From Pseudaquabacterium terrae (GTDB lineage Bacteria > Pseudomonadota > Gammaproteobacteria > Burkholderiales > Burkholderiaceae_C), in contig NZ_JABRWJ010000001.1 of the NCBI RefSeq assembly GCF_013266755.1, forward strand, positions 930,001 to 994,000: a stretch of DNA of 64,000 bases, in the 5' to 3' direction. Within the stretch, counting starts at the first letter, position 1, and the number at the start of each line of letters is the position of its first letter. The notes under the pieces are model-generated. The model was not told the origin of the DNA. It was given only the letters and a program-made list of their open reading frames with translations, and made no database searches. Of the stretch, positions 1 to 64,000 are shown one piece after another. The position numbers were made by a program, and so were the translations under genes.

Positions 1-429
1 GAACGCGGCGATCGGCTGCGGCTGCACCGCGGCCACCAGCGCGTCGCGCTCGCGCACGAAACGGCGCAGCACCGCATTGACGAAGTTCGCCGCCGCCGGC
101 GTGCGCTGGCGCGCCGCGCCGACCGCCTGGTCGACCAGCGTGTGCTCGGCATACGGCGGCTCGCTGCCCGGCCACAGCAGCGCGATCGCCGAGCACAGCA
201 GCGCATCGACGTTGGCCGGCGGGGCCTTCGGCGCCATCAGCGCGCGCACCGCCTGCGCACCACCCCACCAGCGCAGCACGTGGAAGGACAGCGCCTGCGT
301 GCCGGGCTTCAACTCGACCGGGCAGCGCGCCAGCACCTCGGTCAACGAGCGGCCGCTGCGCACCGCGGCCACCGCGTCGGCGGTCTGGTCGAGCAAGCGC
401 GCGAGCGGGGGCGAGGGGGCGGTGGCCAT
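1..429 (-). CDS. rsmB: 16S rRNA m5C methyltransferase RsmB, N-terminal part (runs off window start)
   Basis: The minus strand is open from an ATG at 429 to the window edge (143 codons, no stop), so only the N-terminal part is present. This piece is the NusB-like RNA-binding domain found at the front of RsmB/Sun, the SAM-dependent enzyme that methylates C967 of 16S rRNA. The residues FVNAVLRRF near residue 118 are typical of this domain, as is the preceding helix reading YAEHTLVDQAVG. The catalytic methyltransferase domain must lie outside the window. It is transcribed divergently from folE across a 57 bp gap. Identification rests on the N-terminal domain alone. Confidence 0.85.
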   Translation of the reverse strand, partial: MATAPSPPLARLLDQTADAVAAVRSGRSLTEVLARCPVELKPGTQALSFHVLRWWGGAQAVRALMAPKAPPANVDALLCSAIALLWPGSEPPYAEHTLVDQAVGAARQRTPAAANFVNAVLRRFVRERDALVAAVQPQPIAAF

Positions 430-486
430 CGCGAGCAGTCTAGCGGCGCACAATGGACCCCTTCGAACGTTCGCACCCCATTGCCC

Positions 487-1212
487 ATGTCGACCTCCGA
501 CACCCTGCCGATCTTTCGCAACGAGGAGGAGCTGGCGCGGCTGCCGGCCTCCGAGCGCATCCGCTACCGGCTGATCGGCGCCGACTGCCGCTACCACGCC
601 AACGACAACATCGCCGAGCACATTCGCCCGGGCGAGCTCGACGAGCTCAAGCGCGAGGTCGAGCTCAAGATGCAGGGCGTGCTGCAGGCGCTGGTGATCG
701 ACACCGACAGCGACCACAACACCAACGAGACGGCCAAGCGCGTCGCCAAGATGTTCATCGACGAGGTGTTTCGCGGCCGCTACGTGCCCAGCCCCTCGGT
801 CACCGAGTTCCCGAACTTCTCGCGCCTGAACGAGCTGATGATCGTCGGGCCGATCACCGTGCGCAGCGCCTGCTCGCACCACCTGTGCCCGATCCTCGGC
901 AAGGTGTGGATCGGCCTGCTGCCCAACGAACACTCGAACCTGATCGGGCTGTCGAAGTACGTGCGCCTGGCCGACTGGGTGATGACACGGCCGCAGATCC
1001 AGGAAGAGGCGGTGGTGATGCTGGCCGACGCGCTGCAGGAGCGCGTCAAGCCCGACGGGCTGGCGATCGTGATGGAGGCCGACCACTTCTGCATGCACTG
1101 GCGCGGCGTCAAGGACGACGACTCGTCGATGACCAACAGCGTGATGCGCGGCTCGTTCCTGAAGGACCCCAACCTGCGCCGCGAATTCCTGGCCCTGCTG
1201 TCGAAGAAATGA
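487..1212 (+). CDS. folE: GTP cyclohydrolase I
   Basis: Converts GTP to 7,8-dihydroneopterin triphosphate, the entry step of tetrahydrofolate synthesis and also the source of the queuosine precursor; cytosolic. The 241-residue protein carries the zinc site: Cys129 and His132 in CSHHLCP and Cys202 in EADHFCMHWRG. The open frame extends upstream to 142, but the region before 487 runs antisense to rsmB, and family similarity begins just after ATG 487 (MSTSDTLP). The protein is longer at the N-terminus than the E. coli enzyme. queC, which uses a product derived from this pathway, lies 3 kb away on the other strand. Confidence 0.95.
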   Translation: MSTSDTLPIFRNEEELARLPASERIRYRLIGADCRYHANDNIAEHIRPGELDELKREVELKMQGVLQALVIDTDSDHNTNETAKRVAKMFIDEVFRGRYVPSPSVTEFPNFSRLNELMIVGPITVRSACSHHLCPILGKVWIGLLPNEHSNLIGLSKYVRLADWVMTRPQIQEEAVVMLADALQERVKPDGLAIVMEADHFCMHWRGVKDDDSSMTNSVMRGSFLKDPNLRREFLALLSKK

Positions 1213-1249
1213 GCCGCCCCGCTCGCCGGGGAGAAAGAGACCGATCGTG

Positions 1250-1669
1250 ATGCTGGTACGACTGATGTACGCGAGCCGCGCGGTGCCGACGCTCGACCAG
1301 GACGAGCTGCACAACATCCTGCGCCAGAGCAAGCACAACAATCCGCAGCACGGCATCACCGGGCTGCTGTGCTACTCCAGCGGCATCTTCATCCAGGCGC
1401 TCGAAGGCGGGCGATCGGCGGTGAGCCGGCTCTACGGCCGCATCGCCGCCGACCCGCGCCACGGCGAGCTGATCCTGCTGAACTACGAGGAGATCGGCGA
1501 GCGCCGCTTCGCCGGCTGGGCGATGGGCCAGGTCAACATGGGCCGGCTCAATCCGGCCTTGCTGCTGAAGTACTCGGCCACCGCGACGCTCGATCCGTAC
1601 AGCGTCTCGGGCAAGGCCTCGATGGCGCTGTTCGACGAGCTCGTGGCGACCGCTTCGGTGATGTGCTGA
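1250..1669 (+). CDS. BLUF-domain blue-light sensor, stand-alone
   Basis: A 139-residue protein made almost entirely of one BLUF domain, which binds FAD and responds to blue light by rearranging hydrogen bonds around the flavin. The key residues are present: Tyr7 in RLMYASRA, Asn30/Asn31, and Gln49 in GIFIQALEG, with a Trp in FAGWAMG. No output domain (EAL, cyclase or HTH) is fused, so it must act on a separate partner, which is not evident nearby. It follows folE by 37 bp and converges with fccB. A GTG at 1247 directly precedes the chosen ATG; an AGAGA motif 9 bp before 1250 favours the ATG. Confidence 0.88.
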   Translation: MLVRLMYASRAVPTLDQDELHNILRQSKHNNPQHGITGLLCYSSGIFIQALEGGRSAVSRLYGRIAADPRHGELILLNYEEIGERRFAGWAMGQVNMGRLNPALLLKYSATATLDPYSVSGKASMALFDELVATASVMC

Positions 1670-1676
1670 CGTCGGC

Positions 1677-2984
1677 CTAAGACAACATGTCGGCCCAGAT
1701 CGTGCGGGCCCAGTTCCAGCCGTATTCCCCTTCGAGCTCGGTCGGCCCGGTCGACACGCCGCCCGAGCCGGCCACCGTCTTGAAGGTCTTCTCCGCCGCC
1801 ACGTACTCGTGCACGCTGGCGACGTGGATCACGCGCTTGGCGTCGACGAAGCTGTAGCAGGTGTTGGTCAGCATCGGCGCCGGGTTGATCTCCCAGCCGG
1901 CGAGTTGCGCAACGATCGCCGCGGCGGCGACCTTGGCATGGTTGTTCGCCATGTGGCCGCTCTTGGGCATCGCCGGCGCGATCTGGATCGAATCGCCGAG
2001 CACGTGGATGTCGGGCGCCACGGTCGATGCGAAGGTCTGGTAGTTCACGCCGCACCAGCGCTGGTTCATGTTCGCCAGCCCCGCCTGCACCGCGATCGCG
2101 CCGGCGCGCATCGGCGGCAGCACGTTCAGCACGTCGGCCTTGACGTCTTCCTGGACCTCGAACTTGACGGTGTTGCTGCGCGCATCGACCGACGCCGCCT
2201 TGTGCTGGCCGCGGAACTCGACCATGCCGGGGTAACTCTCGGCCCACACCTTCTTGAACAGCGGACCCTTGGACGTGACGTCCGGGTTCGCATCGAGGAT
2301 CAGCACCTTCGACTTCGGCTTGGCGGCCTTGAAGTAGGCCGCGACCTGGCAGGCGCGTTCGTAGGGTCCGGGCGGGCAGCGGTACGGCGCCTCCGGCACG
2401 ACGATCGCATAGACGCCGCCGTCGGGCATCGCCTCGAGCTGGCGGCGCAGCGCCGCGGTCTCAGGCCCGGCCTTCCAGGCCTGCAGGATGCGGCCCTCGG
2501 TGTGCGCGGCGCGCAGCCCGGCGATGCTGTCGAACATCAGGTCGACACCCGGCGACAGCACCAGCTTGTCCCAGGCGATGGTCGGGCCCGAGGCCAAGGT
2601 CGCGGTCTTCTTCGCGGCGTCGATCGAGGCCACCGTGTCCTTGACGATGCGCACGCCGTGGCGCGCGGCCAAGGTGTCGTAGGGCGTCGTGATGTCGGTG
2701 AGCGTCTTGCTGCCGCCGAGCACCAGGTTGCTGACCGGGCAGCTGACGAAGGCGTCGTTCGGCTCGACCAGCACGACGTCGAGCTTGCCGCCGGAGAACA
2801 GGCGCAGGTACTTCGCCGCCGTCGCGCCGCCGTAGCCGCCGCCGACCACGAGCACGCGCGTGCGCTCGGGAATCGCGGGGGTGGCGCAGCCGGCGAACAG
2901 CGCGCTGCCGCCGATCGCCGCGGCCGACATGCCGCGCAGCCAGTCGCGCCGCCCGGCGGACGTCACATCGAATCGCTGGTTCAT
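1677..2984 (-). CDS. fccB: flavocytochrome c sulfide dehydrogenase, flavoprotein subunit
   Basis: Periplasmic FAD protein that oxidises sulfide and passes electrons to a cytochrome c partner. The N-terminus has a Tat-type signal (GRRDWLRG followed by a hydrophobic stretch, with Cys33 in a lipobox-like LFAGC). The FAD-binding GGGYGG lies at residues 48-53. Cys203 in YRCPPGPYERA and Cys376 in TNTCYSFV are the expected redox-active pair of this family. Length is 435 residues, normal for FccB/SoxF. It lies 13 bp downstream of a monohaem cytochrome c gene on the same strand, the usual two-subunit arrangement. Confidence 0.9.
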   Translation of the reverse strand: MNQRFDVTSAGRRDWLRGMSAAAIGGSALFAGCATPAIPERTRVLVVGGGYGGATAAKYLRLFSGGKLDVVLVEPNDAFVSCPVSNLVLGGSKTLTDITTPYDTLAARHGVRIVKDTVASIDAAKKTATLASGPTIAWDKLVLSPGVDLMFDSIAGLRAAHTEGRILQAWKAGPETAALRRQLEAMPDGGVYAIVVPEAPYRCPPGPYERACQVAAYFKAAKPKSKVLILDANPDVTSKGPLFKKVWAESYPGMVEFRGQHKAASVDARSNTVKFEVQEDVKADVLNVLPPMRAGAIAVQAGLANMNQRWCGVNYQTFASTVAPDIHVLGDSIQIAPAMPKSGHMANNHAKVAAAAIVAQLAGWEINPAPMLTNTCYSFVDAKRVIHVASVHEYVAAEKTFKTVAGSGGVSTGPTELEGEYGWNWARTIWADMLS

Positions 2985-2997
2985 GCTCGCCTCCCGC

Positions 2998-3318
2998 TCA
3001 ACGCTTCTGGGCCGCGAAGTACGCGGCCAGCTGCTCGATCTGCGCCTCGGAGTAACCCTTGGCGATCTGGTGCATCACGGTCGCGTTGCGGCCGCTGCCG
3101 CGGAACTCCTTCATCTGGGTGACGAAGTACGCGGGCTGCAGGCCGGCCAGGCCGGGCACGACGCTCTTGTCGACCGCCGCGCCTGCCGTGCCGTGGCAGT
3201 TGGCGCAGGTGGCCGCCAGGGCCGCGATGCGCAGTTGCTGGACATCGTCGGCGGCCTGCGCGGCCGCGCCGGGCAGCGCCACGGCCAACGCCGGAACCAG
3301 GGTTCGAAGCAGCTTCAT
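2998..3318 (-). CDS. monohaem cytochrome c, likely FccA/SoxE-type partner of FccB
   Basis: A 106-residue exported class I cytochrome c. MKLLRTLVPALAVALPGAAAQA looks like a Sec signal peptide, and CANCHG (Cys38, Cys41, His42) is the only haem-binding motif. A methionine in NATVMHQIAKG is the likely distal ligand. The start is the ATG at 3318; a frame seven codons longer exists but would spoil the signal peptide. Co-orientation with fccB at 13 bp indicates that it is the electron acceptor subunit. The classical Allochromatium FccA is dihaem; a single-haem partner is seen in several sulfur oxidisers. Confidence 0.85.
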   Translation of the reverse strand: MKLLRTLVPALAVALPGAAAQAADDVQQLRIAALAATCANCHGTAGAAVDKSVVPGLAGLQPAYFVTQMKEFRGSGRNATVMHQIAKGYSEAQIEQLAAYFAAQKR

Positions 3319-3357
3319 TCGTCGGACTCCTCCAGACAAGCTGGCGACGAGTGTCGC

Positions 3358-3903
3358 TCAGAAACTGCCGGCGCGGCGGAAGCGGAACAGCCGCTTCAGC
3401 AGCCGCGTCGGGAACTGTTCGATCGCCGCGTTGTAGGCCGCGGCGGCATCGTTGAACATCTGGCGCGCGAACTGCCAGCGCGGTGCCAGCTCCTGCAGCA
3501 CCTGCTGCGGACGGGCGACGGCTTCTTCGTGGCGCCAGTCGGCATGCTGCTCGATCAGCGCCGACAGGCGCACCAGCGCCGGCGCCAGCGCGGCCTCGGC
3601 GCGCGCCAGCGCGGCCGGGCCGTCTTCGTCGGTCGGCCGCGGCCGCATCGCCTCGGCCGCCTGCGCCAACTGCGCGTGCGCGGCGGCCACCGCGTCGAGC
3701 GCCGCCTGCTCGGCCGCCAGCCGCGGCTCGACCGCCGCACGCAGCGCCGCCAGCGCCTGCAGACGCGCCTGCAGCACGCCGTCGACCTGGCTCCACGCGC
3801 TGATGATCGCCGTGCGCAGCGCGACGACCCGGTTGTGCGCGCCCAGCATCCAGAAGAACGAGAGCCCGAGCAGGACCCAACCCCACCACGGCACGAGACT
3901 CAC
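3358..3903 (-). CDS. LemA-family membrane protein, divergent
   Basis: A 181-residue protein with one N-terminal membrane helix ([17 protein letters not shown]) followed by a long helical, Ala-rich region. The C-terminal stretch [20 protein letters not shown] is the most recognisable LemA signature, and the [12 protein letters not shown] segment matches the start of the LemA helical bundle. The usual YNxLV motif is replaced by HNRVVAL. The GTG start overlaps the queC stop (GTGA), so translation is probably coupled to queC. LemA proteins have no firmly established biochemical role. The link to queC and proA is by position only. Confidence 0.75.
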
Positions 3904-4622
3904 GGTTCGACACTCCTGCGCCACGCGGTGTAGCCATCGGCGCGCAAGCGGCAGGCCGGGCAGCTGCCGCAGCCATGGCCCCAGGCGTGGCGCTTGCCGC
4001 GCATGCCGAGGTAGCAGGTGTGGGTGTGGTTGATGACGATCTCGGTCAGCACCGCGCCGCCGAGTGCCTCGGCCAGCGCCCAGGTCTGCGCCTTGTCCAG
4101 CCACATCAGCGGCGTCTCGATCGTCATCGGCATGGCCAGCCCGAGCGACAGCGCCAGCTGCGTCGCCTTGATCGTGTTGTCGCGGCAGTCGGGGTAACCG
4201 GAGTAGTCGGTCTCGCACATGCCGCCGACCAGCACCGACGCGCCGCGCCGGTAGGCCAGCGCGGCGCTGAAGGTCAGGAACAGCAGGTTGCGCCCGGGCA
4301 CGAAGGTGTTCGGCAGCCCGTTGGCCTGCAGCTCGATCGCGCGCTGGTCGGTCAGCGCGGTGTCCGAGATCTGCCCGAGCAGCGCCAGGTTCAGCAGGTG
4401 GTCGTCGCCGAGCCGCTCGGCCCAATGCGGAAAGGACGCGGCCATCTCGGCGCGCACGCGGCTGCGGCACTTGAGCTCGATGCGGTGGCGCTGGCCGTAG
4501 TCGAAGCCGACGGTCTCGACGCGGGCGTAATGCTCGAGCGCCCAGGCCAGGCAGGCGGTGGAGTCCTGCCCGCCGGAAAACAGCACGATCGCGGTGCGCG
4601 CATCGCGCGCCGCCGCCTGCAT
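3900..4622 (-). CDS. queC: 7-cyano-7-deazaguanine synthase
   Basis: Makes preQ0 from 7-carboxy-7-deazaguanine, ammonia and ATP, in the queuosine pathway. The PP-loop motif SGGQDST is at residues 16-22, and a four-cysteine zinc site lies close to the C-terminus ([22 protein letters not shown]). The length of 240 residues fits the family. The ATG overlaps the proA stop codon (ATGA) and its stop overlaps the next gene, so proA, queC and the LemA-like gene form a coupled set. No queD, queE or queF is present nearby. Confidence 0.95.
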
Positions 4623-5902
4623 CAAGTGCGCACCTCGCCCTGGCCGAGCACGATCCACTTCATCGACGTCAGCCCCTCGAGCCCGACCGGGCCGCGGGCG
4701 TGGAACTTGTCGGTGCTGATGCCGATCTCGGCGCCGAGGCCGTATTCGAAACCGTCGGCGAAGCGCGTGCTGGCGTTGACCATCACGCTGGCCGAATCGA
4801 CCTCGCGCAGGAAGCGCATCGCTGATGCGTGGTTCGTCGTCAGGATCGCATCGGTGTGGTGCGAGCCGTGGCGGTTGACATGCGCGATCGCTTCGTCGAG
4901 CGAATCGATCACCTTGATGCTGATGATCGGCGCCAGGTACTCGGTCGCCCAGTCGGCCTCGGTGGCGTCCACCAGCCGTGCGCCCGGCACGCCGGCGAGC
5001 AGTGCCTTGCTGTCGGGGCAGCAGCGCATCTCGACGCCCTTGGCGGCGAAGCACTCGCCGATGCGCGGCAGGAAGGCAGCGGCCTGCGCCCGGTGCACCA
5101 GCAGCGATTCGGCGGCATTGCAAGGGCTGTACTTCTGCGTCTTGGCGTTGTCGGTGACCGTGAGCGCGAGCGCCAGGTCGACCTCGGCGTCGACGTAAAC
5201 GTGGCAGTTGCCGTCAAGGTGCTTGATCACCGGCACGCGCGCCTCGGCGGCGATGCGCTCGATCAGGCCCTTGCCGCCGCGCGGAATGATCACGTCGACG
5301 TACTCGGGCATTGCGATCAGCCGGCCGACGGCCGCGCGGTCGGTGGTCTCGACCAGCTGCACGCCTTCGGCCGGCAGCCCGGCGTCGAGCAGCGCGGCCT
5401 GCACCAGCTGCCACAGCGCCAGGTTGCTCTGCAGCGCCTCCGAGCCGCCGCGCAGCACGCAGGCGTTGCCGCTCTTGATCGCCAGCGACGCGGCCTCGAT
5501 CGTCACGTTCGGCCGGCTCTCGTAGATCATGCCGAAGACGCCGAGCGGCACGCGCATCTGGCCGACGCTGATGCCCGAGGGCCGGCGCTTGACGCCCGTG
5601 ATCTCGCCGATCGGATCGGGCATCGCGGCGATCTGCTCGCAACCCTCGGCGACCGTCTCGATGGCCGCCGGCGTGAGCTTCAGGCGGTCGACCATCGGCT
5701 CGGCGAGGCCGGCGGCGCGCGCCGCGGCCAGGTCCAGCGCATTGGCGGCTTGCAGCGCTTCCACCGCTTCGCGCAGCCGGCGCGCCAGCGCCCGCAGCGC
5801 GGCGTTCTTCGCCGCGGTCGGCGCCGCGGCCATGCGCGTTGCCGCCGCGCGGGCAGCCGTGCCCACGTGGGCCATGTATGCGGGGATGTCGTTCGATGTC
5901 AT
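4622..5902 (-). CDS. proA: glutamate-5-semialdehyde dehydrogenase (gamma-glutamyl phosphate reductase)
   Basis: Catalyses the NADPH-dependent reduction of gamma-glutamyl phosphate, the second step of proline synthesis. The 426-residue protein shows the family motifs [10 protein letters not shown] (126-135), [11 protein letters not shown] and the catalytic Cys261 in KYSPCNAAE; that position more commonly reads TGVCNAAE, so the residues before the cysteine are slightly unusual. In several Burkholderiales proA follows holA; here it is separated from the leuS-lptE-holA block (55.8-60.1 kb) and heads a proA-queC-lemA chain. An intergenic hairpin repeat lies directly upstream. Confidence 0.95.
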
Positions 5903-5915
5903 GTCAGCCCCTCGT

Positions 5916-5986
5916 CCGATGAGTACATCGGCCGATCCCCCGAGGGGATGCGGGCCGGCTTGGGAGCGGCCCGGCGCTCGGCCCGC
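5916..5986. repeat. intergenic hairpin repeat, copy D (three hairpins)
   Basis: Between the acetyltransferase stop and the proA start, three hairpins follow one another. The first is CCGATG/CATCGG at 5916-5931. The second is ATCCCC-CGA-GGGGAT at 5935-5949. The third has a 10 bp stem (5950-5959 with 5976-5986, one bulged T) around the loop TTGGGAGCGGCCCGGC. The loop is nearly identical to that of copy B at 51.75 kb, whereas the stems are different sequences that remain self-complementary. See the findings for the whole family. Confidence 0.75.
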
Positions 5987-6022
5987 GAATGCGACGGTGT
6001 CTCATGGGCGGATTTTCCCAGA

Positions 6023-6892
6023 TCACCCCGCAGCGCGCGCCGCCGACAAGGATCGCCTCAGCAGCAGCTGGTGCAAGGGCTCGACCTGCCAGCCCTCGGC
6101 GGCCAGCGCATCGCCGCCGCGGTCAGGCCGCAGCAGCTGCGGCATGCGCAGCGTGGCCTGCGGGTAGTGCGCGGCCAGCGCTCGGGCGAGCTGCCGGGCG
6201 CCGTGCTGGCGCGCGTCGGCATCGACCAGGCACAACACGCCGATGCGCAGCGGGTCGGCATCGCTGAAGACCAGCTGCGCACCGGCGCAGCGCCAGGCCT
6301 TCAGCGGCACGCGCAGCGCGGCGATCGAGGCCGCCGTCTGCTGGAACGGCAGGCCCTCGACGCCGCAGTGTTCGAGCCAGGCGACCGCGTCGGCCTGGCC
6401 GCCGCTCTCGTCGATGCGGTCCTCGACCGGCACCAGGGCCCCCCCCGACGCGCGCGCGTAGCCGTGCAGCTCCGCGACCTGCTCGAAGCCGCGCGAGTGG
6501 TACAGCGCCAGCGCCCGCGCATTGCGCGCAAAGACTTCGAGCTCGATCGAGCGGTCGCCCCGCGCCTGCGCCTCGGCGAGCACCCGGTCGAGCAGCCGCG
6601 GTGCATGGCCTGCGCCGCGGGCCTCGGGCCGCGCGCCCATCGTCGCCAGCCGGCTGCGGCCCGGTGCGATGTGCGGCGCGACGAGCGCGAAGGCCAGCAC
6701 CTGACCGCCCTCGACGATCACGCGGCTGGCCGCCAGCTGCGCGCCCTGGCGCGCCAGCAGCAGTGGCCAGGCCTCGGCGCTGACGGCCATCGGGCCGATC
6801 AGGTAGTCGCCGAAGGCGGCGTTGAAGGCCTCGCGCAGGGCATCGGCCTCCACCGCGTCGGCGGCCAGCACGGCAGGAGTGGGGAACATCAT
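6023..6892 (-). CDS. GNAT-family N-acetyltransferase with degenerate C-terminal half
   Basis: A 289-residue acetyl-CoA-dependent acyltransferase of unknown substrate. The first half (about 1-150) is a clear GNAT domain: TMGARPEARGAGHAPRLLDR is the acetyl-CoA loop and NARALALYHSRGF is the C-terminal beta-alpha motif. The second half resembles a second GNAT fold that has lost the recognisable acetyl-CoA loop, as in tandem GNAT proteins. The ATG overlaps the stop of the AEC transporter gene (ATGA), so the two are translated together. The substrate could be related to what the transporter moves, but nothing in the sequence shows it. Confidence 0.8.
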   Translation of the reverse strand: MMFPTPAVLAADAVEADALREAFNAAFGDYLIGPMAVSAEAWPLLLARQGAQLAASRVIVEGGQVLAFALVAPHIAPGRSRLATMGARPEARGAGHAPRLLDRVLAEAQARGDRSIELEVFARNARALALYHSRGFEQVAELHGYARASGGALVPVEDRIDESGGQADAVAWLEHCGVEGLPFQQTAASIAALRVPLKAWRCAGAQLVFSDADPLRIGVLCLVDADARQHGARQLARALAAHYPQATLRMPQLLRPDRGGDALAAEGWQVEPLHQLLLRRSLSAARAAG

Positions 6893-7902
6893 GCAATCGC
6901 TCCGAGCACCGCCAGCCACAGCGGCGCCGTCAACACGAAACCGAGGGTCGAGACGACGATCGTCGTCGTCGCCTCGGCTTCCTGCACCCGGTAGCGCTGG
7001 GCGAACATCAGCGCATTGCTGCCCGTGGGCAGTGCGGCCATCAGCACGACGACCTGCAGCGGCAGCCCCGTCAGGCCGAAGCCCCAGTAGGCGGCCGCCA
7101 GCACCAGCGCCGGCAGCGCGATGAGCTTCAGCAGGCTGATGACCAGCGCGCCGCGCAAGCCGCCGCCCGTGCCGGAGTAGGCCAGCGACAGGCCGATCAG
7201 CACCAGGCACATCGGCGGTACGGCCGTGCCCAGCAGCGCCAGCGTCTCGTCGAGCGGGCCGGGCAGCGGCCAGCCGGTGACGTTCCACAGCATGCCGGCG
7301 AGCACCGGCAGCACGACCGGGTGGATGATCGTATTGCGCACCGTAACGCGCAAGGTACGCAGCAGGCCGGCGGTGGCCTCGTGGCGGGCGCGGGCGCGCG
7401 CCAGGTCGAGCTCGACCAGCACGGTCAGCACCGACAGCAGGATCAGCGCATGCAGGCTGATCAGCGCGATGTGGATGCCCAGGCCCTTCTCGCCGAACAG
7501 CCCCGCGACCAGCGGCACGCCGACCTGCAGCGAGTTGCCGAAGGTCGCCGCGATCGCCCGCGCCGACGGCGCGGCGGCGGCGCGCTCGTGCGCTTCGAGG
7601 TCGCCGCCGGCGGTCGGCGCGCGGCCGCGCCAGCGCTGCACCGCGTAGACCACCAGCAGCATCGCCACCACCGGCACGAAGAACGCCACCACCGAGCCCC
7701 AGGGCATGGTCGACGGATCGAGCCGCGCGGTGGTGCGGAACAGCAGCGCCGGCACGAAGATGTAGAAGGCCGCGTTCGACAGCGTGCGCGCCGGGTCGCT
7801 GCCGGGGCTGCCCTGGCCGAGCCAGCGCATGCGCCCGGCGATCCAGCCGAGCGCGACGGTGACGAAGATCGCCAGCAGCTTGTGAAAGACGAGCATCGAC
7901 AT
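6889..7902 (-). CDS. AEC (auxin efflux carrier) family transporter
   Basis: A 337-residue integral membrane protein with about ten hydrophobic segments in two blocks joined by a basic, Ala-rich cytoplasmic loop (about residues 80-105), the layout of bacterial AEC/MdcF-type permeases. NTIIHPVVLPVLAGML and ALPTGSNALMFAQRY are conserved family segments. The start at 7902 (MSMLVFHK) puts the first helix at the N-terminus; an in-frame codon further upstream would add a non-hydrophobic tail. Members export or import small organic acids; the substrate is not predictable here. Divergent from the PilJ-like sensor gene across 75 bp. Confidence 0.85.
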   Translation of the reverse strand: MSMLVFHKLLAIFVTVALGWIAGRMRWLGQGSPGSDPARTLSNAAFYIFVPALLFRTTARLDPSTMPWGSVVAFFVPVVAMLLVVYAVQRWRGRAPTAGGDLEAHERAAAAPSARAIAATFGNSLQVGVPLVAGLFGEKGLGIHIALISLHALILLSVLTVLVELDLARARARHEATAGLLRTLRVTVRNTIIHPVVLPVLAGMLWNVTGWPLPGPLDETLALLGTAVPPMCLVLIGLSLAYSGTGGGLRGALVISLLKLIALPALVLAAAYWGFGLTGLPLQVVVLMAALPTGSNALMFAQRYRVQEAEATTTIVVSTLGFVLTAPLWLAVLGAIA

Positions 7903-7929
7903 GGGCTGCGCATGATGCCTGCAAACGGC

Positions 7930-7945
7930 GGGCACGATGCTTGCG
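7930..7945 (+). promoter_or_regulatory. putative sigma-54 (-24/-12) promoter
   Basis: GGGCACGATGCTTGCG contains GGCACG, four bases, then TTGC, with GG (7931-7932) and GC (7943-7944) at exactly the spacing sigma-54 requires. Only the first consensus base (T) differs. It lies 33 bp before the start of the PilJ-like gene and reads toward it. A CCCGAG/CTCGGG hairpin at 7956-7972 sits between the promoter and the start codon, partly covering the ribosome binding region. Confidence 0.55.
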
Positions 7946-7977
7946 TACGGCCTGCCCCGAGAACCACTCGGGAGCCG

Positions 7978-8667
7978 ATGATGGCCAGCCTGGCAATGAA
8001 CACGGTGCTGCGCGCGGTCGCGCCGGCGAAGGTCGACGAGCCGCCTGCGATCGGCGCCGAGCTGTGGTCGGCGCTGATCAACCTGGCCGGCCGCCAGCGC
8101 ATGCTGTCGCAGCGCATCGTGCTGATGGCGCTGCTGGCCGACCGCGGCGACGGCTCGGCGCGCGCCGCGGCGCTGGATGCGCTACGCCAGTTCAGTGCCG
8201 CGCACACCCGGCTGGTCCGGGGCGGCGATGGCCTGCCGCCGCCGCCCGCGCTGCTGCGCCAGGCGCTCGCCGGTCCGGCGGGCGAGGCCGGCGGCGCCAG
8301 CGCCGAAGCCGCGGTGCGCGATTTCGCCGCGCTGGCCGAACAGGCACTGCGCACCGATGTGGCGCTGGCACGCCCCGCGTTGAGCCAGCTCGTCGAACGC
8401 GCGACGCCGGTGCTGGCGCTGCTGAACCGGCTGACGCAGCTCTACGAGACGCTGGCGCGTGATGCCGCGGCGCGTGCGCAGCAGCGCCAGGCCGGGCTGA
8501 TCGGCCGCATCGAGCGCATCGCCGGCGAGGCGCGTTTCGTCGCGCTGAACGCGCGCATCGTCGCCGCGCGCGCCGGCAGCGCCGGGCGCGAATTCGGCGT
8601 CGTCGCGACGCGGCTGGTCGAGGTCAGCGCGGAGATCGAGGGCCTGAGCCGGGAGGCGATGCGCTAA
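7978..8667 (+). CDS. soluble PilJ-type sensor with truncated MCP-like signalling tip
   Basis: A 229-residue protein with no signal peptide or membrane helix. The N-terminal part carries the PilJ/NarX-type ligand-binding motif (INLAGRQRMLSQRIV, about residues 37-51), found in nitrate/nitrite sensors and type IV pilus chemoreceptors. The C-terminal 50 residues (FVALNARIVAARAGSAGREFGVVA) resemble the conserved hairpin tip of methyl-accepting chemotaxis proteins. There is no HAMP domain and the coiled coil is short. It is a single gene, convergent with the DUF167 gene, and has a sigma-54-like promoter. Function is inferred to be cytoplasmic sensing; the partner is unknown. Confidence 0.75.
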   Translation: MMASLAMNTVLRAVAPAKVDEPPAIGAELWSALINLAGRQRMLSQRIVLMALLADRGDGSARAAALDALRQFSAAHTRLVRGGDGLPPPPALLRQALAGPAGEAGGASAEAAVRDFAALAEQALRTDVALARPALSQLVERATPVLALLNRLTQLYETLARDAAARAQQRQAGLIGRIERIAGEARFVALNARIVAARAGSAGREFGVVATRLVEVSAEIEGLSREAMR

Positions 8668-8963
8668 CGCTTCAACTGCGCGTCCACCCACGCAGTCACG
8701 GTCGCCGACGGCAGCTCGATCAGCACCTGCTTGCGCCGCGCCGCCTGACCGCGCAGCAGGCTCAGCGCCCGCTTCGGGCAGCCGAGCTCGCCGGCCAGCC
8801 AATCGATCAGCCGCGCATTGGCCTTGCCGTCGACGGGCGGCGCCGCCAGGCGCACGCGCAAGGCACCGTCATGCGTGCCATCGACCTCGGTTCGCTTGGC
8901 GTTCGGCACCACGCTCACGTCGAGCACGCAGCTCAAGTCGCCGCGCGCCACGACAACACTCAC
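8664..8963 (-). CDS. DUF167/YggU family protein
   Basis: A 99-residue protein matching the small YggU/DUF167 family of unknown function. The family signature is present in VRLAAPPVDGKANARLIDWLA and LLRGQAARRKQVLIE. The GTG start (8963) overlaps the topB stop by 4 bp (GTGA). Its TAG stop overlaps the TAA stop of the convergent PilJ-like gene. In many proteobacteria this gene follows yggT; here it is attached to topB instead. Confidence 0.85.
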   Translation of the reverse strand: MSVVVARGDLSCVLDVSVVPNAKRTEVDGTHDGALRVRLAAPPVDGKANARLIDWLAGELGCPKRALSLLRGQAARRKQVLIELPSATVTAWVDAQLKR

Positions 8964-11548
8964 TTCACCTCCACCGCCTTCTTCGCGGCGGCCGTCTTCT
9001 TCGCCGCCGGCGCCTTCGCGCCGCGCGGTTCGAATTCGAAGCCGACCTTGCCCTCCTTCGCATCCCAGACCAGGAAGGCCTTGAACTTGCGCCGCGTGCG
9101 GTTCGAGACGAAACCATCGAGCAGGTCGGTGCGGCCGCTGGCCAGCAGCTTGGTCACCTGCTCGTGCGGGATCGGCTGCGTCAGGATCACCTTGCCGGTC
9201 TTGAAGTCGCAGGTCACGTGCGCGCCGACGGCATGCTCGCAGACGTAGTTCGTGCCGTACTCGTGCACGTGGCCCTTGCACTTCGGGCAGGCGCCCAGCG
9301 AGGGCTGGCCGCTGAAGTCGACCGGCTCGCCGTCACCCTCGGCATTCTTCTGGTCCTCGCCGAAGTCGAACTCCAGCTTCCAGTTGCTGATCTCCTCGTC
9401 GTAGACGAGCTTCAACTCGGCGGTGAAGGGCCAGCCGGCCTTCGAGCGGAAGCCTTCGAGCGGGCCGATCTTCTTGTCGCGCAGGAAAGTCTCGACCTCG
9501 TGCAGCTCGAAGCTGCGCGCGCCGGGGATCTTGGTGATCGAGAAGCCGCAGCCTTCCGATGCGCCGTCGGCGCCGGTGCAGGTGAAGCGGCGGTAGTTCT
9601 CCTTGACGATGCCGCTGCATTGCGGGCAGCGCGTCGACAAGGTGGCGTAGTCGCCGGGGATCGTGTCGCGGTCGTATTCCTTGGCCTTGCGCACGATGCG
9701 CTCGGCCATCTTGGCGATCTCCTTCATGAAGGTCTCGCGCGCCAGCCGGCCATGCTCCATCTCGGCGAGCTGGTATTCCCAGTTGCCGGTCAGCTCGGGC
9801 TTGGTCAGGTCCTCGACGTCCAGGCCGCGCAGCAGCGTCATCAGCTGGAAGGCCTTGGCGGTGGCGATCAGGTCGCGGCCTTCGCGCAGCATGTACTTCT
9901 CGAGGATCAGGCCTTCGATGATCGCCGCGCGCGTCGCCGGCGTGCCCAGGCCCTTCTCGTGCATCGCGGCGCGCAGCTCGTCGTCGTCGATCAGCTTGCC
10001 GGCGCCTTCCATCGCCGACAGCAGCGTGCCTTCGTTGTAGCGCGCCGGCGGCTTGGTCTTCAGCGCATTGACGCTGACGTGCTCGTTGGCCACCTGCTCG
10101 TTCGGCTGCACCGGCACCAGGTTGGCGTCCTCGTCCTGCGCTTCCTTGCCGTAGACCGCGAGCCAGCCCGGGTTCACCAGCACCTTGCCGTTGGTCTGGA
10201 ACTGGTGCTCGGCGACCTGGGTGATGCGCGTGGTGACCATGAATTCGGCCGGCGGGTAGAACACCGCCAGGAAGCGCTTGACGACCATGTCGTAGAGCTT
10301 GGCCTCGGCCTCGGTCAGGCTCTTCGGCGGCTGCAAGGTCGGGATGATCGCGAAGTGGTCCGAGACCTTGGTGTTGTCGAAGACGCGCTTGATCGGCTTG
10401 ACGTAGCCGTCCTTCAGGCCCTTCTTCGCGTGCGGCGCCAGCTCGCGCAAGGGGCCCGGCAGGTCCTCGCTGGCGATCATCTCGAAGGTCTGCTTGACGA
10501 CGCCGACGTAGTCCTCGGGCAGTGCGCGCGAGTCGGTCCGCGGGTAGGTCAGCACCTTGTGCTTCTCGTACAGCGCCTGCGCGATCGACAGCGTGGTCTT
10601 GGCCGAGAAGCCGAAGCGGCCGTTGGCCTCGCGCTGCAGCGTCGTCAGGTCATAGAGCAGCGGGCTCGACTGGTTGCTGGGCTTCGACTCCTCGCTGACG
10701 GTGCCGGGTTTGCCGAGCACCGCGTGGCGAATAGCGTTGGCCTCGGCCTCGGTCCACAGGCGGTCGGCGCGCGCATCAGGGTCGTCGTTCTTCTTGAACT
10801 TCGGATCGAACCACTTGCCTTCGTAGCCGCCGGCGGCGGCCTCGAAGCCGGCCTTGATTTCCCAGTAGTCGCGCGCGACGTGCTTGCGGATCTTCTCCTC
10901 GCGCTCGACGACGATCGACAGCGTGGGCGTCTGCACGCGGCCGACGGTGGTCAGGAAGAAGCCGCCGTCGCGCGAGTTGAAGGCCGTCATCGCGCGCGTG
11001 CCGTTGATGCCGACCAGCCAGTCGGCCTCCGAGCGGCTGCGCGCCGCATCGGCCAGGCCGAGCATCTGCTGGTCGCTGCGCAGCTGCTCGAAGCCGTCGC
11101 GGATCGCCTGCGGCGTCATGCTCTGCAGCCACAGCCGCCGGACCGGCTTGTTCAGCGGCGCCTTGCCGCCGTCGGCGTACTGCACGATCAGACGGAAGAT
11201 CAGCTCGCCCTCGCGGCCCGCGTCGCAGGCGTTGACGAGCGCGGTGACGTCCTTGCGCTTGACCAGCTTGACCACCGCGTTGAGCCGCGTCTTGGCCTTG
11301 TCGATCGGCGCCAGGTCGAAGTGCGGCGGCACCACCGGCAGGTGGGCGAAGCTCCACTTGCCGCGCTTGACGTCGTATTCCTCGGGCGCCTTGATCTCGA
11401 CCAGGTGGCCGACGGCGCTGGTGACGACGTGGGTCTCGTTCTCGAAGTGCTCGGCGTGTTTTTCGAACTTGCCGGTCACCGGCGTCAGCGCGCGCACGAT
11501 GTCCTGCGCCACGCTCGGCTTCTCGGCAATGATGAGTGTCTTGCTCAT
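8960..11548 (-). CDS. topB: DNA topoisomerase III
   Basis: Type IA topoisomerase that cuts one strand and passes another, acting on recombination and replication intermediates. The 862-residue protein opens with the Toprim domain (MSKTLIIAEKPSVAQDIV; DAGREGELIFRL holds the acidic residues). The active-site tyrosine is in LTYPRTDSR, around residue 330. After the core there are two zinc ribbons (CPQCSGIVKENYRRFTC and CPKCKGHVHEYGTNYVC) and a Lys/Ala-rich tail. This zinc-finger-bearing form is longer than E. coli TopB and is common on betaproteobacterial chromosomes. Divergent from the SET-domain gene. Confidence 0.95.
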   Translation of the reverse strand: MSKTLIIAEKPSVAQDIVRALTPVTGKFEKHAEHFENETHVVTSAVGHLVEIKAPEEYDVKRGKWSFAHLPVVPPHFDLAPIDKAKTRLNAVVKLVKRKDVTALVNACDAGREGELIFRLIVQYADGGKAPLNKPVRRLWLQSMTPQAIRDGFEQLRSDQQMLGLADAARSRSEADWLVGINGTRAMTAFNSRDGGFFLTTVGRVQTPTLSIVVEREEKIRKHVARDYWEIKAGFEAAAGGYEGKWFDPKFKKNDDPDARADRLWTEAEANAIRHAVLGKPGTVSEESKPSNQSSPLLYDLTTLQREANGRFGFSAKTTLSIAQALYEKHKVLTYPRTDSRALPEDYVGVVKQTFEMIASEDLPGPLRELAPHAKKGLKDGYVKPIKRVFDNTKVSDHFAIIPTLQPPKSLTEAEAKLYDMVVKRFLAVFYPPAEFMVTTRITQVAEHQFQTNGKVLVNPGWLAVYGKEAQDEDANLVPVQPNEQVANEHVSVNALKTKPPARYNEGTLLSAMEGAGKLIDDDELRAAMHEKGLGTPATRAAIIEGLILEKYMLREGRDLIATAKAFQLMTLLRGLDVEDLTKPELTGNWEYQLAEMEHGRLARETFMKEIAKMAERIVRKAKEYDRDTIPGDYATLSTRCPQCSGIVKENYRRFTCTGADGASEGCGFSITKIPGARSFELHEVETFLRDKKIGPLEGFRSKAGWPFTAELKLVYDEEISNWKLEFDFGEDQKNAEGDGEPVDFSGQPSLGACPKCKGHVHEYGTNYVCEHAVGAHVTCDFKTGKVILTQPIPHEQVTKLLASGRTDLLDGFVSNRTRRKFKAFLVWDAKEGKVGFEFEPRGAKAPAAKKTAAAKKAVEVK

Positions 11549-11585
11549 GGAGTGCAGTCGGGGTTCCTGAAGAAGGCGGTCTGCC

Positions 11586-11591
11586 TACAAT
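11586..11591 (+). promoter_or_regulatory. putative -10 element for the SET-domain gene
   Basis: TACAAT on the plus strand, with a weak -35 candidate TTCCTG at 11564-11569 (16 bp spacer). It would start transcription about 40 bp before the chosen ATG at 11640. It matches the TACAAT found just before leuS. No operator is visible. Confidence 0.4.
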
Positions 11592-11639
11592 CCGTTTCTT
11601 TCGCGCGCGCACGCGGCACACGTGTACACGCGCGCGCCC

Positions 11640-12203
11640 ATGAATTCACTTTACCGAATGAAGCCGACCACGCAAGCCGACGCCCCCACGACCCGCGGCG
11701 GAAAGAGAAACGGCACGGCCGCCGCCGAGCCCACGACACCGGCCGCCGGCCGGCGCATCCAGATCCGCAAGAGCGGGGTGCACGGCAAGGGGGTCTTCGC
11801 GCGGCGCCCGATCAAGAAGGGCGAGACGGTGATCGAGTACACGGGCGAGATCATCACCTGGCCGGAGGCGCTGCGCCGCCATCCGCACGACCCGAGCGAT
11901 CCGAACCACACCTTCTACTTCCACATCGACGAAGGCCGCGTGATCGATGCGAAATTCGGCGGCAACGCGGCGCGCTGGATCAACCATGCCTGCGCGCCGA
12001 ATTGCGAAGCCGACGACGACGGCGAGCGCGTCTTCATCAAGGCGCTGCGCAATATCAAGCCGGGCGAGGAGCTGTTCTACGACTACGGCCTGGTGATCGA
12101 CGAGCGCTACACGCCGGCGCTGAAGCGCCAGTTCGCCTGCCGTTGCGGCAGTGCCGCCTGCCGTGGCACGATGCTGGCGCCGAAGCGCCAGAGGCTCGGC
12201 TGA
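11640..12203 (+). CDS. SET-domain protein-lysine methyltransferase
   Basis: A 187-residue SAM-dependent lysine methyltransferase of the SET family. After a basic, low-complexity N-terminus, GVHGKGVFARRPIKKGE opens the SET domain, RWINHACAPNC is the SAM-binding NHxCxPN motif, and EELFYDYGL holds the catalytic tyrosine. The C-terminal CRCGSAACRGTM matches a post-SET cysteine cluster. Bacterial SET proteins of this type are frequent in Burkholderiales; the target protein is not known, and a DNA-binding protein is one possibility. Alternative starts are GTG 11622 and ATG 11658; none has a good Shine-Dalgarno sequence. Confidence 0.88.
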   Translation: MNSLYRMKPTTQADAPTTRGGKRNGTAAAEPTTPAAGRRIQIRKSGVHGKGVFARRPIKKGETVIEYTGEIITWPEALRRHPHDPSDPNHTFYFHIDEGRVIDAKFGGNAARWINHACAPNCEADDDGERVFIKALRNIKPGEELFYDYGLVIDERYTPALKRQFACRCGSAACRGTMLAPKRQRLG

Positions 12204-12225
12204 CCCGACTGAACGAGTTGGCGAG

Positions 12226-13158
12226 ATGTCCGACACCCACCACCTGCAATGGGGCGCCGAGACGCTGTGGCAGCGCCTGACCCCGCTGTTGCCGGGGCTG
12301 TCGGTGGAGATGGTCGCGCGCATCGACTCGACGAACACGCAGCTGCTCGAACGCGCGCGCCGCGCCGGTGCGCATGACGATGCGGCGTCGGCCTCGACGC
12401 ATGGCCGGCGCGCCGGCGACACGCAGCCGTGCCTGCTGGTCGCCGAGTCGCAGACTCGCGGCCGCGGCCGCCAGGGCAAGCCCTGGTACTCGACCGCCGG
12501 CGCGTCGCTGACCTTCTCGTTGTCTTTGCCGCTGAAGCCGCCGGATTGGTCGGGCCTGTCACTGGCCGTCGGCATCGCGGTCGCCGATGCGCTCGATCCG
12601 CTCGGAGCCGGCCAGGCGCCGCGCATCGGCCTGAAGTGGCCGAACGACCTGATGTTGCTCGAATCCGACGGTCCGGGCCGCAAGCTCGGTGGCATCCTGA
12701 TCGAGACGGTGCCGGTCGGCCAGCGCCGCATGGCGGTGATCGGTATCGGCCTGAACGTGCTCCCGCAGGCCTTGAAGGATCTCAGCTGGGGTTATGCGTG
12801 CCTGCAGGAGTTCCTGCCGGCGATCGATGCGCCGCAGGCGCTGGCGCAGGTCGCCGAACCGCTGGTGCGCCTGCTGCTCGATTTCGAGCGCCACGGCTTC
12901 GCGCCGCTGCAGCCGCGTTATGCGCGCCGCGACGCGCTGCTCGGCAAGCCGGTGACCACCAGCTTCGCCGAGGCCCCGGAAGGGGTGGCCGAGGGCGTCG
13001 ATGCCGACGGCGCGCTGCTGCTGCGCGTCGGCACGGCGCGGCAGCGCATCACCAGCGGCGAAGTCGTCAGCGTGCGGCTCGTCGGCGACCACAGCGGCGA
13101 CAACAGCGACGACGACGCCGGCGACGCCTCGGAGAACCCGGAGGCGCCCGCATGCTGA
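12226..13158 (+). CDS. birA: biotin--[acetyl-CoA-carboxylase] ligase
   Basis: Attaches biotin to the carboxyl carrier protein via biotinyl-AMP. Core motifs are GRGRQGKPWYS (biotin/ATP loop), KWPNDLM and KLGGILIE, and a C-terminal SH3-like domain follows. The N-terminal winged-helix repressor domain of E. coli BirA is absent, so this is a ligase without DNA-binding activity. It is 310 residues long with an acidic, Asp/Asn-rich tail (HSGDNSDDDAGDASEN). The reading frame is open further upstream, but homology starts after ATG 12226. It overlaps the next gene by 7 bp. Confidence 0.92.
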   Translation: MSDTHHLQWGAETLWQRLTPLLPGLSVEMVARIDSTNTQLLERARRAGAHDDAASASTHGRRAGDTQPCLLVAESQTRGRGRQGKPWYSTAGASLTFSLSLPLKPPDWSGLSLAVGIAVADALDPLGAGQAPRIGLKWPNDLMLLESDGPGRKLGGILIETVPVGQRRMAVIGIGLNVLPQALKDLSWGYACLQEFLPAIDAPQALAQVAEPLVRLLLDFERHGFAPLQPRYARRDALLGKPVTTSFAEAPEGVAEGVDADGALLLRVGTARQRITSGEVVSVRLVGDHSGDNSDDDAGDASENPEAPAC

Positions 13159-14018
13159 GGGCGCTGGTGGTGACGCTGCTGCTGGCCAATGCCCTCGTCT
13201 TCGCCTGGTCCCAAGGGGCCTTCGATCGGCTGACCGGCCGCCGCGCCGATGCGCAGCGCGAGCCCGAGCGGCTGCAGCGGCAGGTCCAGCCCGAACTCGT
13301 GACGCTGCTCAAACCGGGCGCCGCGAGTGCCGCGCTCGCGGCGGCCGCGAAGGCCGAGGCGGCGATCGAAGCGGCGGCCGCGGCCAGCGCCGCGGCACCG
13401 CCGGGCCTGTGCCTCGAAGCCGGACCGCTGGCGCCGGGTGCCGTGGCCGCTGTCGAGAAGCTGCTGCTGCAGGCCGGCGTCGCGGCCGGCAGCTGGCAGC
13501 CGGTGGCCAGCGAACGCAAGGGCACGTTCCTGATCTACATGGGCCGTTATGCCGACGACGAGGCGCTGGAACGCAAGATCGAGGAGTTGAAGCGCCTGCG
13601 CATCGAAGGCCAGCCGATGAAGAACGCGCCCGAGCTGATGCCCGGCCTGGTGCTCTCGCGTTTCGACGACAAGACCGCCGCGGAGGCCGAGCTCGGCCGG
13701 CTGTCGCAGCGCGGCCTGCGCACCGCGCGCGTGATCACGCTGGTCGCGCCGGCACCGGCGGTGACGCTGCGCCTGCCGGCGGCCGATCCGGCGCTGCGCG
13801 ACAAGCTCTCGGCATTGAAGCTCGGCCCGGGCATCGCCGGCTTCGCCGCCTGCGGGTCGACGCCCGCGGCGGCGGTGGTCGCCCCGATCGGCCCGCTCGC
13901 TGTCGCGGCCTCGGTGCCGGCTCGCGTGGCCTCGGCCCCCGTCCGCGCGGCCAGCGCGCCGCGCCGCGCGGCGGCGAGCAGCGCGCCCACCGCACCGGCG
14001 CCAGCCAGCGGGCCCTGA
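13152..14018 (+). CDS. SPOR-like membrane-anchored protein
   Basis: A 288-residue protein with one N-terminal membrane helix (ALVVTLLLANALVFAW), an Ala/Glu-rich linker, and a region around residues 85-195 that fits a SPOR-type fold (GRYADDEALERKIEELKRL, LSRFDDKTAAEAELGRL). SPOR domains bind denuded septal peptidoglycan. The last 70 residues are Ala/Pro/Val repeats. ATG 13152 lies inside the end of birA (ATGCTGA), so expression is coupled. In related genomes a type III pantothenate kinase (coaX) often lies between birA and such a gene; it is not here. Confidence 0.75.
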   Translation: MLRALVVTLLLANALVFAWSQGAFDRLTGRRADAQREPERLQRQVQPELVTLLKPGAASAALAAAAKAEAAIEAAAAASAAAPPGLCLEAGPLAPGAVAAVEKLLLQAGVAAGSWQPVASERKGTFLIYMGRYADDEALERKIEELKRLRIEGQPMKNAPELMPGLVLSRFDDKTAAEAELGRLSQRGLRTARVITLVAPAPAVTLRLPAADPALRDKLSALKLGPGIAGFAACGSTPAAAVVAPIGPLAVAASVPARVASAPVRAASAPRRAAASSAPTAPAPASGP

Positions 14019-14022
14019 GCTC

Positions 14023-15993
14023 CTAGCGCTTAATCGACGCGTCCCGGCGCAACAGCAGCAGCGCCGCGGCCAGGCCGATCAGCCAGGCGAAGCTCACCGC
14101 CCCGCCCCCGCCGCCGCCGGACCCACCCGAAGGCGTCACCGGCGTCACCGGCGCCGCAGCGATGGCGATCGTCGTCGTTGCTGCGCTGCTGGCGCCCAGG
14201 CTGTCGGTGACCGTCAGCTGCACCGTCACGTTGCCGGCGGCGCTGGTCACGAGCGTCGCGCTGGCCTGGTCAGTCGGTCCGCTGAAGGCGGCGAGCGCGC
14301 TGCCGGCGGTGATGCTCCACTGGTAGGCCACGATCGTGCGGCCGGCGCCGGCGACCGTGCCGGCGCTGCCCAGCGTGACACTCGCGCCGGCGGTCGGCGC
14401 GGCGCTCGACACGCTGATCAGCACCGTCGGCGCCGGTGCGCCGTCGGCGCGCACCTTGGCCACGGCGGCGGCCGCATCGAGCAGGCCCGCACCGCAGGTG
14501 GTGGTGGTGCAATAACACTCCAACTGCTCGGCCGCCGTGGGCGCGCGGCAGGCGACGACGGCAGCGTCGGCGCCACTGGCCGGGAACGGGCGCACGGTGG
14601 CCTGCAGCGTCGCCTTGGCGCGCGCCGGCGTCAGGGTCGGGTCGAGCGACATCATCAGCGCGACGGTGCCGGCGACGATCGGCGCGGCGAAGCTGGTGCC
14701 GACCGAGTAGTTGAAGCTGTCGCTGTAGATGTTGCTCGCCGGCGCGGTGCTGCCGCTGTTGGTCGTCGTCAGCAGCGGGTACAGGCAGGCGCCGCTCGTG
14801 TTGACGCAGTTGCCGGCCGGCGCGGCCAGGGTCATTTCAGGGCCGACGTTCGAGTAGCCGACCTTGGTGCCCGTGTGGCGCACGCCGGCGACGGCGACAG
14901 CGCCGGCGCAGTTCGCCGGCGTGCTCACCGCCAGCCCGGTGGCATTGCCGCCGGCGATCACGACGACGATGCCGGCGGCATTCAGCTCGGCGACCGTGTC
15001 TCGGTACGAGGCCAGGCAGGGGCCGCTCGAGCCGAGGCTCATGTTCAGGATGCGCGCCGGATTCGGATTGGGCACCGGGTCGGCCGAGAGCCCCGCGGCC
15101 CAGCGCATGCCGGCGAGGATGTCGCTGTCATAGCCGCCGCAGCGGCCGAGCACGCGCACCGGCAGGATCTTCACGTTGCGGGCGGTGCCGGCGATGCCCT
15201 GGCCGTTGTCGCTGGCCGCGCCGATCAGGCCGGCGACCTGCGTGCCATGCCAGCTGCTCGACGATGCCGGCTCGCCGGCGTCGCACTCGCCGGCATTGCT
15301 CCAGTCGCCCGGGTCGCTGGCGTCGGCATCGCGGCCGTTGCCGTCGTTAGCCGTCGTCAGATCGTTGATGAAGTCGTAGCCCGGCAGCAGCTTGCCGGCG
15401 AGGTCCGGATGGTCGAAGCGCACGCCCGTGTCGAGCACCGCGACGGTCAGGGCGGGCGAGCCGATCGTGAAGTCCCAGGCGCCGACGGCGTTGACCGCCG
15501 AGACCGTGCTGGCGGTCGGTGCGCGCAGATACCACTGGCCGGCGGTCGGCGTCACGCCGCCGCCCAGGTTGTCGCCGAAGTACGGATCGTTGGGCAGTGC
15601 GAGCAGGCGGCGTCGCAGGTCAGGCACCGCCCATTCGACGTCCGGTTGCGCCGCCAGCCGTGCGGCGAGCTGCGTCGACGACAAGCCGCGCCCGCGCAGC
15701 GCCTGCATGCGCGCGCCGAGCGCCGGGCCGTCGGCGAGCGGCAGCGCGAGTCGCTGCGACAGCGCCGCGGCATGCTGCGGCCGGGCCGGCGCCGTGTCGC
15801 GCGCGGACAGCGCGCGCATCAGCGCGGCATCGGCGCGGTACTTGACGATCACGCGGGCATTCGAGGCGTCTTCGGCCTCGCTGGCCGCGGGTCGCGCCCA
15901 GCGCGGCCCCGGCTCGGCGCGCGGCACGGCCGGCAACAGCGCCAGCAGTGCCGGCAAAAACAGCCCCATCAGGCGGAAGAGTCGCGTGTTCAT
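14023..15993 (-). CDS. secreted S8 subtilisin-like protease with PKD-like domain and GlyGly-CTERM tail
   Basis: A 656-residue exported serine protease. An N-terminal signal peptide is followed by an inhibitor-like propeptide (about 45-125) and an S8 catalytic domain with Asp188 (AVLDTGVRFDHPD), His249 (SSSWHGTQVAG), oxyanion Asn350 (AGGN) and Ser434 (GTSFAAPIVAG). Paired cysteines fit a secreted enzyme. A PKD/Ig-like domain (about 530-620) comes next. The tail has Gly-rich GGSGGGGGG, a membrane helix and the basic end RRDASIKR, which is the GlyGly-CTERM sorting signal cleaved by rhombosortase. A rhombosortase gene lies at 45.8 kb. The start at 15993 gives the best signal peptide. Confidence 0.93.
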   Translation of the reverse strand: MNTRLFRLMGLFLPALLALLPAVPRAEPGPRWARPAASEAEDASNARVIVKYRADAALMRALSARDTAPARPQHAAALSQRLALPLADGPALGARMQALRGRGLSSTQLAARLAAQPDVEWAVPDLRRRLLALPNDPYFGDNLGGGVTPTAGQWYLRAPTASTVSAVNAVGAWDFTIGSPALTVAVLDTGVRFDHPDLAGKLLPGYDFINDLTTANDGNGRDADASDPGDWSNAGECDAGEPASSSSWHGTQVAGLIGAASDNGQGIAGTARNVKILPVRVLGRCGGYDSDILAGMRWAAGLSADPVPNPNPARILNMSLGSSGPCLASYRDTVAELNAAGIVVVIAGGNATGLAVSTPANCAGAVAVAGVRHTGTKVGYSNVGPEMTLAAPAGNCVNTSGACLYPLLTTTNSGSTAPASNIYSDSFNYSVGTSFAAPIVAGTVALMMSLDPTLTPARAKATLQATVRPFPASGADAAVVACRAPTAAEQLECYCTTTTCGAGLLDAAAAVAKVRADGAPAPTVLISVSSAAPTAGASVTLGSAGTVAGAGRTIVAYQWSITAGSALAAFSGPTDQASATLVTSAAGNVTVQLTVTDSLGASSAATTTIAIAAAPVTPVTPSGGSGGGGGGAVSFAWLIGLAAALLLLRRDASIKR

Positions 15994-16027
15994 CGGGCGT
16001 GATGCTAGCGGCGCAGCGTAAATGCCC

Positions 16028-16063
16028 CGTGAAGAAGCGCAACGCCCGGCCGGAGCCGGGCGT
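16028..16063 (-). terminator. intrinsic terminator downstream of gapA
   Basis: A perfect 9 bp stem ACGCCCGGC/GCCGGGCGT (16042-16050 with 16055-16063) with a four-base loop, followed on the minus strand by TGCGCTTCTTC. It lies about 40 bp past the gapA stop codon. The T tract is interrupted, so it is moderate in strength. Confidence 0.6.
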
Positions 16064-16105
16064 CGAAGCGGACACATTTCACGTCCGCGCAGGCGAGGAA
16101 AGGCG

Positions 16106-19193
<3,088 letters not shown>

Positions 19194-19207
19194 GCGTGTG
19201 CACCACC

Positions 19208-19246
19208 GGGGGCGGGCGGTGTGGGGAGGGGGGTGGAACCTGGGGG
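19208..19246 (+). other. G-run tract with quadruplex potential in the tkt leader
   Basis: The plus strand has runs of 5, 3, 4, 6 and 5 guanines within 39 bases. The first four runs fit the G3+N1-7 pattern expected of a G-quadruplex. The tract lies between the tkt start codon and its presumed promoter. It is therefore C-rich in the tkt mRNA and G-rich in the template strand. Confidence 0.5.
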
Positions 19247-19289
19247 AAACGCGGATTTTAGCGGCTCGATAATCCAACGATGAACGACC

Positions 19290-19357
19290 CCCAGCTCACT
19301 GCGTTCGCGGCCCCCGAGGGGCACTCAGCGCCCTTCGGGCGGCCGGGCGGGCGCTGA
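19290..19357 (+). repeat. intergenic hairpin repeat, copy A, ending on the speD start codon
   Basis: The element reads CCAGCTCACTGCGTTCGCG, then GCCCC-CGA-GGGGC (19310-19322), then a 9 bp stem TCAGCGCCC/GGGCGCTGA (19325-19333 with 19349-19357) around the 15-base loop TTCGGGCGGCCGGGC. The last base of the stem is the A of the speD ATG. The leading part matches copies B and C, and the loop is identical to those of copies C and E. Confidence 0.8.
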
Positions 19358-19719
19358 TGCAAGGCCTGCACCTCACCGCCGACCTCCATGGCTGCGACCC
19401 GCCGCGGCCGGTGATGACCGACGTCGCGGCGCTGCGCGCGCTGTGCCTGGAGGCGGTTGGACTGGCCGGGTTGACGCCGGTCGGCGAGCTGTTCCACCGC
19501 TTCGACGAAGGTGGCGGTGTCACCGGGGTTGTATTGCTCGCGGAGTCTCACGTCGCCGTGCACACCTGGCCCGAGTTGCGGGCCGCGACGCTGGACGTCT
19601 ACGTCTGCAACTTCGGCGCCGACAACTCCGGGCGTGCCGAAACGCTGCTCGCGCTGCTCGAAGCGGGCTTCTCGCCGCGCTCGTCGCATCTGCAACGCGT
19701 CGCGCGCGGCAGCCGCTGA
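19357..19719 (+). CDS. speD: S-adenosylmethionine decarboxylase proenzyme
   Basis: Pyruvoyl enzyme that decarboxylates SAM to supply aminopropyl groups for spermidine. The 120-residue prokaryotic class 1B form self-cleaves between Glu63 and Ser64 in LAESHVAVHTWPE, Ser64 becoming the pyruvoyl group; His65 and Cys84 (VYVCNFGADNSGRAE) complete the active site. The ATG is the end of a hairpin repeat, so the initiation region would be base-paired in the mRNA. It overlaps murU by one base (TGATG). The matching aminopropyltransferase is the membrane protein at 25.1-26.7 kb. Confidence 0.93.
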   Translation: MQGLHLTADLHGCDPPRPVMTDVAALRALCLEAVGLAGLTPVGELFHRFDEGGGVTGVVLLAESHVAVHTWPELRAATLDVYVCNFGADNSGRAETLLALLEAGFSPRSSHLQRVARGSR

Positions 19720-20417
19720 TGCCCGGCCCGAATCTCACCGCGCTGATCCTGGCCGCCGGCCGCGGCGAGCGCATGCGGCCGCTGACCGATGCGACGCCGA
19801 AGCCGCTGCTGCCGGTGCACGGCAAGCCGATGATCGAATGGCAGCTCGAGGCCCTGGCGCGCGATGGCGTGCGCGAGGTGGTGATCAACACCGCCTGGCT
19901 CGAAGAGCAGTTCCCCGCCGCGCTCGGCGATGGCCGCCGCTGGGGCCTGTCGATCCGCTACTCGATGGAAGGCCGCGACCACGGCGGCGCGCTGGAGACA
20001 GCCGGCGGCATCGCCAAGGCGCTGCGGTGGCTGGGCGAGAGCTTCTGGGTGGTCTCGGGCGACATCGTCATCCCCGGCTTCGTCTTCGACCCGGCGCTGG
20101 CGCAGGCCTTTGCCGCCGGCAGCGACGACGCCGTGATCTGGCTGGTGCCGAACCCGGACTTCAACACGGCCGGCGACTTCCGCCTCGACGGCGACCGCGT
20201 GCAGCGCGACGATGGCCCCAGGCCGCTCACTTACGCCAATATCGCGCTGGTCCGACGTTGCCTGGTCGACGGCCTGGCGCCCGGCACGCCGGCCAAGCTG
20301 AACCGCTACCTGTTCGACGCGGCCGCGGCCGGGCGGCTCGCTGGTCGCCTGCTCGAAGGGCCGTGGCACAACCTGGGCACGCCGCAGCAGCTAGCGGCGC
20401 TCGACCCCGCCGGCTGA
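19719..20417 (+). CDS. murU: MurU-like nucleotidyltransferase
   Basis: A 232-residue sugar-1-phosphate nucleotidyltransferase. The N-terminal LAAGRGERMRPLTDATPKPLL is the nucleotide-binding signature and the lysine in GKPMIEW is also conserved. Later, VVSGDIVI holds the metal-binding Asp. Length and sequence fit N-acetylmuramate-1-phosphate uridylyltransferase, which recycles peptidoglycan sugar together with the kinase AmgK. AmgK normally lies next to it but is absent here, so a different sugar phosphate cannot be excluded. Its start overlaps the speD stop by one base. Confidence 0.78.
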   Translation: MPGPNLTALILAAGRGERMRPLTDATPKPLLPVHGKPMIEWQLEALARDGVREVVINTAWLEEQFPAALGDGRRWGLSIRYSMEGRDHGGALETAGGIAKALRWLGESFWVVSGDIVIPGFVFDPALAQAFAAGSDDAVIWLVPNPDFNTAGDFRLDGDRVQRDDGPRPLTYANIALVRRCLVDGLAPGTPAKLNRYLFDAAAAGRLAGRLLEGPWHNLGTPQQLAALDPAG

Positions 20418-20506
20418 CCACGACAACCAGAGACCACCGGCGCGGCGTGGACCCTCAACTGCGGCCGCGCGCAGCAAGCGCGCATGCAGCACAACGAGCC
20501 GCCCTG

Positions 20507-21436
20507 TCACGCCTGAGCGTCGGCCGCGCGGCCGCGGACCGGGCCGCGCTCGCCGGCGACGGCCCGCCCGCGCCAGAACACGACGACGTTGCCCGCCGCC
20601 ACCAGGCCGAGGCCGAGCAGTCCGCCAAGGGTCCAGCGATAACCCTCGAAGAACGCGGAGACATTGAGTGCGACGACCGGGAACAGCACCGTGCAGTAGG
20701 CGGCGCGGTCGGCACCGAGCCGGCCGACCAGGGTCAGGTAGGCGGTGAAGCCGATCACCGAGCCGGGGATCGCGAGGTACAGCCAGGCGCCGACGTAGAC
20801 CGGCGAGACATCGAAGGCCGGCGGCTGGCCGCTGGCCAGCGCATAGGCCGACACCATCGCCGTGCCGGCGAGCATCGCCCAGGCGTTGGTCTGCAGCGGC
20901 TTCAGGCCCTGGCGCTGCAGCGCGCCGGACAGCAGGTTGCCGAGCGAGAAGCAGTAGGTGCCGGCGAGCGCGAGGCCGAGGCCCCACAGCGTCTCGCGCG
21001 TGCCCAGGCCGGTGAACAGGTCGGTGCCGAACAGCAGCGTGAGGCCGGCCAGTCCAAGAACCGCGCCGAGCAGCACGCGCGGCTGCAGCGGCTGGCCGTG
21101 GAAGAGCCGCGCGTTCAGCGCATTCCACAGCGGCGCGGTCGAGAAGCAGACCGCCACCAGGCCACTGGCGATCCAGCGGCTCGCATGCAGGAAGCACAGG
21201 AAGTTCAGGCAGAACAGGCACAGCCCTTGCGCCAGCAGCAGCGGCCAGGCACTCCTCGGCGGCGCCTTGGCTTCGCGGCGCCAGGCCAGCCAGCCCAGCA
21301 GCACCAGCGCAGCCAGCGCGAAGCGCCAGGCGATCGACCAGGCCACCGGCACGACGCCGAGTTGCAGCTTCAAGGCGATCCAGGTCGTGCCCCAGATCAG
21401 CACGGTCAGCAGGTACAGCGCGGCGGTCGTCGTCAT
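20507..21436 (-). CDS. EamA-family (DMT) exporter
   Basis: A 309-residue membrane protein with ten hydrophobic segments in two EamA repeats, each five helices. LYLLTVLIWGTTWIALKLQLG at the N-terminus is the typical opening, and PGSVIGFTAYLTLVGRLGADRA with LFPVVALNVSAFFEGY the typical second-repeat signature. Such proteins export amino acids or other metabolites; the substrate is unknown. It is divergent from an AraC-family regulator across 104 bp, so it is a plausible target of that regulator. Convergent with murU. Confidence 0.88.
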   Translation of the reverse strand: MTTTAALYLLTVLIWGTTWIALKLQLGVVPVAWSIAWRFALAALVLLGWLAWRREAKAPPRSAWPLLLAQGLCLFCLNFLCFLHASRWIASGLVAVCFSTAPLWNALNARLFHGQPLQPRVLLGAVLGLAGLTLLFGTDLFTGLGTRETLWGLGLALAGTYCFSLGNLLSGALQRQGLKPLQTNAWAMLAGTAMVSAYALASGQPPAFDVSPVYVGAWLYLAIPGSVIGFTAYLTLVGRLGADRAAYCTVLFPVVALNVSAFFEGYRWTLGGLLGLGLVAAGNVVVFWRGRAVAGERGPVRGRAADAQA

Positions 21437-21540
21437 GCGCTCGAGTCTGGCGGGCGCAAGCGTGCAGGCGTCGCAGGATCTTGCGGTTTTGTGCGGCTGC
21501 CCGGCCCGCTTGCTTGGACGCGCGCGTAAGCTCTGCGCCG

Positions 21541-22440
21541 ATGTCCACGTCCCCGCCGGTTGCCGAATTCGCCGTCTGCCGCGAGCTGCTGCGCTCGCAG
21601 GCGGCGCCGCTGCGTTCGCACGCGTTGGGCAGCGGCGGCGCGTGGCTCGTGCAGTGGCGCAATGCCGACACCGAGACGGCCTACCACCAGCCCGGGCACC
21701 ACACGCTGTCGCTGTACCTGCAAGGGGGCGAACAGGTGCGCTGCCTAGACCAGCCGGCAGCGCGCGGCGCGCCCGGCAGCCTGTGCTGCATGCCGGCCGG
21801 GCACGAGTCGCGCTGGCACGTCAACGGCTCGCTGCAACTGCTGCACCTGTACCTGCCGACGCTGCCGCTGGCGTTGGCCGCGGAATGCTGGTTCGACCGC
21901 GACCCGCGGCTCGCCGACCTGCAGGACCGCATCTACTTCGACGATGCGGTCCTGCATGCGCTGGGGCGGCGCATCGTCGCGCTCGACTGGGACCACAGCG
22001 ATGCGAGCCTCGCGCTGCAGGAGCTGGCCTTGCAGATGCAGGCGCGGCTGTTGAGCGCGCATGGCGCGACGCAACGGCCGCCGGCGGCGCGGCTGGCCGC
22101 GCGCGGCGGCCTGTCGCCGGCCGCACGGCGGCGCGTGCTCGATTGCATCGAAAGCGCGCCGGCGGGTAGCTCACCCGGCCTCGACGCGCTGGCCGACGCG
22201 GCCTGCCTGTCGAGCTACCACTTCGTGCGCATGTTCAAGGCCAGCTTCGGCCTGAGCCCGCACGCCTGGGTGATGCAGCGTCGGCTCGCGAAGGCGCGTG
22301 CGCTGCTGGCCGCCGGCCGGCTGCCGCTGCAGCAGGTGGCCGACCAGGCCGGCTATGCGCACCTGAGCCATCTGAACGCCGCGCTGCAGCGCGCCGGGCT
22401 CGGCAGCGCGGCGCGTTATCGAAGGGTGATCAGCCGCTGA
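21541..22440 (+). CDS. AraC-family transcriptional regulator
   Basis: A 299-residue regulator. The N-terminal 150 residues form a cupin-like sensing domain ([21 protein letters not shown]). The C-terminal 100 residues contain two helix-turn-helix motifs: [21 protein letters not shown] for the first, and [21 protein letters not shown] for the second, where a Phe that is usually present is replaced. The start at 21541 excludes a 20-codon upstream extension. It is divergent from an EamA exporter and convergent, with an 11 bp overlap, with the aldo/keto reductase; either could be its target. Confidence 0.88.
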
Positions 22441-23413
22441 CCAACGGCTGGGCGATCGCATCGATGCGCTGCATCAGCTCGGGCGTCAGCTGGTCGGCCA
22501 CCGCCAGCGCGCCCAGGTTGTCCTGCAGCTGCGCCGGCTTCGATGCGCCGGTGATCACCGTCGACACGCGCGGGTTCTTGGTCACCCACGCAATCGCCAG
22601 CTGCGCGGTCGTCGCGCCGAGCTCGGCGGCGATCGTGCCGAGCTGCTGCACCGCGGCGTTCTTCGCCGCGTCGGTCAGCTGCTCGCGCAGGAAGCCCATC
22701 GTCTCCATCGCGCCGCGCGTGCCGGCCGGGATGCCGTCCTTGTACTTGCCGGTCAGCAGGCCCGAGGCGAGCGGGCTCCAGGTCGTCAGCCCGAGTCCGA
22801 TGTCCTCGTAGAGCCGCGCGTATTCCTGCTCGACCTTCTTGCGGTGGAACAGGTGGTACTGCGGCTGCTCCATCACCGGCTTGTGCAGGTGGTGGCGTTC
22901 GGCGATCGCCCAGGCGGCGCGGATGTCGGCCGCGGACCACTCGCTGGTGCCCCAGTACAGCGCCTTGCCCTGCGTGATCATGTCGCTCATCGCGCGCACC
23001 GTCTCCTCGATCGGCGTGTGCGGGTCGGGCCGGTGGCAGTAGACGAGATCGATGTGCTCGAGGCCGAAGCGCTGCAGCGAGCCGTCGATGGCCTGCATCA
23101 GGTACTTGCGGTTCAGCGTGTCCTTGCGATTGACCGCGTCGCCCTGGCGATCGAGGCCCCAGAAGAATTTCGTCGAGACGACGTAGTGCAGGCGCGGCTT
23201 GTTCAGGCGCTTCAGCGCCTGGCCCATCACCTCTTCGCTGTGGCCACCGGCATAGGCCTCGGCGTTGTCGAAGAAGTTGATGCCGGCGTCCAGCGCGGCG
23301 GCGAGCATCTCGACCGCGGCGTTGACGTCGACCTGGTTGTGGTACGTGACCCAGGAGCCGAGCGAGAGCTCGCTGACACGCAGGCCGGCATGGCCGAGGC
23401 GGCGGTATCGCAT
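22430..23413 (-). CDS. aldo/keto reductase, potassium-channel-beta-like
   Basis: A 327-residue NADPH-dependent TIM-barrel oxidoreductase. The tetrad is visible: Asp and Tyr in [14 protein letters not shown], Lys in VVSTKFFWG and His in [15 protein letters not shown]. The ending, [16 protein letters not shown] followed by a helix, binds the cofactor phosphate. The sequence is closest to the Kv-beta/YghZ subgroup, members of which reduce small aldehydes such as methylglyoxal (family knowledge). It is 71 bp upstream of the FAD oxidoreductase stop on the same strand. Confidence 0.88.
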
Positions 23414-23484
23414 GTGGGGGTTGAGCGGTTGATCGAAGGGGCCGCAGGGTAACAAGCGCGGGCCGGCCCGCATCGGCGCGGGGC

Positions 23485-25086
23485 TTATGCCGCCGCCCGC
23501 AGCCAGCGTGCGAGCCGCGTGCCGGCGCTGTCGCCGTGCGTGAAGGCTTCTTCGAAGATCGAGTACGCCGACAGGTCGCTGTGCGCGAAACGGACGCGGC
23601 CGTCGCTGCGCGCCAGCGCCGCCAATGCGGGCGACGAGCGCAGCCCCGGCACCGGGATGCTCATCGCATGGCCGTAGCGCATCAGCACGATGCGTTCGAG
23701 CTTCTCCGGCAGGTCCGGATGCAGCGGCAGCAGCTCGTCCACGACCTGCTGCGCCCAGCTTGCTGCGCTGCCGTCGAGCAGCGCGCCCCGCTGCGCGCGC
23801 GGCAATGCCCAGTAGGTGGTGAGCACCGTGGGCTGCGGCAACGGGCTCAGGCGCTGGTGACCGGCATCGACATACCCGAGCGCACCGCCGCCGTAGCGCA
23901 CGTTGTCCCAGGCCGCTGGCGCGCCGATACCGCGGTCGAGCAGCGGCGCGCGCAGTTGCAGATTGGCGACCAGCCACGGCGCGTGCGGCTGCTGCGCGGC
24001 CGCGGCACGCAGGGCGTCGGATGGCTGGTCGATCAGGCGCGCGGCGACGAAGAGCGGCACGCACAGCAGCACGGCCCGTGCGTGCCAGGCCTCGGCGCGG
24101 CCGCTCGATTCGTCCCAGGCCAGCGCGTCGACGCCGTCGCGCGTCTGCGCCATGCGCAGCACCGTGCGGCCGCCATGCAGCCGATCGCGCAGCGGTGCCG
24201 CCAGCCGCTCGACCAACCAGGCGTTGCCCTCGGGCCAGGTGAACACCGCGTCGCGCGCGCCATCGCCATCCCCCGGCGCATCGAAGCCGTGGCGACTCGC
24301 GAAGTAGTGCAGCCCGGCCCAGGCCGAGACCTCGCCGAGGCCGGCACCGTAGTCGTCTCGGCAGGCGTAGTCGAGGTACCAGCGCAGCCGCTCGTCGACG
24401 AGTCTTTCGCGCGTTAGCCAGTCGACAAAGGTCACGGCATCGAGCGCCGCATGCTCGGCGGTCCAGCGCGCGCGTTGCGTCGGCAGTGCGAAGCCGAGCC
24501 GCTGCGCCGCGGCCACGCGCTGCGCGAAGGCGCGGTACTGCTCGAGCGTCGCCGAGCCCGGCTCGGCCGGCGGCAGCAGGCCCTCGTGCCAGGCACCGTC
24601 GAAGAACAAGCGCTCCTGCGGGCTGTGGCACAGGTGCCGCTCGTCGGCGACCCAGCGGCCGGCGCGCAGCGACATCAGGCCGATCTGCTGCAGCCAGTCG
24701 CGCACCTCGTGCGCCGCGTCGCCCGGCACCGGCAGGTAGTGCGCGCCCAGCGGGCAACTCAAGCCCCCGAGCGCGTGGCCGCGGCTGTTGCCGCCGGGCT
24801 GGTCTTCCAACTCCAGCAGCGCGAGGTCGCCGACGCCTTCACGCTGCAGCGCGCGCGCCGCGGCGAGTCCGGCGATGCCGGCGCCGATCACCAGCACGTC
24901 GGTGCGGCGCTGCACGGCGGGGGCCGGCGGTGCACCGCTGCGCGCGGTGCGCAGGCGATGGCCGCGCGCATGCGCGGCGCCCAGCCATTGCGCGCCGGCC
25001 ACCGCCGGATGGGTCGCCGGGCGCTGCTCGCAGCCGGCCACAAGCGCCACGCCGGCCGCCAGCACGCTGCGGCGACGCCAACTCAC
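23485..25086 (-). CDS. exported FAD-dependent amine-oxidase-like oxidoreductase
   Basis: A 533-residue flavoprotein. The N-terminus [18 protein letters not shown] has the features of a Tat signal ending in a lipobox, so it is probably a folded, lipid-anchored periplasmic protein. The dinucleotide-binding [17 protein letters not shown] begins near residue 68, followed by a NAD(P)-binding-8/amine oxidase fold (DQPGGNSRG). The GTG start overlaps the stop of the spermidine synthase gene (GTGA). This pairing suggests that it may oxidise a polyamine or another product of that enzyme; this is inference. Substrate residues are not recognisable. Confidence 0.8.
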
Positions 25087-26663
25087 TCGTGCACCTTGCC
25101 CCACTCGGCCTCGAAGGTGTGCACCAGCGTCTGGTTCGACAGCCGGTTCGGCTCGGCCGGTACGCGCGCCATGTCGGGCGGGAAGCTGAACAGCGCCGCC
25201 CACGCGGTGTCCGGGCCGAGGAAACGCAGCCCCGGCGGCAGCGCATCCGGCACGCGCCAGGGCCGGTGGCTGGCGAGGATGAAGCCCCACTCGCCGAAGC
25301 TCGGCACGTGCGCGTGGTACGGCGTCGCGGTGAGGCCGGCCGCTTCGATCGTCGTCGCGACGGTCCAGAAGCTCTTGCGCGCGATCAGCGGCGAGGTGGT
25401 CTGCACCACCGCGTAGCCGCCGGCGGCCAGGTGCTGGTCGAGGCGCTGGTAGAAGGTCGTCGAATAGAGCTTGCCGAGCGAGAAATTGCTGGGATCGGGG
25501 AAGTCGACGACGATGACGTCGAACACCTCGCGCTGCTGTTCGAGCCACCCGAAGGCATCGGTGTTGACGATGGTCAGCTTCGGCGAGCGCAGCGCATCGG
25601 CATTCAGCGTGCGCAGCAGCGGCAGCTCGGCAAAGAGCCGCGTGATGTGCGGATCGAGCTCGACCAGCGTCACGCGCTCGACGCCCGGGTACTTCAGCAC
25701 CTCGCGCACGGCCATGCCGTCGCCGCCGCCGAGCACCAGCACGCGCTTGGGCGCACCGTGCGCCGCCATCGCCGGGTGCACCAGCGCCTCGTGGTAGCGG
25801 TACTCGTCGCGCGAGTGGAACTGCAGGTTGCCGTTGAGGAAGAGCCGCACGCCCGCCGGACCGGCGGTGACGACGATGCGCTGGTAGGCGCTCGATTCGC
25901 GCAGCACGACGCGGTCGCCGTAGAAGCGGTCCTCGGCCCAGCTGGTCAGCCGGTCGGCGCCGGCCAGCGCGGCGAGCAGCACGCCGATGACGAAGGCGCA
26001 GGCCAGCGCATGCGCGCGCAGCGTGCGCAGCTCGCCGCGAAAGAGCCACAGCGCCCACACCGCGACCGCGGCATTCAGCAGGCCGAAGAAGACCCCCGTG
26101 CGCACCAGCCCCAGATGCGGCACCAGCAGCAGCGGGAAGGCCACCGACACCGCCAGCGCGCCGAGGTAGTCGAAGGTCAGCACCTGCGACACCAGCTCCT
26201 TCAGTGCGTAACGTTGCTGGAAATGGCGCTTCAGGATGCGCATCACCAGCGGGATCTCGAGCCCGACCAGGATGCCGACCACCAGCACCAGCCCGTACAG
26301 CAGCAGCCGGAACGACAGCGCATGGCCGGCCGGCAGCAGGCTGTGTGCGGCGAACAGCGCCGCCGGCATCAGCCCGCCGACCAGGCCGACCAGCAGCTCG
26401 ATGCGCAGGAACTGCGCCACCAGCTGGTGCTCGATGTGCCGCGACAGCCACGAGCCGACGCCCATCGCGAACAGATAACTGCCGATGACGGTGGAGAACT
26501 GCAGCACCGAATCGCCGAGCAGGTAGCTCGCCAGCGCGCCGGCGGCAAGCTCGTAGACCAGGCCGCAGGCAGCGACGACGAACACCGACGCCAGCAGCGC
26601 GAGCTCGGCCGGCGCGATGCCGGGCGTCGACGGCGGGGATTCGGCAGCGATCGGAGCGGACAT
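25083..26663 (-). CDS. membrane-integrated spermidine synthase-like aminopropyltransferase
   Basis: A 526-residue fusion. Residues 15-230 hold about seven membrane helices; about 240-500 form a spermidine synthase domain. Within that domain, HYR/YHE-type residues occur in RDEYRYHEALVHPA, VLVLGGGDGMAVREVLKYPG is the nucleotide-binding loop, VTLVELDPHITRLF the SAM-ribose contact, and VDFPDPSNFSLGKLYS holds the catalytic Asp region. Soluble SpeE lacks the membrane part. The gene is translationally coupled to the exported FAD oxidoreductase. Upstream on the same strand, beyond an opposite-strand peptidase gene, are DUF350, DUF4178 and SPFH genes that commonly accompany this membrane form (recollection, to be checked). 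Confidence 0.88.
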   Translation of the reverse strand: MSAPIAAESPPSTPGIAPAELALLASVFVVAACGLVYELAAGALASYLLGDSVLQFSTVIGSYLFAMGVGSWLSRHIEHQLVAQFLRIELLVGLVGGLMPAALFAAHSLLPAGHALSFRLLLYGLVLVVGILVGLEIPLVMRILKRHFQQRYALKELVSQVLTFDYLGALAVSVAFPLLLVPHLGLVRTGVFFGLLNAAVAVWALWLFRGELRTLRAHALACAFVIGVLLAALAGADRLTSWAEDRFYGDRVVLRESSAYQRIVVTAGPAGVRLFLNGNLQFHSRDEYRYHEALVHPAMAAHGAPKRVLVLGGGDGMAVREVLKYPGVERVTLVELDPHITRLFAELPLLRTLNADALRSPKLTIVNTDAFGWLEQQREVFDVIVVDFPDPSNFSLGKLYSTTFYQRLDQHLAAGGYAVVQTTSPLIARKSFWTVATTIEAAGLTATPYHAHVPSFGEWGFILASHRPWRVPDALPPGLRFLGPDTAWAALFSFPPDMARVPAEPNRLSNQTLVHTFEAEWGKVHE

Positions 26664-26730
26664 GGCTGGCGCGAGCGTAGCAGGCGGGGTCTCTATCATC
26701 CCGGTCGGGATGACCTCGGGAGGACACAAC

Positions 26731-28677
26731 ATGCCGGCGACCTTGCGCGCCCTGCTCCTGGCGCTGTGCTGCGCCGCCGCACACGCCGCTGACACCACGG
26801 CACCGGCACCGCTGCCGCTGCAGGCCTTCGCGAACCTGCCGCTGGTGCAGGACGTCGTGCTGTCGCCGGACGGCAAGCGTTTCGCGGCACTGATGAACCG
26901 TGGCGACGACACGCTGCTGGCCACGCGCGAGGTCGCCGGCGGCGTGCCGCTGCGCTCGCTGCTGAAGACCGACAACCGGCAGTTCCGCTTCGGGTGGATC
27001 CGCTGGGTCAACAACGAGCGCCTGGTCGTCAGCGTGCGCTATCCGAGCCGCCATGGCTGGGTCGAGATTTCCGAGACTCGGCTGGTTTCGATCAAGCATG
27101 ACGGCACGGGCATCGTCAACCTGGTGCGCCGGGCCGCCTTCGACCGATCGCAGCACGCGCAATTCCAGGACCAGGTGATCGATTGGTTGCCCGATGATGG
27201 TCGCCACGTGTTGCTGCAGCTGGTCGACGACAGCGGCCTCGATCCGCTGGTCTTTCGGGTGGATGTCGAGACGGGTCGCCGCACGCCGGTGCATGGCGCG
27301 CGCAGCGACGTGCGGCGCTGGATCACCGACGGCAGCCATCGCGTGCGCGTCGGCATCAAGCAACGCGACGCGAAGGTCGAGATCCTGGTCAGCGATCCGG
27401 AGGGCCAGCGCTGGCGCACGGCGTGGTCGTTCGACGTCTTCGATCGCGACGCGGTGTGGCCGATCGGCTTCCGCGCCGACCCGAACCGGCTGATCGTGCA
27501 GGCCGACCACGAGGGTCGCCGCGCGGTGTTCGAAGTCGACCTGAGCCAAGCCGACCTGCCGCGCAAGCTGCTGGTGAGCCACCCGCGCTTCGACCTCGGC
27601 GGCGAGCTGATGACCGCGCCGAAGACGGGCCAGGCGATCGGCGTGCGCGTCAACCTGCTCGGTGATGCCGCGGCCGGCTTCTGGGACGCCGATACCAAGG
27701 GCTTGCTGCAGGCGATCGACCGCGCGCTGCCCGAGCGCCGCAACCGGCTGCTGCAATTCAGCGCCGACGGCTCGCGCTACCTGCTGTACTCGACCGGCAA
27801 CGGCGTGCCGGGCGAGTACTACGTCGGCCTGCGCGAAGGCGGTACGCTGGCGCTGCTGGCCGGCACCTATCCGCAACTCGTCGACAAGCCGCTGGCGCGC
27901 AAGCGCGCCCTGACGATCAGCGCCCGCGACGGCACCGCGCTGCCCTCGTACCTGACGCTGCCGCCGGGCCGCGACCCGCCGCGGATGCTGCCGGCGGTGA
28001 TCCTGCCGCACGGTGGTCCGATCAGCAACGACACGATCGACTTCGACCCCTGGGTGCAGTTCCTGGCCGACCGGGGCTACGCGGTGCTGCAGGTCAACTT
28101 CCGCGGCTCCTGGGGCTTCGGCCACGAGCACATGCGCGCCGGGCTGAAGCGCTGGGGGCTGGACATGCAGGACGACCTGAGCGATGCGGTGCAGTGGTTG
28201 ACGAAGAGCGGCGCGGCCGATCCGTCGCGGGTGTGCATCGTCGGCGGCAGCTATGGCGGCTATGCGGCGCTGATGGGCGCGGCGAAGACGCCGGAGCTCT
28301 ATCGCTGCGTCGTCAGCTTCGCCGGGGTGAGTGATCTGATGGCGCTCGGTGCGCACCAGCGCGGCTTCGTCAACGGCGCGGCAGTGTTCGAGCGCCAGGT
28401 CGGCTCGACCTGGGACGACAGCGAGCGCCTGAAAGCGACGTCACCGCGCCGCCTGGCCGCGCAGTTCAAAGCCCCGGTGCTGCTGGTGCACGGCACGCTG
28501 GATCGCAGCGTGCCGTTCGAGCACAGCGACATGATGGCCGATGCGCTGAAGGATGCCGGCAAGCCGCACCGCTTCGTCAAGCAGGAAGAAGGCGACCACC
28601 ACCTGAGCAACCAGGCGCACCGCACGCAGTTCTTCCGCGAGCTGGAGGCCTTCCTGGCCGAGCACATCGGAAGGTAG
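26731..28677 (+). CDS. S9-family prolyl oligopeptidase-like peptidase, exported
   Basis: A 648-residue alpha/beta-hydrolase peptidase. MPATLRALLLALCCAAAHA is a signal peptide, so it acts in the periplasm. Residues 30-390 are a beta-propeller that restricts access. The catalytic domain has Ser in GGSYGGYAALMG, Asp in GTLDRSVPF and His in EGDHHLS. GGAGGACACAAC before ATG 26731 supplies the ribosome binding site. It sits on the plus strand between the spermidine synthase and DUF350 genes, splitting an otherwise minus-strand cluster. Substrates are likely short peptides. Confidence 0.9.
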   Translation: MPATLRALLLALCCAAAHAADTTAPAPLPLQAFANLPLVQDVVLSPDGKRFAALMNRGDDTLLATREVAGGVPLRSLLKTDNRQFRFGWIRWVNNERLVVSVRYPSRHGWVEISETRLVSIKHDGTGIVNLVRRAAFDRSQHAQFQDQVIDWLPDDGRHVLLQLVDDSGLDPLVFRVDVETGRRTPVHGARSDVRRWITDGSHRVRVGIKQRDAKVEILVSDPEGQRWRTAWSFDVFDRDAVWPIGFRADPNRLIVQADHEGRRAVFEVDLSQADLPRKLLVSHPRFDLGGELMTAPKTGQAIGVRVNLLGDAAAGFWDADTKGLLQAIDRALPERRNRLLQFSADGSRYLLYSTGNGVPGEYYVGLREGGTLALLAGTYPQLVDKPLARKRALTISARDGTALPSYLTLPPGRDPPRMLPAVILPHGGPISNDTIDFDPWVQFLADRGYAVLQVNFRGSWGFGHEHMRAGLKRWGLDMQDDLSDAVQWLTKSGAADPSRVCIVGGSYGGYAALMGAAKTPELYRCVVSFAGVSDLMALGAHQRGFVNGAAVFERQVGSTWDDSERLKATSPRRLAAQFKAPVLLVHGTLDRSVPFEHSDMMADALKDAGKPHRFVKQEEGDHHLSNQAHRTQFFRELEAFLAEHIGR

Positions 28678-28684
28678 TTCACGG

Positions 28685-28707
28685 CCCCGGCCGCCCGGCG
28701 GCCGGGG
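28685..28707. terminator. hairpin between convergent genes
   Basis: A perfect 10 bp stem CCCCGGCCGC/GCGGCCGGGG with a three-base loop, placed 8 bp after the peptidase stop and 12 bp before the DUF350 stop. No T tract follows on either strand. It may act as a transcript end or stabiliser for both genes. Confidence 0.45.
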
Positions 28708-28718
28708 ACCCATTCAAC

Positions 28719-28940
28719 CTAGCCGTGGATCGCCGCGGCGACGATCTGCCCGATCGCGATGAACATCGCGCCGACGACGATCGCCAGCGCCATGTTCTTC
28801 TTCTCGCAGATTTCCTCCCACAGGCTGTACGGCGTGATCTTGTCGATGATCACGAAGCTGAGCCACAGCACCGCGACGCCGATGAAGGCGTAGAGGATCG
28901 ATCCCAGCACGACGCCGGGCTTGAGCCATTCGAATCCCAT
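28719..28940 (-). CDS. DUF350 small membrane protein (YjfL-like)
   Basis: A 73-residue protein with two hydrophobic helices (VVLGSILYAFIGVAVLWLSFV and ALAIVVGAMFIAIGQIVAAA) joined by a short charged loop (KITPYSLWEEICEKKN). This is half the size of the usual four-helix DUF350 protein. The family includes E. coli YjfL, encoded with a PspA-like protein; its role is unknown, although an envelope function is likely. It follows the DUF4178 gene by 32 bp on the same strand. Confidence 0.8.
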   Translation of the reverse strand: MGFEWLKPGVVLGSILYAFIGVAVLWLSFVIIDKITPYSLWEEICEKKNMALAIVVGAMFIAIGQIVAAAIHG

Positions 28941-28972
28941 CTTCTTCGCTCCTTGTGTTGCGCTTCACGCCG

Positions 28973-30550
28973 CTACTTGTGGCCGCCGCCTGAACTGAAG
29001 CCGCCGAACGCGCCGCCGCCGGTGCGGAAAGCGCTGCCCGAGCGCTGGCTGCGCAGGCATTGCTGGTACTCGGCGCTGGCTTCGCCGAAGCTCTGGCGCA
29101 GCGGCTGGCAGTCGTCGCTATCGCCGCAGCTCGAGACGATCGAGATCAGCACGACGGCGACGACCAGCACGATCAGCCAGGTCTTGACACCGCCGCGGCC
29201 CGTGCCGCCTCCGAAGGCCTTGGCATCGCGGCGCATCGCCAGCGCCTCGCTGGTGCCGAGGCCGAAGGCGGTGGCGACCGCGTCCGAGTCGAGCGCGGCG
29301 CCGGCCGACCAGGTCACTTCCTTGCCCGTCTGCTCGCGGTTCAGCCGCAGCTCGCCGGCGGCGAAGTCGGTGTTGCGGGTCTTCTCGCCGCGTGCCAGGC
29401 GCCAGTAGAACTCGCCCAGCACGTGGGTCACCGCGCCGGAGTAGCTGTAGAGCTGCTGGTAGGTCTTGCCCTGGTAGTCGACGCGCTGGTCCTTGATCTT
29501 CGGCACCCCGGTGATCGGCCGCGCATAACTCCAGCCGTCCTCGGCATCGACGAGGAAGGCGAAGCCTTCGCTGCGGTTGTAGAGCAGGTACTCGCGCCAG
29601 GTCGGCTGGTCTTCGCCGGCCTCGACGTCGACCTCGATGCGCTCGACGTAGCCGACCACCTGCCAGTCGATCGCCGGCGTGCCCTTCGCGCCGAGCGCCA
29701 GCTTGCCCGAGCGGCCGAGCGGGATCAGCGGCGGCGTGCCGGCGGCCTGCTGCTGGTAGTGCGTGAGGTCGGCGCCGGGGCCCTTCGAGATGTCGACCAC
29801 CGCGTCGCACTGGCCGCAGACGATCGACTTCGTGCTGTCAAGCTTCGGCTCGAGCGATGCGCCGCAGTTCGGGCAGTTCATCGCCTGGCTGCGCAGCGTC
29901 TTCTCGCTTTCGCCGCGCAGGCCGGTCAGTGCCAGGTCGACCAGCCGCACCGATCGGCCGACCGACCAGCTCGGCCGCTGCGCATCGCGCCAGTCGAGCG
30001 TGCCGACCTCGTCCTGCTGGTTGCGCAGGTCGGCCACGGCGAATTCGCCGCCATCGAGCCGCGGCGGCAGCGGCAGCTCGCCCTCGGCCGCCAGCACCTT
30101 GGCCTGCTGCACCGACGCGACATCCCAGATCGCGCCGCTGACGACACGGCGCTGGCCGGGGAACAGCTCACCCGGCTCTGGGACCGGGCCGGTCAGCGGG
30201 GCGTCGACCGCAATGACGTAGGCGCCGTTGTCCTCGGACAACCACGCGCTGCGGTCATTGAAGAGGATGTGCCACTCGTTCCAGCTGCCGCCCTCGTAGC
30301 CGATCTGCTGCCGGCCGACGATCGTGAACGCTGCACCCTCGTGCTTGCCCGAGGCGCCGAGCTGCAGCGGCGAGTGGTCGTCGAACAGCTCGGCGCTCTG
30401 GCCGATGCGCTTGAGCGCCTCGCCGTCGCGCAGCAGCGTCGAGCGGCAGAAGCTGCAGACCGCGCTGGCCGAGGCGGCGGAGGCGAACTCGACCGGCGCG
30501 CCGCAGTTGGGGCACGCCGCGCGCCAGACGCGCTGCGATCCGGTGGCCAA
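28973..30550 (-). CDS. DUF4178 protein with two zinc ribbons and one membrane helix
   Basis: A 525-residue protein with a duplicated plan: a zinc ribbon (CPNCGAP...CSFC) followed by a DUF4178 domain (about 50-200), then a second ribbon (CPNCGASLE...CGQCDAVV, about 225-255) and a second DUF4178 domain (about 270-420). A single helix, TWLIVLVVAVVLISIVSSC, near residue 460 is followed by a Gly/Ser-rich tail. The only start giving the full first ribbon is TTG at 30550, 12 bp after the SPFH stop. Function is unknown; the neighbours suggest membrane or polyamine-linked stress. Confidence 0.8.
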   Translation of the reverse strand: MATGSQRVWRAACPNCGAPVEFASAASASAVCSFCRSTLLRDGEALKRIGQSAELFDDHSPLQLGASGKHEGAAFTIVGRQQIGYEGGSWNEWHILFNDRSAWLSEDNGAYVIAVDAPLTGPVPEPGELFPGQRRVVSGAIWDVASVQQAKVLAAEGELPLPPRLDGGEFAVADLRNQQDEVGTLDWRDAQRPSWSVGRSVRLVDLALTGLRGESEKTLRSQAMNCPNCGASLEPKLDSTKSIVCGQCDAVVDISKGPGADLTHYQQQAAGTPPLIPLGRSGKLALGAKGTPAIDWQVVGYVERIEVDVEAGEDQPTWREYLLYNRSEGFAFLVDAEDGWSYARPITGVPKIKDQRVDYQGKTYQQLYSYSGAVTHVLGEFYWRLARGEKTRNTDFAAGELRLNREQTGKEVTWSAGAALDSDAVATAFGLGTSEALAMRRDAKAFGGGTGRGGVKTWLIVLVVAVVLISIVSSCGDSDDCQPLRQSFGEASAEYQQCLRSQRSGSAFRTGGGAFGGFSSGGGHK

Positions 30551-30562
30551 GATGGCGCGGGC

Positions 30563-31600
30563 TTATACCAGCTTCTTCAGCAACTCGGCCTTCTTGGCGT
30601 TGAACTCGTCCTCGGTCAGGATGCCCTTGGACTTCAGGTCGGCCAGCTTTTCGAGCGTGGCCATCACCTCGTCGGGCCGGATTGCCGCCGGCGGCGCGGC
30701 GGCGGCGGCCGGCTGGCTCGTCTGCAATCCGGCCGCCAGGTTCTGCGCCATCACCTGGCCGAGCGCCACGCCGGCACCCAGCCCCATCGCGCTGCCGGCC
30801 ATGCTGCCGCCGCCGTCGCCGGCGCTCTTGGCCAGCTCGGGCATCGCCTGCGCGGTCTGGTACTGCATGAACTTGCCCATGTCGTTGCCGACCATGCCCA
30901 TGCCGATCTTCTGGTCGAGGATCTTCTGCAGCTCCTCGGGCAGCGAGACGTTCTGCACCGTGACACCTTCGAGCTTGAGCCCGATGGCCTCGAACGACGG
31001 TGAGGTCGCCTCGCGGATCTGCTTGGCGAACTCGATCTGGTTGGCCGCCAGGTCGAGGAACGGGATGCCGCTGCGCGCCACCGCATCGCTGATGTGCTGC
31101 AGCATCAGGCCGCGCAGCTGGCCGTCGAGATCGGCCACCGTGTAGACCTCGCGCGTGCCGGAGATCTCGGTGTAGAACTTCTTCGGGTCGGCGACGCGGT
31201 AGGCGTAGTTGCCGAAGGCGCGCAGGCGCACCGCGCCGAAGTCCTTGTCGCGGATCGTCACCGGCTGCTGCGTGCCCCAGCGCTGGTCGATCTGCTGGCG
31301 CGCGCTGAAGAAGATCACGTCGCTCTTGAACGGGCTCTCGAACAGCTTGTCCCAGTTCTTGAGATACGTCAGCACCGGCAGCGTCTGCGTCGTCAGCTTG
31401 TACATGCCGGGGCCGAAGACATCGGCCACCTTGCCCTCGTTGACGAAGACGGCCATCTGGCTCTCGCGCACCGTCAGCGAGGCGCCGTACTGGATCTCGT
31501 TCTGCGCCATCGGGAAGCGCCAGGCGATCACGCCATCCTGGCTCTCGGTCCATTCGAGGATGTCGATGAACTGTTTCTTGATGAAGTCCATCAGGCCCAT
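30563..31600 (-). CDS. SPFH-domain protein with C-terminal SHOCT motif
   Basis: A 345-residue protein of the YdjI/virion-core-like SPFH group. Residues 1-215 form the SPFH/band-7 domain (MGLMDFIKKQFIDILEW at the start, VIFFSARQQIDQRWGTQQPVTIRDKDFGAVR in two strands of the core). A Gly/Ala/Met-rich linker follows. The last 35 residues (EVMATLEKLADLKSKGILT, then EDEF) are a SHOCT motif, a short oligomerisation element. There is no membrane helix, so it probably assembles on the cytoplasmic face. It is the first gene of the minus-strand set with DUF4178 and DUF350. Confidence 0.85.
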   Translation of the reverse strand: MGLMDFIKKQFIDILEWTESQDGVIAWRFPMAQNEIQYGASLTVRESQMAVFVNEGKVADVFGPGMYKLTTQTLPVLTYLKNWDKLFESPFKSDVIFFSARQQIDQRWGTQQPVTIRDKDFGAVRLRAFGNYAYRVADPKKFYTEISGTREVYTVADLDGQLRGLMLQHISDAVARSGIPFLDLAANQIEFAKQIREATSPSFEAIGLKLEGVTVQNVSLPEELQKILDQKIGMGMVGNDMGKFMQYQTAQAMPELAKSAGDGGGSMAGSAMGLGAGVALGQVMAQNLAAGLQTSQPAAAAAPPAAIRPDEVMATLEKLADLKSKGILTEDEFNAKKAELLKKLV

Positions 31601-31673
31601 GGCAGCGCTCCTTGCAAGAACACCCGAGAGAAAGGGGTGCCGGCGAATAATACGTTCCCCCCGAGGAACCGCG

Positions 31674-32900
31674 ATGCCCCCAGCCTTGAACATTGCCGTC
31701 ATCGGCGCCGGCCCGGTCGGACTGGCGCTCGCACTGCACGCGGCGCGCACGCTGCCGGCCAGCCGCATCAGCCTCTTCGACGCCCGCCCGCTCGACAAGG
31801 ACGTCTCCGCCGACCCGCGTACGCTGGCGCTGTCGCTCGGCAGCGTGCAGCTGCTGCAGCGGCTGCAGGCCTGGCCGGCGGCCGATGCCGAGCCGATCCT
31901 CGAGGTGCATGTCTCGCAGGCACCGCCAACGCTCGCCGCCGACAGCGCCGTACGCATCCGCGCGATCGACGAGGCGGTGCGCATGCTCGGCGCGGTGCTG
32001 AGCTACGGGCGGCTGGTCGCGCCGCTGCAGCAGGCCTGGCTGGAGCTCGCTGCGCAGCATCCCGAGCGGCTGTCGACACGCTTCGGCCAGCCGGTGACCG
32101 CGCTGAAGCCGCTCGCCAGCGGCGTCGAGATCGATGCCGGCGTGGCCGAGCGTTTCGACCTGGCCGTCATCGCCGAAGGCGGCGTGTTCGCTGAGAGCCC
32201 GGGCCGCGCGCTCGCGCCGCGGCAACGCGAGCCGCTGCGCCACGACTACCGCCAGACCGCCTGGGTCGGCACGCTGGAGCTCGCCGGCGGCACACGCGGC
32301 CTGGCGGTCGAACGCTTCACGCGCCACGGACCGCTGGCGGTGCTGCCGCTGCGGCCGCTGGCGCCGGTGAGCGCCGCCCACCCGGCCAGCGGCCCGCTGC
32401 GCGCCGCGCTGGTCTGGTGCGTACCGAGCGACGACGACCCGGTGCGCGAGCTCGACGATGCACAGCGCCTGGTCGTGCTCGAAAGCCAGTTGCCCGAGGC
32501 CGCCGGCCGCCCCGTGGCGATCAGCGCGCTGAAGGCCTTCCCGCTCGGGCTGAATGCCGAACGCACGCTGGTCGACGGCGCGACGGTGCGCATCGGCAAT
32601 GCCGCGCAAACGCTGCACCCGGTCGCCGGCCAGGGCCTGAACCTGGGCCTGCGCGATGCGTTCGAGCTGGTGCTCGCGCTGCGTGATGCCCCGAGCGTCG
32701 GCGCCGCGCTGCGGCGCGTCGAGTGGTCGCGCGCGCCGGACCGCTGGGCGATGATCGCGGCGACCGATTTCCTCGCCCGCAGCTTCACCTGGCGCTGGCC
32801 GGGGCTGCCGGCCGCGCGGGGCTTGAGCCTCGCCGCACTGCAGGCGCTGCCGCCGCTGAAATCGCTGCTCGCGCGGCGGATGATGTTCGGGCGGCGCTGA
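31674..32900 (+). CDS. UbiH/Coq6-family FAD monooxygenase
   Basis: A 408-residue flavin hydroxylase of the ubiquinone-synthesis family. The N-terminal IAVIGAGPVGLALALHA is the FAD-binding fold; DPRTLALSLGSVQLLQRL is the family segment that contacts FAD; GNAAQTLHPVAGQGLNLGLRD near residue 305 is the diagnostic ubiquinone-hydroxylase motif. Which ring position it hydroxylates cannot be told from sequence. The start is ATG 31674; the longer open frame runs through the divergent SPFH promoter. The 73 bp spacer contains GAATAATAC, a possible -10. Confidence 0.88.
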   Translation: MPPALNIAVIGAGPVGLALALHAARTLPASRISLFDARPLDKDVSADPRTLALSLGSVQLLQRLQAWPAADAEPILEVHVSQAPPTLAADSAVRIRAIDEAVRMLGAVLSYGRLVAPLQQAWLELAAQHPERLSTRFGQPVTALKPLASGVEIDAGVAERFDLAVIAEGGVFAESPGRALAPRQREPLRHDYRQTAWVGTLELAGGTRGLAVERFTRHGPLAVLPLRPLAPVSAAHPASGPLRAALVWCVPSDDDPVRELDDAQRLVVLESQLPEAAGRPVAISALKAFPLGLNAERTLVDGATVRIGNAAQTLHPVAGQGLNLGLRDAFELVLALRDAPSVGAALRRVEWSRAPDRWAMIAATDFLARSFTWRWPGLPAARGLSLAALQALPPLKSLLARRMMFGRR

Positions 32901-32912
32901 TCCGCCAGCGCC

Positions 32913-34133
32913 TTACTCGGCCGCGATCTTCAGGAACAGCTCGCGGTCGGGCGCGAAGTTGGCGTACAGCGGCAGCAGCGCGCCGCCGATCGCCCGCGCA
33001 TCGGGGCCGATGCGGCCGGCCTGCAGCGGCGGGCGATTGGCGCCTTCCCAGTCGTGGCGGTCGAGCGCACGCTCGATAGCGGCCAGCAGCGCCGCCTGCA
33101 GCGCACGGCTGAACGAGCCGTCGAGGATCACGCTGTCGAGGTCGAGCAGGCAGGCCGCGCTGTCGATCGCGAAGGCGATCGCCGTCGCCGCCTCGGCCAG
33201 CCAGCGCTCGGTCCACGGCGCCCACGGCGGTTCGAGCGCACGTTCGTCGGCCACCGCGCCGAGGTCCAGCCCGGCCGCCGCGTACAGCCGCTCCAGGTTG
33301 ACCAGCGACGCAATGCTGAGCAGCTGCGCCGGCGCCGCACCGTTGGCGGCCGGGGCCAGCGGCAGCGAGCCGATCGCGCCGGCGTTGCCGTGCAGGCCGG
33401 CGCGCAGGTGGCTGTCGAGCACCAGCCCGCCGCCGATGAAGGTGTCGACGAAGACGTACAGGAAGCTCGGCGTGCTGCGGCCGTGCCCGGCCACCAGCTC
33501 GGCGACGCAGGCCGCGGCGGTGTCCTTCAGCAGGTGCACCGGCCACTCGGCGAGCGCGGCGACCTCGGTGCGCAGGTCGGTCTCGGGCCAGCGCGCGGCG
33601 ACGTCCGGCGGCATGTCGAGCAGCGTCTGCCAGCCGCCGAGCGACAGCGGCACCGCGATGCCCACGCCCTGCACGCGCGCGATGGCCTCGGCATCGAGCC
33701 CGGCGCGGATGTCTTGCAGGCGGCGGCCGATCTCGGCCAGCAGCGCCTGCGGCTCCGGATAGCGGTAGTCGAGCGACCAGCGCCGGCGCACCGCACCGAC
33801 GAAGTCGACCAGCAGCACGTCGAGGCTGCGCCGGCCGACCTTGATCCCGACCGCGTAGGCGCCATCGGGGTTCAGCGCCAGCGGCACCGAGGGCTGGCCG
33901 ACCTTGCCGCGCTGCGGCTCGCCCTTGCGCAGCAGGCCGTCGTCGAGCAGCCGCTTCGTGATCAGCGAGATCGTCTGCGCCGTCAGCTGCGTCAGCCGGG
34001 CCAGCTCGGCGCCCGGGAGCGCGCCGTGCAGGCGGATCGCCTGCAGCACGACGCGCTCGTTGTACTGGCGCAAGCCGCCCTGGCTCGAGCCGCGCGGGCG
34101 CAGGTGAGGATCCGGCGTTACGACGGGGTCCAT
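32913..34133 (-). CDS. ROK-family transcriptional regulator, likely controls the frc genes
   Basis: A 406-residue regulator. The N-terminal winged helix (ELARLTQLTAQTISLITKRL, about 43-62) binds DNA; the rest is a ROK sugar-binding fold. The ROK zinc motif (CxCGxxGC) is missing; the equivalent place reads GLHGNAGAIGSLPLAPAA. The kinase phosphate motif near residue 95 is also degenerate, so this is a sensor rather than an enzyme. It lies 13 bp after frcA on the same strand and an AT-rich palindrome between frcB and the kinase gene is its probable operator. Confidence 0.85.
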   Translation of the reverse strand: MDPVVTPDPHLRPRGSSQGGLRQYNERVVLQAIRLHGALPGAELARLTQLTAQTISLITKRLLDDGLLRKGEPQRGKVGQPSVPLALNPDGAYAVGIKVGRRSLDVLLVDFVGAVRRRWSLDYRYPEPQALLAEIGRRLQDIRAGLDAEAIARVQGVGIAVPLSLGGWQTLLDMPPDVAARWPETDLRTEVAALAEWPVHLLKDTAAACVAELVAGHGRSTPSFLYVFVDTFIGGGLVLDSHLRAGLHGNAGAIGSLPLAPAANGAAPAQLLSIASLVNLERLYAAAGLDLGAVADERALEPPWAPWTERWLAEAATAIAFAIDSAACLLDLDSVILDGSFSRALQAALLAAIERALDRHDWEGANRPPLQAGRIGPDARAIGGALLPLYANFAPDRELFLKIAAE

Positions 34134-34146
34134 GCGGTCTGCGGGT

Positions 34147-34943
<797 letters not shown>

Positions 34944-34947
<4 letters not shown>

Positions 34948-35945
34948 CGGGCTCCCTTGCGTGAGAGTTGGTCGGCGGCCACCGCCAGGATCACCAGAAC
35001 GCCGGTCACCAGCACCTGGTAGATCGACGACACGCCCATCAGCGTCAGCCCGTTGCGGAACACGCCGACGATCAGCGCGCCGACCAGCGTGCCGAGCACG
35101 ACGCCGCGGCCGCCGAACAGGCTGGTGCCGCCGAGCACGACCGCGGTGATCGCATCGAGGTTCTCGGTCTGCCCGGCGTTCGGATCGCCGACGCCGGTGC
35201 GCGCCACCGACAGCAGCGATGCGATGCCGTAGAACAACCCGGCGATCACGTAGACGCCGAGCAGCACCCGCTGCGTCGGGATGCCGACCAGCCGCGTCGC
35301 TTCGGCGTTGTTGCCGACGGCGTAGACGTGCCGGCCGGCCGCCGTCTCGCGCAGCACGAACCAGGCGAGGCCGAACAGCGCGAGCATCAGCAGCGCGCCC
35401 CATGCCACCTCGGTGCCGGCGAACGTGAAGGTATTGCCCAGCGCCGTCAACGCCGGCGGCAGCTCGGTCACCGTCTGCGAGTTCGAATACAGCTGCGTGA
35501 TCGCGAAGGCGATGTTCAGCGTGCCCAGCGTGACGATGAAGGGCGGCAGCTTGATGCGCGTGACCAGCAGCCCGTTGATCAGGCCGAACAGCGTGGTCAC
35601 GGCGATGCCGCAGGCGATCGCCAACGCCGGCGGCAGGCCGAGTTCGGTCGCGAACTTGCTCATCACGATGCCGCCGAGCGCCATCACCATGCCGCAGGAC
35701 AGGTCGATGCCGGCGGTCAGGATGATCAGCGTCTGGCCGATCGCGATGACGCCGACGACCATCACCTGCTGCAGCACCAGCGACAGGTTGGCGCCGGTCA
35801 GGAAGCGGTCGCTCTGCGTCGCGAAGAAGACGCAGGCGGCGAGCAGCGCGACCAGCGGGCCCAAGGTGCCGAGCGGGGGCAGCTTGTCGTGGAGGGCGCG
35901 CATGGTGGTGACGGCGGGCGGGGACAAGGTGGTGGTGCTCATCAT
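34944..35945 (-). CDS. frcC: sugar ABC transporter permease (FrcC-type)
   Basis: A 333-residue inner-membrane permease of the BPD_transp_2 family with about eight to ten helices. VGVIAIGQTLIILTAGIDLSCG and AVVLGGTSLFGGRGVVLGTLVGAL are the typical ribose/fructose permease segments; the second includes the ATPase-contact region. It lies 10 bp after frcB and overlaps frcA. Together the three genes encode a complete periplasmic-binding-protein-dependent importer. Confidence 0.9.
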
Positions 35946-35955
35946 CGCCGCCCGA

Positions 35956-36948
35956 TCACTTCTTGCCCCAGCACAGCGACGTGCCGGCCGCGACGTCCTT
36001 GCTGTCGACGCCGCCCACCGCCTTCGCGGCGATCAAGGTCACGCCGGTGTCGGTGTAGCCGGCGACCTTCTTGCCGCTCTTGGCGTACTCGACGCCGGCC
36101 TCGACGCCCATCGCCGCCATCTTCAGCGGGTACTGCTGCGAGGTGGCGGCGATCTTGCCGGCGCCGACGTCCTTGATGCCCTGGCAGCCGCCGTCGACCG
36201 AGACGATGATCGCGCCCTGCTCCTTGCCGGCCTTCTTCAGCGCGTTGAAGGCGCCTGCGGCGGCCGGCTCGTTGATCGTGTAGACGACAGTGACCTCGGG
36301 CGCCTTCTGCAGGCAGTTCTCCATCGCCGTCTGGCCCTTGGCCTGGTCGCCGAAGCTGTCGGCCATGCAGACGATCTCCGGCGCCTTGCCGAGCTCGTTG
36401 CTCTTCGCATCCGGCGCGGCGAGGCCGAAGCCCTTCAGGAAGCCGTTGTGGCGCTGCGCGCCGACCGGGTGGCCGGGGAACAGGTCGAGCATCACGATCT
36501 TCGCCGGCTTGCCGCCGAGTGCGGCCTTGGCGTACTGGCCGATCAACACGCCGGCGCGGTAGTTGTCGGTGGCGAACAGCGCGTCGGTGGCTTCGGCCGG
36601 ATCGGTCGGGCTGTCGAGCGCGATGACCATCACGCCCAAGGCCCGCGCCTTCTTGATCGCCGGCACGATGGCCTTCGAATCGCTCGGCGTGATCAGGATC
36701 GTCTTCGCGCCGGCGGCGATCATGTTCTCGATCGCGGTGATCTGGCCGGCGTTGTCGCCGTCGGCCTTGCCGGCGCCGGACAGCAGCTTGGCGCCCTTGG
36801 CCTTCGCGGCTTCGGCGGCGCCCTCCTTCATCTTGACGAAGAACGGGTTGGTCTCGGTCTTCGTGATCAGGCCGATCACCGGGGCGTCGGCGGCAACGGC
36901 GGCGCCAGCGGCGAGCGCCAGCAGCGAGGCAGTGAAGAAGGCTTGCAT
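35956..36948 (-). CDS. frcB: sugar ABC transporter substrate-binding protein (FrcB-type)
   Basis: A 330-residue periplasmic binding protein. The signal peptide is MQAFFTASLLALAAGAAVAA. The mature part is a type I periplasmic fold: PVIGLITKTETNPFFVKMK is the opening strand, and YTINEPAAAGAFNALKKAG with VSVDGGCQG line the sugar site. It is closest in pattern to fructose/ribose-binding proteins. It is the first gene of the frcBCA set, and its promoter region faces the kinase gene across an AT-rich palindrome. Confidence 0.9.
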   Translation of the reverse strand: MQAFFTASLLALAAGAAVAADAPVIGLITKTETNPFFVKMKEGAAEAAKAKGAKLLSGAGKADGDNAGQITAIENMIAAGAKTILITPSDSKAIVPAIKKARALGVMVIALDSPTDPAEATDALFATDNYRAGVLIGQYAKAALGGKPAKIVMLDLFPGHPVGAQRHNGFLKGFGLAAPDAKSNELGKAPEIVCMADSFGDQAKGQTAMENCLQKAPEVTVVYTINEPAAAGAFNALKKAGKEQGAIIVSVDGGCQGIKDVGAGKIAATSQQYPLKMAAMGVEAGVEYAKSGKKVAGYTDTGVTLIAAKAVGGVDSKDVAAGTSLCWGKK

Positions 36949-37013
36949 GGTCGGGTCTCCTGGAGGGCAGCGTCGGGGTTGCTACGGGTTGCCTGAATTG
37001 TTGGCGCTGTGCT

Positions 37014-37038
37014 TTAATAAATCAAGTTGATTGATTAA
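37014..37038. promoter_or_regulatory. AT-rich palindrome, probable ROK operator between frcB and the kinase gene
   Basis: TTAATAAATCA and TGATTGATTAA face each other around AGT, matching at 10 of 11 positions. The site is strikingly AT-rich for this chromosome and lies between two divergent starts (36948 and 37061), 22 bp before the kinase ATG. ROK repressors such as NagC and Mlc bind AT-rich palindromes of about this size. Confidence 0.7.
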
Positions 37039-37060
37039 TGGTTTTCCAGGAGTTCCGACC

Positions 37061-37993
37061 ATGTTCATCGTCTGCGGAGAAGCGCTGTTCGATGTCTTCG
37101 CCACCGGCGACACGCCCACCGGCATCGGCTTCGACGGCCGGATTGGCGGCTCGCCGTTCAATGTCGCGCTTGGCCTGGCCCGGCTCGGGCAGCCGGTCGG
37201 TTTCCTCGGCGGCATCGGCAGCGGTTTCGCCGGGGAGCGCCTGCTGCGTGCCTTCGCCGACGAAGGCATCAACACCGGCTGCGTCGCCCGCATCGACGCG
37301 CCGACGACGCTGAGCCTGGTCGGGCTCGATGCGCACGGCGTGCCCTCGTACGCGTTCTACGGCCACGGCGCTGCCGACCGGCTGCTGCGCCCGGAGCACC
37401 TGGCGGCCGTGCCGGCGCAGGCGCGCGCCTTCCACTTCGGCTCGTATGCGATGGTGGTCGAGCCGACCGGCTCGACGCAGCGGCTGCTGGTCGAGCGCGA
37501 ACACCGGCGCAGCCTGATCAGCTTCGATCCGAACATCCGCAGCAACGTCGAGCCCGACCTGGCCGTCTGGCGCGCGACGCTGCAGTGGATGCTGCCGCGC
37601 ACCCACCTGCTCAAGTTGAGCGACGAGGACCTCGCGCTGCTCTACCCGGGGCGCGCGGCCGAGGACTTTGCGCGCGAGGCGCTGGCCGCCGGCGTCGCGC
37701 TGGTGGTGGTCACGCGCGGCGGCGATGGCGCTGTGGGCTTCACCGCGCGCGACACGGTCGCGGCCGCGCCGGCGCCGGTCGCGCTGGTCGACACCGTCGG
37801 CGCCGGCGATACGTTCCAGGCCGCGCTACTCACCTGGCTGGCCGAGCACGACCGGGCGACGCCGGCGGGTCTCGCCGGCCTCGGCGACGCCGAGCTGGAC
37901 GCCGCGCTGCGTTTTGCGGTGCAAGCGGCGGCGATCACCTGCTCGCGCCGCGGTGCGGACCTGCCGCGGCGCGGCGAGCTGCCGCCGCGCTAA
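37061..37993 (+). CDS. PfkB-family sugar kinase (fructokinase-like)
   Basis: A 310-residue kinase of the ribokinase/PfkB family. GGSPFNVALGLARLG at about 29-43 is the sugar-binding signature, and VDTVGAGDTFQAALL the ATP/anion-hole signature with the catalytic Asp. The start ATG 37061 follows CCAGGAG at 10 bp; a longer frame begins inside the operator and is rejected. Its position, divergent from frcBCA and next to a palindrome, indicates that it phosphorylates the imported sugar, most likely fructose. Convergent with the nitrilase gene. Confidence 0.88.
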   Translation: MFIVCGEALFDVFATGDTPTGIGFDGRIGGSPFNVALGLARLGQPVGFLGGIGSGFAGERLLRAFADEGINTGCVARIDAPTTLSLVGLDAHGVPSYAFYGHGAADRLLRPEHLAAVPAQARAFHFGSYAMVVEPTGSTQRLLVEREHRRSLISFDPNIRSNVEPDLAVWRATLQWMLPRTHLLKLSDEDLALLYPGRAAEDFAREALAAGVALVVVTRGGDGAVGFTARDTVAAAPAPVALVDTVGAGDTFQAALLTWLAEHDRATPAGLAGLGDAELDAALRFAVQAAAITCSRRGADLPRRGELPPR

Positions 37994-38006
37994 CGCACAA
38001 AGGACG

Positions 38007-38807
38007 CTACAGCCGCCGGTGCGCCAGCGCCGGCAGCTGCTGCCGCACCTCGGCCAGGCGCTGCCGGTGAAGCTCGGCCAGCACGATGCCCTCGCCCTCG
38101 TCGCGGCAGGCGAGCACCTGGCCCCAGGGATCGGCGATCAGGCTGTGGCCCCAGGTGCGGCGGCCGTTCTCGTGGCGGCCGCCCTGCGCCGGCGCGATCA
38201 CGTAACACTGGTTCTCGACTGCGCGGGCGCGCAGCAGCAGCTCCCAGTGCGCCTCGCCGGTCGGGTAGGTGAAGGCCGACGGCACGGCGATCAGGTCGCA
38301 GGGCGGGTGCATCAGCGCGCGGTACAGCTCGGGGAATCGCAGGTCATAGCAGACCGACAGCCCGACGCGCCAGCCGCCGGCGTCGAAGGCCACCGGCGCG
38401 CTGCCGGCTTCGAGCACGCGGCCCTCGTCGTAGCGCTCGCGGCCGTTGTCGAACGCGAACAGATGCATCTTGTCGTAGTGCGCCACGCGCGTGCCGTCGG
38501 GCGCGAAGACCAGGCTGCTGTTGCGCACGCGCTCGGGGTCTGCAGTGCGCAGCGGTAACGTGCCGCCGATCAGCCACAGCCGGTGCTCGCGTGCGATCGT
38601 CGCCAGCGCGGCCTGGATCGGGCCTTCGCCGAGGCGCTCGGCGATGCCGAGCTTGTCGCGGTCGTTGCGGCCCATCAGGCAGAAGTATTCGGGTAGCGCG
38701 ATGAGTTGCGCGCCGGCCGCGGCGGCCTCGGCCGCGAGCCGCGCGGCGGCGGCGAGGTTGCGCTCGACATCGGGTGTCGAGACCATCTGCAGGGCGGCGA
38801 TCTTCAT
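38007..38807 (-). CDS. carbon-nitrogen hydrolase (Nit1/omega-amidase type)
   Basis: A 266-residue nitrilase-superfamily amidase. The triad is Glu40 (ALPEYF), Lys113 (HYDKMHLF) and Cys153 (SVCYDLRFPELYR). The spacing and the motifs MHLFAFDNGRERYDEG fit the Nit1 group, which removes deaminated glutathione in enzymes studied so far. It lies directly downstream of yhdP on the same strand (25 bp), an order shared by many Burkholderiales. Confidence 0.88.
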   Translation of the reverse strand: MKIAALQMVSTPDVERNLAAAARLAAEAAAAGAQLIALPEYFCLMGRNDRDKLGIAERLGEGPIQAALATIAREHRLWLIGGTLPLRTADPERVRNSSLVFAPDGTRVAHYDKMHLFAFDNGRERYDEGRVLEAGSAPVAFDAGGWRVGLSVCYDLRFPELYRALMHPPCDLIAVPSAFTYPTGEAHWELLLRARAVENQCYVIAPAQGGRHENGRRTWGHSLIADPWGQVLACRDEGEGIVLAELHRQRLAEVRQQLPALAHRRL

Positions 38808-38832
38808 CGGGTCGTGGCGTGGCGGGTCGAGG

Positions 38833-41800
38833 TCAGGGATTGCGCGGCGGCACCGAAGCGGCGGCGGCGGCGGGGATGGGCGGAATCACCGGTGCCGGCT
38901 CGCCGGGCTTGCGCTCGATCTTGATCACCTTCGGATCGTCCCACGAGCCGCTGATGCGGAACTCGCGCGTATTGGCCTCCGCCAGCGGCCCGCGCAGCAA
39001 CCACTGGCCGAGGAAGGTGCCGAGCCCGATCGCAGGATGAATCGCCGCATAGGCCAGCGACGCGGTGCCGGCATTGATCTCCGGCACGACGATCACGCGC
39101 AGGTCCTGCGTCTCGCGCATCACGTCGGCCGAGCCTTCCATCAGCACGGCGGCCTGCACGCCGCGCAGGCGCAGGTTGTTGGTGCGCGCGATGCCGCGTT
39201 CGAGCCGCAGGTCGCCGCTCGCGTTGTCGAAGGCAAAACCTTCTTCGAAGACATCGCGGAAATCCAGCGCCAGCCGGCGCGGCAGCGCCTGCAGGCTCAA
39301 CACGCCGAGCAGGCGGCCGACGCCGGGCTCGGCCTTGAGGAACTGCCCGGCGTCGAGCGTCAGCGTCATCTGGCCGTCGAGCGTCGGCACGTCGAAGTCG
39401 AGCGGCGAGCCGGCCCAGCCGAGCTGCCCCTGCAGCCGGCCCTTGCCGCCGCGCACCACGCGGCCGAAGCCGAGCCGCTCGAGCAGGCCGCCGCCGTCGG
39501 CGATGTCGAGCCGGAAGTCCATGGCCATGCGTCGGCGCTGCGGCGCGCCCATCACGTAGCCCCATTGGCCGGTGGCCGAGAGCTGGCCCTCGGGCGTGTG
39601 CAGGCTGAGGTTGTTGAGCCGCCACTCGCGCGCCGACTCGACGCCGCTGGCGCCGCGGTTGACCGCCTCGACGACCAGCTTGCCGAGCTTCTTGCCGCGC
39701 AGCTCGAAGTCCTCGACCTGGATGTCGAGCGCCGGCACGCTGGCGGGCGCCTGCTCGAGCAGCCGCTCGACGCCCTCGGCATCGGCCTTCGGCAGCGACA
39801 GCCGCGCCAGCCGCGCGTGGATGCGGCCGGCGCTGGCCGGTCCGCGCGGCTCGCGGTAGTCGATCTCGCCCTGCACCTGGTCGGCACTGACCACCGCGCG
39901 CCAGGCTTCGTCGGCGCCGCTGCCGTGGCGCGTCAGGCCGAGCGTCAGCTGCGTCAGCTTGCGGCCGCCGAAAACCAGCTCGGGTGTCTTCAGCTGCACC
40001 GACTGCGGCAGGTAGGCGCCGTCGACCGCGCCCGCGGCGCCGGCAGCGCCCGACGCACCCAGCAGCGCCTGCCAGGTGTCGGCGTTCAGCGCGCCGGGCT
40101 CGAGCACCGCACGCCCGCCCGGCACCATCTCCGGCAGTGGGGCCTGCACGGCCAGCGCGCCGCGCAGCACCTGCGGCGAGTCTTTCGAGACATCGCGCAG
40201 GTAGTGCGCCTGCAGCACGCTGCCGAGCTCGACACGCAGCACGTCACGCGCCGGCACGCCGGCCTGGCCGCGTGTTTCGGGCGTCAGCACCGTCTGCAGC
40301 TTCAGCGGCCAGCTCGCATCGGCGGGCTTGCGCAGCGGCGGCGGCAGATCGACCGCCAGCCCGGCGAGCGGGCTGCTGATCTGCAGCTCCGGATGGCCAT
40401 GCACGATGGCCAGCTGCGCGCGGTAGGCGGCCTGGCCCTGCAGCCGCGCGGTCCAGCGGGCGTAGCTGGCCAGCTCGGGCGCACGGCGCAGGCCTTCGGC
40501 GCTGGCCTGGCCGCTGGCGGTGAAGCGCAGGCTGCCGTCGGGCTGCGTGCCGCCATCGATCACCGCGTCGCCGCCATACAGGCGCGCGGTGGCGCCGATG
40601 ACCTGCACGCCCTTGTGCGTGAAGTCGATGCGGCCGCGCGCCGCGGCGAGCAGCGGCGACTCCGGCCGCACGCGCACGTCGCCGCCTTGCAGCATCACGC
40701 TGCCCTTGACGGTCGAGCGGTCGAGGTGGGTCAGCGGCAGGTTCAGCGCCAGCTGCAGCTCCGCGGCGCCGCCGATGCTGGAGCTCGCCAACGCGCGCTC
40801 GGTCCAGTCGCCCACCGGTGTCGCGTTGACATAACGCAGGAAATCAGCGGCCGGGCCCCGCACCTTGCCGTCGATCACCAGCGTGCGCTGCTCGCTTCCC
40901 AGCTCCGCGATCGCGCCATTGACGTCGTGCAGCTCCAGGCCCCACAGCCTGCCGCGTGCCTGGCGGATCAACATGCCGGCGCGCTCGAACACCAGCTCGC
41001 CGCTCAGGTCGGTGAACGCCGGCCACGCCGGCGCCGCGCCCGGGGCCGCGGGCACGTAGGCCAGCGTGACGCCCTGCACTTGGCCGGTGACGCGGAACTC
41101 GCCGTCCTTGCGGTTCAGGTACGGAAAGTCCGACAGGTCGCCCTTGACGCGGAAGCTCGCCGACGTGATGCGCCCGGCCTGCACCGCGCGGCCGACGTAA
41201 TCGCGCGCGCCGGGCCCGAGGCCGAGCGGCAGGTAGCGCACGACGCTGGTGGCGCGGCCCTGCGTCAGCTTGCCGGTCATCTCGAGCACGCCGGGCAGCC
41301 GCGCGCCGCGGCCGAAGCCCGCGCCGGCGCCGGTGCGCCAGCTGGCGCTGAGCTCGCCCTGCGCGTCGGCGTTCTCGAAGCGCGCATTGTCGACCTTCAG
41401 GCTGATGCGCCGCGCGCCGTCGCCCGAAGCTGGCGGCTCGATGCGCCACTGCAGCTGCGCGGCGAAACGCTGCAGTGGCACCACCGGCTGCTCGAAGACG
41501 CCGGGGAACTCGAGCGCGCCGTCGGCCAGCGCCAGCTTGGCCTGGCCGCCGCTTTCGCTGGCGCTCAACTCGACCTCCGCGCCGCGCCAGCCGGGCCGCC
41601 CGACCACCCCCGGCGACGACGCCGCCGCGGCGATCGACATCGCCTTGACGCTGGCCTTGACCTGGTAGCGCTCGGGCGCGTCGAGCGGTCCCTGCCAGCT
41701 GCCGGCGAGCCCGCTGGCCTGGCCTTGCGGCGCCAGCTCGGCCAGCAGCTTGCGCACGCCCGCGCCCAGCGGCAGCCGTTCGGCCAGCTCGGCGGTCACC

Positions 41801-42960
41801 GCCAGGTCGGCATGGTCGATCGCCAGCTCGCCGCCGGTGATCGGATGGTCGGCCGCCGTCTCGCCGGCACGCTGCGGCTGGCGTTGGCGCCACGACAGCG
41901 ACAGGTTGCCCGCCGGCCAGACCTGGCCCTCGGCGGTGGTGAAGGCGAAACCGCTGGCGAGCAAGCGAACGCCCTCGGGCTGGCGCTCGGCCACCAGCCG
42001 GCCGCTCGCCTGTGCCAGGGCCAGCGGCGGCAGGCCGCGGCCGAGCCGCACCGAGACATCGTTCAGCGCGACATCGAGCGTCGCGCCGCGCGCCAGGCCC
42101 TGGTCGAAGTCGACCCAGGCGCGCAGGGCGCCGCTGCCTTGCGACAGCTCGAACGGCAGGTCGACGTGGCGGCGCAGCTCGGTGAAGCTCGCCTGCGGCA
42201 GGTCGGCATGCAGCGTGCCGCGCCAGCGCTGCCAGTCGCCGGCGCGCGCGAACAGCGGCCGGCGCGCCTGCGCGACGAGGTGGAAGCGCTCACCCCAGGC
42301 CAGCGGCGGCGTGGCATCGAGCCGCAGCTCGTGCGTGCGGGCGCGGTTGCGCAGCACCAGCTGCACGTCGGACAAGGCCAGCGCCGGTGCCGCGCGCTGC
42401 TCGTCGATCCAGCGCAGCGTGCCGCGGCGGATCACGAACTCATGCTGCTCGAAGACCCAGTCGGCGAATTGCTGGCCGTCGCCGACCGACTCCCCCTCGA
42501 CATCCATGCCGGCGACATGGATGCGGCCCTGCGCATCGCGCCGCACCTCGAGCCGCGCATCGTCGATCAGCAGCTGCTCGAAGCGCAGGTGCAACCCGAG
42601 CATCGCCGGCACCGACAGCGCGGCAGCGATGCGCGGCAGCCGCAGCGCCTCGCGCCCCTTGCGGTCTCGCAGGATCACGTCCTTCAGCTCGAAGGCCGGC
42701 ACCCAGCCCGACGAGCGCACCTCGATGCGGCCGATCTCGACCGGTGCCCCCAGCGCGCGGCTGGCCTGCGCCTCGATGCGCGGACGCCAGTCGTCCAGGC
42801 GAGGCAGAATCCCCCAATGCAGAGTCAGCCACGCGACGAGGCATAAGCTCCAGGCCGCAAACAGGCCCCAGGCCCCCCACCGCAAGCCGGCACGCCACCA
42901 GCGCCATGCGCGAGCCGGTGGACGAGCCGGCGTGTCGGCGGCGAACGGCGAGGAAGACAT
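38833..42960 (-). CDS. yhdP: YhdP-family (TIGR02099, AsmA-like) envelope protein
   Basis: A 1375-residue protein with one N-terminal membrane helix (WGAWGLFAAWSLCLVAWLTL) and a long periplasmic region rich in beta-strands, ending in an AsmA-like domain. YhdP proteins form groove-like bridges thought to carry phospholipids to the outer membrane (family knowledge). The C-terminal segment LRDVFEEGFAFDNASGDLRL and a later GLGTFLGQWLLRGPLAEANT are the most conserved parts. The last residues are Pro/Ala-rich. Start ATG 42960 is chosen at MSSSPFAAD; the frame is open far upstream, but that part is antisense to glnE. Confidence 0.9.
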   Translation of the reverse strand: MSSSPFAADTPARPPARAWRWWRAGLRWGAWGLFAAWSLCLVAWLTLHWGILPRLDDWRPRIEAQASRALGAPVEIGRIEVRSSGWVPAFELKDVILRDRKGREALRLPRIAAALSVPAMLGLHLRFEQLLIDDARLEVRRDAQGRIHVAGMDVEGESVGDGQQFADWVFEQHEFVIRRGTLRWIDEQRAAPALALSDVQLVLRNRARTHELRLDATPPLAWGERFHLVAQARRPLFARAGDWQRWRGTLHADLPQASFTELRRHVDLPFELSQGSGALRAWVDFDQGLARGATLDVALNDVSVRLGRGLPPLALAQASGRLVAERQPEGVRLLASGFAFTTAEGQVWPAGNLSLSWRQRQPQRAGETAADHPITGGELAIDHADLAVTAELAERLPLGAGVRKLLAELAPQGQASGLAGSWQGPLDAPERYQVKASVKAMSIAAAASSPGVVGRPGWRGAEVELSASESGGQAKLALADGALEFPGVFEQPVVPLQRFAAQLQWRIEPPASGDGARRISLKVDNARFENADAQGELSASWRTGAGAGFGRGARLPGVLEMTGKLTQGRATSVVRYLPLGLGPGARDYVGRAVQAGRITSASFRVKGDLSDFPYLNRKDGEFRVTGQVQGVTLAYVPAAPGAAPAWPAFTDLSGELVFERAGMLIRQARGRLWGLELHDVNGAIAELGSEQRTLVIDGKVRGPAADFLRYVNATPVGDWTERALASSSIGGAAELQLALNLPLTHLDRSTVKGSVMLQGGDVRVRPESPLLAAARGRIDFTHKGVQVIGATARLYGGDAVIDGGTQPDGSLRFTASGQASAEGLRRAPELASYARWTARLQGQAAYRAQLAIVHGHPELQISSPLAGLAVDLPPPLRKPADASWPLKLQTVLTPETRGQAGVPARDVLRVELGSVLQAHYLRDVSKDSPQVLRGALAVQAPLPEMVPGGRAVLEPGALNADTWQALLGASGAAGAAGAVDGAYLPQSVQLKTPELVFGGRKLTQLTLGLTRHGSGADEAWRAVVSADQVQGEIDYREPRGPASAGRIHARLARLSLPKADAEGVERLLEQAPASVPALDIQVEDFELRGKKLGKLVVEAVNRGASGVESAREWRLNNLSLHTPEGQLSATGQWGYVMGAPQRRRMAMDFRLDIADGGGLLERLGFGRVVRGGKGRLQGQLGWAGSPLDFDVPTLDGQMTLTLDAGQFLKAEPGVGRLLGVLSLQALPRRLALDFRDVFEEGFAFDNASGDLRLERGIARTNNLRLRGVQAAVLMEGSADVMRETQDLRVIVVPEINAGTASLAYAAIHPAIGLGTFLGQWLLRGPLAEANTREFRISGSWDDPKVIKIERKPGEPAPVIPPIPAAAAASVPPRNP

Positions 42961-43083
42961 GAATGAGGGATCAGCAGCACGCAGTCGGTTGTAGAACGCA
43001 GCGACGCCTGCTGACGAAGCAATCGAGCCGCCGGAGCGCCCCGGCGATCGGGGCAATCTAGCACACAGACTTCGGCGCAATCG

Positions 43084-45837
43084 ATGGGTTCCGACCTCTC
43101 CGAACTTCCGTTGGCCGCCTCGGCCCAACACAGCCGCTACGTGCAGCGCATCCGGCGCCGCTACGCGGCCGAGCTCGACATGCTGCCTGCGGGTTTGCCC
43201 GATGCGGCGATCATCACCACGCTGGTCGAGCGGCTGCATGCCGATGGCCGCACGCTGGCCTCGGCGCTGCGCGTCGCGCGCCAGCTGGTGCTCGAGCGGC
43301 TGGCGGTGCTCGACGTCGAGCAGCAGGCGACGCTGGCCGACATCACCGCGTCGATGACCGCGCTGGCCGAAGCGACGCTCGAGCGCGCGCTGGCGCAGGC
43401 GCGCACCGACGAGGATGAGCGCAGCGGTGCGCCGCTCGATGCCGATGGCCAGCCGATCGACTTCTGGATCATCGGCATGGGCAAGCTCGGCGCGCGCGAG
43501 CTGAACGTCTCGTCCGACATCGACCTGATCTACGTCTACGAGGACGACGGCCAGACGCCCGGCCTCAACGGCGTGCCCGGCCGCAGCGCGCACGAATACT
43601 TCTCGGCGGTCGCCAAGCGGCTGTACACGCTGATCGGCGAGAACACCGACGACGGCTTCGTGTTCCGCGTCGACCTGGCGCTGCGGCCCAACGGCAACTC
43701 CGGCCCGCCGGTCGTCAGCATGGCGATGCTGGAGGAGTATTTCCAGGTCCAGGGCCGCGAATGGGAGCGCTTCGCGTGGCTCAAGAGCCGCGTCGTCGCG
43801 CCGCGCAGCGCAGTGACCAGCGGCCGCGCGCTGCCGTTGCGCTCGCTGGTCACCGCCTTCGTCTACCGGCGCTACCTCGACTACGGCATCTTCGAGGGCT
43901 TGCGCCAGCTGCATCGCAAGATCCGCGAGGAAGCGCAGCGCCGCGCCGCCGGCCGGCCCGAGCGCGCCAACGACGTCAAGCTGTCGCGCGGCGGGATCCG
44001 CGAGATCGAGTTCATCGTGCAGCTGCTGCTCGTCGTGCGCGGCGGCCAGTACCCCGAGATCCGCACCCGCTCGACGCTGAAGGCGCTGGGACGGCTGACC
44101 GCACGCGGACTGATGAAGCCCGAGACCGCCGACAAGCTGGCCGCCGGCTACACCTTCCTGCGCCGCGTCGAGCACCGCATCCAGTACCTCGACGACCAGC
44201 AGACCCACCTGCTGCCGACGCAGGACGGCGACCTGACCTGGATCGCCCGATCGATGGGCCTGGCCGCCTGCCGCCCCGATGCCTGCGAGCTGCTCGACCG
44301 GCTGTGCGAGATCCGCGAGCTGGTGGCGACCGAGTTCGACGCGCTGCTGCACGACGGCCAGGCACCGGCGCCCAACGGCGGCAAGAACGGCTGCCGGCAG
44401 TGCGGCAGCGGCCCGCTGCCGCTGGACAACGAAGCGCTGGCCGAGAAGCTGCCGCCCGAGCTCGCCGAGCGCGTGCGCCAGTGGTGCGCGCAGCCGCGCG
44501 TGCAGAACCTGCGCGACGACGGCAAGCTGCGCCTGGGCAAGCTGGTGCAACGCGCCGCTGCCTGCGTCGACGAGGGCTCGTGCACGCTCGACGCCGCGCT
44601 GCGCTTCATCGACTGGCTCGAGCCGCTGCTGCGCCGCGACAGCTACCTCGCGCTGCTGGTCGAACGCCCGGCGGTGCTGAAGCGCCTGCTGCGCCTGCTC
44701 GGCCTGGCGCGCTGGCCGATGCGCTACCTGATGCGCCACCCCGGCGTGATCGACGAGCTGGCCGACTCGCGGCTGCTGCATGGCCGCTTCGACCGCGCCG
44801 AGTACGTCGCCTCGCTCGAGGAACGCCATGCGGCGTGGGAGCGCAGCGGCCAGGCCGACGAAGAATCGCTGCTCGACACGGTGCGCCACGCACACCACGC
44901 CGAGGTCTTCCGCACGCTGGTGCGCGACGTCGAAGGCCTGATCACCGTCGAGCAGGTCGCCGACGACCTGTCGGCGCTGGCCGATGCCACCGTCGACATC
45001 ACGCTGCGCTGGGCCTGGCCGCGCCTGAAGCAACGCCACCGCGAGTCACCGCGCTTCGCGGTGATCGCCTACGGCAAGCTCGGCGGCAAGGAGCTCGGCT
45101 ACGGCAGCGATCTCGACGTCGTCTTCCTCTACGACGATGCCGACGAGCCCGACGCCGACCGCGCGCAGGAGGTCTACGGCCACTGCGTGCGCAAGCTGAT
45201 CACCTGGCTGACCTTGCGCACCGGCGCCGGCGAGCTGTTCGACATCGACACCGCCCTGCGACCGAATGGCAACTCGGGGCTGCTGGTGACCTCCATCGCC
45301 GCCTTCGAGCGCTACCAGATCGGCCGCGGCGGCAACACGGCGTGGACCTGGGAGCACCAGGCGCTGACGCGAGCGCGCTTCTGCGCCGGCTCACCCGACC
45401 TCGCCGAACGTTTCGAGGCGGTGCGCCGCCAGGTGCTGGCCGCGCCGCGCGACATCGAAGCGCTCGAGCGCGAGGTCGTCGGCATGCGCGACAAGGTGCG
45501 GCACGCGCGGCCGGTGAAACCCGCGCTCTTCGACGTCAAGCACAGCCCGGGCGGCATGATGGACGCCGAATTCGTCGTCCAGTACCTGGTGCTCGCGTTT
45601 GGCGTGACGCAGCCGCCGCTGCTCGACAACGCCGGCAACATCGCACTGCTGCAGCGCGCCGAAGCCGCCGGTCTGCTGCCCGCCGGCATCGGGCTGGCCG
45701 CGGCCAACGCCTACCGCGAGCTGCGCCGCGCGCAGCACCGCGCGCGGCTGGACGAACAGACGACGCAATTCGCCGCGCCCTTGCTGGCCGCCGAACGCGA
45801 CGCGATCCTCGCGCTGTGGCAGGCCGTTTTCGGCTAG
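43084..45837 (+). CDS. glnE: bifunctional glutamine synthetase adenylyltransferase/deadenylyltransferase
   Basis: Adds or removes AMP on glutamine synthetase in response to PII and glutamine. The 917-residue protein has two nucleotidyltransferase domains: the first with GMGKLGARELNVSSDIDLIY (about 138-157), the second with YGKLGGKELGYGSDLDVVFL (about 661-680), each followed by a helical domain. Both metal-binding DxD-type motifs are intact. It is divergent from yhdP across 123 bp. Its final codons overlap the rhombosortase start by 22 bp. Confidence 0.95.
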   Translation: MGSDLSELPLAASAQHSRYVQRIRRRYAAELDMLPAGLPDAAIITTLVERLHADGRTLASALRVARQLVLERLAVLDVEQQATLADITASMTALAEATLERALAQARTDEDERSGAPLDADGQPIDFWIIGMGKLGARELNVSSDIDLIYVYEDDGQTPGLNGVPGRSAHEYFSAVAKRLYTLIGENTDDGFVFRVDLALRPNGNSGPPVVSMAMLEEYFQVQGREWERFAWLKSRVVAPRSAVTSGRALPLRSLVTAFVYRRYLDYGIFEGLRQLHRKIREEAQRRAAGRPERANDVKLSRGGIREIEFIVQLLLVVRGGQYPEIRTRSTLKALGRLTARGLMKPETADKLAAGYTFLRRVEHRIQYLDDQQTHLLPTQDGDLTWIARSMGLAACRPDACELLDRLCEIRELVATEFDALLHDGQAPAPNGGKNGCRQCGSGPLPLDNEALAEKLPPELAERVRQWCAQPRVQNLRDDGKLRLGKLVQRAAACVDEGSCTLDAALRFIDWLEPLLRRDSYLALLVERPAVLKRLLRLLGLARWPMRYLMRHPGVIDELADSRLLHGRFDRAEYVASLEERHAAWERSGQADEESLLDTVRHAHHAEVFRTLVRDVEGLITVEQVADDLSALADATVDITLRWAWPRLKQRHRESPRFAVIAYGKLGGKELGYGSDLDVVFLYDDADEPDADRAQEVYGHCVRKLITWLTLRTGAGELFDIDTALRPNGNSGLLVTSIAAFERYQIGRGGNTAWTWEHQALTRARFCAGSPDLAERFEAVRRQVLAAPRDIEALEREVVGMRDKVRHARPVKPALFDVKHSPGGMMDAEFVVQYLVLAFGVTQPPLLDNAGNIALLQRAEAAGLLPAGIGLAAANAYRELRRAQHRARLDEQTTQFAAPLLAAERDAILALWQAVFG

Positions 45838-46388
45838 CCGCGGCCTGGACCGCGCTGGCGGCGCTGCTGGCGATCGGCAGCCTCGTCGTGTGGTGGTTGC
45901 CGGCGCAGCGCTGGGACTGGCAGCCCGGCCTCGCAGCAAGCCAGCCCTGGCGCTGGTGGACCGCTGCGTTCGTGCACTGGAGCGGGCTGCACCTCGGTGC
46001 CAACCTGCTCGGGCTGCTGCTGGTCGCTTTGCTCGGCCGCGCAGCAGGCTGCGGCCAGCGCGCCGCGATGGCGTGGTTCATCGCCTGGCCATTGACCCAC
46101 GTCGCGCTCATGCTGCAGCCATCGCTGCACCACTACGGCGGGCTGTCGGGCGTGCTGCACGCGGGTGTCGCCGTCGCCGCGTGGCAGCTGCTGCGCTCGA
46201 AGCCGTTGCTGCGGCCGCTGGTCGGCGTCGCGCTGCTGGCCGGACTGGCGATCAAGGTCTGGTTCGAAGCGCCCTGGCGCGGTCCGCTGCGCACCGTGCC
46301 GGGCTGGGACATCCTGATCGCGCCCGCTGCGCACGCCAGCGGCAGCCTGGCCGGCGTGCTGTGTGCTGCTTTGCTGATCCGGCGATGA
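45816..46388 (+). CDS. rrtA: rhombosortase (rhomboid-family protease for GlyGly-CTERM proteins)
   Basis: A 190-residue membrane protease with about six helices. The nucleophile is Ser111 in GGLSGVLHA, and the base is His173 in AAHASGSLAG; HLGANLLG (59-66) matches the conserved N-terminal His/Asn region. These features fit the rhombosortase subfamily, which cleaves GlyGly-CTERM tails. No ATG is available at the N-terminus; GTG 45816 inside the end of glnE gives a complete first helix. The GlyGly-CTERM subtilase at 14 kb is a likely substrate. The stop codon lies within a hairpin repeat. Confidence 0.85.
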   Translation: MAGRFRLAAAWTALAALLAIGSLVVWWLPAQRWDWQPGLAASQPWRWWTAAFVHWSGLHLGANLLGLLLVALLGRAAGCGQRAAMAWFIAWPLTHVALMLQPSLHHYGGLSGVLHAGVAVAAWQLLRSKPLLRPLVGVALLAGLAIKVWFEAPWRGPLRTVPGWDILIAPAAHASGSLAGVLCAALLIRR

Positions 46389-46530
46389 GCCAGCGCCCGG
46401 CCGCCCGAAGCTGGCTCGGACAGGCTGGCCCTTGCGGGCCAGCCGTTCGCCAGGCGTCGTTCGTCCGCTGGACGACCGACGTCCGGGCTCACCCCCCTTG
46501 GGGGGACCGGTGCGCAGCACCGTAGGGGGG
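46387..46530. repeat. multi-hairpin intergenic array, including repeat copy E
   Basis: Almost the whole gap between rrtA and the EamA gene folds. GAGCCAGC/GCTGGCTC (46387-46417) encloses GCCCGGCCGCCCGAA, the reverse complement of the loop of copies A and C. GGCTGGCCC/GGGCCAGCC follows (46423-46444, loop TTGC). Next is a 14 bp stem with one mismatch and one G-T pair around GCT (46453-46483). Then C6 (46492-46497), G6 (46500-46505), a CGGTGC/GCACCG hairpin, and a second G6 (46525-46530) that also serves as the ribosome binding site for the next gene. Confidence 0.75.
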
Positions 46531-46534
46531 CTCA

Positions 46535-47434
46535 ATGACCGAACGCAAGACGCACCTCGATCCGCTGGCCATCGGCCTGTTGCTGCTGTGCTGCGCGCTG
46601 TGGGGCCTGAACCAGGTCGCGACCAAGCTGACGCTGGCCAGCGTGCCGCCGCTGACGCAGGCGGCGCTGCGCTCGCTGGGCGCGGCGGTGCTGGTCGCGC
46701 TGTGGGCGCGCCATCGCGGCATATTGCTGGGCGTCGGCAACGGCACGCTGAAGGGCGGCGTGCTGGCCGGGCTGCTGTTCGCGCTCGAGTTCGGCTGCAT
46801 CTTCGTCGGCCTGCAATACACCTCGGCGTCGCGGATGATCGTCTTCATCTACCTCGCGCCCTTCGTCGTCGCGCTCGGCATGCCGCTGGTGGCGAAGAGC
46901 GAGCGCCCGGACGCGGTGCAGCTGATCGGGCTGGGGGCTGCATTCGCCGGCGTCGCCTGGGCCTTCGCCGAAGGCTGGCAGTCGCCGACCGTCGGCGACC
47001 GGCAATGGCTCGGCGATGCGCTCGGCGTCGCCGCGGCGCTGCTGTGGGGCGGCACGACGCTGGTGATCCGCGGCAGCCGGCTGACGACGGCGTCGCCGGA
47101 GCAGACGCTGCTGTACCAGCTGGCGATCTCGGGCGTCGCGCTCGGCGCGGCGGCGTGGGTCGCCGGCGAGGCCTGGCCCGTGCAATGGGGCGCGGGGGCG
47201 CTGGCGCTGCTCGGCTACCAGACGGTGATCGTCTGTTTCGCCAGCTACCTGCTGTGGTTCTGGCTGATCCGGCACTACCCGGCGACGCGTCTGGCCGCCT
47301 TCACGCTGCTGACGCCCTTGTTCGGGCTGCTGGCCGGCGTCGGGCTGCTGCACGAGCCCTTGACCGCGCGCCTGCTGATCGCTTGCGCGGCGGTCGCCGT
47401 CGGCATCGCGCTGGTCAACCGACCGGCGCGCTAG
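46535..47434 (+). CDS. EamA-family (DMT) exporter
   Basis: A 299-residue membrane protein with ten helices in two EamA repeats: LLLLCCALWGLNQVATKLTL opens the first, and FASYLLWFWLIRHYPATRLA followed by FTLLTPLFGLLAGVGLLHEP marks the second. The substrate is unknown. It is not closely similar in sequence to the EamA protein at 20.5 kb. The Shine-Dalgarno sequence is a run of six G located 4 bp before the ATG, part of a foldable leader. Convergent with the diiron desaturase-like gene. Confidence 0.88.
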   Translation: MTERKTHLDPLAIGLLLLCCALWGLNQVATKLTLASVPPLTQAALRSLGAAVLVALWARHRGILLGVGNGTLKGGVLAGLLFALEFGCIFVGLQYTSASRMIVFIYLAPFVVALGMPLVAKSERPDAVQLIGLGAAFAGVAWAFAEGWQSPTVGDRQWLGDALGVAAALLWGGTTLVIRGSRLTTASPEQTLLYQLAISGVALGAAAWVAGEAWPVQWGAGALALLGYQTVIVCFASYLLWFWLIRHYPATRLAAFTLLTPLFGLLAGVGLLHEPLTARLLIACAAVAVGIALVNRPAR

Positions 47435-47441
47435 GGCGTGC

Positions 47442-48314
47442 TCAGGCCGGCTGGGGCTCGGCGCCGCCGCCTGCGGCGCGCTTGGCCAACGCGACGGTCA
47501 GCTCCTTGCGGTAGCGGTTCAGCTCCTGCACGCTGGCGAAGCTGCGCTCCATCAACAGGCTCATGTTGTGCAGGATGCGCTCGACGACCTTGTTCTCCCA
47601 GACCGCATCGAACTGGATCTGCGTGTCGAGCCAGGTTTCGAGCCACGCGGGGTCCGGCAGCCGGCTCTGGATCGTGTCACGCGGAAACAGTTGCGCGTTG
47701 ACGTGCAGGTTCGTCGGGTGCAGCGCCTGCGCCGTGCGGCGTGCGCTGGCCATCAGCACGCCGACCTTGGCGAACGCGGCGCGCGCTTCGTCGCCGAACT
47801 TGGTCATCGCGCGCTTCATGTAGCGCAGGTAGGCGCCGCCGTGGCGTGCTTCGTCACGCGCCAGGGTTTCGTAGATCTGCTTGATCACCGGCTCGGTGTG
47901 CCACTCGGCCGCGCGCCGGTACCAGTGGTTCAGCCGCACCTCGCCGCAGAAGTGCAGCATCAGCGTTTCGAGGGCCGGCGCCGGGTCGAACTCGAAACGC
48001 ACCTGGTGCAGCTCTTCTTCGGTCGGCACCAGGTCGGGACGGTAGCGCCGCAGGTATTCCATCAGCACCAGCGAATGCTTCTGCTCCTCGAAGAACCAGA
48101 CGCTCATGAAGGCCGAGAAGTCGCTGTCGTCGCGGTTGTCGCGCAGGAACATCTCGGTCGCCGGCAAGGCCGCCCACTCGGTGATGGCGTTCATCTTCAC
48201 CGTCTGCGCCTGCTCCTCGCTGAGCAGTGCAGGATCGAACTTGTCCCAGCCGATATCGGAATCCATGTTCCAGCGAACGGACTCGAGTTGCTTGAAAAGT
48301 TCGGGGTAGAGCAT
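47442..48314 (-). CDS. ferritin-like diiron protein, acyl-ACP desaturase-type
   Basis: A 290-residue, all-helical protein. Two E/D-ExxH diiron motifs are present: EEQKH (76-80, in WFFEEQKHS) and DEARH (154-158, in LARDEARHGG), with extra carboxylates at Glu46 and Glu125. Spacing and length match the soluble fatty acid desaturase/ferritin-like group found in Burkholderiales; the acyl substrate is not established. A TAGAAT at 48344-48339 on the minus strand is a possible -10. No ferredoxin partner lies nearby. Confidence 0.78.
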   Translation of the reverse strand: MLYPELFKQLESVRWNMDSDIGWDKFDPALLSEEQAQTVKMNAITEWAALPATEMFLRDNRDDSDFSAFMSVWFFEEQKHSLVLMEYLRRYRPDLVPTEEELHQVRFEFDPAPALETLMLHFCGEVRLNHWYRRAAEWHTEPVIKQIYETLARDEARHGGAYLRYMKRAMTKFGDEARAAFAKVGVLMASARRTAQALHPTNLHVNAQLFPRDTIQSRLPDPAWLETWLDTQIQFDAVWENKVVERILHNMSLLMERSFASVQELNRYRKELTVALAKRAAGGGAEPQPA

Positions 48315-48655
48315 GGCGCTTCCTGGGTGGAACAGCGGATTCTAGGCTGCCGACGGTTACAGCGCTCTTTCTCAGGCTATTCGCACGGTTTTGTGGCCCG
48401 CGGAGCTTTCTTCTCGCAGCCTTTGTCGCCCTTGGATTCAGATGGTTTTGCCGGAGGCTGTGGAACCTTTTCCCCAAGGCGTGTGTCAATGCGGCATCGG
48501 TTCTCCGTTGTGCACGCTTTTTGCCCATGGGAATCGAGACTGTTTTTCAGCCGTGCAGCCTTCCGGGCGACCGGATGCAACCCTGAGGCGCTTCTCCTCC
48601 TCCTCCCTCCCTCCCTCGTTCGCGTCAGGGCGCTGCACGGCTTCTTCAACAAGGC
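48315..48655 (+). other. 341 bp without a convincing gene; possible small RNA locus
   Basis: The stretch between the desaturase-type gene and the terminator at 48656 has lower GC than its surroundings, T-runs, and a pyrimidine tract at 48591-48617. No reading frame on either strand looks protein-like; a Lys/Arg-rich minus-strand frame (48377-48652, 91 codons) has no recognisable family. A strong plus-strand terminator right after it has no plus-strand gene to serve, so a small plus-strand RNA is possible. Confidence 0.4.
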
Positions 48656-48691
48656 AAAGCGCGGTGAGACACCTCACCGCGCTTTTTCTTT
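48656..48691 (+). terminator. strong intrinsic terminator (plus strand)
   Basis: A perfect 13 bp stem, AAAGCGCGGTGAG/CTCACCGCGCTTT, with loop ACAC, followed on the plus strand by TTCTTTC after the T-run in the stem. On the minus strand it could also end corA transcripts 10 bp after the stop, though the T tail there is poor. Confidence 0.8.
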
Positions 48692-48700
48692 CGCGGCAGC

Positions 48701-49663
48701 TCAGCGCAGCCAGCCCTTGCGCCGGAACCAGATGATGGGCGCGGCGACCGAGGCGACCATCAGGCCCAGCGCGAACGGGTAGCCCCAGGTCTGGCCGAGC
48801 TCCGGCATGTGCTGGAAATTCATGCCGTAAATGCTGGCGATCAGCGTCGGCGGCAGCAGCGCAACCGACGCGACCGAGAAGATCTTGATGATCTTGTTTT
48901 GGTTGATGTTGATGAAGCCGACGGTGGCGTCCATCAGGAAGTTGATCTTGTCGAACAGGAATGCGGTGTGCGAGTCGAGCGAGTCGATGTCGCGCAGGAT
49001 CTGCCGCGCCTCCTCGAACTGCTCGGCGTTCAGCATGCGGCTGCGCATCATGAAGCTGACGGCACGGCGCGTGTCCATCACGTTGCGGCGGATGCGCCCG
49101 TTCAGGTCTTCCTCCTTGGCGATCGCCCCGAGCGCCGCGCCGGCGGCCTGGTCATCGATGTCCTGCTTCAGCACGCGGGCGCTGACCTGCTCGAGGTTGT
49201 CGTAGATGCCTTCGAGCGCGTCGGCGGAGTACTCGGCGTCGGCGTCGTAGAGCTTCAGCAGCACGTCCTTCGCGTCGCCGATCAGTGCCGGAATGCGGCG
49301 CGCCCGCAGGCGCAGCAACCGGAACACCGGCAGATCCTCGCCATGCACCGAAAACAGCACACCGTCCTTCAGGATGAACGCGACGCGCACGTTGCGCGGT
49401 GCGACGTCGTCGTCGATCAGGAAGTCCGAGCGGATGTGCAGCTCGCCGTTGTCCTCTTCGTAGAAGCGCGCCGACTCCTCGAGGTCGTCATCGACGATGT
49501 TCTCGGGGATCGTGACGCCGAAGCGGGCTGCGATCCAGCCCTTCTCGATCGGCGAGGGCGTTTCGAGATCGACCCACACCGGCTGCGTGCGTGCCAGCGC
49601 CGCGGCGTCCTCGATCTCCTCCTGCACCAGCCTGCCATTGGCCAGCACGAAAACGTTCAGCAT
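48701..49663 (-). CDS. corA: CorA-family magnesium/cobalt transporter
   Basis: A 320-residue CorA-type divalent cation channel. A soluble N-terminal funnel domain is followed by a long helix (EEDLNGRIRRNVMDTRRAVSF region) and two C-terminal membrane helices with the signature YGMNF between them; the selectivity loop reads MPELGQTW rather than the common MPE-LxW arrangement. The C-terminal RRKGWLR is typical. It forms a pentamer in the inner membrane. The terminator hairpin lies just downstream. Confidence 0.92.
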   Translation of the reverse strand: MLNVFVLANGRLVQEEIEDAAALARTQPVWVDLETPSPIEKGWIAARFGVTIPENIVDDDLEESARFYEEDNGELHIRSDFLIDDDVAPRNVRVAFILKDGVLFSVHGEDLPVFRLLRLRARRIPALIGDAKDVLLKLYDADAEYSADALEGIYDNLEQVSARVLKQDIDDQAAGAALGAIAKEEDLNGRIRRNVMDTRRAVSFMMRSRMLNAEQFEEARQILRDIDSLDSHTAFLFDKINFLMDATVGFININQNKIIKIFSVASVALLPPTLIASIYGMNFQHMPELGQTWGYPFALGLMVASVAAPIIWFRRKGWLR

Positions 49664-49709
49664 GCCGCTTCTCCAGCGCGCAGGAGGCTCGGAGGCGCCG
49701 CCGGCGCCG

Positions 49710-50342
49710 CTACTGCAGTTCCGGCGCTGCGAGCCGGGCGAACTGCTCGCGCGCCAGCGTTTCGAGCTCGTCGAACGGCAGCGGCTTGGTGAAGACCTTC
49801 ACCCCCTCGGGCAAGCCGCCGCGGTGCGCGATCTCGGCGGGTCCGAGCGCGGTGACGACGACGATGCGCAGCTGTTCGCGCTCCTGCTGGTGCTTCTTCA
49901 GCGTGTCGATCATCCGGAAGCCGTCCATGCCCGGCATGTTCAGGTCGGTCAACAACAGGTCCGGGCAGCGATCGCCTATGCGCAGCAGCGCCTCGAAGCC
50001 ATTGGTGGCGGTGCTGAGCTCGACCGCCATGTCCCAGCCTTCGATCACCATGCAGAACAGGCGCAGCAGATCGGGATCGTCCTCGACGACGAGGATGCGC
50101 ATCCGGCGCTCGTCGCTCTCGGTCGGCGACGGTGCCTCGTCGGCGCCGTGCAGCGCGCTGGTGCGTTCGGCAATCAGCTTCTCGACGGCCGCGCGCGAGA
50201 TGCGGCGGTGGCCACCGGCGGTCTTCCAGGCCGGCAGCACGCCGCCTTCGACCCACAACTGCACCGTGCGCAGCGCCACGCCGAGGCGCTCTGCGGCCTC
50301 GCGGGTGGACAGCACATCGGCGTTGGTCGCGCTCTTTCTCAT
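49710..50342 (-). CDS. response regulator with N-terminal excisionase/MerR-like HTH
   Basis: A 210-residue regulator with the reverse of the usual domain order. Residues 8-60 form a MerR/excisionase-type HTH (STREAAERLGVALRTVQLWV, then KTAGGHRRIS). After a short acidic linker, residues 82-205 form a receiver domain with acidic pair Glu87/Asp88/Asp89, phosphorylated Asp133 (LLTDLNMPG), Thr164 and Lys186 (FTKP). The histidine kinase partner is not adjacent. Divergent from hpf across 329 bp. Confidence 0.85.
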   Translation of the reverse strand: MRKSATNADVLSTREAAERLGVALRTVQLWVEGGVLPAWKTAGGHRRISRAAVEKLIAERTSALHGADEAPSPTESDERRMRILVVEDDPDLLRLFCMVIEGWDMAVELSTATNGFEALLRIGDRCPDLLLTDLNMPGMDGFRMIDTLKKHQQEREQLRIVVVTALGPAEIAHRGGLPEGVKVFTKPLPFDELETLAREQFARLAAPELQ

Positions 50343-50671
50343 CGAGCTCGCTCAGGTGGAGTGATGGGTGCGGCAATCGCGACCGCGCCATCGGTCGGCG
50401 CAAATCGTTAACTGCAGATTCCGCACTTTAGCGCGTTTCCGTGTGTTCACGGCACTGCGCATGCACGATGGCGCATTCGTGCGTCACGGCCTGGCCGCGA
50501 GCGGTGTCGGCCACCGCGGCAAAACCATCGGATGCTACACCCGGTCATGCACTTGTCACACGCGCCGCATCGGTTGCACACTGGGCTCGCAACGGGCGGC
50601 GGTGTGCCGTTCGACGCCCGCCTGAGGCCCGCTGCCCGACTTGGCCAACCCTCGTGCAAAGGAGGTTCTGA
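50343..50671 (+). promoter_or_regulatory. 329 bp divergent spacer upstream of hpf
   Basis: No gene is seen. The spacer holds the promoters of the divergent regulator and hpf genes. The hpf end has a strong Shine-Dalgarno sequence, AAAGGAGG, 7 bp before the ATG. A TTGCAC at 50573-50578 may be a -35, but no convincing -10 follows. In many proteobacteria rpoN occupies the place upstream of hpf; it is absent here. Confidence 0.4.
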
Positions 50672-51013
50672 ATGAACCTGACGATCAGCGGACACCACCT
50701 CGAAGTGACACCTGCTCTGCGAGAGTACGTGCTCACCAAGCTAGACCGGGTCACCCGGCATTTCGACCAGGTGGTTGACATCAACATCCTGCTGACAGTC
50801 GAGAAGCTGACGGAAAAGGAACGCAGGCAAAAGGCAGAGGTCACCCTCCACGTCAAGGGCAAGGACATCTTCGTCGAACAGTCGCACGAAGACCTTTATG
50901 CGGCGATCGACCAGCTGATGGACAAGCTCGATCGCCAGGTGTGCCGACACAAGGACCGACTACAGAACCACCACCACCAATCCACGAAGCGCATGGACGC
51001 CGGCGCGGTCTGA
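50672..51013 (+). CDS. hpf: ribosome hibernation promoting factor
   Basis: A 113-residue ribosome-binding protein that joins or silences ribosomes in stationary phase. The conserved opening [20 protein letters not shown] and the [23 protein letters not shown] strand-helix are intact. This is the short form without the dimerisation tail of long HPF; it ends in a His-rich stretch (NHHHQSTKR). It precedes ptsN and hprK as in the classic rpoN operon, but a terminator separates it from ptsN. Confidence 0.93.
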
Positions 51014-51058
51014 TCGACCCACCGCGCGGCCGCTTCAGGCGGCCACGGTCCGAAGCTG

Positions 51059-51085
51059 ACGGCCCCCTTACGGGGCCGTTTCGTT
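51059..51085 (+). terminator. intrinsic terminator after hpf
   Basis: Stem ACGGCCCC/GGGGCCGT (51059-51066 with 51072-51079), five-base loop, then TTCGTTTC. It lies 45 bp after the hpf stop and separates hpf from ptsN, which has its own -10 element further on. Confidence 0.7.
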
Positions 51086-51157
51086 TCGCGGCGCAGCGCC
51101 GTGACAACATCCCGCAGTCGCGGGAGCTGTCAACCCGGCGCTGCGGCAGCGCATTTC

Positions 51158-51163
51158 TATAAT
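51158..51163 (+). promoter_or_regulatory. putative -10 element for ptsN
   Basis: A perfect TATAAT 68 bp before the ptsN start, rare in such GC-rich sequence. No good -35 lies at the usual distance; TGTCAA at 51129-51134 is too far upstream. It supports separate transcription of ptsN-hprK after the hpf terminator. Confidence 0.5.
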
Positions 51164-51230
51164 CATTGCTCTGTCACACGCCCTGCGGTTTACGCCTCGC
51201 CTGAAGCCGCCGTGATCCGGGGGGAATGCC

Positions 51231-51701
51231 ATGAACCGTCTCGCTGCCATCCTGCCCGCCAGCAATGTGCTGGTGAATGTCGACGCCACCAGCAAGAAGC
51301 GGGCTTTCGAGCATGCGGGGCTGATGTTCGAAAACCTGCACTCGATTGCACGGGCGACGGTCACCGACAACCTCTTTGCCCGTGAGCGGCTCGGCTCCAC
51401 CGGCCTGGGCCATGGCGTGGCCATTCCGCACGGCCGCATCAAGGGTCTGAAGAACCCGCTGGCGGCGGTGCTGCGCGTGCAGCAGCCGATTCCCTTCGAC
51501 GCGCCCGACGACGAACCGGTCAGCCTGCTGATCTTCCTGCTGGTGCCCGAAGCCGCGACGCAACGCCACCTGGAGATCCTGTCGGAGATTGCCGAGCTGT
51601 TGTCCGACCGCGAGCTGCGCGAGCGCATGAAAGCCGCCGAGGATTCGGCAACGCTGCACAAGCTGATCTCCGACTGGGCGCCGCTGAAGTCGGTCGCCTG
51701 A
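51231..51701 (+). CDS. ptsN: nitrogen-regulatory PTS EIIA protein (PtsN)
   Basis: A 156-residue regulatory phosphotransferase domain. The phosphorylated His67 is in GVAIPHGRI, and PVSLLIFLLVPEAATQRHLEIL is the typical EIIA-Ntr helix region. In the nitrogen PTS it receives phosphate from NPr and regulates potassium transport and other targets rather than carrying sugar. It lies upstream of hprK, separated by a 93 bp gap that contains a hairpin repeat. Confidence 0.93.
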   Translation: MNRLAAILPASNVLVNVDATSKKRAFEHAGLMFENLHSIARATVTDNLFARERLGSTGLGHGVAIPHGRIKGLKNPLAAVLRVQQPIPFDAPDDEPVSLLIFLLVPEAATQRHLEILSEIAELLSDRELRERMKAAEDSATLHKLISDWAPLKSVA

Positions 51702-51714
51702 AGAATGTCAGCCC

Positions 51715-51783
51715 CCAGCTCACTTCGTTCGCGGCCCCCGAGGGGCGCTCAGTCGGCTTGGGAACGGCCCGGCGCCGACTGAG
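51715..51783 (+). repeat. intergenic hairpin repeat, copy B
   Basis: Begins CCCAGCTCACTTCGTTCGCG like copies A and C, then GCCCC-CGA-GGGGC (51734-51746 region), then a 10 bp stem CTCAGTCGGC/GCCGACTGAG (51748-51757 with 51774-51783) around TTGGGAACGGCCCGGC. The loop is almost the same as in copy D. It lies between ptsN and hprK, ending 11 bp before the hprK GTG. Confidence 0.8.
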
Positions 51784-51794
51784 GCCACCGCTCG

Positions 51795-52748
51795 GTGAAA
51801 CCCACCTCGATCAGCGCCGAGGCCCTGTTCGAGGCCCATCGAGAGATCCTGCGCTGGGAGTGGATCGCCGGCCACGCCCATCCGGAGCGGCGCTTCGATG
51901 AAGCCGCGGTGCGCGACGCGCAATCCGCCGCCGACCTGGTCGGCTACCTGAACTACATCCACCCTTACCGGGTGCAGATCGTCGGCCGCCGCGAGGTGGC
52001 CTACCTGTCGTCGTCGACGGTCGAAGACCAGGAGCGCCGCATCTCGCGCATCGTCACGCTCGAGCCGCCGGTGCTGATCGGCGCCGACGGCGTGGCGCCG
52101 CCGGACCGGCTGGTGGCGATGTGCGACCGCGCGGAGATCCCGCTCTTCGTCACCTCCGAGTCGGCCGGCCAGGTCATCGACATCGTGCGCGCCTACCTCG
52201 CGCAGCTGTTCGCCGACCGCATCACGCGCCATGGCGTGTTCATGGACATCCTGGGCCTCGGCGTGCTGCTGACCGGCGAGTCCGGTCTCGGCAAGAGCGA
52301 GCTCGGGCTGGAGCTGATCTCGCGCGGCCACGGCCTGGTCGCCGACGACGCGGTCGATCTTTACAAGGTATCGCAGAGCTCGCTCGAAGGCCGCTGCCCC
52401 GAGCTGCTGCTGAACCTGCTCGAAGTGCGCGGCATCGGCCTGCTCGACATCAAGGCGATCTTCGGCGAGACGGCGGTGCGCCGGAAGATGCGGCTGAAGC
52501 TGATCGTCCACCTGGTGCGCAAGGAGACGATGGAGCGCGAGTTCGAGCGCCTGCCCTACGAGCCGCTGTACGAGGACATCCTCGGCCTGCCGGTGCGCAA
52601 GGTGGTGATCACCGTCGACGCCGGCCGCAACCTGGCCGTGCTGGTCGAAGCGGCAGTGCGCAACACGATCCTGCAGCTGCGCGGCATCGACACCTATCAG
52701 GAATTCATCGAACGCCACCAGCGCGCGATGGAACAAGGCGAGGAGTGA
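51795..52748 (+). CDS. hprK: HPr kinase/phosphorylase
   Basis: Phosphorylates and dephosphorylates the serine of HPr-type carriers. The 317-residue protein has an N-terminal domain and a C-terminal kinase core with Walker [10 protein letters not shown] (161-169) and the family signature [17 protein letters not shown]. His in RHGVFMDI precedes the core. It starts with GTG. In betaproteobacteria the enzyme is part of an incomplete, regulatory PTS with ptsN. Convergent with fur, 3 bp apart. Confidence 0.95.
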
Positions 52749-52751
52749 CGG

Positions 52752-53180
52752 CTACTTGGGCCGGTGCGGGCACGGGCTCTTGTTGCACACCGCGTACAAC
52801 GCCAGCGAGTGATCCTGCAGGTCGAAGCCGCGCGTCTGCGCCACGGCACGCTGGCGCTTCTCGATCTCGGCGTCGAAGAACTCCTCGACGCGGCCGCAGG
52901 TCAGGCACACCAGGTGGTCGTGATGCTGGCCCTCGTTGAGCTCGAACACCGACTTGCCGGACTCGAAGTGGTTGCGCGACAGCAGGCCCGCCTGCTCGAA
53001 CTGCATCAGCACCCGGTAGACGGTGGCCAGCCCGATGTCCGCGCCTTCGGCCAGCAGCGCCTTGAAGACGTCCTCGGCGGTCATGTGGCGCTGTTCGCTG
53101 CGCTGGAAGACCTCGAGGATCTTGATGCGGGGCAGCGTGGCCTTGAGGCCGCTGCTCTTGAGGTCGTCGGCGTGGGACAT
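52752..53180 (-). CDS. fur: ferric uptake regulator
   Basis: A 142-residue iron-responsive repressor. The N-terminal winged helix includes ATLPRIKILEVFQRS and IGLATVYRVLMQFEQAGLL; the metal sites use HHDHLVC, the zinc pair in CLTCGRVEEF and a second pair in CNKSPCP. Start ATG 53180 (MSHADDLKSSGLK) matches family length; a longer frame is open upstream. It is divergent from bamE across about 100 bp, the classic betaproteobacterial arrangement. Confidence 0.95.
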   Translation of the reverse strand: MSHADDLKSSGLKATLPRIKILEVFQRSEQRHMTAEDVFKALLAEGADIGLATVYRVLMQFEQAGLLSRNHFESGKSVFELNEGQHHDHLVCLTCGRVEEFFDAEIEKRQRAVAQTRGFDLQDHSLALYAVCNKSPCPHRPK

Positions 53181-53281
53181 GGCGTCAGGTGCTGCGAGGG
53201 GCGCGCGGGGCAGGTCGCTAGAATCCGCCGCATCATATCCAGACGCCCGCGCCGTGCCCGCCGCGTTGGGGCGCGCTCCGC

Positions 53282-54642
<1,361 letters not shown>

Positions 54643-54645
54643 CCC

Positions 54646-55308
54646 ATGGAAGGCCTGGCCCAGTTCTGGACCCAGAGCGACGGCATCGCCCGTGCGGTCG
54701 CGGTGCTGCTGCTGGTGATGTCGATCAGTGCCTGGGTCGTGATCCTGTGGAAGGCCTGGATCCTGCATCGCGCCCGCTTCGACATCGGCCGCGCGGTGCC
54801 GGCCTTCTGGGCCGCCGCGTCGCTCGATGCCGGCCGCCAGCGGCTGGCCGCGCTGGACCGCGAACAGGTGTTGCTGCCGCTGCTGGCGGCGACCGCCCCG
54901 CACGATGCGCGCGGCACGCTCGAAACCCACGGCGCACTGGCCTCCCAGCTGACGCGCCGGCTGCGTGATGCGCTGCACCGCGGCCTCGCGCACCTGCAGT
55001 TCGGGCAGGTGCTGCTGGCCTCGATCGGCAGCACCGCGCCGTTCATCGGGCTCTTCGGCACCGTCTGGGGCATCTACCACGCGCTGGTCAGCATTTCGGC
55101 GGCCGGTGTGATCACGATCGAGAAGGTGTCCGGACCCGTCGGCGAGGCCTTGATCATGACCGCCGCCGGCCTGGCGGTGGCGATCCCCGCGGTGCTGGCC
55201 TACAACCTGTTCGGCAAGTGGGTCGCCGCCTGCGAAGCCGAGCTCGAAGGCTTCGCGCACGACCTGCGCGAAATGGCACTCGAAGGCCGGGCCTCCAGGG
55301 AAACCTGA
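54646..55308 (+). CDS. exbB: MotA/TolQ/ExbB proton-channel family protein
   Basis: A 220-residue inner-membrane protein with three helices: one at the N-terminus (VAVLLLVMSISAWVVILWKAW) and two near the C-terminus. The signature segment GSTAPFIGLFGTVWGIYHAL and the pore helix with GEALIMTAAGLAVAIPAVLAY are intact. Together with ExbD it would form a proton-driven motor. No TonB or TolA gene follows, so which energy-transducing partner it serves is unknown. Gap of 2 bp to the exbD-like gene. Confidence 0.9.
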   Translation: MEGLAQFWTQSDGIARAVAVLLLVMSISAWVVILWKAWILHRARFDIGRAVPAFWAAASLDAGRQRLAALDREQVLLPLLAATAPHDARGTLETHGALASQLTRRLRDALHRGLAHLQFGQVLLASIGSTAPFIGLFGTVWGIYHALVSISAAGVITIEKVSGPVGEALIMTAAGLAVAIPAVLAYNLFGKWVAACEAELEGFAHDLREMALEGRASRET

Positions 55309-55310
55309 AC

Positions 55311-55736
<426 letters not shown>

Positions 55737-55776
55737 TCGGGGCCCGCGAATGGCCTTCGCTGGGGGGCCCACTCCC

Positions 55777-55782
55777 TACAAT
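55777..55782 (+). promoter_or_regulatory. putative -10 element for leuS
   Basis: TACAAT only 8 bp before the leuS ATG. If used, transcription would start at or within 1-3 bases of the start codon, giving an almost leaderless mRNA. No Shine-Dalgarno sequence is visible between the element and the ATG. No clear -35 was found. Confidence 0.4.
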
Positions 55783-55790
55783 CGCGCCCC

Positions 55791-58463
55791 ATGAACGAGA
55801 AATACGCCCCCGCCGAAGTCGAATCCGCCGCCCAGGCGCATTGGACGGCGACGGACGCCTACCGCGTCACCGAAGATCAGACCAAGCCGAAGTTCTACGC
55901 CTGCTCGATGCTGCCGTACCCGAGCGGCAAGCTGCACATGGGGCATGTGCGCAACTACACGATCAACGACATGCTCACGCGCCAGCTGCGCATGAAGGGC
56001 ATGAACGTGTTGATGCCGATGGGCTGGGATGCGTTCGGCCTGCCGGCGGAAAACGCCGCGATGAAGAACAAGGTGCCGCCCGCGCAGTGGACCTATTCGA
56101 ACATCGCCCACATGAAGGGCCAGATGCAGGCGATGGGCCTGGCGATCGACTGGTCGCGCGAGGTCGCCACCTGCGACCCGACCTACTACAAGTGGAACCA
56201 GTGGCTGTTCCTGAAGATGCTCGACAAGGGCATCGCCGAGCGCCGCACGCAGGTCGTGAACTGGGACCCGGTCGACCAGACCGTGCTGGCCAACGAGCAG
56301 GTCATCGATGGCCGCGGCTGGCGCTCGGGCGCGCTGATCGAGAAGCGCGAGATCCCCGGCTACTACCTGAAGATCACCGGCTACGCCGACGAGCTGCTGT
56401 CGGCGGTGACCAATCCCGACGACCCGCACTACCTGGCCGGCTGGCCCGAGCGCGTGCGGCTGATGCAGGAGAACTGGATCGGCAAGAGCGAGGGCCTGCG
56501 CTTCGCCTTCCCGCACACGATCCGCGATGGCAGCGGCGCATTGATCAACGACGGCCGGCTGTGGGTCTTCACGACGCGCGCCGACACGATCATGGGCGTG
56601 ACCTTCTGCGCCGTCGCGCCCGAGCATCCGCTGGCCGCCCATGCCGCGGCGTCGAACCCGGCGCTGGCCGCCTTCATCGCCGAATGCCAGCACGGCGGCC
56701 ACACCGAAGCCGAGCTGGCGACGCAGGAAAAGAAGGGCCTGCCCACCGGCCTCGTCGTCACGCACCCGCTGACCGGCGCGCAGGTCGAGGTGTGGGTCGG
56801 CAACTACGTGCTGATGAGCTACGGCGACGGCGCGGTGATGGGCGTGCCGGCGCACGACGAGCGCGACTTCGCATTCGCGAAGAAGTACGGTCTGCCGATC
56901 AGGCAGGTCATCGCGGTCGACGGCGAGACCTACAGCACCGACGCCTGGGCCGAGTGGTATGCCGACAAGCAGCGCGGCCGCTGCGTGGATTCGGGCGTCA
57001 TCGATGGCCTGGACTACAAGGCCGCGGTCGACAAGATCGCCGAGCTGCTGGCGGCGCAGGGCCTGGGCGAGAAGAAGACCACCTGGCGCCTGCGCGACTG
57101 GGGCGTCAGCCGCCAGCGCTACTGGGGCACGCCGATCCCGATCATCCACTGCGACGAGCATGGCGCGGTGCCGGTGCCTGAAGCCGACCTGCCGGTCGTG
57201 CTGCCGGAGGACTGCATTCCGGACGGCAGCGGCAACCCGCTGAACAAGCGCGCCGACTTCCTGGCCGCGTCCTGCCCGGTCTGCGGCAAGGCGGCGCGCC
57301 GCGAGACCGACACGATGGACACCTTCGTCGACTCGTCGTGGTACTTCATGCGTTATTGCGATCCGCAGAACGCTGAAGTGATGGTCGCCGAAGGCACGCA
57401 GTACTGGATGCCGCCGGTCGCCTCGCCGGCCGGCGGGCCGGGCATGGACCAGTACATCGGCGGCATCGAGCACGCGATCCTGCACCTGCTGTACGCACGC
57501 TTCTGGACCAAGGTGATGCGCGACCTGGGCCTGGTGCAGGTCAGCGAACCCTTCACGAAGCTGCTGACGCAGGGCATGGTGCTGAAGGGCGCCTTCTCGC
57601 ACAAGCCCGCCGAGGGCGGCAAGCACTACCACTGGGAGCACGAGGTCGACGTCATCACCAACGAGCATGGCCAGGTGGTCGGCGGCAAGCTGAAGGCCGA
57701 CGGCACGCCGCTCGACTACGAGATGACGACGATGTCGAAGTCGAAGAACAACGGCGTCGACCCGCAGGAGCTGATCGACCGCTACGGCGCCGATACTGCG
57801 CGCCTGTTCGTGATGTTCGCGTCGCCGCCCGAGCAGACGCTGGAGTGGAACGACGCCGGCGTCGAGGGTGCGCACCGCTTCCTGCGCCGCGTGTGGGCGT
57901 TCGGCGCCAAGCATGCCGACGCGCTGCGCGATGCTGCTGCAATGCCGGCCGCACTGCCGGACGACGCCAAGGCGCTGCGCCACGAGGTGCACTCGGTCCT
58001 CAAGCAGATCAGCTTCGACTACGAGCGCATGCAGTACAACACCGTCGTCTCGGGGGCGATGAAGCTGCTGAATGCGCTCGAAGGCTTCAAGGGCGACGGC
58101 AGCGCGGCAGCGAACGCGGTGCTGCGCGAGGGCGCCTCGGTGCTGCTGCGCACGCTGTACCCGGCCTGCCCGCACATCGCGCAGGGGCTGTGGGTCGAGC
58201 TCGGCTTTGCTGCCGAACTGGGCGAGCTGCTCGATGCACCGTGGCCGCAGGTCGACGAGGCGGCGCTGAAGCTCGACCAGATCGAGCTCGTGCTGCAGAT
58301 CGGCGGCAAGACGCGCGGCACGATCCGCGTGCCGGCCAATGCCGACAAGGCGGCGATCGAAGCAGCGGCGCTGGCCTCGCCCGAATTCGCGAAGTTCGGC
58401 GAAGGCAAGCCGGCGAAGAAGGTCGTGGTCGTGCCGGGCCGGCTGGTCAACGTCGTCGTCTGA
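55791..58463 (+). CDS. leuS: leucyl-tRNA synthetase
   Basis: Charges tRNA-Leu; class I enzyme. The 890-residue protein has the HIGH-type motif HMGH (49-52, within [11 protein letters not shown]) and the KMSKS-type motif MSKSK at 648-652. The editing domain contains [20 protein letters not shown], which includes the threonine-rich patch and a conserved Asp. [19 protein letters not shown] marks the return to the catalytic core. It is the first gene of the conserved leuS-lptE-holA block. Confidence 0.97.
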
Positions 58464-58466
58464 CGC

Positions 58467-58949
58467 ATGTTGAGGCGTTCGCTGCTCGTGCTGCTGCCGG
58501 CCGCCCTCGCCGGCTGCGGTTTCCAACTGCGGCGTGCGCCCGAGCTGCCGTTCAGCCGCCTCGCGCTGGCCGGCTTCGCGCCGCGTTCGCCGCTGGCCGA
58601 GGAGCTCAAGCGCACGCTGGAGCCGACGGTCGAGGTCGTCGAGAGCGTCAACCGCGCCGAAGCGGTGCTGCAGGCGCTGGTCGACCGGCGCGAGCGCAGC
58701 GTCACCGCGCTGACCGCCGCCGGCCAGGTGCGCGGCGTGCAGCTGCGCGTGCGGCTGGACTTCCGGTTGACGACGCCGGGCGGCCGCGAGTACATCCCCG
58801 ACACCACCCTGCAGCTGGCGCGCGACATGAGTTACAGCGAGACCTTCGCGCTCGCCAAGGAGCAGGAGGAGCAGCAGCTCTACGCGGCGCTGCAGACCGA
58901 CATCGTGCTGCTGCTGATGCGGCGCCTGGCCGAAGTCAAGAAAACCTGA
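58467..58949 (+). CDS. lptE: LPS-assembly lipoprotein LptE
   Basis: A 160-residue outer-membrane lipoprotein that plugs LptD and helps deliver lipopolysaccharide to the cell surface. The signal MLRRSLLVLLPAALAGC ends at lipobox Cys17. The remainder is the alpha/beta LptE fold (GFQLRRAPELPFSRLAL and DTTLQLARDMSYSETFALAK). It sits between leuS (3 bp) and holA (4 bp), the conserved position that helps identify this poorly conserved protein. Confidence 0.92.
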   Translation: MLRRSLLVLLPAALAGCGFQLRRAPELPFSRLALAGFAPRSPLAEELKRTLEPTVEVVESVNRAEAVLQALVDRRERSVTALTAAGQVRGVQLRVRLDFRLTTPGGREYIPDTTLQLARDMSYSETFALAKEQEEQQLYAALQTDIVLLLMRRLAEVKKT

Positions 58950-58953
58950 ACCG

Positions 58954-60069
58954 ATGCAGCTGCGCTCCGATCAGCTATCGACGCACCTCGCCCGCGGCCT
59001 GAAGCCGATCTACACGGTGCACGGCGACGAGCCGCTGCTGGCGCAGGAAGCCGGCGATGCGATCCGCGCCGCTGCACGCGCCGCCGGCTACGGTGAACGC
59101 AAGGTCTTCACCGTCAGTGGCGCGCACTTCGACTGGTCGGGTCTGCTCGGCGCGGCGCAGGCGATGAGCCTGTTCGCCGAGCGCCAGCTGATCGAGATCC
59201 GGATTCCGAACGGCAAGCCGGGCAAGGACGGCTCCGAGGCCTTGAAGCGTTATTGCGACGGCCTCAACGAGGACGTGCTGACGATCGTGCACTGCCCCAA
59301 GCTCGATCGCCAGCAGCAGCAGGGTGCCTGGTTCACGGCGCTCGACTCAGCCGGCGTGACGATCCGCGTCGACCCGATCGAGCGCCGCGCGCTGCCGCAA
59401 TGGCTGGCGCAGCGGCTGGCGGCGCAGCAGCAGCGCGTCGAGGATGGCGAGCCGGGGCAGCGCACGCTGGCCTTCTTCGCCGACCGCGTCGAAGGCAACC
59501 TGCTGGCCGCGCACCAGGAGCTGCAGAAGCTGGCGCTGCTGTACCCGGCCGGCACGCTGGCCTTCGAGCAGGTCGAATCGGCGGTGTTGAACGTCGCCCG
59601 CTACGACGTCTTCAAGCTCGGCGAGGCGGTGCTCGCCGGCCAGACGGCGCGCGTGCTGCGCATGCTCGACGGCCTGCGCGCCGAAGGCGAGGCGACGGTG
59701 CTGGTGCACTGGACGCTGGCCGGCGACATCCTCGCGCTGAAGGCCGCGCACGACGCGCTCGGCGACGGCAAGCCGCTGCCGGTGGCGCTGCGCGAGGCGC
59801 GTGTCTGGGGCCTGAAGGAGCGGCTCTTCGAACGCGTGCTGCCGCTGCTCAGCGCGCACCAGCTGGCCCACCTGGTCGAAGCCGCCAGCACCTGCGACGG
59901 CGTGATCAAGGGCCTGAAGCATCCGCAGTGGCCGCTCGAGCCCTGGGAGGCGATCCGCCGGCTGGCGCTGCTGCTGACGCAGGCGGTCGCCGCGCCGCCG
60001 CCCCGGCGCGGGCACGCCCCGGTGCTGCTGCGGCTGGCGCTCGAGCCGAGTCAGCAGGCGAGTCAATAG
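58954..60069 (+). CDS. holA: DNA polymerase III delta subunit
   Basis: Clamp-loader subunit that opens the beta sliding clamp. The 371-residue protein has the AAA+-like domain without a Walker A motif, opening MQLRSDQLSTHLARGLKPIY and containing HGDEPLLAQEAGD, then the helical collar domain (about 215-340). The last 30 residues are Pro/Arg-rich. It overlaps the 3' end of the convergent hydroxyacid dehydrogenase gene by 7 bp. proA, which often follows holA in Burkholderiales, is instead at 4.6-5.9 kb. Confidence 0.93.
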   Translation: MQLRSDQLSTHLARGLKPIYTVHGDEPLLAQEAGDAIRAAARAAGYGERKVFTVSGAHFDWSGLLGAAQAMSLFAERQLIEIRIPNGKPGKDGSEALKRYCDGLNEDVLTIVHCPKLDRQQQQGAWFTALDSAGVTIRVDPIERRALPQWLAQRLAAQQQRVEDGEPGQRTLAFFADRVEGNLLAAHQELQKLALLYPAGTLAFEQVESAVLNVARYDVFKLGEAVLAGQTARVLRMLDGLRAEGEATVLVHWTLAGDILALKAAHDALGDGKPLPVALREARVWGLKERLFERVLPLLSAHQLAHLVEAASTCDGVIKGLKHPQWPLEPWEAIRRLALLLTQAVAAPPPRRGHAPVLLRLALEPSQQASQ

Positions 60070-60995
60070 CCCCGAGTTCGATCGACGAGGTTGGCGAGCG
60101 GCCGGCCGGCGGCGAGCGCCTCGATGTTGTCGGCGGCGATGCGCGCTGCGCTGCGCAGGTCGGTCTGCGCCGCGGCATGCGGCAGCACGGTGATGTACTC
60201 ATGGCGCCAGAACGGATGCTCCGGCGGCAGCGGCTCGTGCGCGAAGACGTCGAGCACCGCATGCGCGATGCGCCCGCTGGCCAGCGCGGCGAGCAGGTGC
60301 GCTTCGACCAGATGCGCGCCGCGTGCCAGGTTGACCACCCCGGCGCCGGCCGGCATGGCGGCGAAGAAGCTCGCGTCCAGCAGGCCGCGCGTTTCAGGCG
60401 TCAGCGGCAGCAGGTTGATCACGATATGCGCCTGCGGCAGCGCGGCGTCGAGGCCGTCGCGCCCGTAGTACAGCGTGACGCCCGGCTCGGCCGCGACGGC
60501 GTTGCGGCTCCAGGCGGCGACGCGATAGCCCTGCTGCTGCAGCCGCCGCGCCGCGCCGCGCCCCATCTGGCCGCAGCCGAGCACCAGCACCGTGACCTCG
60601 TCGGCACGGCGCTGCGGCAGCACGTGCCAGACCCGTTCACGCTGCTGCGCGGCATAGCGGAAGAAGTCGCGCTGCAGCGCCAGCACGGCCCACAGCGCGG
60701 TTTCGGCCATGGCCGCATTCATCGCCGGATCGACCATGCGCGCGACGGGCACGCCATCGGGCAGCGTGGCGTCGCCGAGCAGGCGGTCGACACCCGCCCA
60801 CAGCGACTGGATCAATCTCAGCGCCGGCAGGCCCTGCAGGCTGCCGGGCGGTGGATTGGCGACGATCGCGGCGTCGATGGGGGTCACGGCGTCGCGCGCG
60901 AGCAGCAGTCGATGAGCCGGCAATGCGGCGCGCAGCGCCTGCGCCCACGCCGCTTCTTCGCCCGGGTCCCAGGTTCCGGCCAGCAGCAGGTTCAT
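60063..60995 (-). CDS. D-2-hydroxyacid dehydrogenase, glyoxylate/hydroxypyruvate reductase A-like
   Basis: A 310-residue NAD(P)H-dependent dehydrogenase. The nucleotide loop is VLGCGQMGRGAARRL, lacking the third glycine in its usual place; the catalytic set is Arg in NLARGAHLVE, Glu in VFAHEPLPPEHPFW and His in TVLPHAAAQT. The pattern fits the GhrA group, which reduces glyoxylate and hydroxypyruvate. Start ATG 60995 overlaps the pncC stop (ATGA). It is the last gene of the thiL-pgpA-pncC set. Confidence 0.85.
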   Translation of the reverse strand: MNLLLAGTWDPGEEAAWAQALRAALPAHRLLLARDAVTPIDAAIVANPPPGSLQGLPALRLIQSLWAGVDRLLGDATLPDGVPVARMVDPAMNAAMAETALWAVLALQRDFFRYAAQQRERVWHVLPQRRADEVTVLVLGCGQMGRGAARRLQQQGYRVAAWSRNAVAAEPGVTLYYGRDGLDAALPQAHIVINLLPLTPETRGLLDASFFAAMPAGAGVVNLARGAHLVEAHLLAALASGRIAHAVLDVFAHEPLPPEHPFWRHEYITVLPHAAAQTDLRSAARIAADNIEALAAGRPLANLVDRTRGY

Positions 60996-61468
60996 CGACG
61001 GTCGATCCTTTCGAGCAGGCCGGCGAGCGCAAGGGCCACGGTTGCCGCGCGCACCGCCGCACGATCGCCTTCGAAGACTTTGCGCTCCACGTGCGCCGCG
61101 CCGCCGCGCTGCAGCCACGCCAGCCAGACGAGCCCCACCGGCTTGTCCAAGCTGCCGCCCCCCGGGCCGGCGATGCCGGTCACCGCGACGGCCCAGTCGG
61201 CGGGGGAGTGCTGCAGCGCACCTTCGACCATCGCCCGCGCGACCGGCTCGCTGACCGCGCCATGCGCGGCAATCAGCGCCGGCGCCACGCCGAGCAGCTC
61301 GCTCTTCGCCGCGTTGCTGTAGGTCACGAAGCCGCGCTCGAACCAGTCGCTCGAGCCGGCCAGCTCGGTGCAGGCGCCGGCGATCAGGCCGCCGGTGCAG
61401 CTCTCGGCGGTCGCCAGGCGCCAGCCGTGCACACGCAGTCGCTCGGCCAGGTGCTCGACGACGTTCAT
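60992..61468 (-). CDS. pncC: nicotinamide-nucleotide amidase (CinA C-terminal family)
   Basis: A 158-residue stand-alone CinA-C domain that hydrolyses NMN to nicotinate mononucleotide in pyridine-nucleotide recycling. The conserved parts are LATAESCTGGLIAGACTELA with the catalytic Ser, FVTYSNAAKSELLGV and AVAVTGIAGPGGGS. There is no N-terminal CinA domain. It overlaps pgpA upstream and the hydroxyacid dehydrogenase downstream, both by 4 bp. Confidence 0.92.
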   Translation of the reverse strand: MNVVEHLAERLRVHGWRLATAESCTGGLIAGACTELAGSSDWFERGFVTYSNAAKSELLGVAPALIAAHGAVSEPVARAMVEGALQHSPADWAVAVTGIAGPGGGSLDKPVGLVWLAWLQRGGAAHVERKVFEGDRAAVRAATVALALAGLLERIDRR

Positions 61469-61980
61469 GCGGCCCGCCACAGCGCGATCGGCAGCAGCGT
61501 GCACAGCGCCGCCACCAGGTCGTCGAACAGGATGCCGAAACCCTCGCGCCAGCCGATCGCCGTGCCCGGCCGCAGCTTGAAGAGCCGATCGGCCCAGCCG
61601 ACCGGGCCGGGCTTCGCGGCGTCGAACAGGCGGAACAGCGCGAACGCGATGGCCTGGCCGACGAAGCCGGCCGGCATCACCAGCCACAACACGAGCCAGA
61701 AGGCGAGCACCTCGTCCCAGACGATCGCGCCGGGGTCGGACAGGCCCAGGTCGCGCGCGGTGCGCGTGCAGGCCCACCAGCCGACGAACAGGCTGCCGAT
61801 CAGCAGCAGGCCCCAGCCGAAGTCGTCGAGCCAGCGGTCGAGTACCAGGAAAGCCACCCAGGCCCACAAGGTGCCGACGGTGCCGGGCGCCCACGGCGAC
61901 AGCCCGCTGCCGAAGCCCAGTGCGATCCAGTGCGCGGGGTGGCGCAGCATGAAGCCGGCCGTGGCGACTTGGGCCGTCAT
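61465..61980 (-). CDS. pgpA: phosphatidylglycerophosphatase A
   Basis: A 171-residue integral membrane phosphatase that makes phosphatidylglycerol. The signature GFGSGLSPWAPGTVGTL is at about 22-38, and the acidic motif IVWDEVLAFWLVL and a later GFGILFDDLVAA supply the conserved Asp/Glu residues. Four hydrophobic segments are visible. ATG 61980 overlaps the thiL stop by 4 bp. thiL-pgpA-pncC is a common gene order in proteobacteria. Confidence 0.94.
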   Translation of the reverse strand: MTAQVATAGFMLRHPAHWIALGFGSGLSPWAPGTVGTLWAWVAFLVLDRWLDDFGWGLLLIGSLFVGWWACTRTARDLGLSDPGAIVWDEVLAFWLVLWLVMPAGFVGQAIAFALFRLFDAAKPGPVGWADRLFKLRPGTAIGWREGFGILFDDLVAALCTLLPIALWRAA

Positions 61981-62945
61981 GACTTGAAGTGGTCGAAGCC
62001 CTGGCCGACGGCCACCGCCTGGCCGGCATCGTCGATCACCCGCAGCCCCGGCTCGGCCTCGATGCGGCCGATGCGGGTAACGCCGACGCCGGCGCCGTGT
62101 GCCGCCTCGCGCACCGCGGCATCGGCCGTGGCCGGTGCGGTGAACAGCAGCTCGTAATCGTCGCCGCCGGCCAGCGTGCATTCGCGGCGCCAGGGCAGCG
62201 GCTGCGCCGCCAGCACCGCGCTCTGCGGCAGCGCGTCGGCATCGATGCGCGCGCCGACGCCGGAGCGCCGCAGCACGTGGCCGAGGTCGCCCACCAGGCC
62301 GTCGCTCAGGTCGATCGCGCTGGTTGCCAGCCCGCGCAGCGCGAGGCCCAGCGTCACGCGCGGCTGCGGCAGCTCCATCGCCGCGCGCGCGCGCTCGAAG
62401 CCCTCGCCGGGCAGCGACAGGCGGCCGCGGAAGACTTCCAGGGCGAGCCGCGCATCGCCGATGCCGCCGCCCAGCGGATGGCTGACCCACAGCGCCTCGC
62501 CGGGCCGCGCGCCGTCGCGCCGCAGCGCGCGGCCGGGCGGCACCTCGCCGAACACCGTAACGCATAAATTGAGCGGCCCGGCGGTGGTGTCGCCGCCGAT
62601 CAGCTCGATGCCCTGCGCATCGGCCAGCGCATGCAGCCCGCGCGCGAAACCTTCGAGGAAACCTTCATCGACGCGCGGCAGCGCCAGCGCCAGCGTGTAG
62701 GCCAGCGGCCGCGCGCCGCAGGCCGCCAGGTCGCTCAGGTTGACCGCCAGCGCCTTGTGGCCGAGCCGCTCGGGATCGACCGTCGACAGGAAGTGCCGGC
62801 CTTCGACCAGCATGTCGCAGGAGATCGCCAGCTGCATGCCCGGTGTCGGCGCGATCAGCGCGCAGTCGTCGCCGATGCCGAGCAGCGCATGGCGCGCCGG
62901 CCGCTGGAAGTACTTCGCGATCAGGTCGAATTCGCCGAGGGACAT
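61977..62945 (-). CDS. thiL: thiamine-monophosphate kinase
   Basis: Phosphorylates thiamine monophosphate to the active diphosphate. The 322-residue protein of the PurM-like fold has GIGDDCALIAP (metal/ATP), SCDMLVEGRHFL, NLSDLAACGARPL and the late AIDLSDGLVGDLGH and GGDDYELLFTAP motifs. The ATG forms the end of hairpin repeat C, so its initiation region would be folded in the mRNA, as with speD. It is the first gene of a coupled four-gene operon. Confidence 0.95.
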   Translation of the reverse strand: MSLGEFDLIAKYFQRPARHALLGIGDDCALIAPTPGMQLAISCDMLVEGRHFLSTVDPERLGHKALAVNLSDLAACGARPLAYTLALALPRVDEGFLEGFARGLHALADAQGIELIGGDTTAGPLNLCVTVFGEVPPGRALRRDGARPGEALWVSHPLGGGIGDARLALEVFRGRLSLPGEGFERARAAMELPQPRVTLGLALRGLATSAIDLSDGLVGDLGHVLRRSGVGARIDADALPQSAVLAAQPLPWRRECTLAGGDDYELLFTAPATADAAVREAAHGAGVGVTRIGRIEAEPGLRVIDDAGQAVAVGQGFDHFKS

Positions 62946-63022
62946 CAGTGCCCGCCCGGCCGCCCGAAGGGCACTGAGCGCCCCTCGGGGGCCGCGAACG
63001 AAGTGAGCTGGGGGCAGACCAT
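62945..63022 (-). repeat. intergenic hairpin repeat, copy C, ending on the thiL start codon
   Basis: Read on the minus strand, the copy starts CCCCCAGCTCACTTCGTTCG, continues through GCCCC-CGA-GGGGC, and ends with a 9 bp stem TCAGTGCCC/GGGCACTGA (62977-62969 with 62953-62945) around TTCGGGCGGCCGGGC. The last base is the A of the thiL ATG. Compared with copy A, one base pair of the stem has changed on both sides (C-G to T-A). Confidence 0.8.
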
Positions 63023-63044
63023 CCCCGGCATTGTCGCAGCGGGT

Positions 63045-63758
63045 TCAGCCGTTGCCGGTGCCGTGCTCGCGCAGCAGATTGGTGAGCTCGACCGCCGAAC
63101 GCACGTTCATCTTGTCGAACATGCGCGCGCGATGGACCTCGACGGTGCGCACGCTGATGCCCAGTGCGTCGGCGATCAGCTTGTTCGGCAGGCCTTCGAT
63201 CACGCGCTGCATCACGTCGCGCTCGCGGTCGGTCAGCTCGGCGACCGCGCGCGCCACCTGCTGGCGCTGGCGCAGCCGGCCGATCGCCTCGGCGCTGGCC
63301 TGCAGCGCCAGCTCGACGCGGTCGACCAGCGCGTTGTCCGAGAACGGCTTCTCGACGAAATCGAAGGCGCCGTGCTTGACGGCGGCGACCGCGGTCGGCA
63401 CGTCGCCATGGCCGGTCAGGAAGATCACCGGAAGCCGGTCGATGAGTCCGCGCTCGACCAGCCGGTCGAACAGCTGCAGGCCGCTGGTGCCCGGCATGCG
63501 CACGTCGAGCAGCAGGCACGAGGGCGCATCGGGCCAGCCGCCGGCAATGTCGCGCGTTGCGAGCCAGGCTTCGAAGGCATCGGCATTCGCGAAACCTTCG
63601 GACAGGCGCCGGCGCGAACGCAGCAGCCAGGCCAGCGCGTCGCGCACGACGGCCTCGTCGTCGACGAGGTAGACCATCGGGATGCCGAGCGGCGGAGAAC
63701 CGGGCTGCAGCTGCATGGCCGGCGATGGTACACGCGGGCCCGGCACATCCATCGTCAT
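63045..63758 (-). CDS. FixJ/TodT-family response regulator with LuxR-type HTH
   Basis: A 237-residue two-component regulator. The receiver domain (about 28-150) has acidic residues Asp33/Asp34, phosphorylated Asp85 (LLLDVRMPG), and the Thr and Lys of FLTGHGDVP and VEKPFSD. A LuxR-type HTH (about 170-230) reads ELTDRERDVMQRVIEGLPNK, with the recognition helix ISVRTVEVHRARMFDKM. The ATG at 63758 overlaps the kinase stop (ATGA); a later ATG (63716) is possible. Targets are not evident. Confidence 0.9.
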   Translation of the reverse strand: MTMDVPGPRVPSPAMQLQPGSPPLGIPMVYLVDDEAVVRDALAWLLRSRRRLSEGFANADAFEAWLATRDIAGGWPDAPSCLLLDVRMPGTSGLQLFDRLVERGLIDRLPVIFLTGHGDVPTAVAAVKHGAFDFVEKPFSDNALVDRVELALQASAEAIGRLRQRQQVARAVAELTDRERDVMQRVIEGLPNKLIADALGISVRTVEVHRARMFDKMNVRSAVELTNLLREHGTGNG

Positions 63759-64000
63759 GCCATCACCTCGGCGCGCGTCGGCGCCAGCGGCAGCGTGAAG
63801 CGGAAGGCCGTGCCGCCGTCGCCCTGGGGTTCGAAGTCGATCGCGCCGCCGTGCTGCTCGATCACCGTGCGGCACAACGACAGCCCGAGCCCCATGCCTT
63901 CGCTGCGCGTCGTGAAGAACGGCGTGAAGAGCTTCTGGCCGATGTCCGGCGCGATGCCCGGGCCGGCATCGATCACCGAGAACGCCGCCCAGCGCCCCTG
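63755..64000 (-). CDS. sensor histidine kinase, C-terminal end (runs off window end)
   Basis: Only the last 81 residues are in the window. They form the end of the HATPase domain: G1 box VIDAGPGIAPD, F box LFTPFFTTRSEG and G2 box GMGLGLSLCRTVIEQHGG, finishing FRFTLPLAP. The stop overlaps the start of the FixJ-type regulator by 4 bp, so the two form a cognate pair. Sensor and phosphoacceptor domains lie outside the window. Confidence 0.88.
   Translation of the reverse strand, partial: QGRWAAFSVIDAGPGIAPDIGQKLFTPFFTTRSEGMGLGLSLCRTVIEQHGGAIDFEPQGDGGTAFRFTLPLAPTRAEVMA

Follow-up and report, generated by a model that had tools for sequence, protein, structure and literature searches.

A dispersed double-hairpin repeat of Burkholderiales with open reading frames that join the start codons of downstream genes

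The hairpins dispersed through the 64-kb window (the whole stretch of Pseudaquabacterium terrae DNA analyzed, 64,000 nt) are members of one repeat family. With a probability of roughly two in three, we interpret this family as an oriented, double-hairpin, non-autonomous mobile repeat of the Burkholderiales, ∼75 to 80 bp long, which would move as a DNA unit and be tolerated by relaying translation rather than retained for regulation. The reading draws on distribution, covariation, orientation, open frames, frame-to-gene coupling and empty sites, all read from sequence. A typical copy offers an ATG at its start, a body open in every forward frame and an end stop that overlaps or touches the ATG of the next gene. 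In the proposed scheme, insertion of such a copy at a start codon would leave the initiation context already in place (a leaderless promoter's ATG, or an ATG beside an upstream stop) to begin translation of a meaningless peptide of ∼25 codons, and termination-reinitiation would then pass the ribosome to the real gene. A repeat of this kind would be nearly transparent to translation and could for that reason accumulate in operons and before housekeeping genes, while the palindrome of its second hairpin would be maintained at the level of DNA; the probable reason is that copying of DNA, or some mobilizer, makes use of it.

Covariance model R1, built from 48 sequences, matched all five intergenic stretches of the original prediction: 62945–63014 (minus strand, E = 3 × 10−18), 19288–19357 (plus strand, E = 2.6 × 10−17; this copy, L003, was itself part of the model), 51712–51782 (plus strand, E = 7.7 × 10−16), 5915–5984 (plus strand, E = 1.4 × 10−5) and 46387–46417 (minus strand, E = 1.4 × 10−4, covering hairpin 2 only). 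Both predicted loop types were recovered, TTCGGGCGGCCGGGC at 19334, 46395 and 62954 and TTGGGA(A/G)CGGCCCGGC at 5960 and 51758, although the letters A to E given to the copies do not follow coordinate order. Inspection by eye likewise confirmed the small first hairpin, the single bulged T (which belongs to the copy at 5915) and stems that differ yet are complementary. The copies also have a shared segment, GCTCACT(T/G)CGTTCGC, a prevailing orientation and a reading frame joining the next gene, none of which was in the original prediction. Taken by themselves, the window's matches to the short motifs (mismatches allowed) carry weak to moderate weight, as shuffles reached the observed count of CGGCCCCCGAGGGG in 16 of 100 cases, of the TTC loop in 3 of 100 and of the TTG loop in 63 of 100; genome-wide, the 28-nt first half gave 47 matches versus 0 for the reversed pattern.

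Two of the window copies are leaders. Upstream of thiL, the copy at 62945–63022 (minus strand) carries a 25-codon frame, MVCPQLTSFAAPEGRSVPFGRPGGH, whose TGA overlaps the thiL ATG (TGATG). Hairpin 1 of this copy (62981–62991, minus strand) pairs CCCC with GGGG, hairpin 2 (62945–62977, minus strand) pairs TCAGTGCCC with GGGCACTGA around loop TTCGGGCGGCCGGGC and holds the stop codon of the frame within its 3′ arm, and a −10-like GACAAT (63030–63035, minus strand) lies 7 nt before the ATG of the frame (by eye). The other leader, at 19280–19357 (plus strand), precedes an AdoMet decarboxylase gene that starts at 19357; it has an ATG frame ending in TGATG, a hairpin 2 at 19325–19357 (plus strand; arms TCAGCGCCC and GGGCGCTGA) and a −10-like GATAAT at 19268–19273 (plus strand), 6 nt before the ATG (by eye). 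Between ptsN (stop 51699–51701) and hprK (start 51795) lies a second-type copy (51705–51782, plus strand) with a 25-residue frame that is not directly coupled to hprK (12-nt gap); its hairpin 2 (51749–51782, plus strand) has arms TCAGTCGGC and GCCGACTGA and the second loop type, TTGGGAACGGCCCGGC. The copy at 5915–5984 (plus strand) is a diverged member with the second loop type and without the GCTCACT core, antisense between minus-strand proA and a GNAT-family gene. At 46387–46417 (minus strand), hairpin 2 stands alone, antisense to the flanking plus-strand genes, and could be either the remnant of a copy or a hairpin in its own right. The names thiL, hprK, ptsN, proA, AdoMet decarboxylase, rhombosortase, EamA and GNAT derive from NCBIfam and Pfam profile matches, those of Pfam above cutoff and those of ptsN and others below the curated NCBIfam cutoff.

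Searching the genome and its relatives with the covariance model revealed copies far beyond the window, in numbers higher than those of shuffled sequence. The P. terrae genome gave at least 137 matches, and the repeat was present in 21 of 21 genus genomes examined, and at least 102 of 120 sampled family genomes, compared to at least 1 among 183 further genomes sampled from the class; these are lower bounds, with up to 150 (own genome), 41 (family sample) and 26 (class sample) candidates scored per genome. The genus genomes richest in copies were P. terrae itself (G000; 114), G003 (76) and G018 (55). From 295 model matches at 248 loci (95 + 100 + 53; L029, L197 and repeated places left out), 272 distinct copies were obtained, and 102 distinct copies of the own genome were read in context out of its 137 matches, the unread rest being mostly weak. 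One parse yielded 198 copies with the core, 179 of these with a parsed hairpin 2. Variovorax, Azoarcus and Thauera were represented among the matches listed, as were tandem arrays (L077, L084 and L160), which have a spacing of 75 to 81 bp; the GC content of matches was 0.55 to 0.90, mostly 0.69 to 0.82. One copy searched against phages had no match, and complementarity between the element consensus and the 16S rRNA locus (4,529 bases, flanks included) was 8 and 9 nt on the two strands, against a shuffle mean of 8.9 and maximum of 13.

All three forward frames were stop-free in 257 of 272 copies, compared to 2,538 of 5,440 composition shuffles, while on the reverse strand this held for only 22 of 272. 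Copies were mostly oriented with transcription, with both neighbors co-directional within 60 nt in 134 of the 272; 17 were antisense to all called neighbors, near or far, and 7 lay inside a called gene. Coupled frames were mostly 24 to 27 codons long, the start codon of a typical copy opening a ∼25-codon frame. Coupling to the next gene was evaluated in 195 copies with a same-strand gene start nearby and an upstream start codon, using gene starts called by a codon-usage gene finder made for this analysis. The frame ended within −5 to +4 of the ATG of the next gene in 154 of these, compared to 70 ± 6 in chimeras with upstream ends swapped between copies (maximum 93 in 1,000), although such counts are not independent events because copies share ancestry. 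With the start codon displaced by 1 or 2 nt, the coupled count fell to 9 and 25, respectively. In the own genome only, 57 of 76 were coupled (chimeras: 28 ± 4, maximum 39), and a lenient count gave 177 of 195 (130 ± 5, maximum 148). The 41 strict-test failures included in-frame fusions (11) and several second-type copies placed after stop codons. An earlier count, made on the 117 of 146 TTC-parsed copies with a called gene and start codon, found 99 coupled (41 ± 5, maximum 58), and these showed 16 different combinations of the internal distances (three per copy, modulo 3). By eye, ten of its 18 failures resemble gene-finder picks of loop-internal TTG or GTG.

In 72 of 136 bridges, the start codon lay −1, +2 or +4 from the stop of the upstream gene, and in leaders a −10-like hexamer preceded the ATG by 5 to 11 nt in 34 of 59 (shuffled: 3.0 ± 1.6). 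Tandem arrays L077, L084 and L085 keep or link the frame (by eye), and copy L037, which has lost hairpin 2, still ends in TGATG. Gene tables were present for four of eight plasmid stretches fetched, and in three of the four the frame joins annotated neighbors exactly; the junctions are TAG-GTG and TGA-A-ATG in Variovorax WDL1 and ATGA at both frame ends in Azoarcus, and Variovorax PBL-E5 is similarly exact. In the fourth, a Paraburkholderia record, the copy is fused in frame to an SdhE-type protein and has been annotated as its opening residues. Second-type copies of the own genome were found as 8 bridges, 11 tails and 0 leaders (n = 19), and those of other genomes as 5 bridges, 1 tail and 1 neither (n = 7). 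Main-type copies sat mostly at start codons, not transcript ends; in other genomes, 17 of 136 of them were tails. The description of the copies as intergenic hairpins stands, but it missed their seat at start codons with coupled frames, which best explains where copies are placed.

Related species' empty sites place the repeat at the start codon. The element was found at thiL in 2 of 14 loci read (the thiL start being located in 14 of 20 loci scanned), at nuoI in 2 of 17, at nuoH in 1 of 15 (located in 15 of 17 loci) and at hprK in 1 of 18. The nuoH gene had a Pfam match and a 70-residue piece of nuoI had none; nuoI, nuoG, nuoN and other such names are presumed from sequence. As regards the target-site duplication and terminal inverted repeats of a MITE, filled sites have an ATG on both sides and some copies have only TCAG/CTGA at their ends. 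In 11 of 12 repeat-free species loci a similar −10-like hexamer lies a few nucleotides before the thiL ATG (by eye). No transposase, clear terminal inverted repeats or target duplication beyond the ATG was found for the repeat, which is called mobile because of its dispersal and polymorphic sites. Copies at the same start codon in two species (thiL and nuoI) could also result from loss, gene conversion or functional selection. We tentatively raise a bolder version, possible but well short of even odds, in which the repeat represents a class of mobile DNA that actively targets translation-initiation sites by exact start-codon insertion, an any-frame stop-free body and its own stop-start junction. 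Such an element would put a translated spacer in front of the host gene, separating it from its promoter or from the gene upstream, with copies marking active target choice, not merely the survivors of selection. The literature searched contained no report of coupling or start-codon insertion for this repeat.

The same sites bear on whether the upstream frame and hairpin form a regulatory leader controlling the downstream gene, for example by strict dependence on the small frame or by attenuation. The 3′ arm of hairpin 2 holds the stop of the frame and touches the gene start, which would leave the start region buried whenever the leader is not translated, and two species have a copy at the same start codon both for thiL and for nuoI. 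Nonetheless, we consider regulation unlikely: the encoded peptide differs among copies, with no conserved peptide or regulatory codons (of 177 copies coupled or fused, 82, 61 and 34 read the core in the three respective frames), the host genes look miscellaneous (judged from N-termini, with presumed names), and sites at the four genes examined are rarely common to several species. Different peptides in three frames do not fit an amino-acid leader-peptide attenuator, and what comes after hairpin 2 in the leader copies inspected is an ATG and the gene itself, not the U run of an intrinsic terminator.

The predicted co-variation of the stems was borne out. In alignment A2 (48 sequences with a 15-nt loop, chosen by hand from 82 non-redundant copies), the covariation score of hairpin 2 was 0.447, compared to 0.100 ± 0.010 in shuffles (0 of 500) and ≤0.074 when slid, although two of five measures were not above shuffles (pairs with two-sided change, 58 of 500; further pair types, 271 of 500). 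A2 omits several copies that have a 15-nt loop but poor or odd stems (including L031:2178, L072, L078, L094 and L170), so its 93% pairing is flattering. All 131 distinct parsed hairpins, unselected, were 89.3% paired (shuffled: 52.3 ± 1.2%, 0 of 500) with a covariation of 0.876 (shuffled: 0.207 ± 0.014, 0 of 500), and stem changes were largely compensated. A rival long-range fold preferred by single copies in silico had no clear covariation in A2 (0.086 versus 0.077 ± 0.007 shuffled, 52 of 500). Strong covariation, and the bridge or tail position of all 19 second-type copies of the own genome, which makes a 3′-end role plausible, would suit an RNA fold selected as an mRNA stabilizer, processing site or terminator. 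We judge this improbable, since the 1,179 outer-stem pairs comprised 1,033 Watson-Crick, 20 G.U and 38 A.C pairs, and selection for RNA pairing should presumably tolerate G.U more than A.C; moreover, main-type copies chiefly occupy start codons rather than transcript ends, no Rfam family was found in the window at gathering threshold, and in other genomes the two loop types are less cleanly divided by position. Of the two causes originally offered, a selected fold is thus less favored than a mechanism keeping the arms complementary, and DNA-level palindrome upkeep or copying appears the favored source of complementarity in hairpin 2. Compensation nearly free of G.U fits replication template switching (PMC8794818, as far as its available text goes), but that this alone corrected old, immobile hairpins in place is somewhat less probable still; as a complete account it is refuted by the empty orthologous sites, and it leaves >100 copies and start-codon placement unexplained. 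It may act alongside the mobile, translation-relaying repeat proposed here.

If that proposal is true, translatability in any frame, together with passing the ribosome onward, is what allows a selfish repeat to spread through dense bacterial operons. Burkholderiales would gain a large set of small frames that are probably unannotated, start-site annotation would be affected (as in the Paraburkholderia SdhE-type record), and studies of leaderless initiation and of reinitiation would have natural material to draw on. The family can also be used to ask whether covariation in a stem may arise in the absence of selection on RNA.

Among known systems, REP/RAYT elements are dispersed imperfect hairpins near genes, whose hairpin foot has a constant 5′ tetranucleotide, GTAG/GGAG. 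Movement by a RAYT (Y1 transposase) is very improbable: the present repeat resembles REPs in its dispersed imperfect hairpins with conserved loop and bulge near gene ends, and some Y1_Tnp match occurs in 13 of the 21 genus genomes, but a PF01797 profile search gave none in the three highest-copy genomes (0 in the own genome, none in G003 or G018), both strong matches (E about 10−42 or better) fell in genomes where the repeat numbers 7 and 4 copies, the match in G016 (47 copies) is a piece of 28 residues, and remaining matches were weaker. Start-codon placement and a sense strand almost without stops also separate the repeat from REPs. Before hairpin 2, A2 shows by eye no constant tetranucleotide, with GGAG in some rows only. 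Termination-reinitiation coupling normally joins two functional genes, whereas here the upstream frame is supplied by a dispersed repeat. The junctions are alike, TGATG and ATGA being the stop-start overlaps described as handing ribosomes to the next gene (PMC12548453, in the text available).

The family may be the Beta-proteobacterial repeat element (BRE), to which it is likened by description only. As described in the available text of Hot et al. (2011, PMC3110155), BREs are ∼75 to 91 bp long, GC-rich (average 69%, range 63.7 to 78.9%) and scattered in Betaproteobacteria, including Comamonadaceae and Rhodocyclales; they are mostly intergenic, sometimes overlap ORF ends by a few bases or lie inside ORFs, and form tandem arrays of variable number, with mobility suspected. 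Size agrees with our tandem spacing and frame lengths, the GC ranges overlap (the present matches being higher), and the copies and arrays in Variovorax, Azoarcus and Thauera agree with the BRE host range. Frames, coupling, start-codon insertion and covariation belong to the present repeat only, as far as the available BRE account goes; it reports no coding sequence predicted in sRNA regions, which counts against translated frames if the BRE is the same element. Rickettsia palindromic elements, as summarized in the available part of a MITE review (PMC10969869), are short mobile palindromes that sit within genes, are translated as part of the protein and are tolerated by staying in frame with their hosts. 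Tolerance through the reading frame would be common to both, but the present repeat mostly forms a separate frame at the start codon, with in-frame fusions in 11 of 195 copies and 7 of 272 inside a called gene.

A covariance model of the repeat (R1) recovered all five hairpins of the original prediction as members of one family; three are full copies, a fourth is diverged and the fifth matches in hairpin 2 only. In R1 and the 48-sequence alignment behind it (A2), a copy consists, 5′ to 3′, of a short variable stretch, CCCC(A/C)AG, the almost constant segment CTCACT(T/G)CGTTCGC and two hairpins. Hairpin 1 pairs a run of four or five C with one of four or five G. In hairpin 2 the outer stem spans 9 bp and varies in sequence, a single C on the 3′ side is unpaired, and the inner stem is TT(C/G)GG / CC(G/C)GG with two T.G positions. 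Hairpin 1 is enlarged in some own-genome copies by GGATCC-containing modules (about GGGATCCGAAGGATCCCTTGCGGGATCC; loci L238, L240, L244, L248-L250, L252, L257, L258, L260-L263 and L266). Copy number in the genome holding the window (8.04 Mb, 56 contigs) was above chance: the first half of the repeat had 47 matches (≤3 mismatches) and the reversed pattern none, and R1 returned at least 137 matches at E ≤ 0.01 from 150 scored candidates. At E ≤ 1e-4, R1 matched all 21 genus genomes searched (4 to 114 copies each) and at least 102 of 120 sampled genomes of the family; across the class, at E ≤ 1e-5, at least 3 of 185 matched, counting the own genome, another member of its family and at least 1 of the remaining 183. 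Among the matches listed for a 26-nt pattern, most were from Rubrivivax, Piscinibacter, Ideonella, Aquabacterium, Leptothrix and other Burkholderiales. Beyond the family, copies were found on an Azoarcus plasmid (BLAST) and in Thauera (pattern scan). The matches listed also included copies in records labelled as Brevundimonas and Chitinophagaceae MAGs (L138 and L146), for which contamination and transfer are both possible.

Placement was assessed against genes called by a codon-usage finder (training set, 512 ORFs). Among 272 distinct copies, 134 lay between two same-direction genes (≤60 nt on either side) and a further 59 had a same-strand gene start ≤60 nt downstream with no same-strand gene end near upstream; 17 were antisense to every called neighbor, 7 fell inside a called gene, and the remainder were tails (copies after a gene) or lay farther from genes. 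One stretch of the own genome (contig C55, 344184-352984) holds four copies (L243, L216, L204 and L208), together with nuoH, identified by Pfam, and the putative genes nuoG, nuoI and nuoN; a 70-residue nuoI piece had no Pfam match. Sites at thiL, putative nuoI, nuoH and hprK, picked because the own genome carries a copy there, were mostly empty in related species. No copy was present in 12 of 14 thiL loci, 11 of these 12 showing by eye a −10-like hexamer immediately upstream of the start codon; in the own genome and one other genus member (G018), the copy sits directly between the leaderless-position ATG and the ATG of the gene. Empty sites also made up 15 of 17 loci at nuoI, where the own genome and G005 were both filled at the same start codon, and 14 of 15 at nuoH. 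At hprK, 17 of 18 loci were without the repeat, one of them with a different repeat in its place. Comparison of filled and empty loci thus indicates that insertions differ between species, and that the start codon is where they lie in thiL, nuoI and nuoH. Between ptsN and hprK in G018 (L293), a different hairpin-rich insertion occupies the site of the own genome's copy.

The thiL copy carries the frame MVCPQLTSFAAPEGRSVPFGRPGGH*, its TGA overlapping the thiL ATG, and such coupling runs through the family. By a separate definition, 199 of the 272 copies lay near a same-strand gene start, and in 195 of them a start codon also closely preceded the core; the frame ended within −5 to +4 of the next ATG in 154 of these 195 (chimera control: 70 ± 6, maximum 93 in 1000), falling to 9 and 25 when the start was shifted by 1 or 2 nt. 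A further 11 of the 195 were in-frame fusions, and the own genome alone gave 57 coupled of 76 (28 ± 4 in chimeras). The encoded peptide is not what the copies conserve, since by a lenient count all three frames of the core were in use (82, 61 and 34 of 177 coupled or fused copies). All three forward frames were free of stops in 257 of 272 copies, compared with 2538 of 5440 composition shuffles and 22 of 272 reverse strands. Where copies bridge two same-direction genes, the frame began at −1, +2 or +4 of the upstream stop in 72 of 136. A −10-like hexamer 5 to 11 nt before the ATG occurred in 34 of 59 leaders (copies before a gene start) and 17 of 136 bridges (shuffled leaders: 3.0 ± 1.6); in this the leaders resemble leaderless transcripts. 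In the clearest individual cases, judged by eye, L037 has lost hairpin 2 yet still ends in TGATG, tandem copies at L077, L084 and L085 either have TGATG as their junction or form one continuous frame, and the Azoarcus copy has ATGA at both ends. Among eight plasmid stretches fetched, four had gene tables, with the frame joining annotated neighbors in three and fused in one. At L340 (1001-1357; Paraburkholderia AP028202.1), an annotated SdhE-type protein begins at the ATG of the repeat, so that its first residues would be encoded by the repeat; this overlap could be either an in-frame fusion or an annotation artefact.

The most likely mode of action is a relay in which a copy landing at a start codon would take over initiation and be translated as a short frame, in any of the frames, after which the ribosome would be handed at the copy's own stop to the ATG of the gene and reinitiate. 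Because translation would be relayed in this way, the insertion would be tolerable. Coupling between neighboring genes is reviewed in PMC12548453. A search for Y1 transposases in the three highest-copy genomes gave no match.

Placement also varied with loop type. In the own genome, the second type (loop TTGGGARCGGCCCGGC; 19 copies) comprised 8 bridges, 11 copies after a gene without a near downstream start and no leaders, while the main type (TTC loop, n = 63) comprised 25 leaders, 32 bridges, 2 tails and 4 others. The split was less clean in other genomes (TTC, n = 136: 65 bridges, 34 leaders, 17 tails, 20 others; second type, n = 7: 5 bridges, 1 tail, 1 other). The second type accounted for several of the copies that failed the strict coupling test. 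The hprK copy belongs to this type; a gap of 3 nt separates its frame from the ptsN stop codon and one of 12 nt from the hprK start. In the window itself, a 46-codon frame (46385-46535, plus strand) between rhombosortase and EamA-type transporter genes starts on the upstream stop (ATGA), ends in TAG shortly before the next ATG and includes another C6/G6 hairpin pair; it is possibly a bridge formed by a different repeat.

The co-varying stems originally proposed were borne out for hairpin 2; hairpin 1 shows little variation. In A2, 10 of 14 pairs of helix 2 showed two-sided change and the whole-structure covariation score was 0.447 (shuffles, 0.100 ± 0.010; slid alignments, ≤0.074); two of the five measures in this test were no higher than in shuffles. 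Because A2 was a hand selection, the test was repeated on every distinct parsed hairpin (n = 131): 89.3% of outer-stem cells were paired (against 52.3 ± 1.2%), covariation was 0.876 (against 0.207 ± 0.014), and 48 outer stems were fully Watson-Crick. The nine outer pairs (n = 1179) comprised 1033 Watson-Crick, 20 G.U, 38 A.C and 88 other pairs, the last partly from misparsed stems. Selection on a folded RNA should leave G.U more frequent than A.C; the reverse points to pairing of hairpin 2 probably being kept at the DNA level. Template switching is one published mechanism of such palindrome upkeep (PMC8794818).

The closest named element, compared by its published description, is BRE, to which the repeat may belong. 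As described in PMC3110155, BRE agrees with the repeat in size and taxa, in forming tandem arrays and in being suspected of mobility, and overlaps it in GC content; that paper proposes no function for BRE. Dispersed palindromic repeats are a known kind of element, to which these copies would add a new property.
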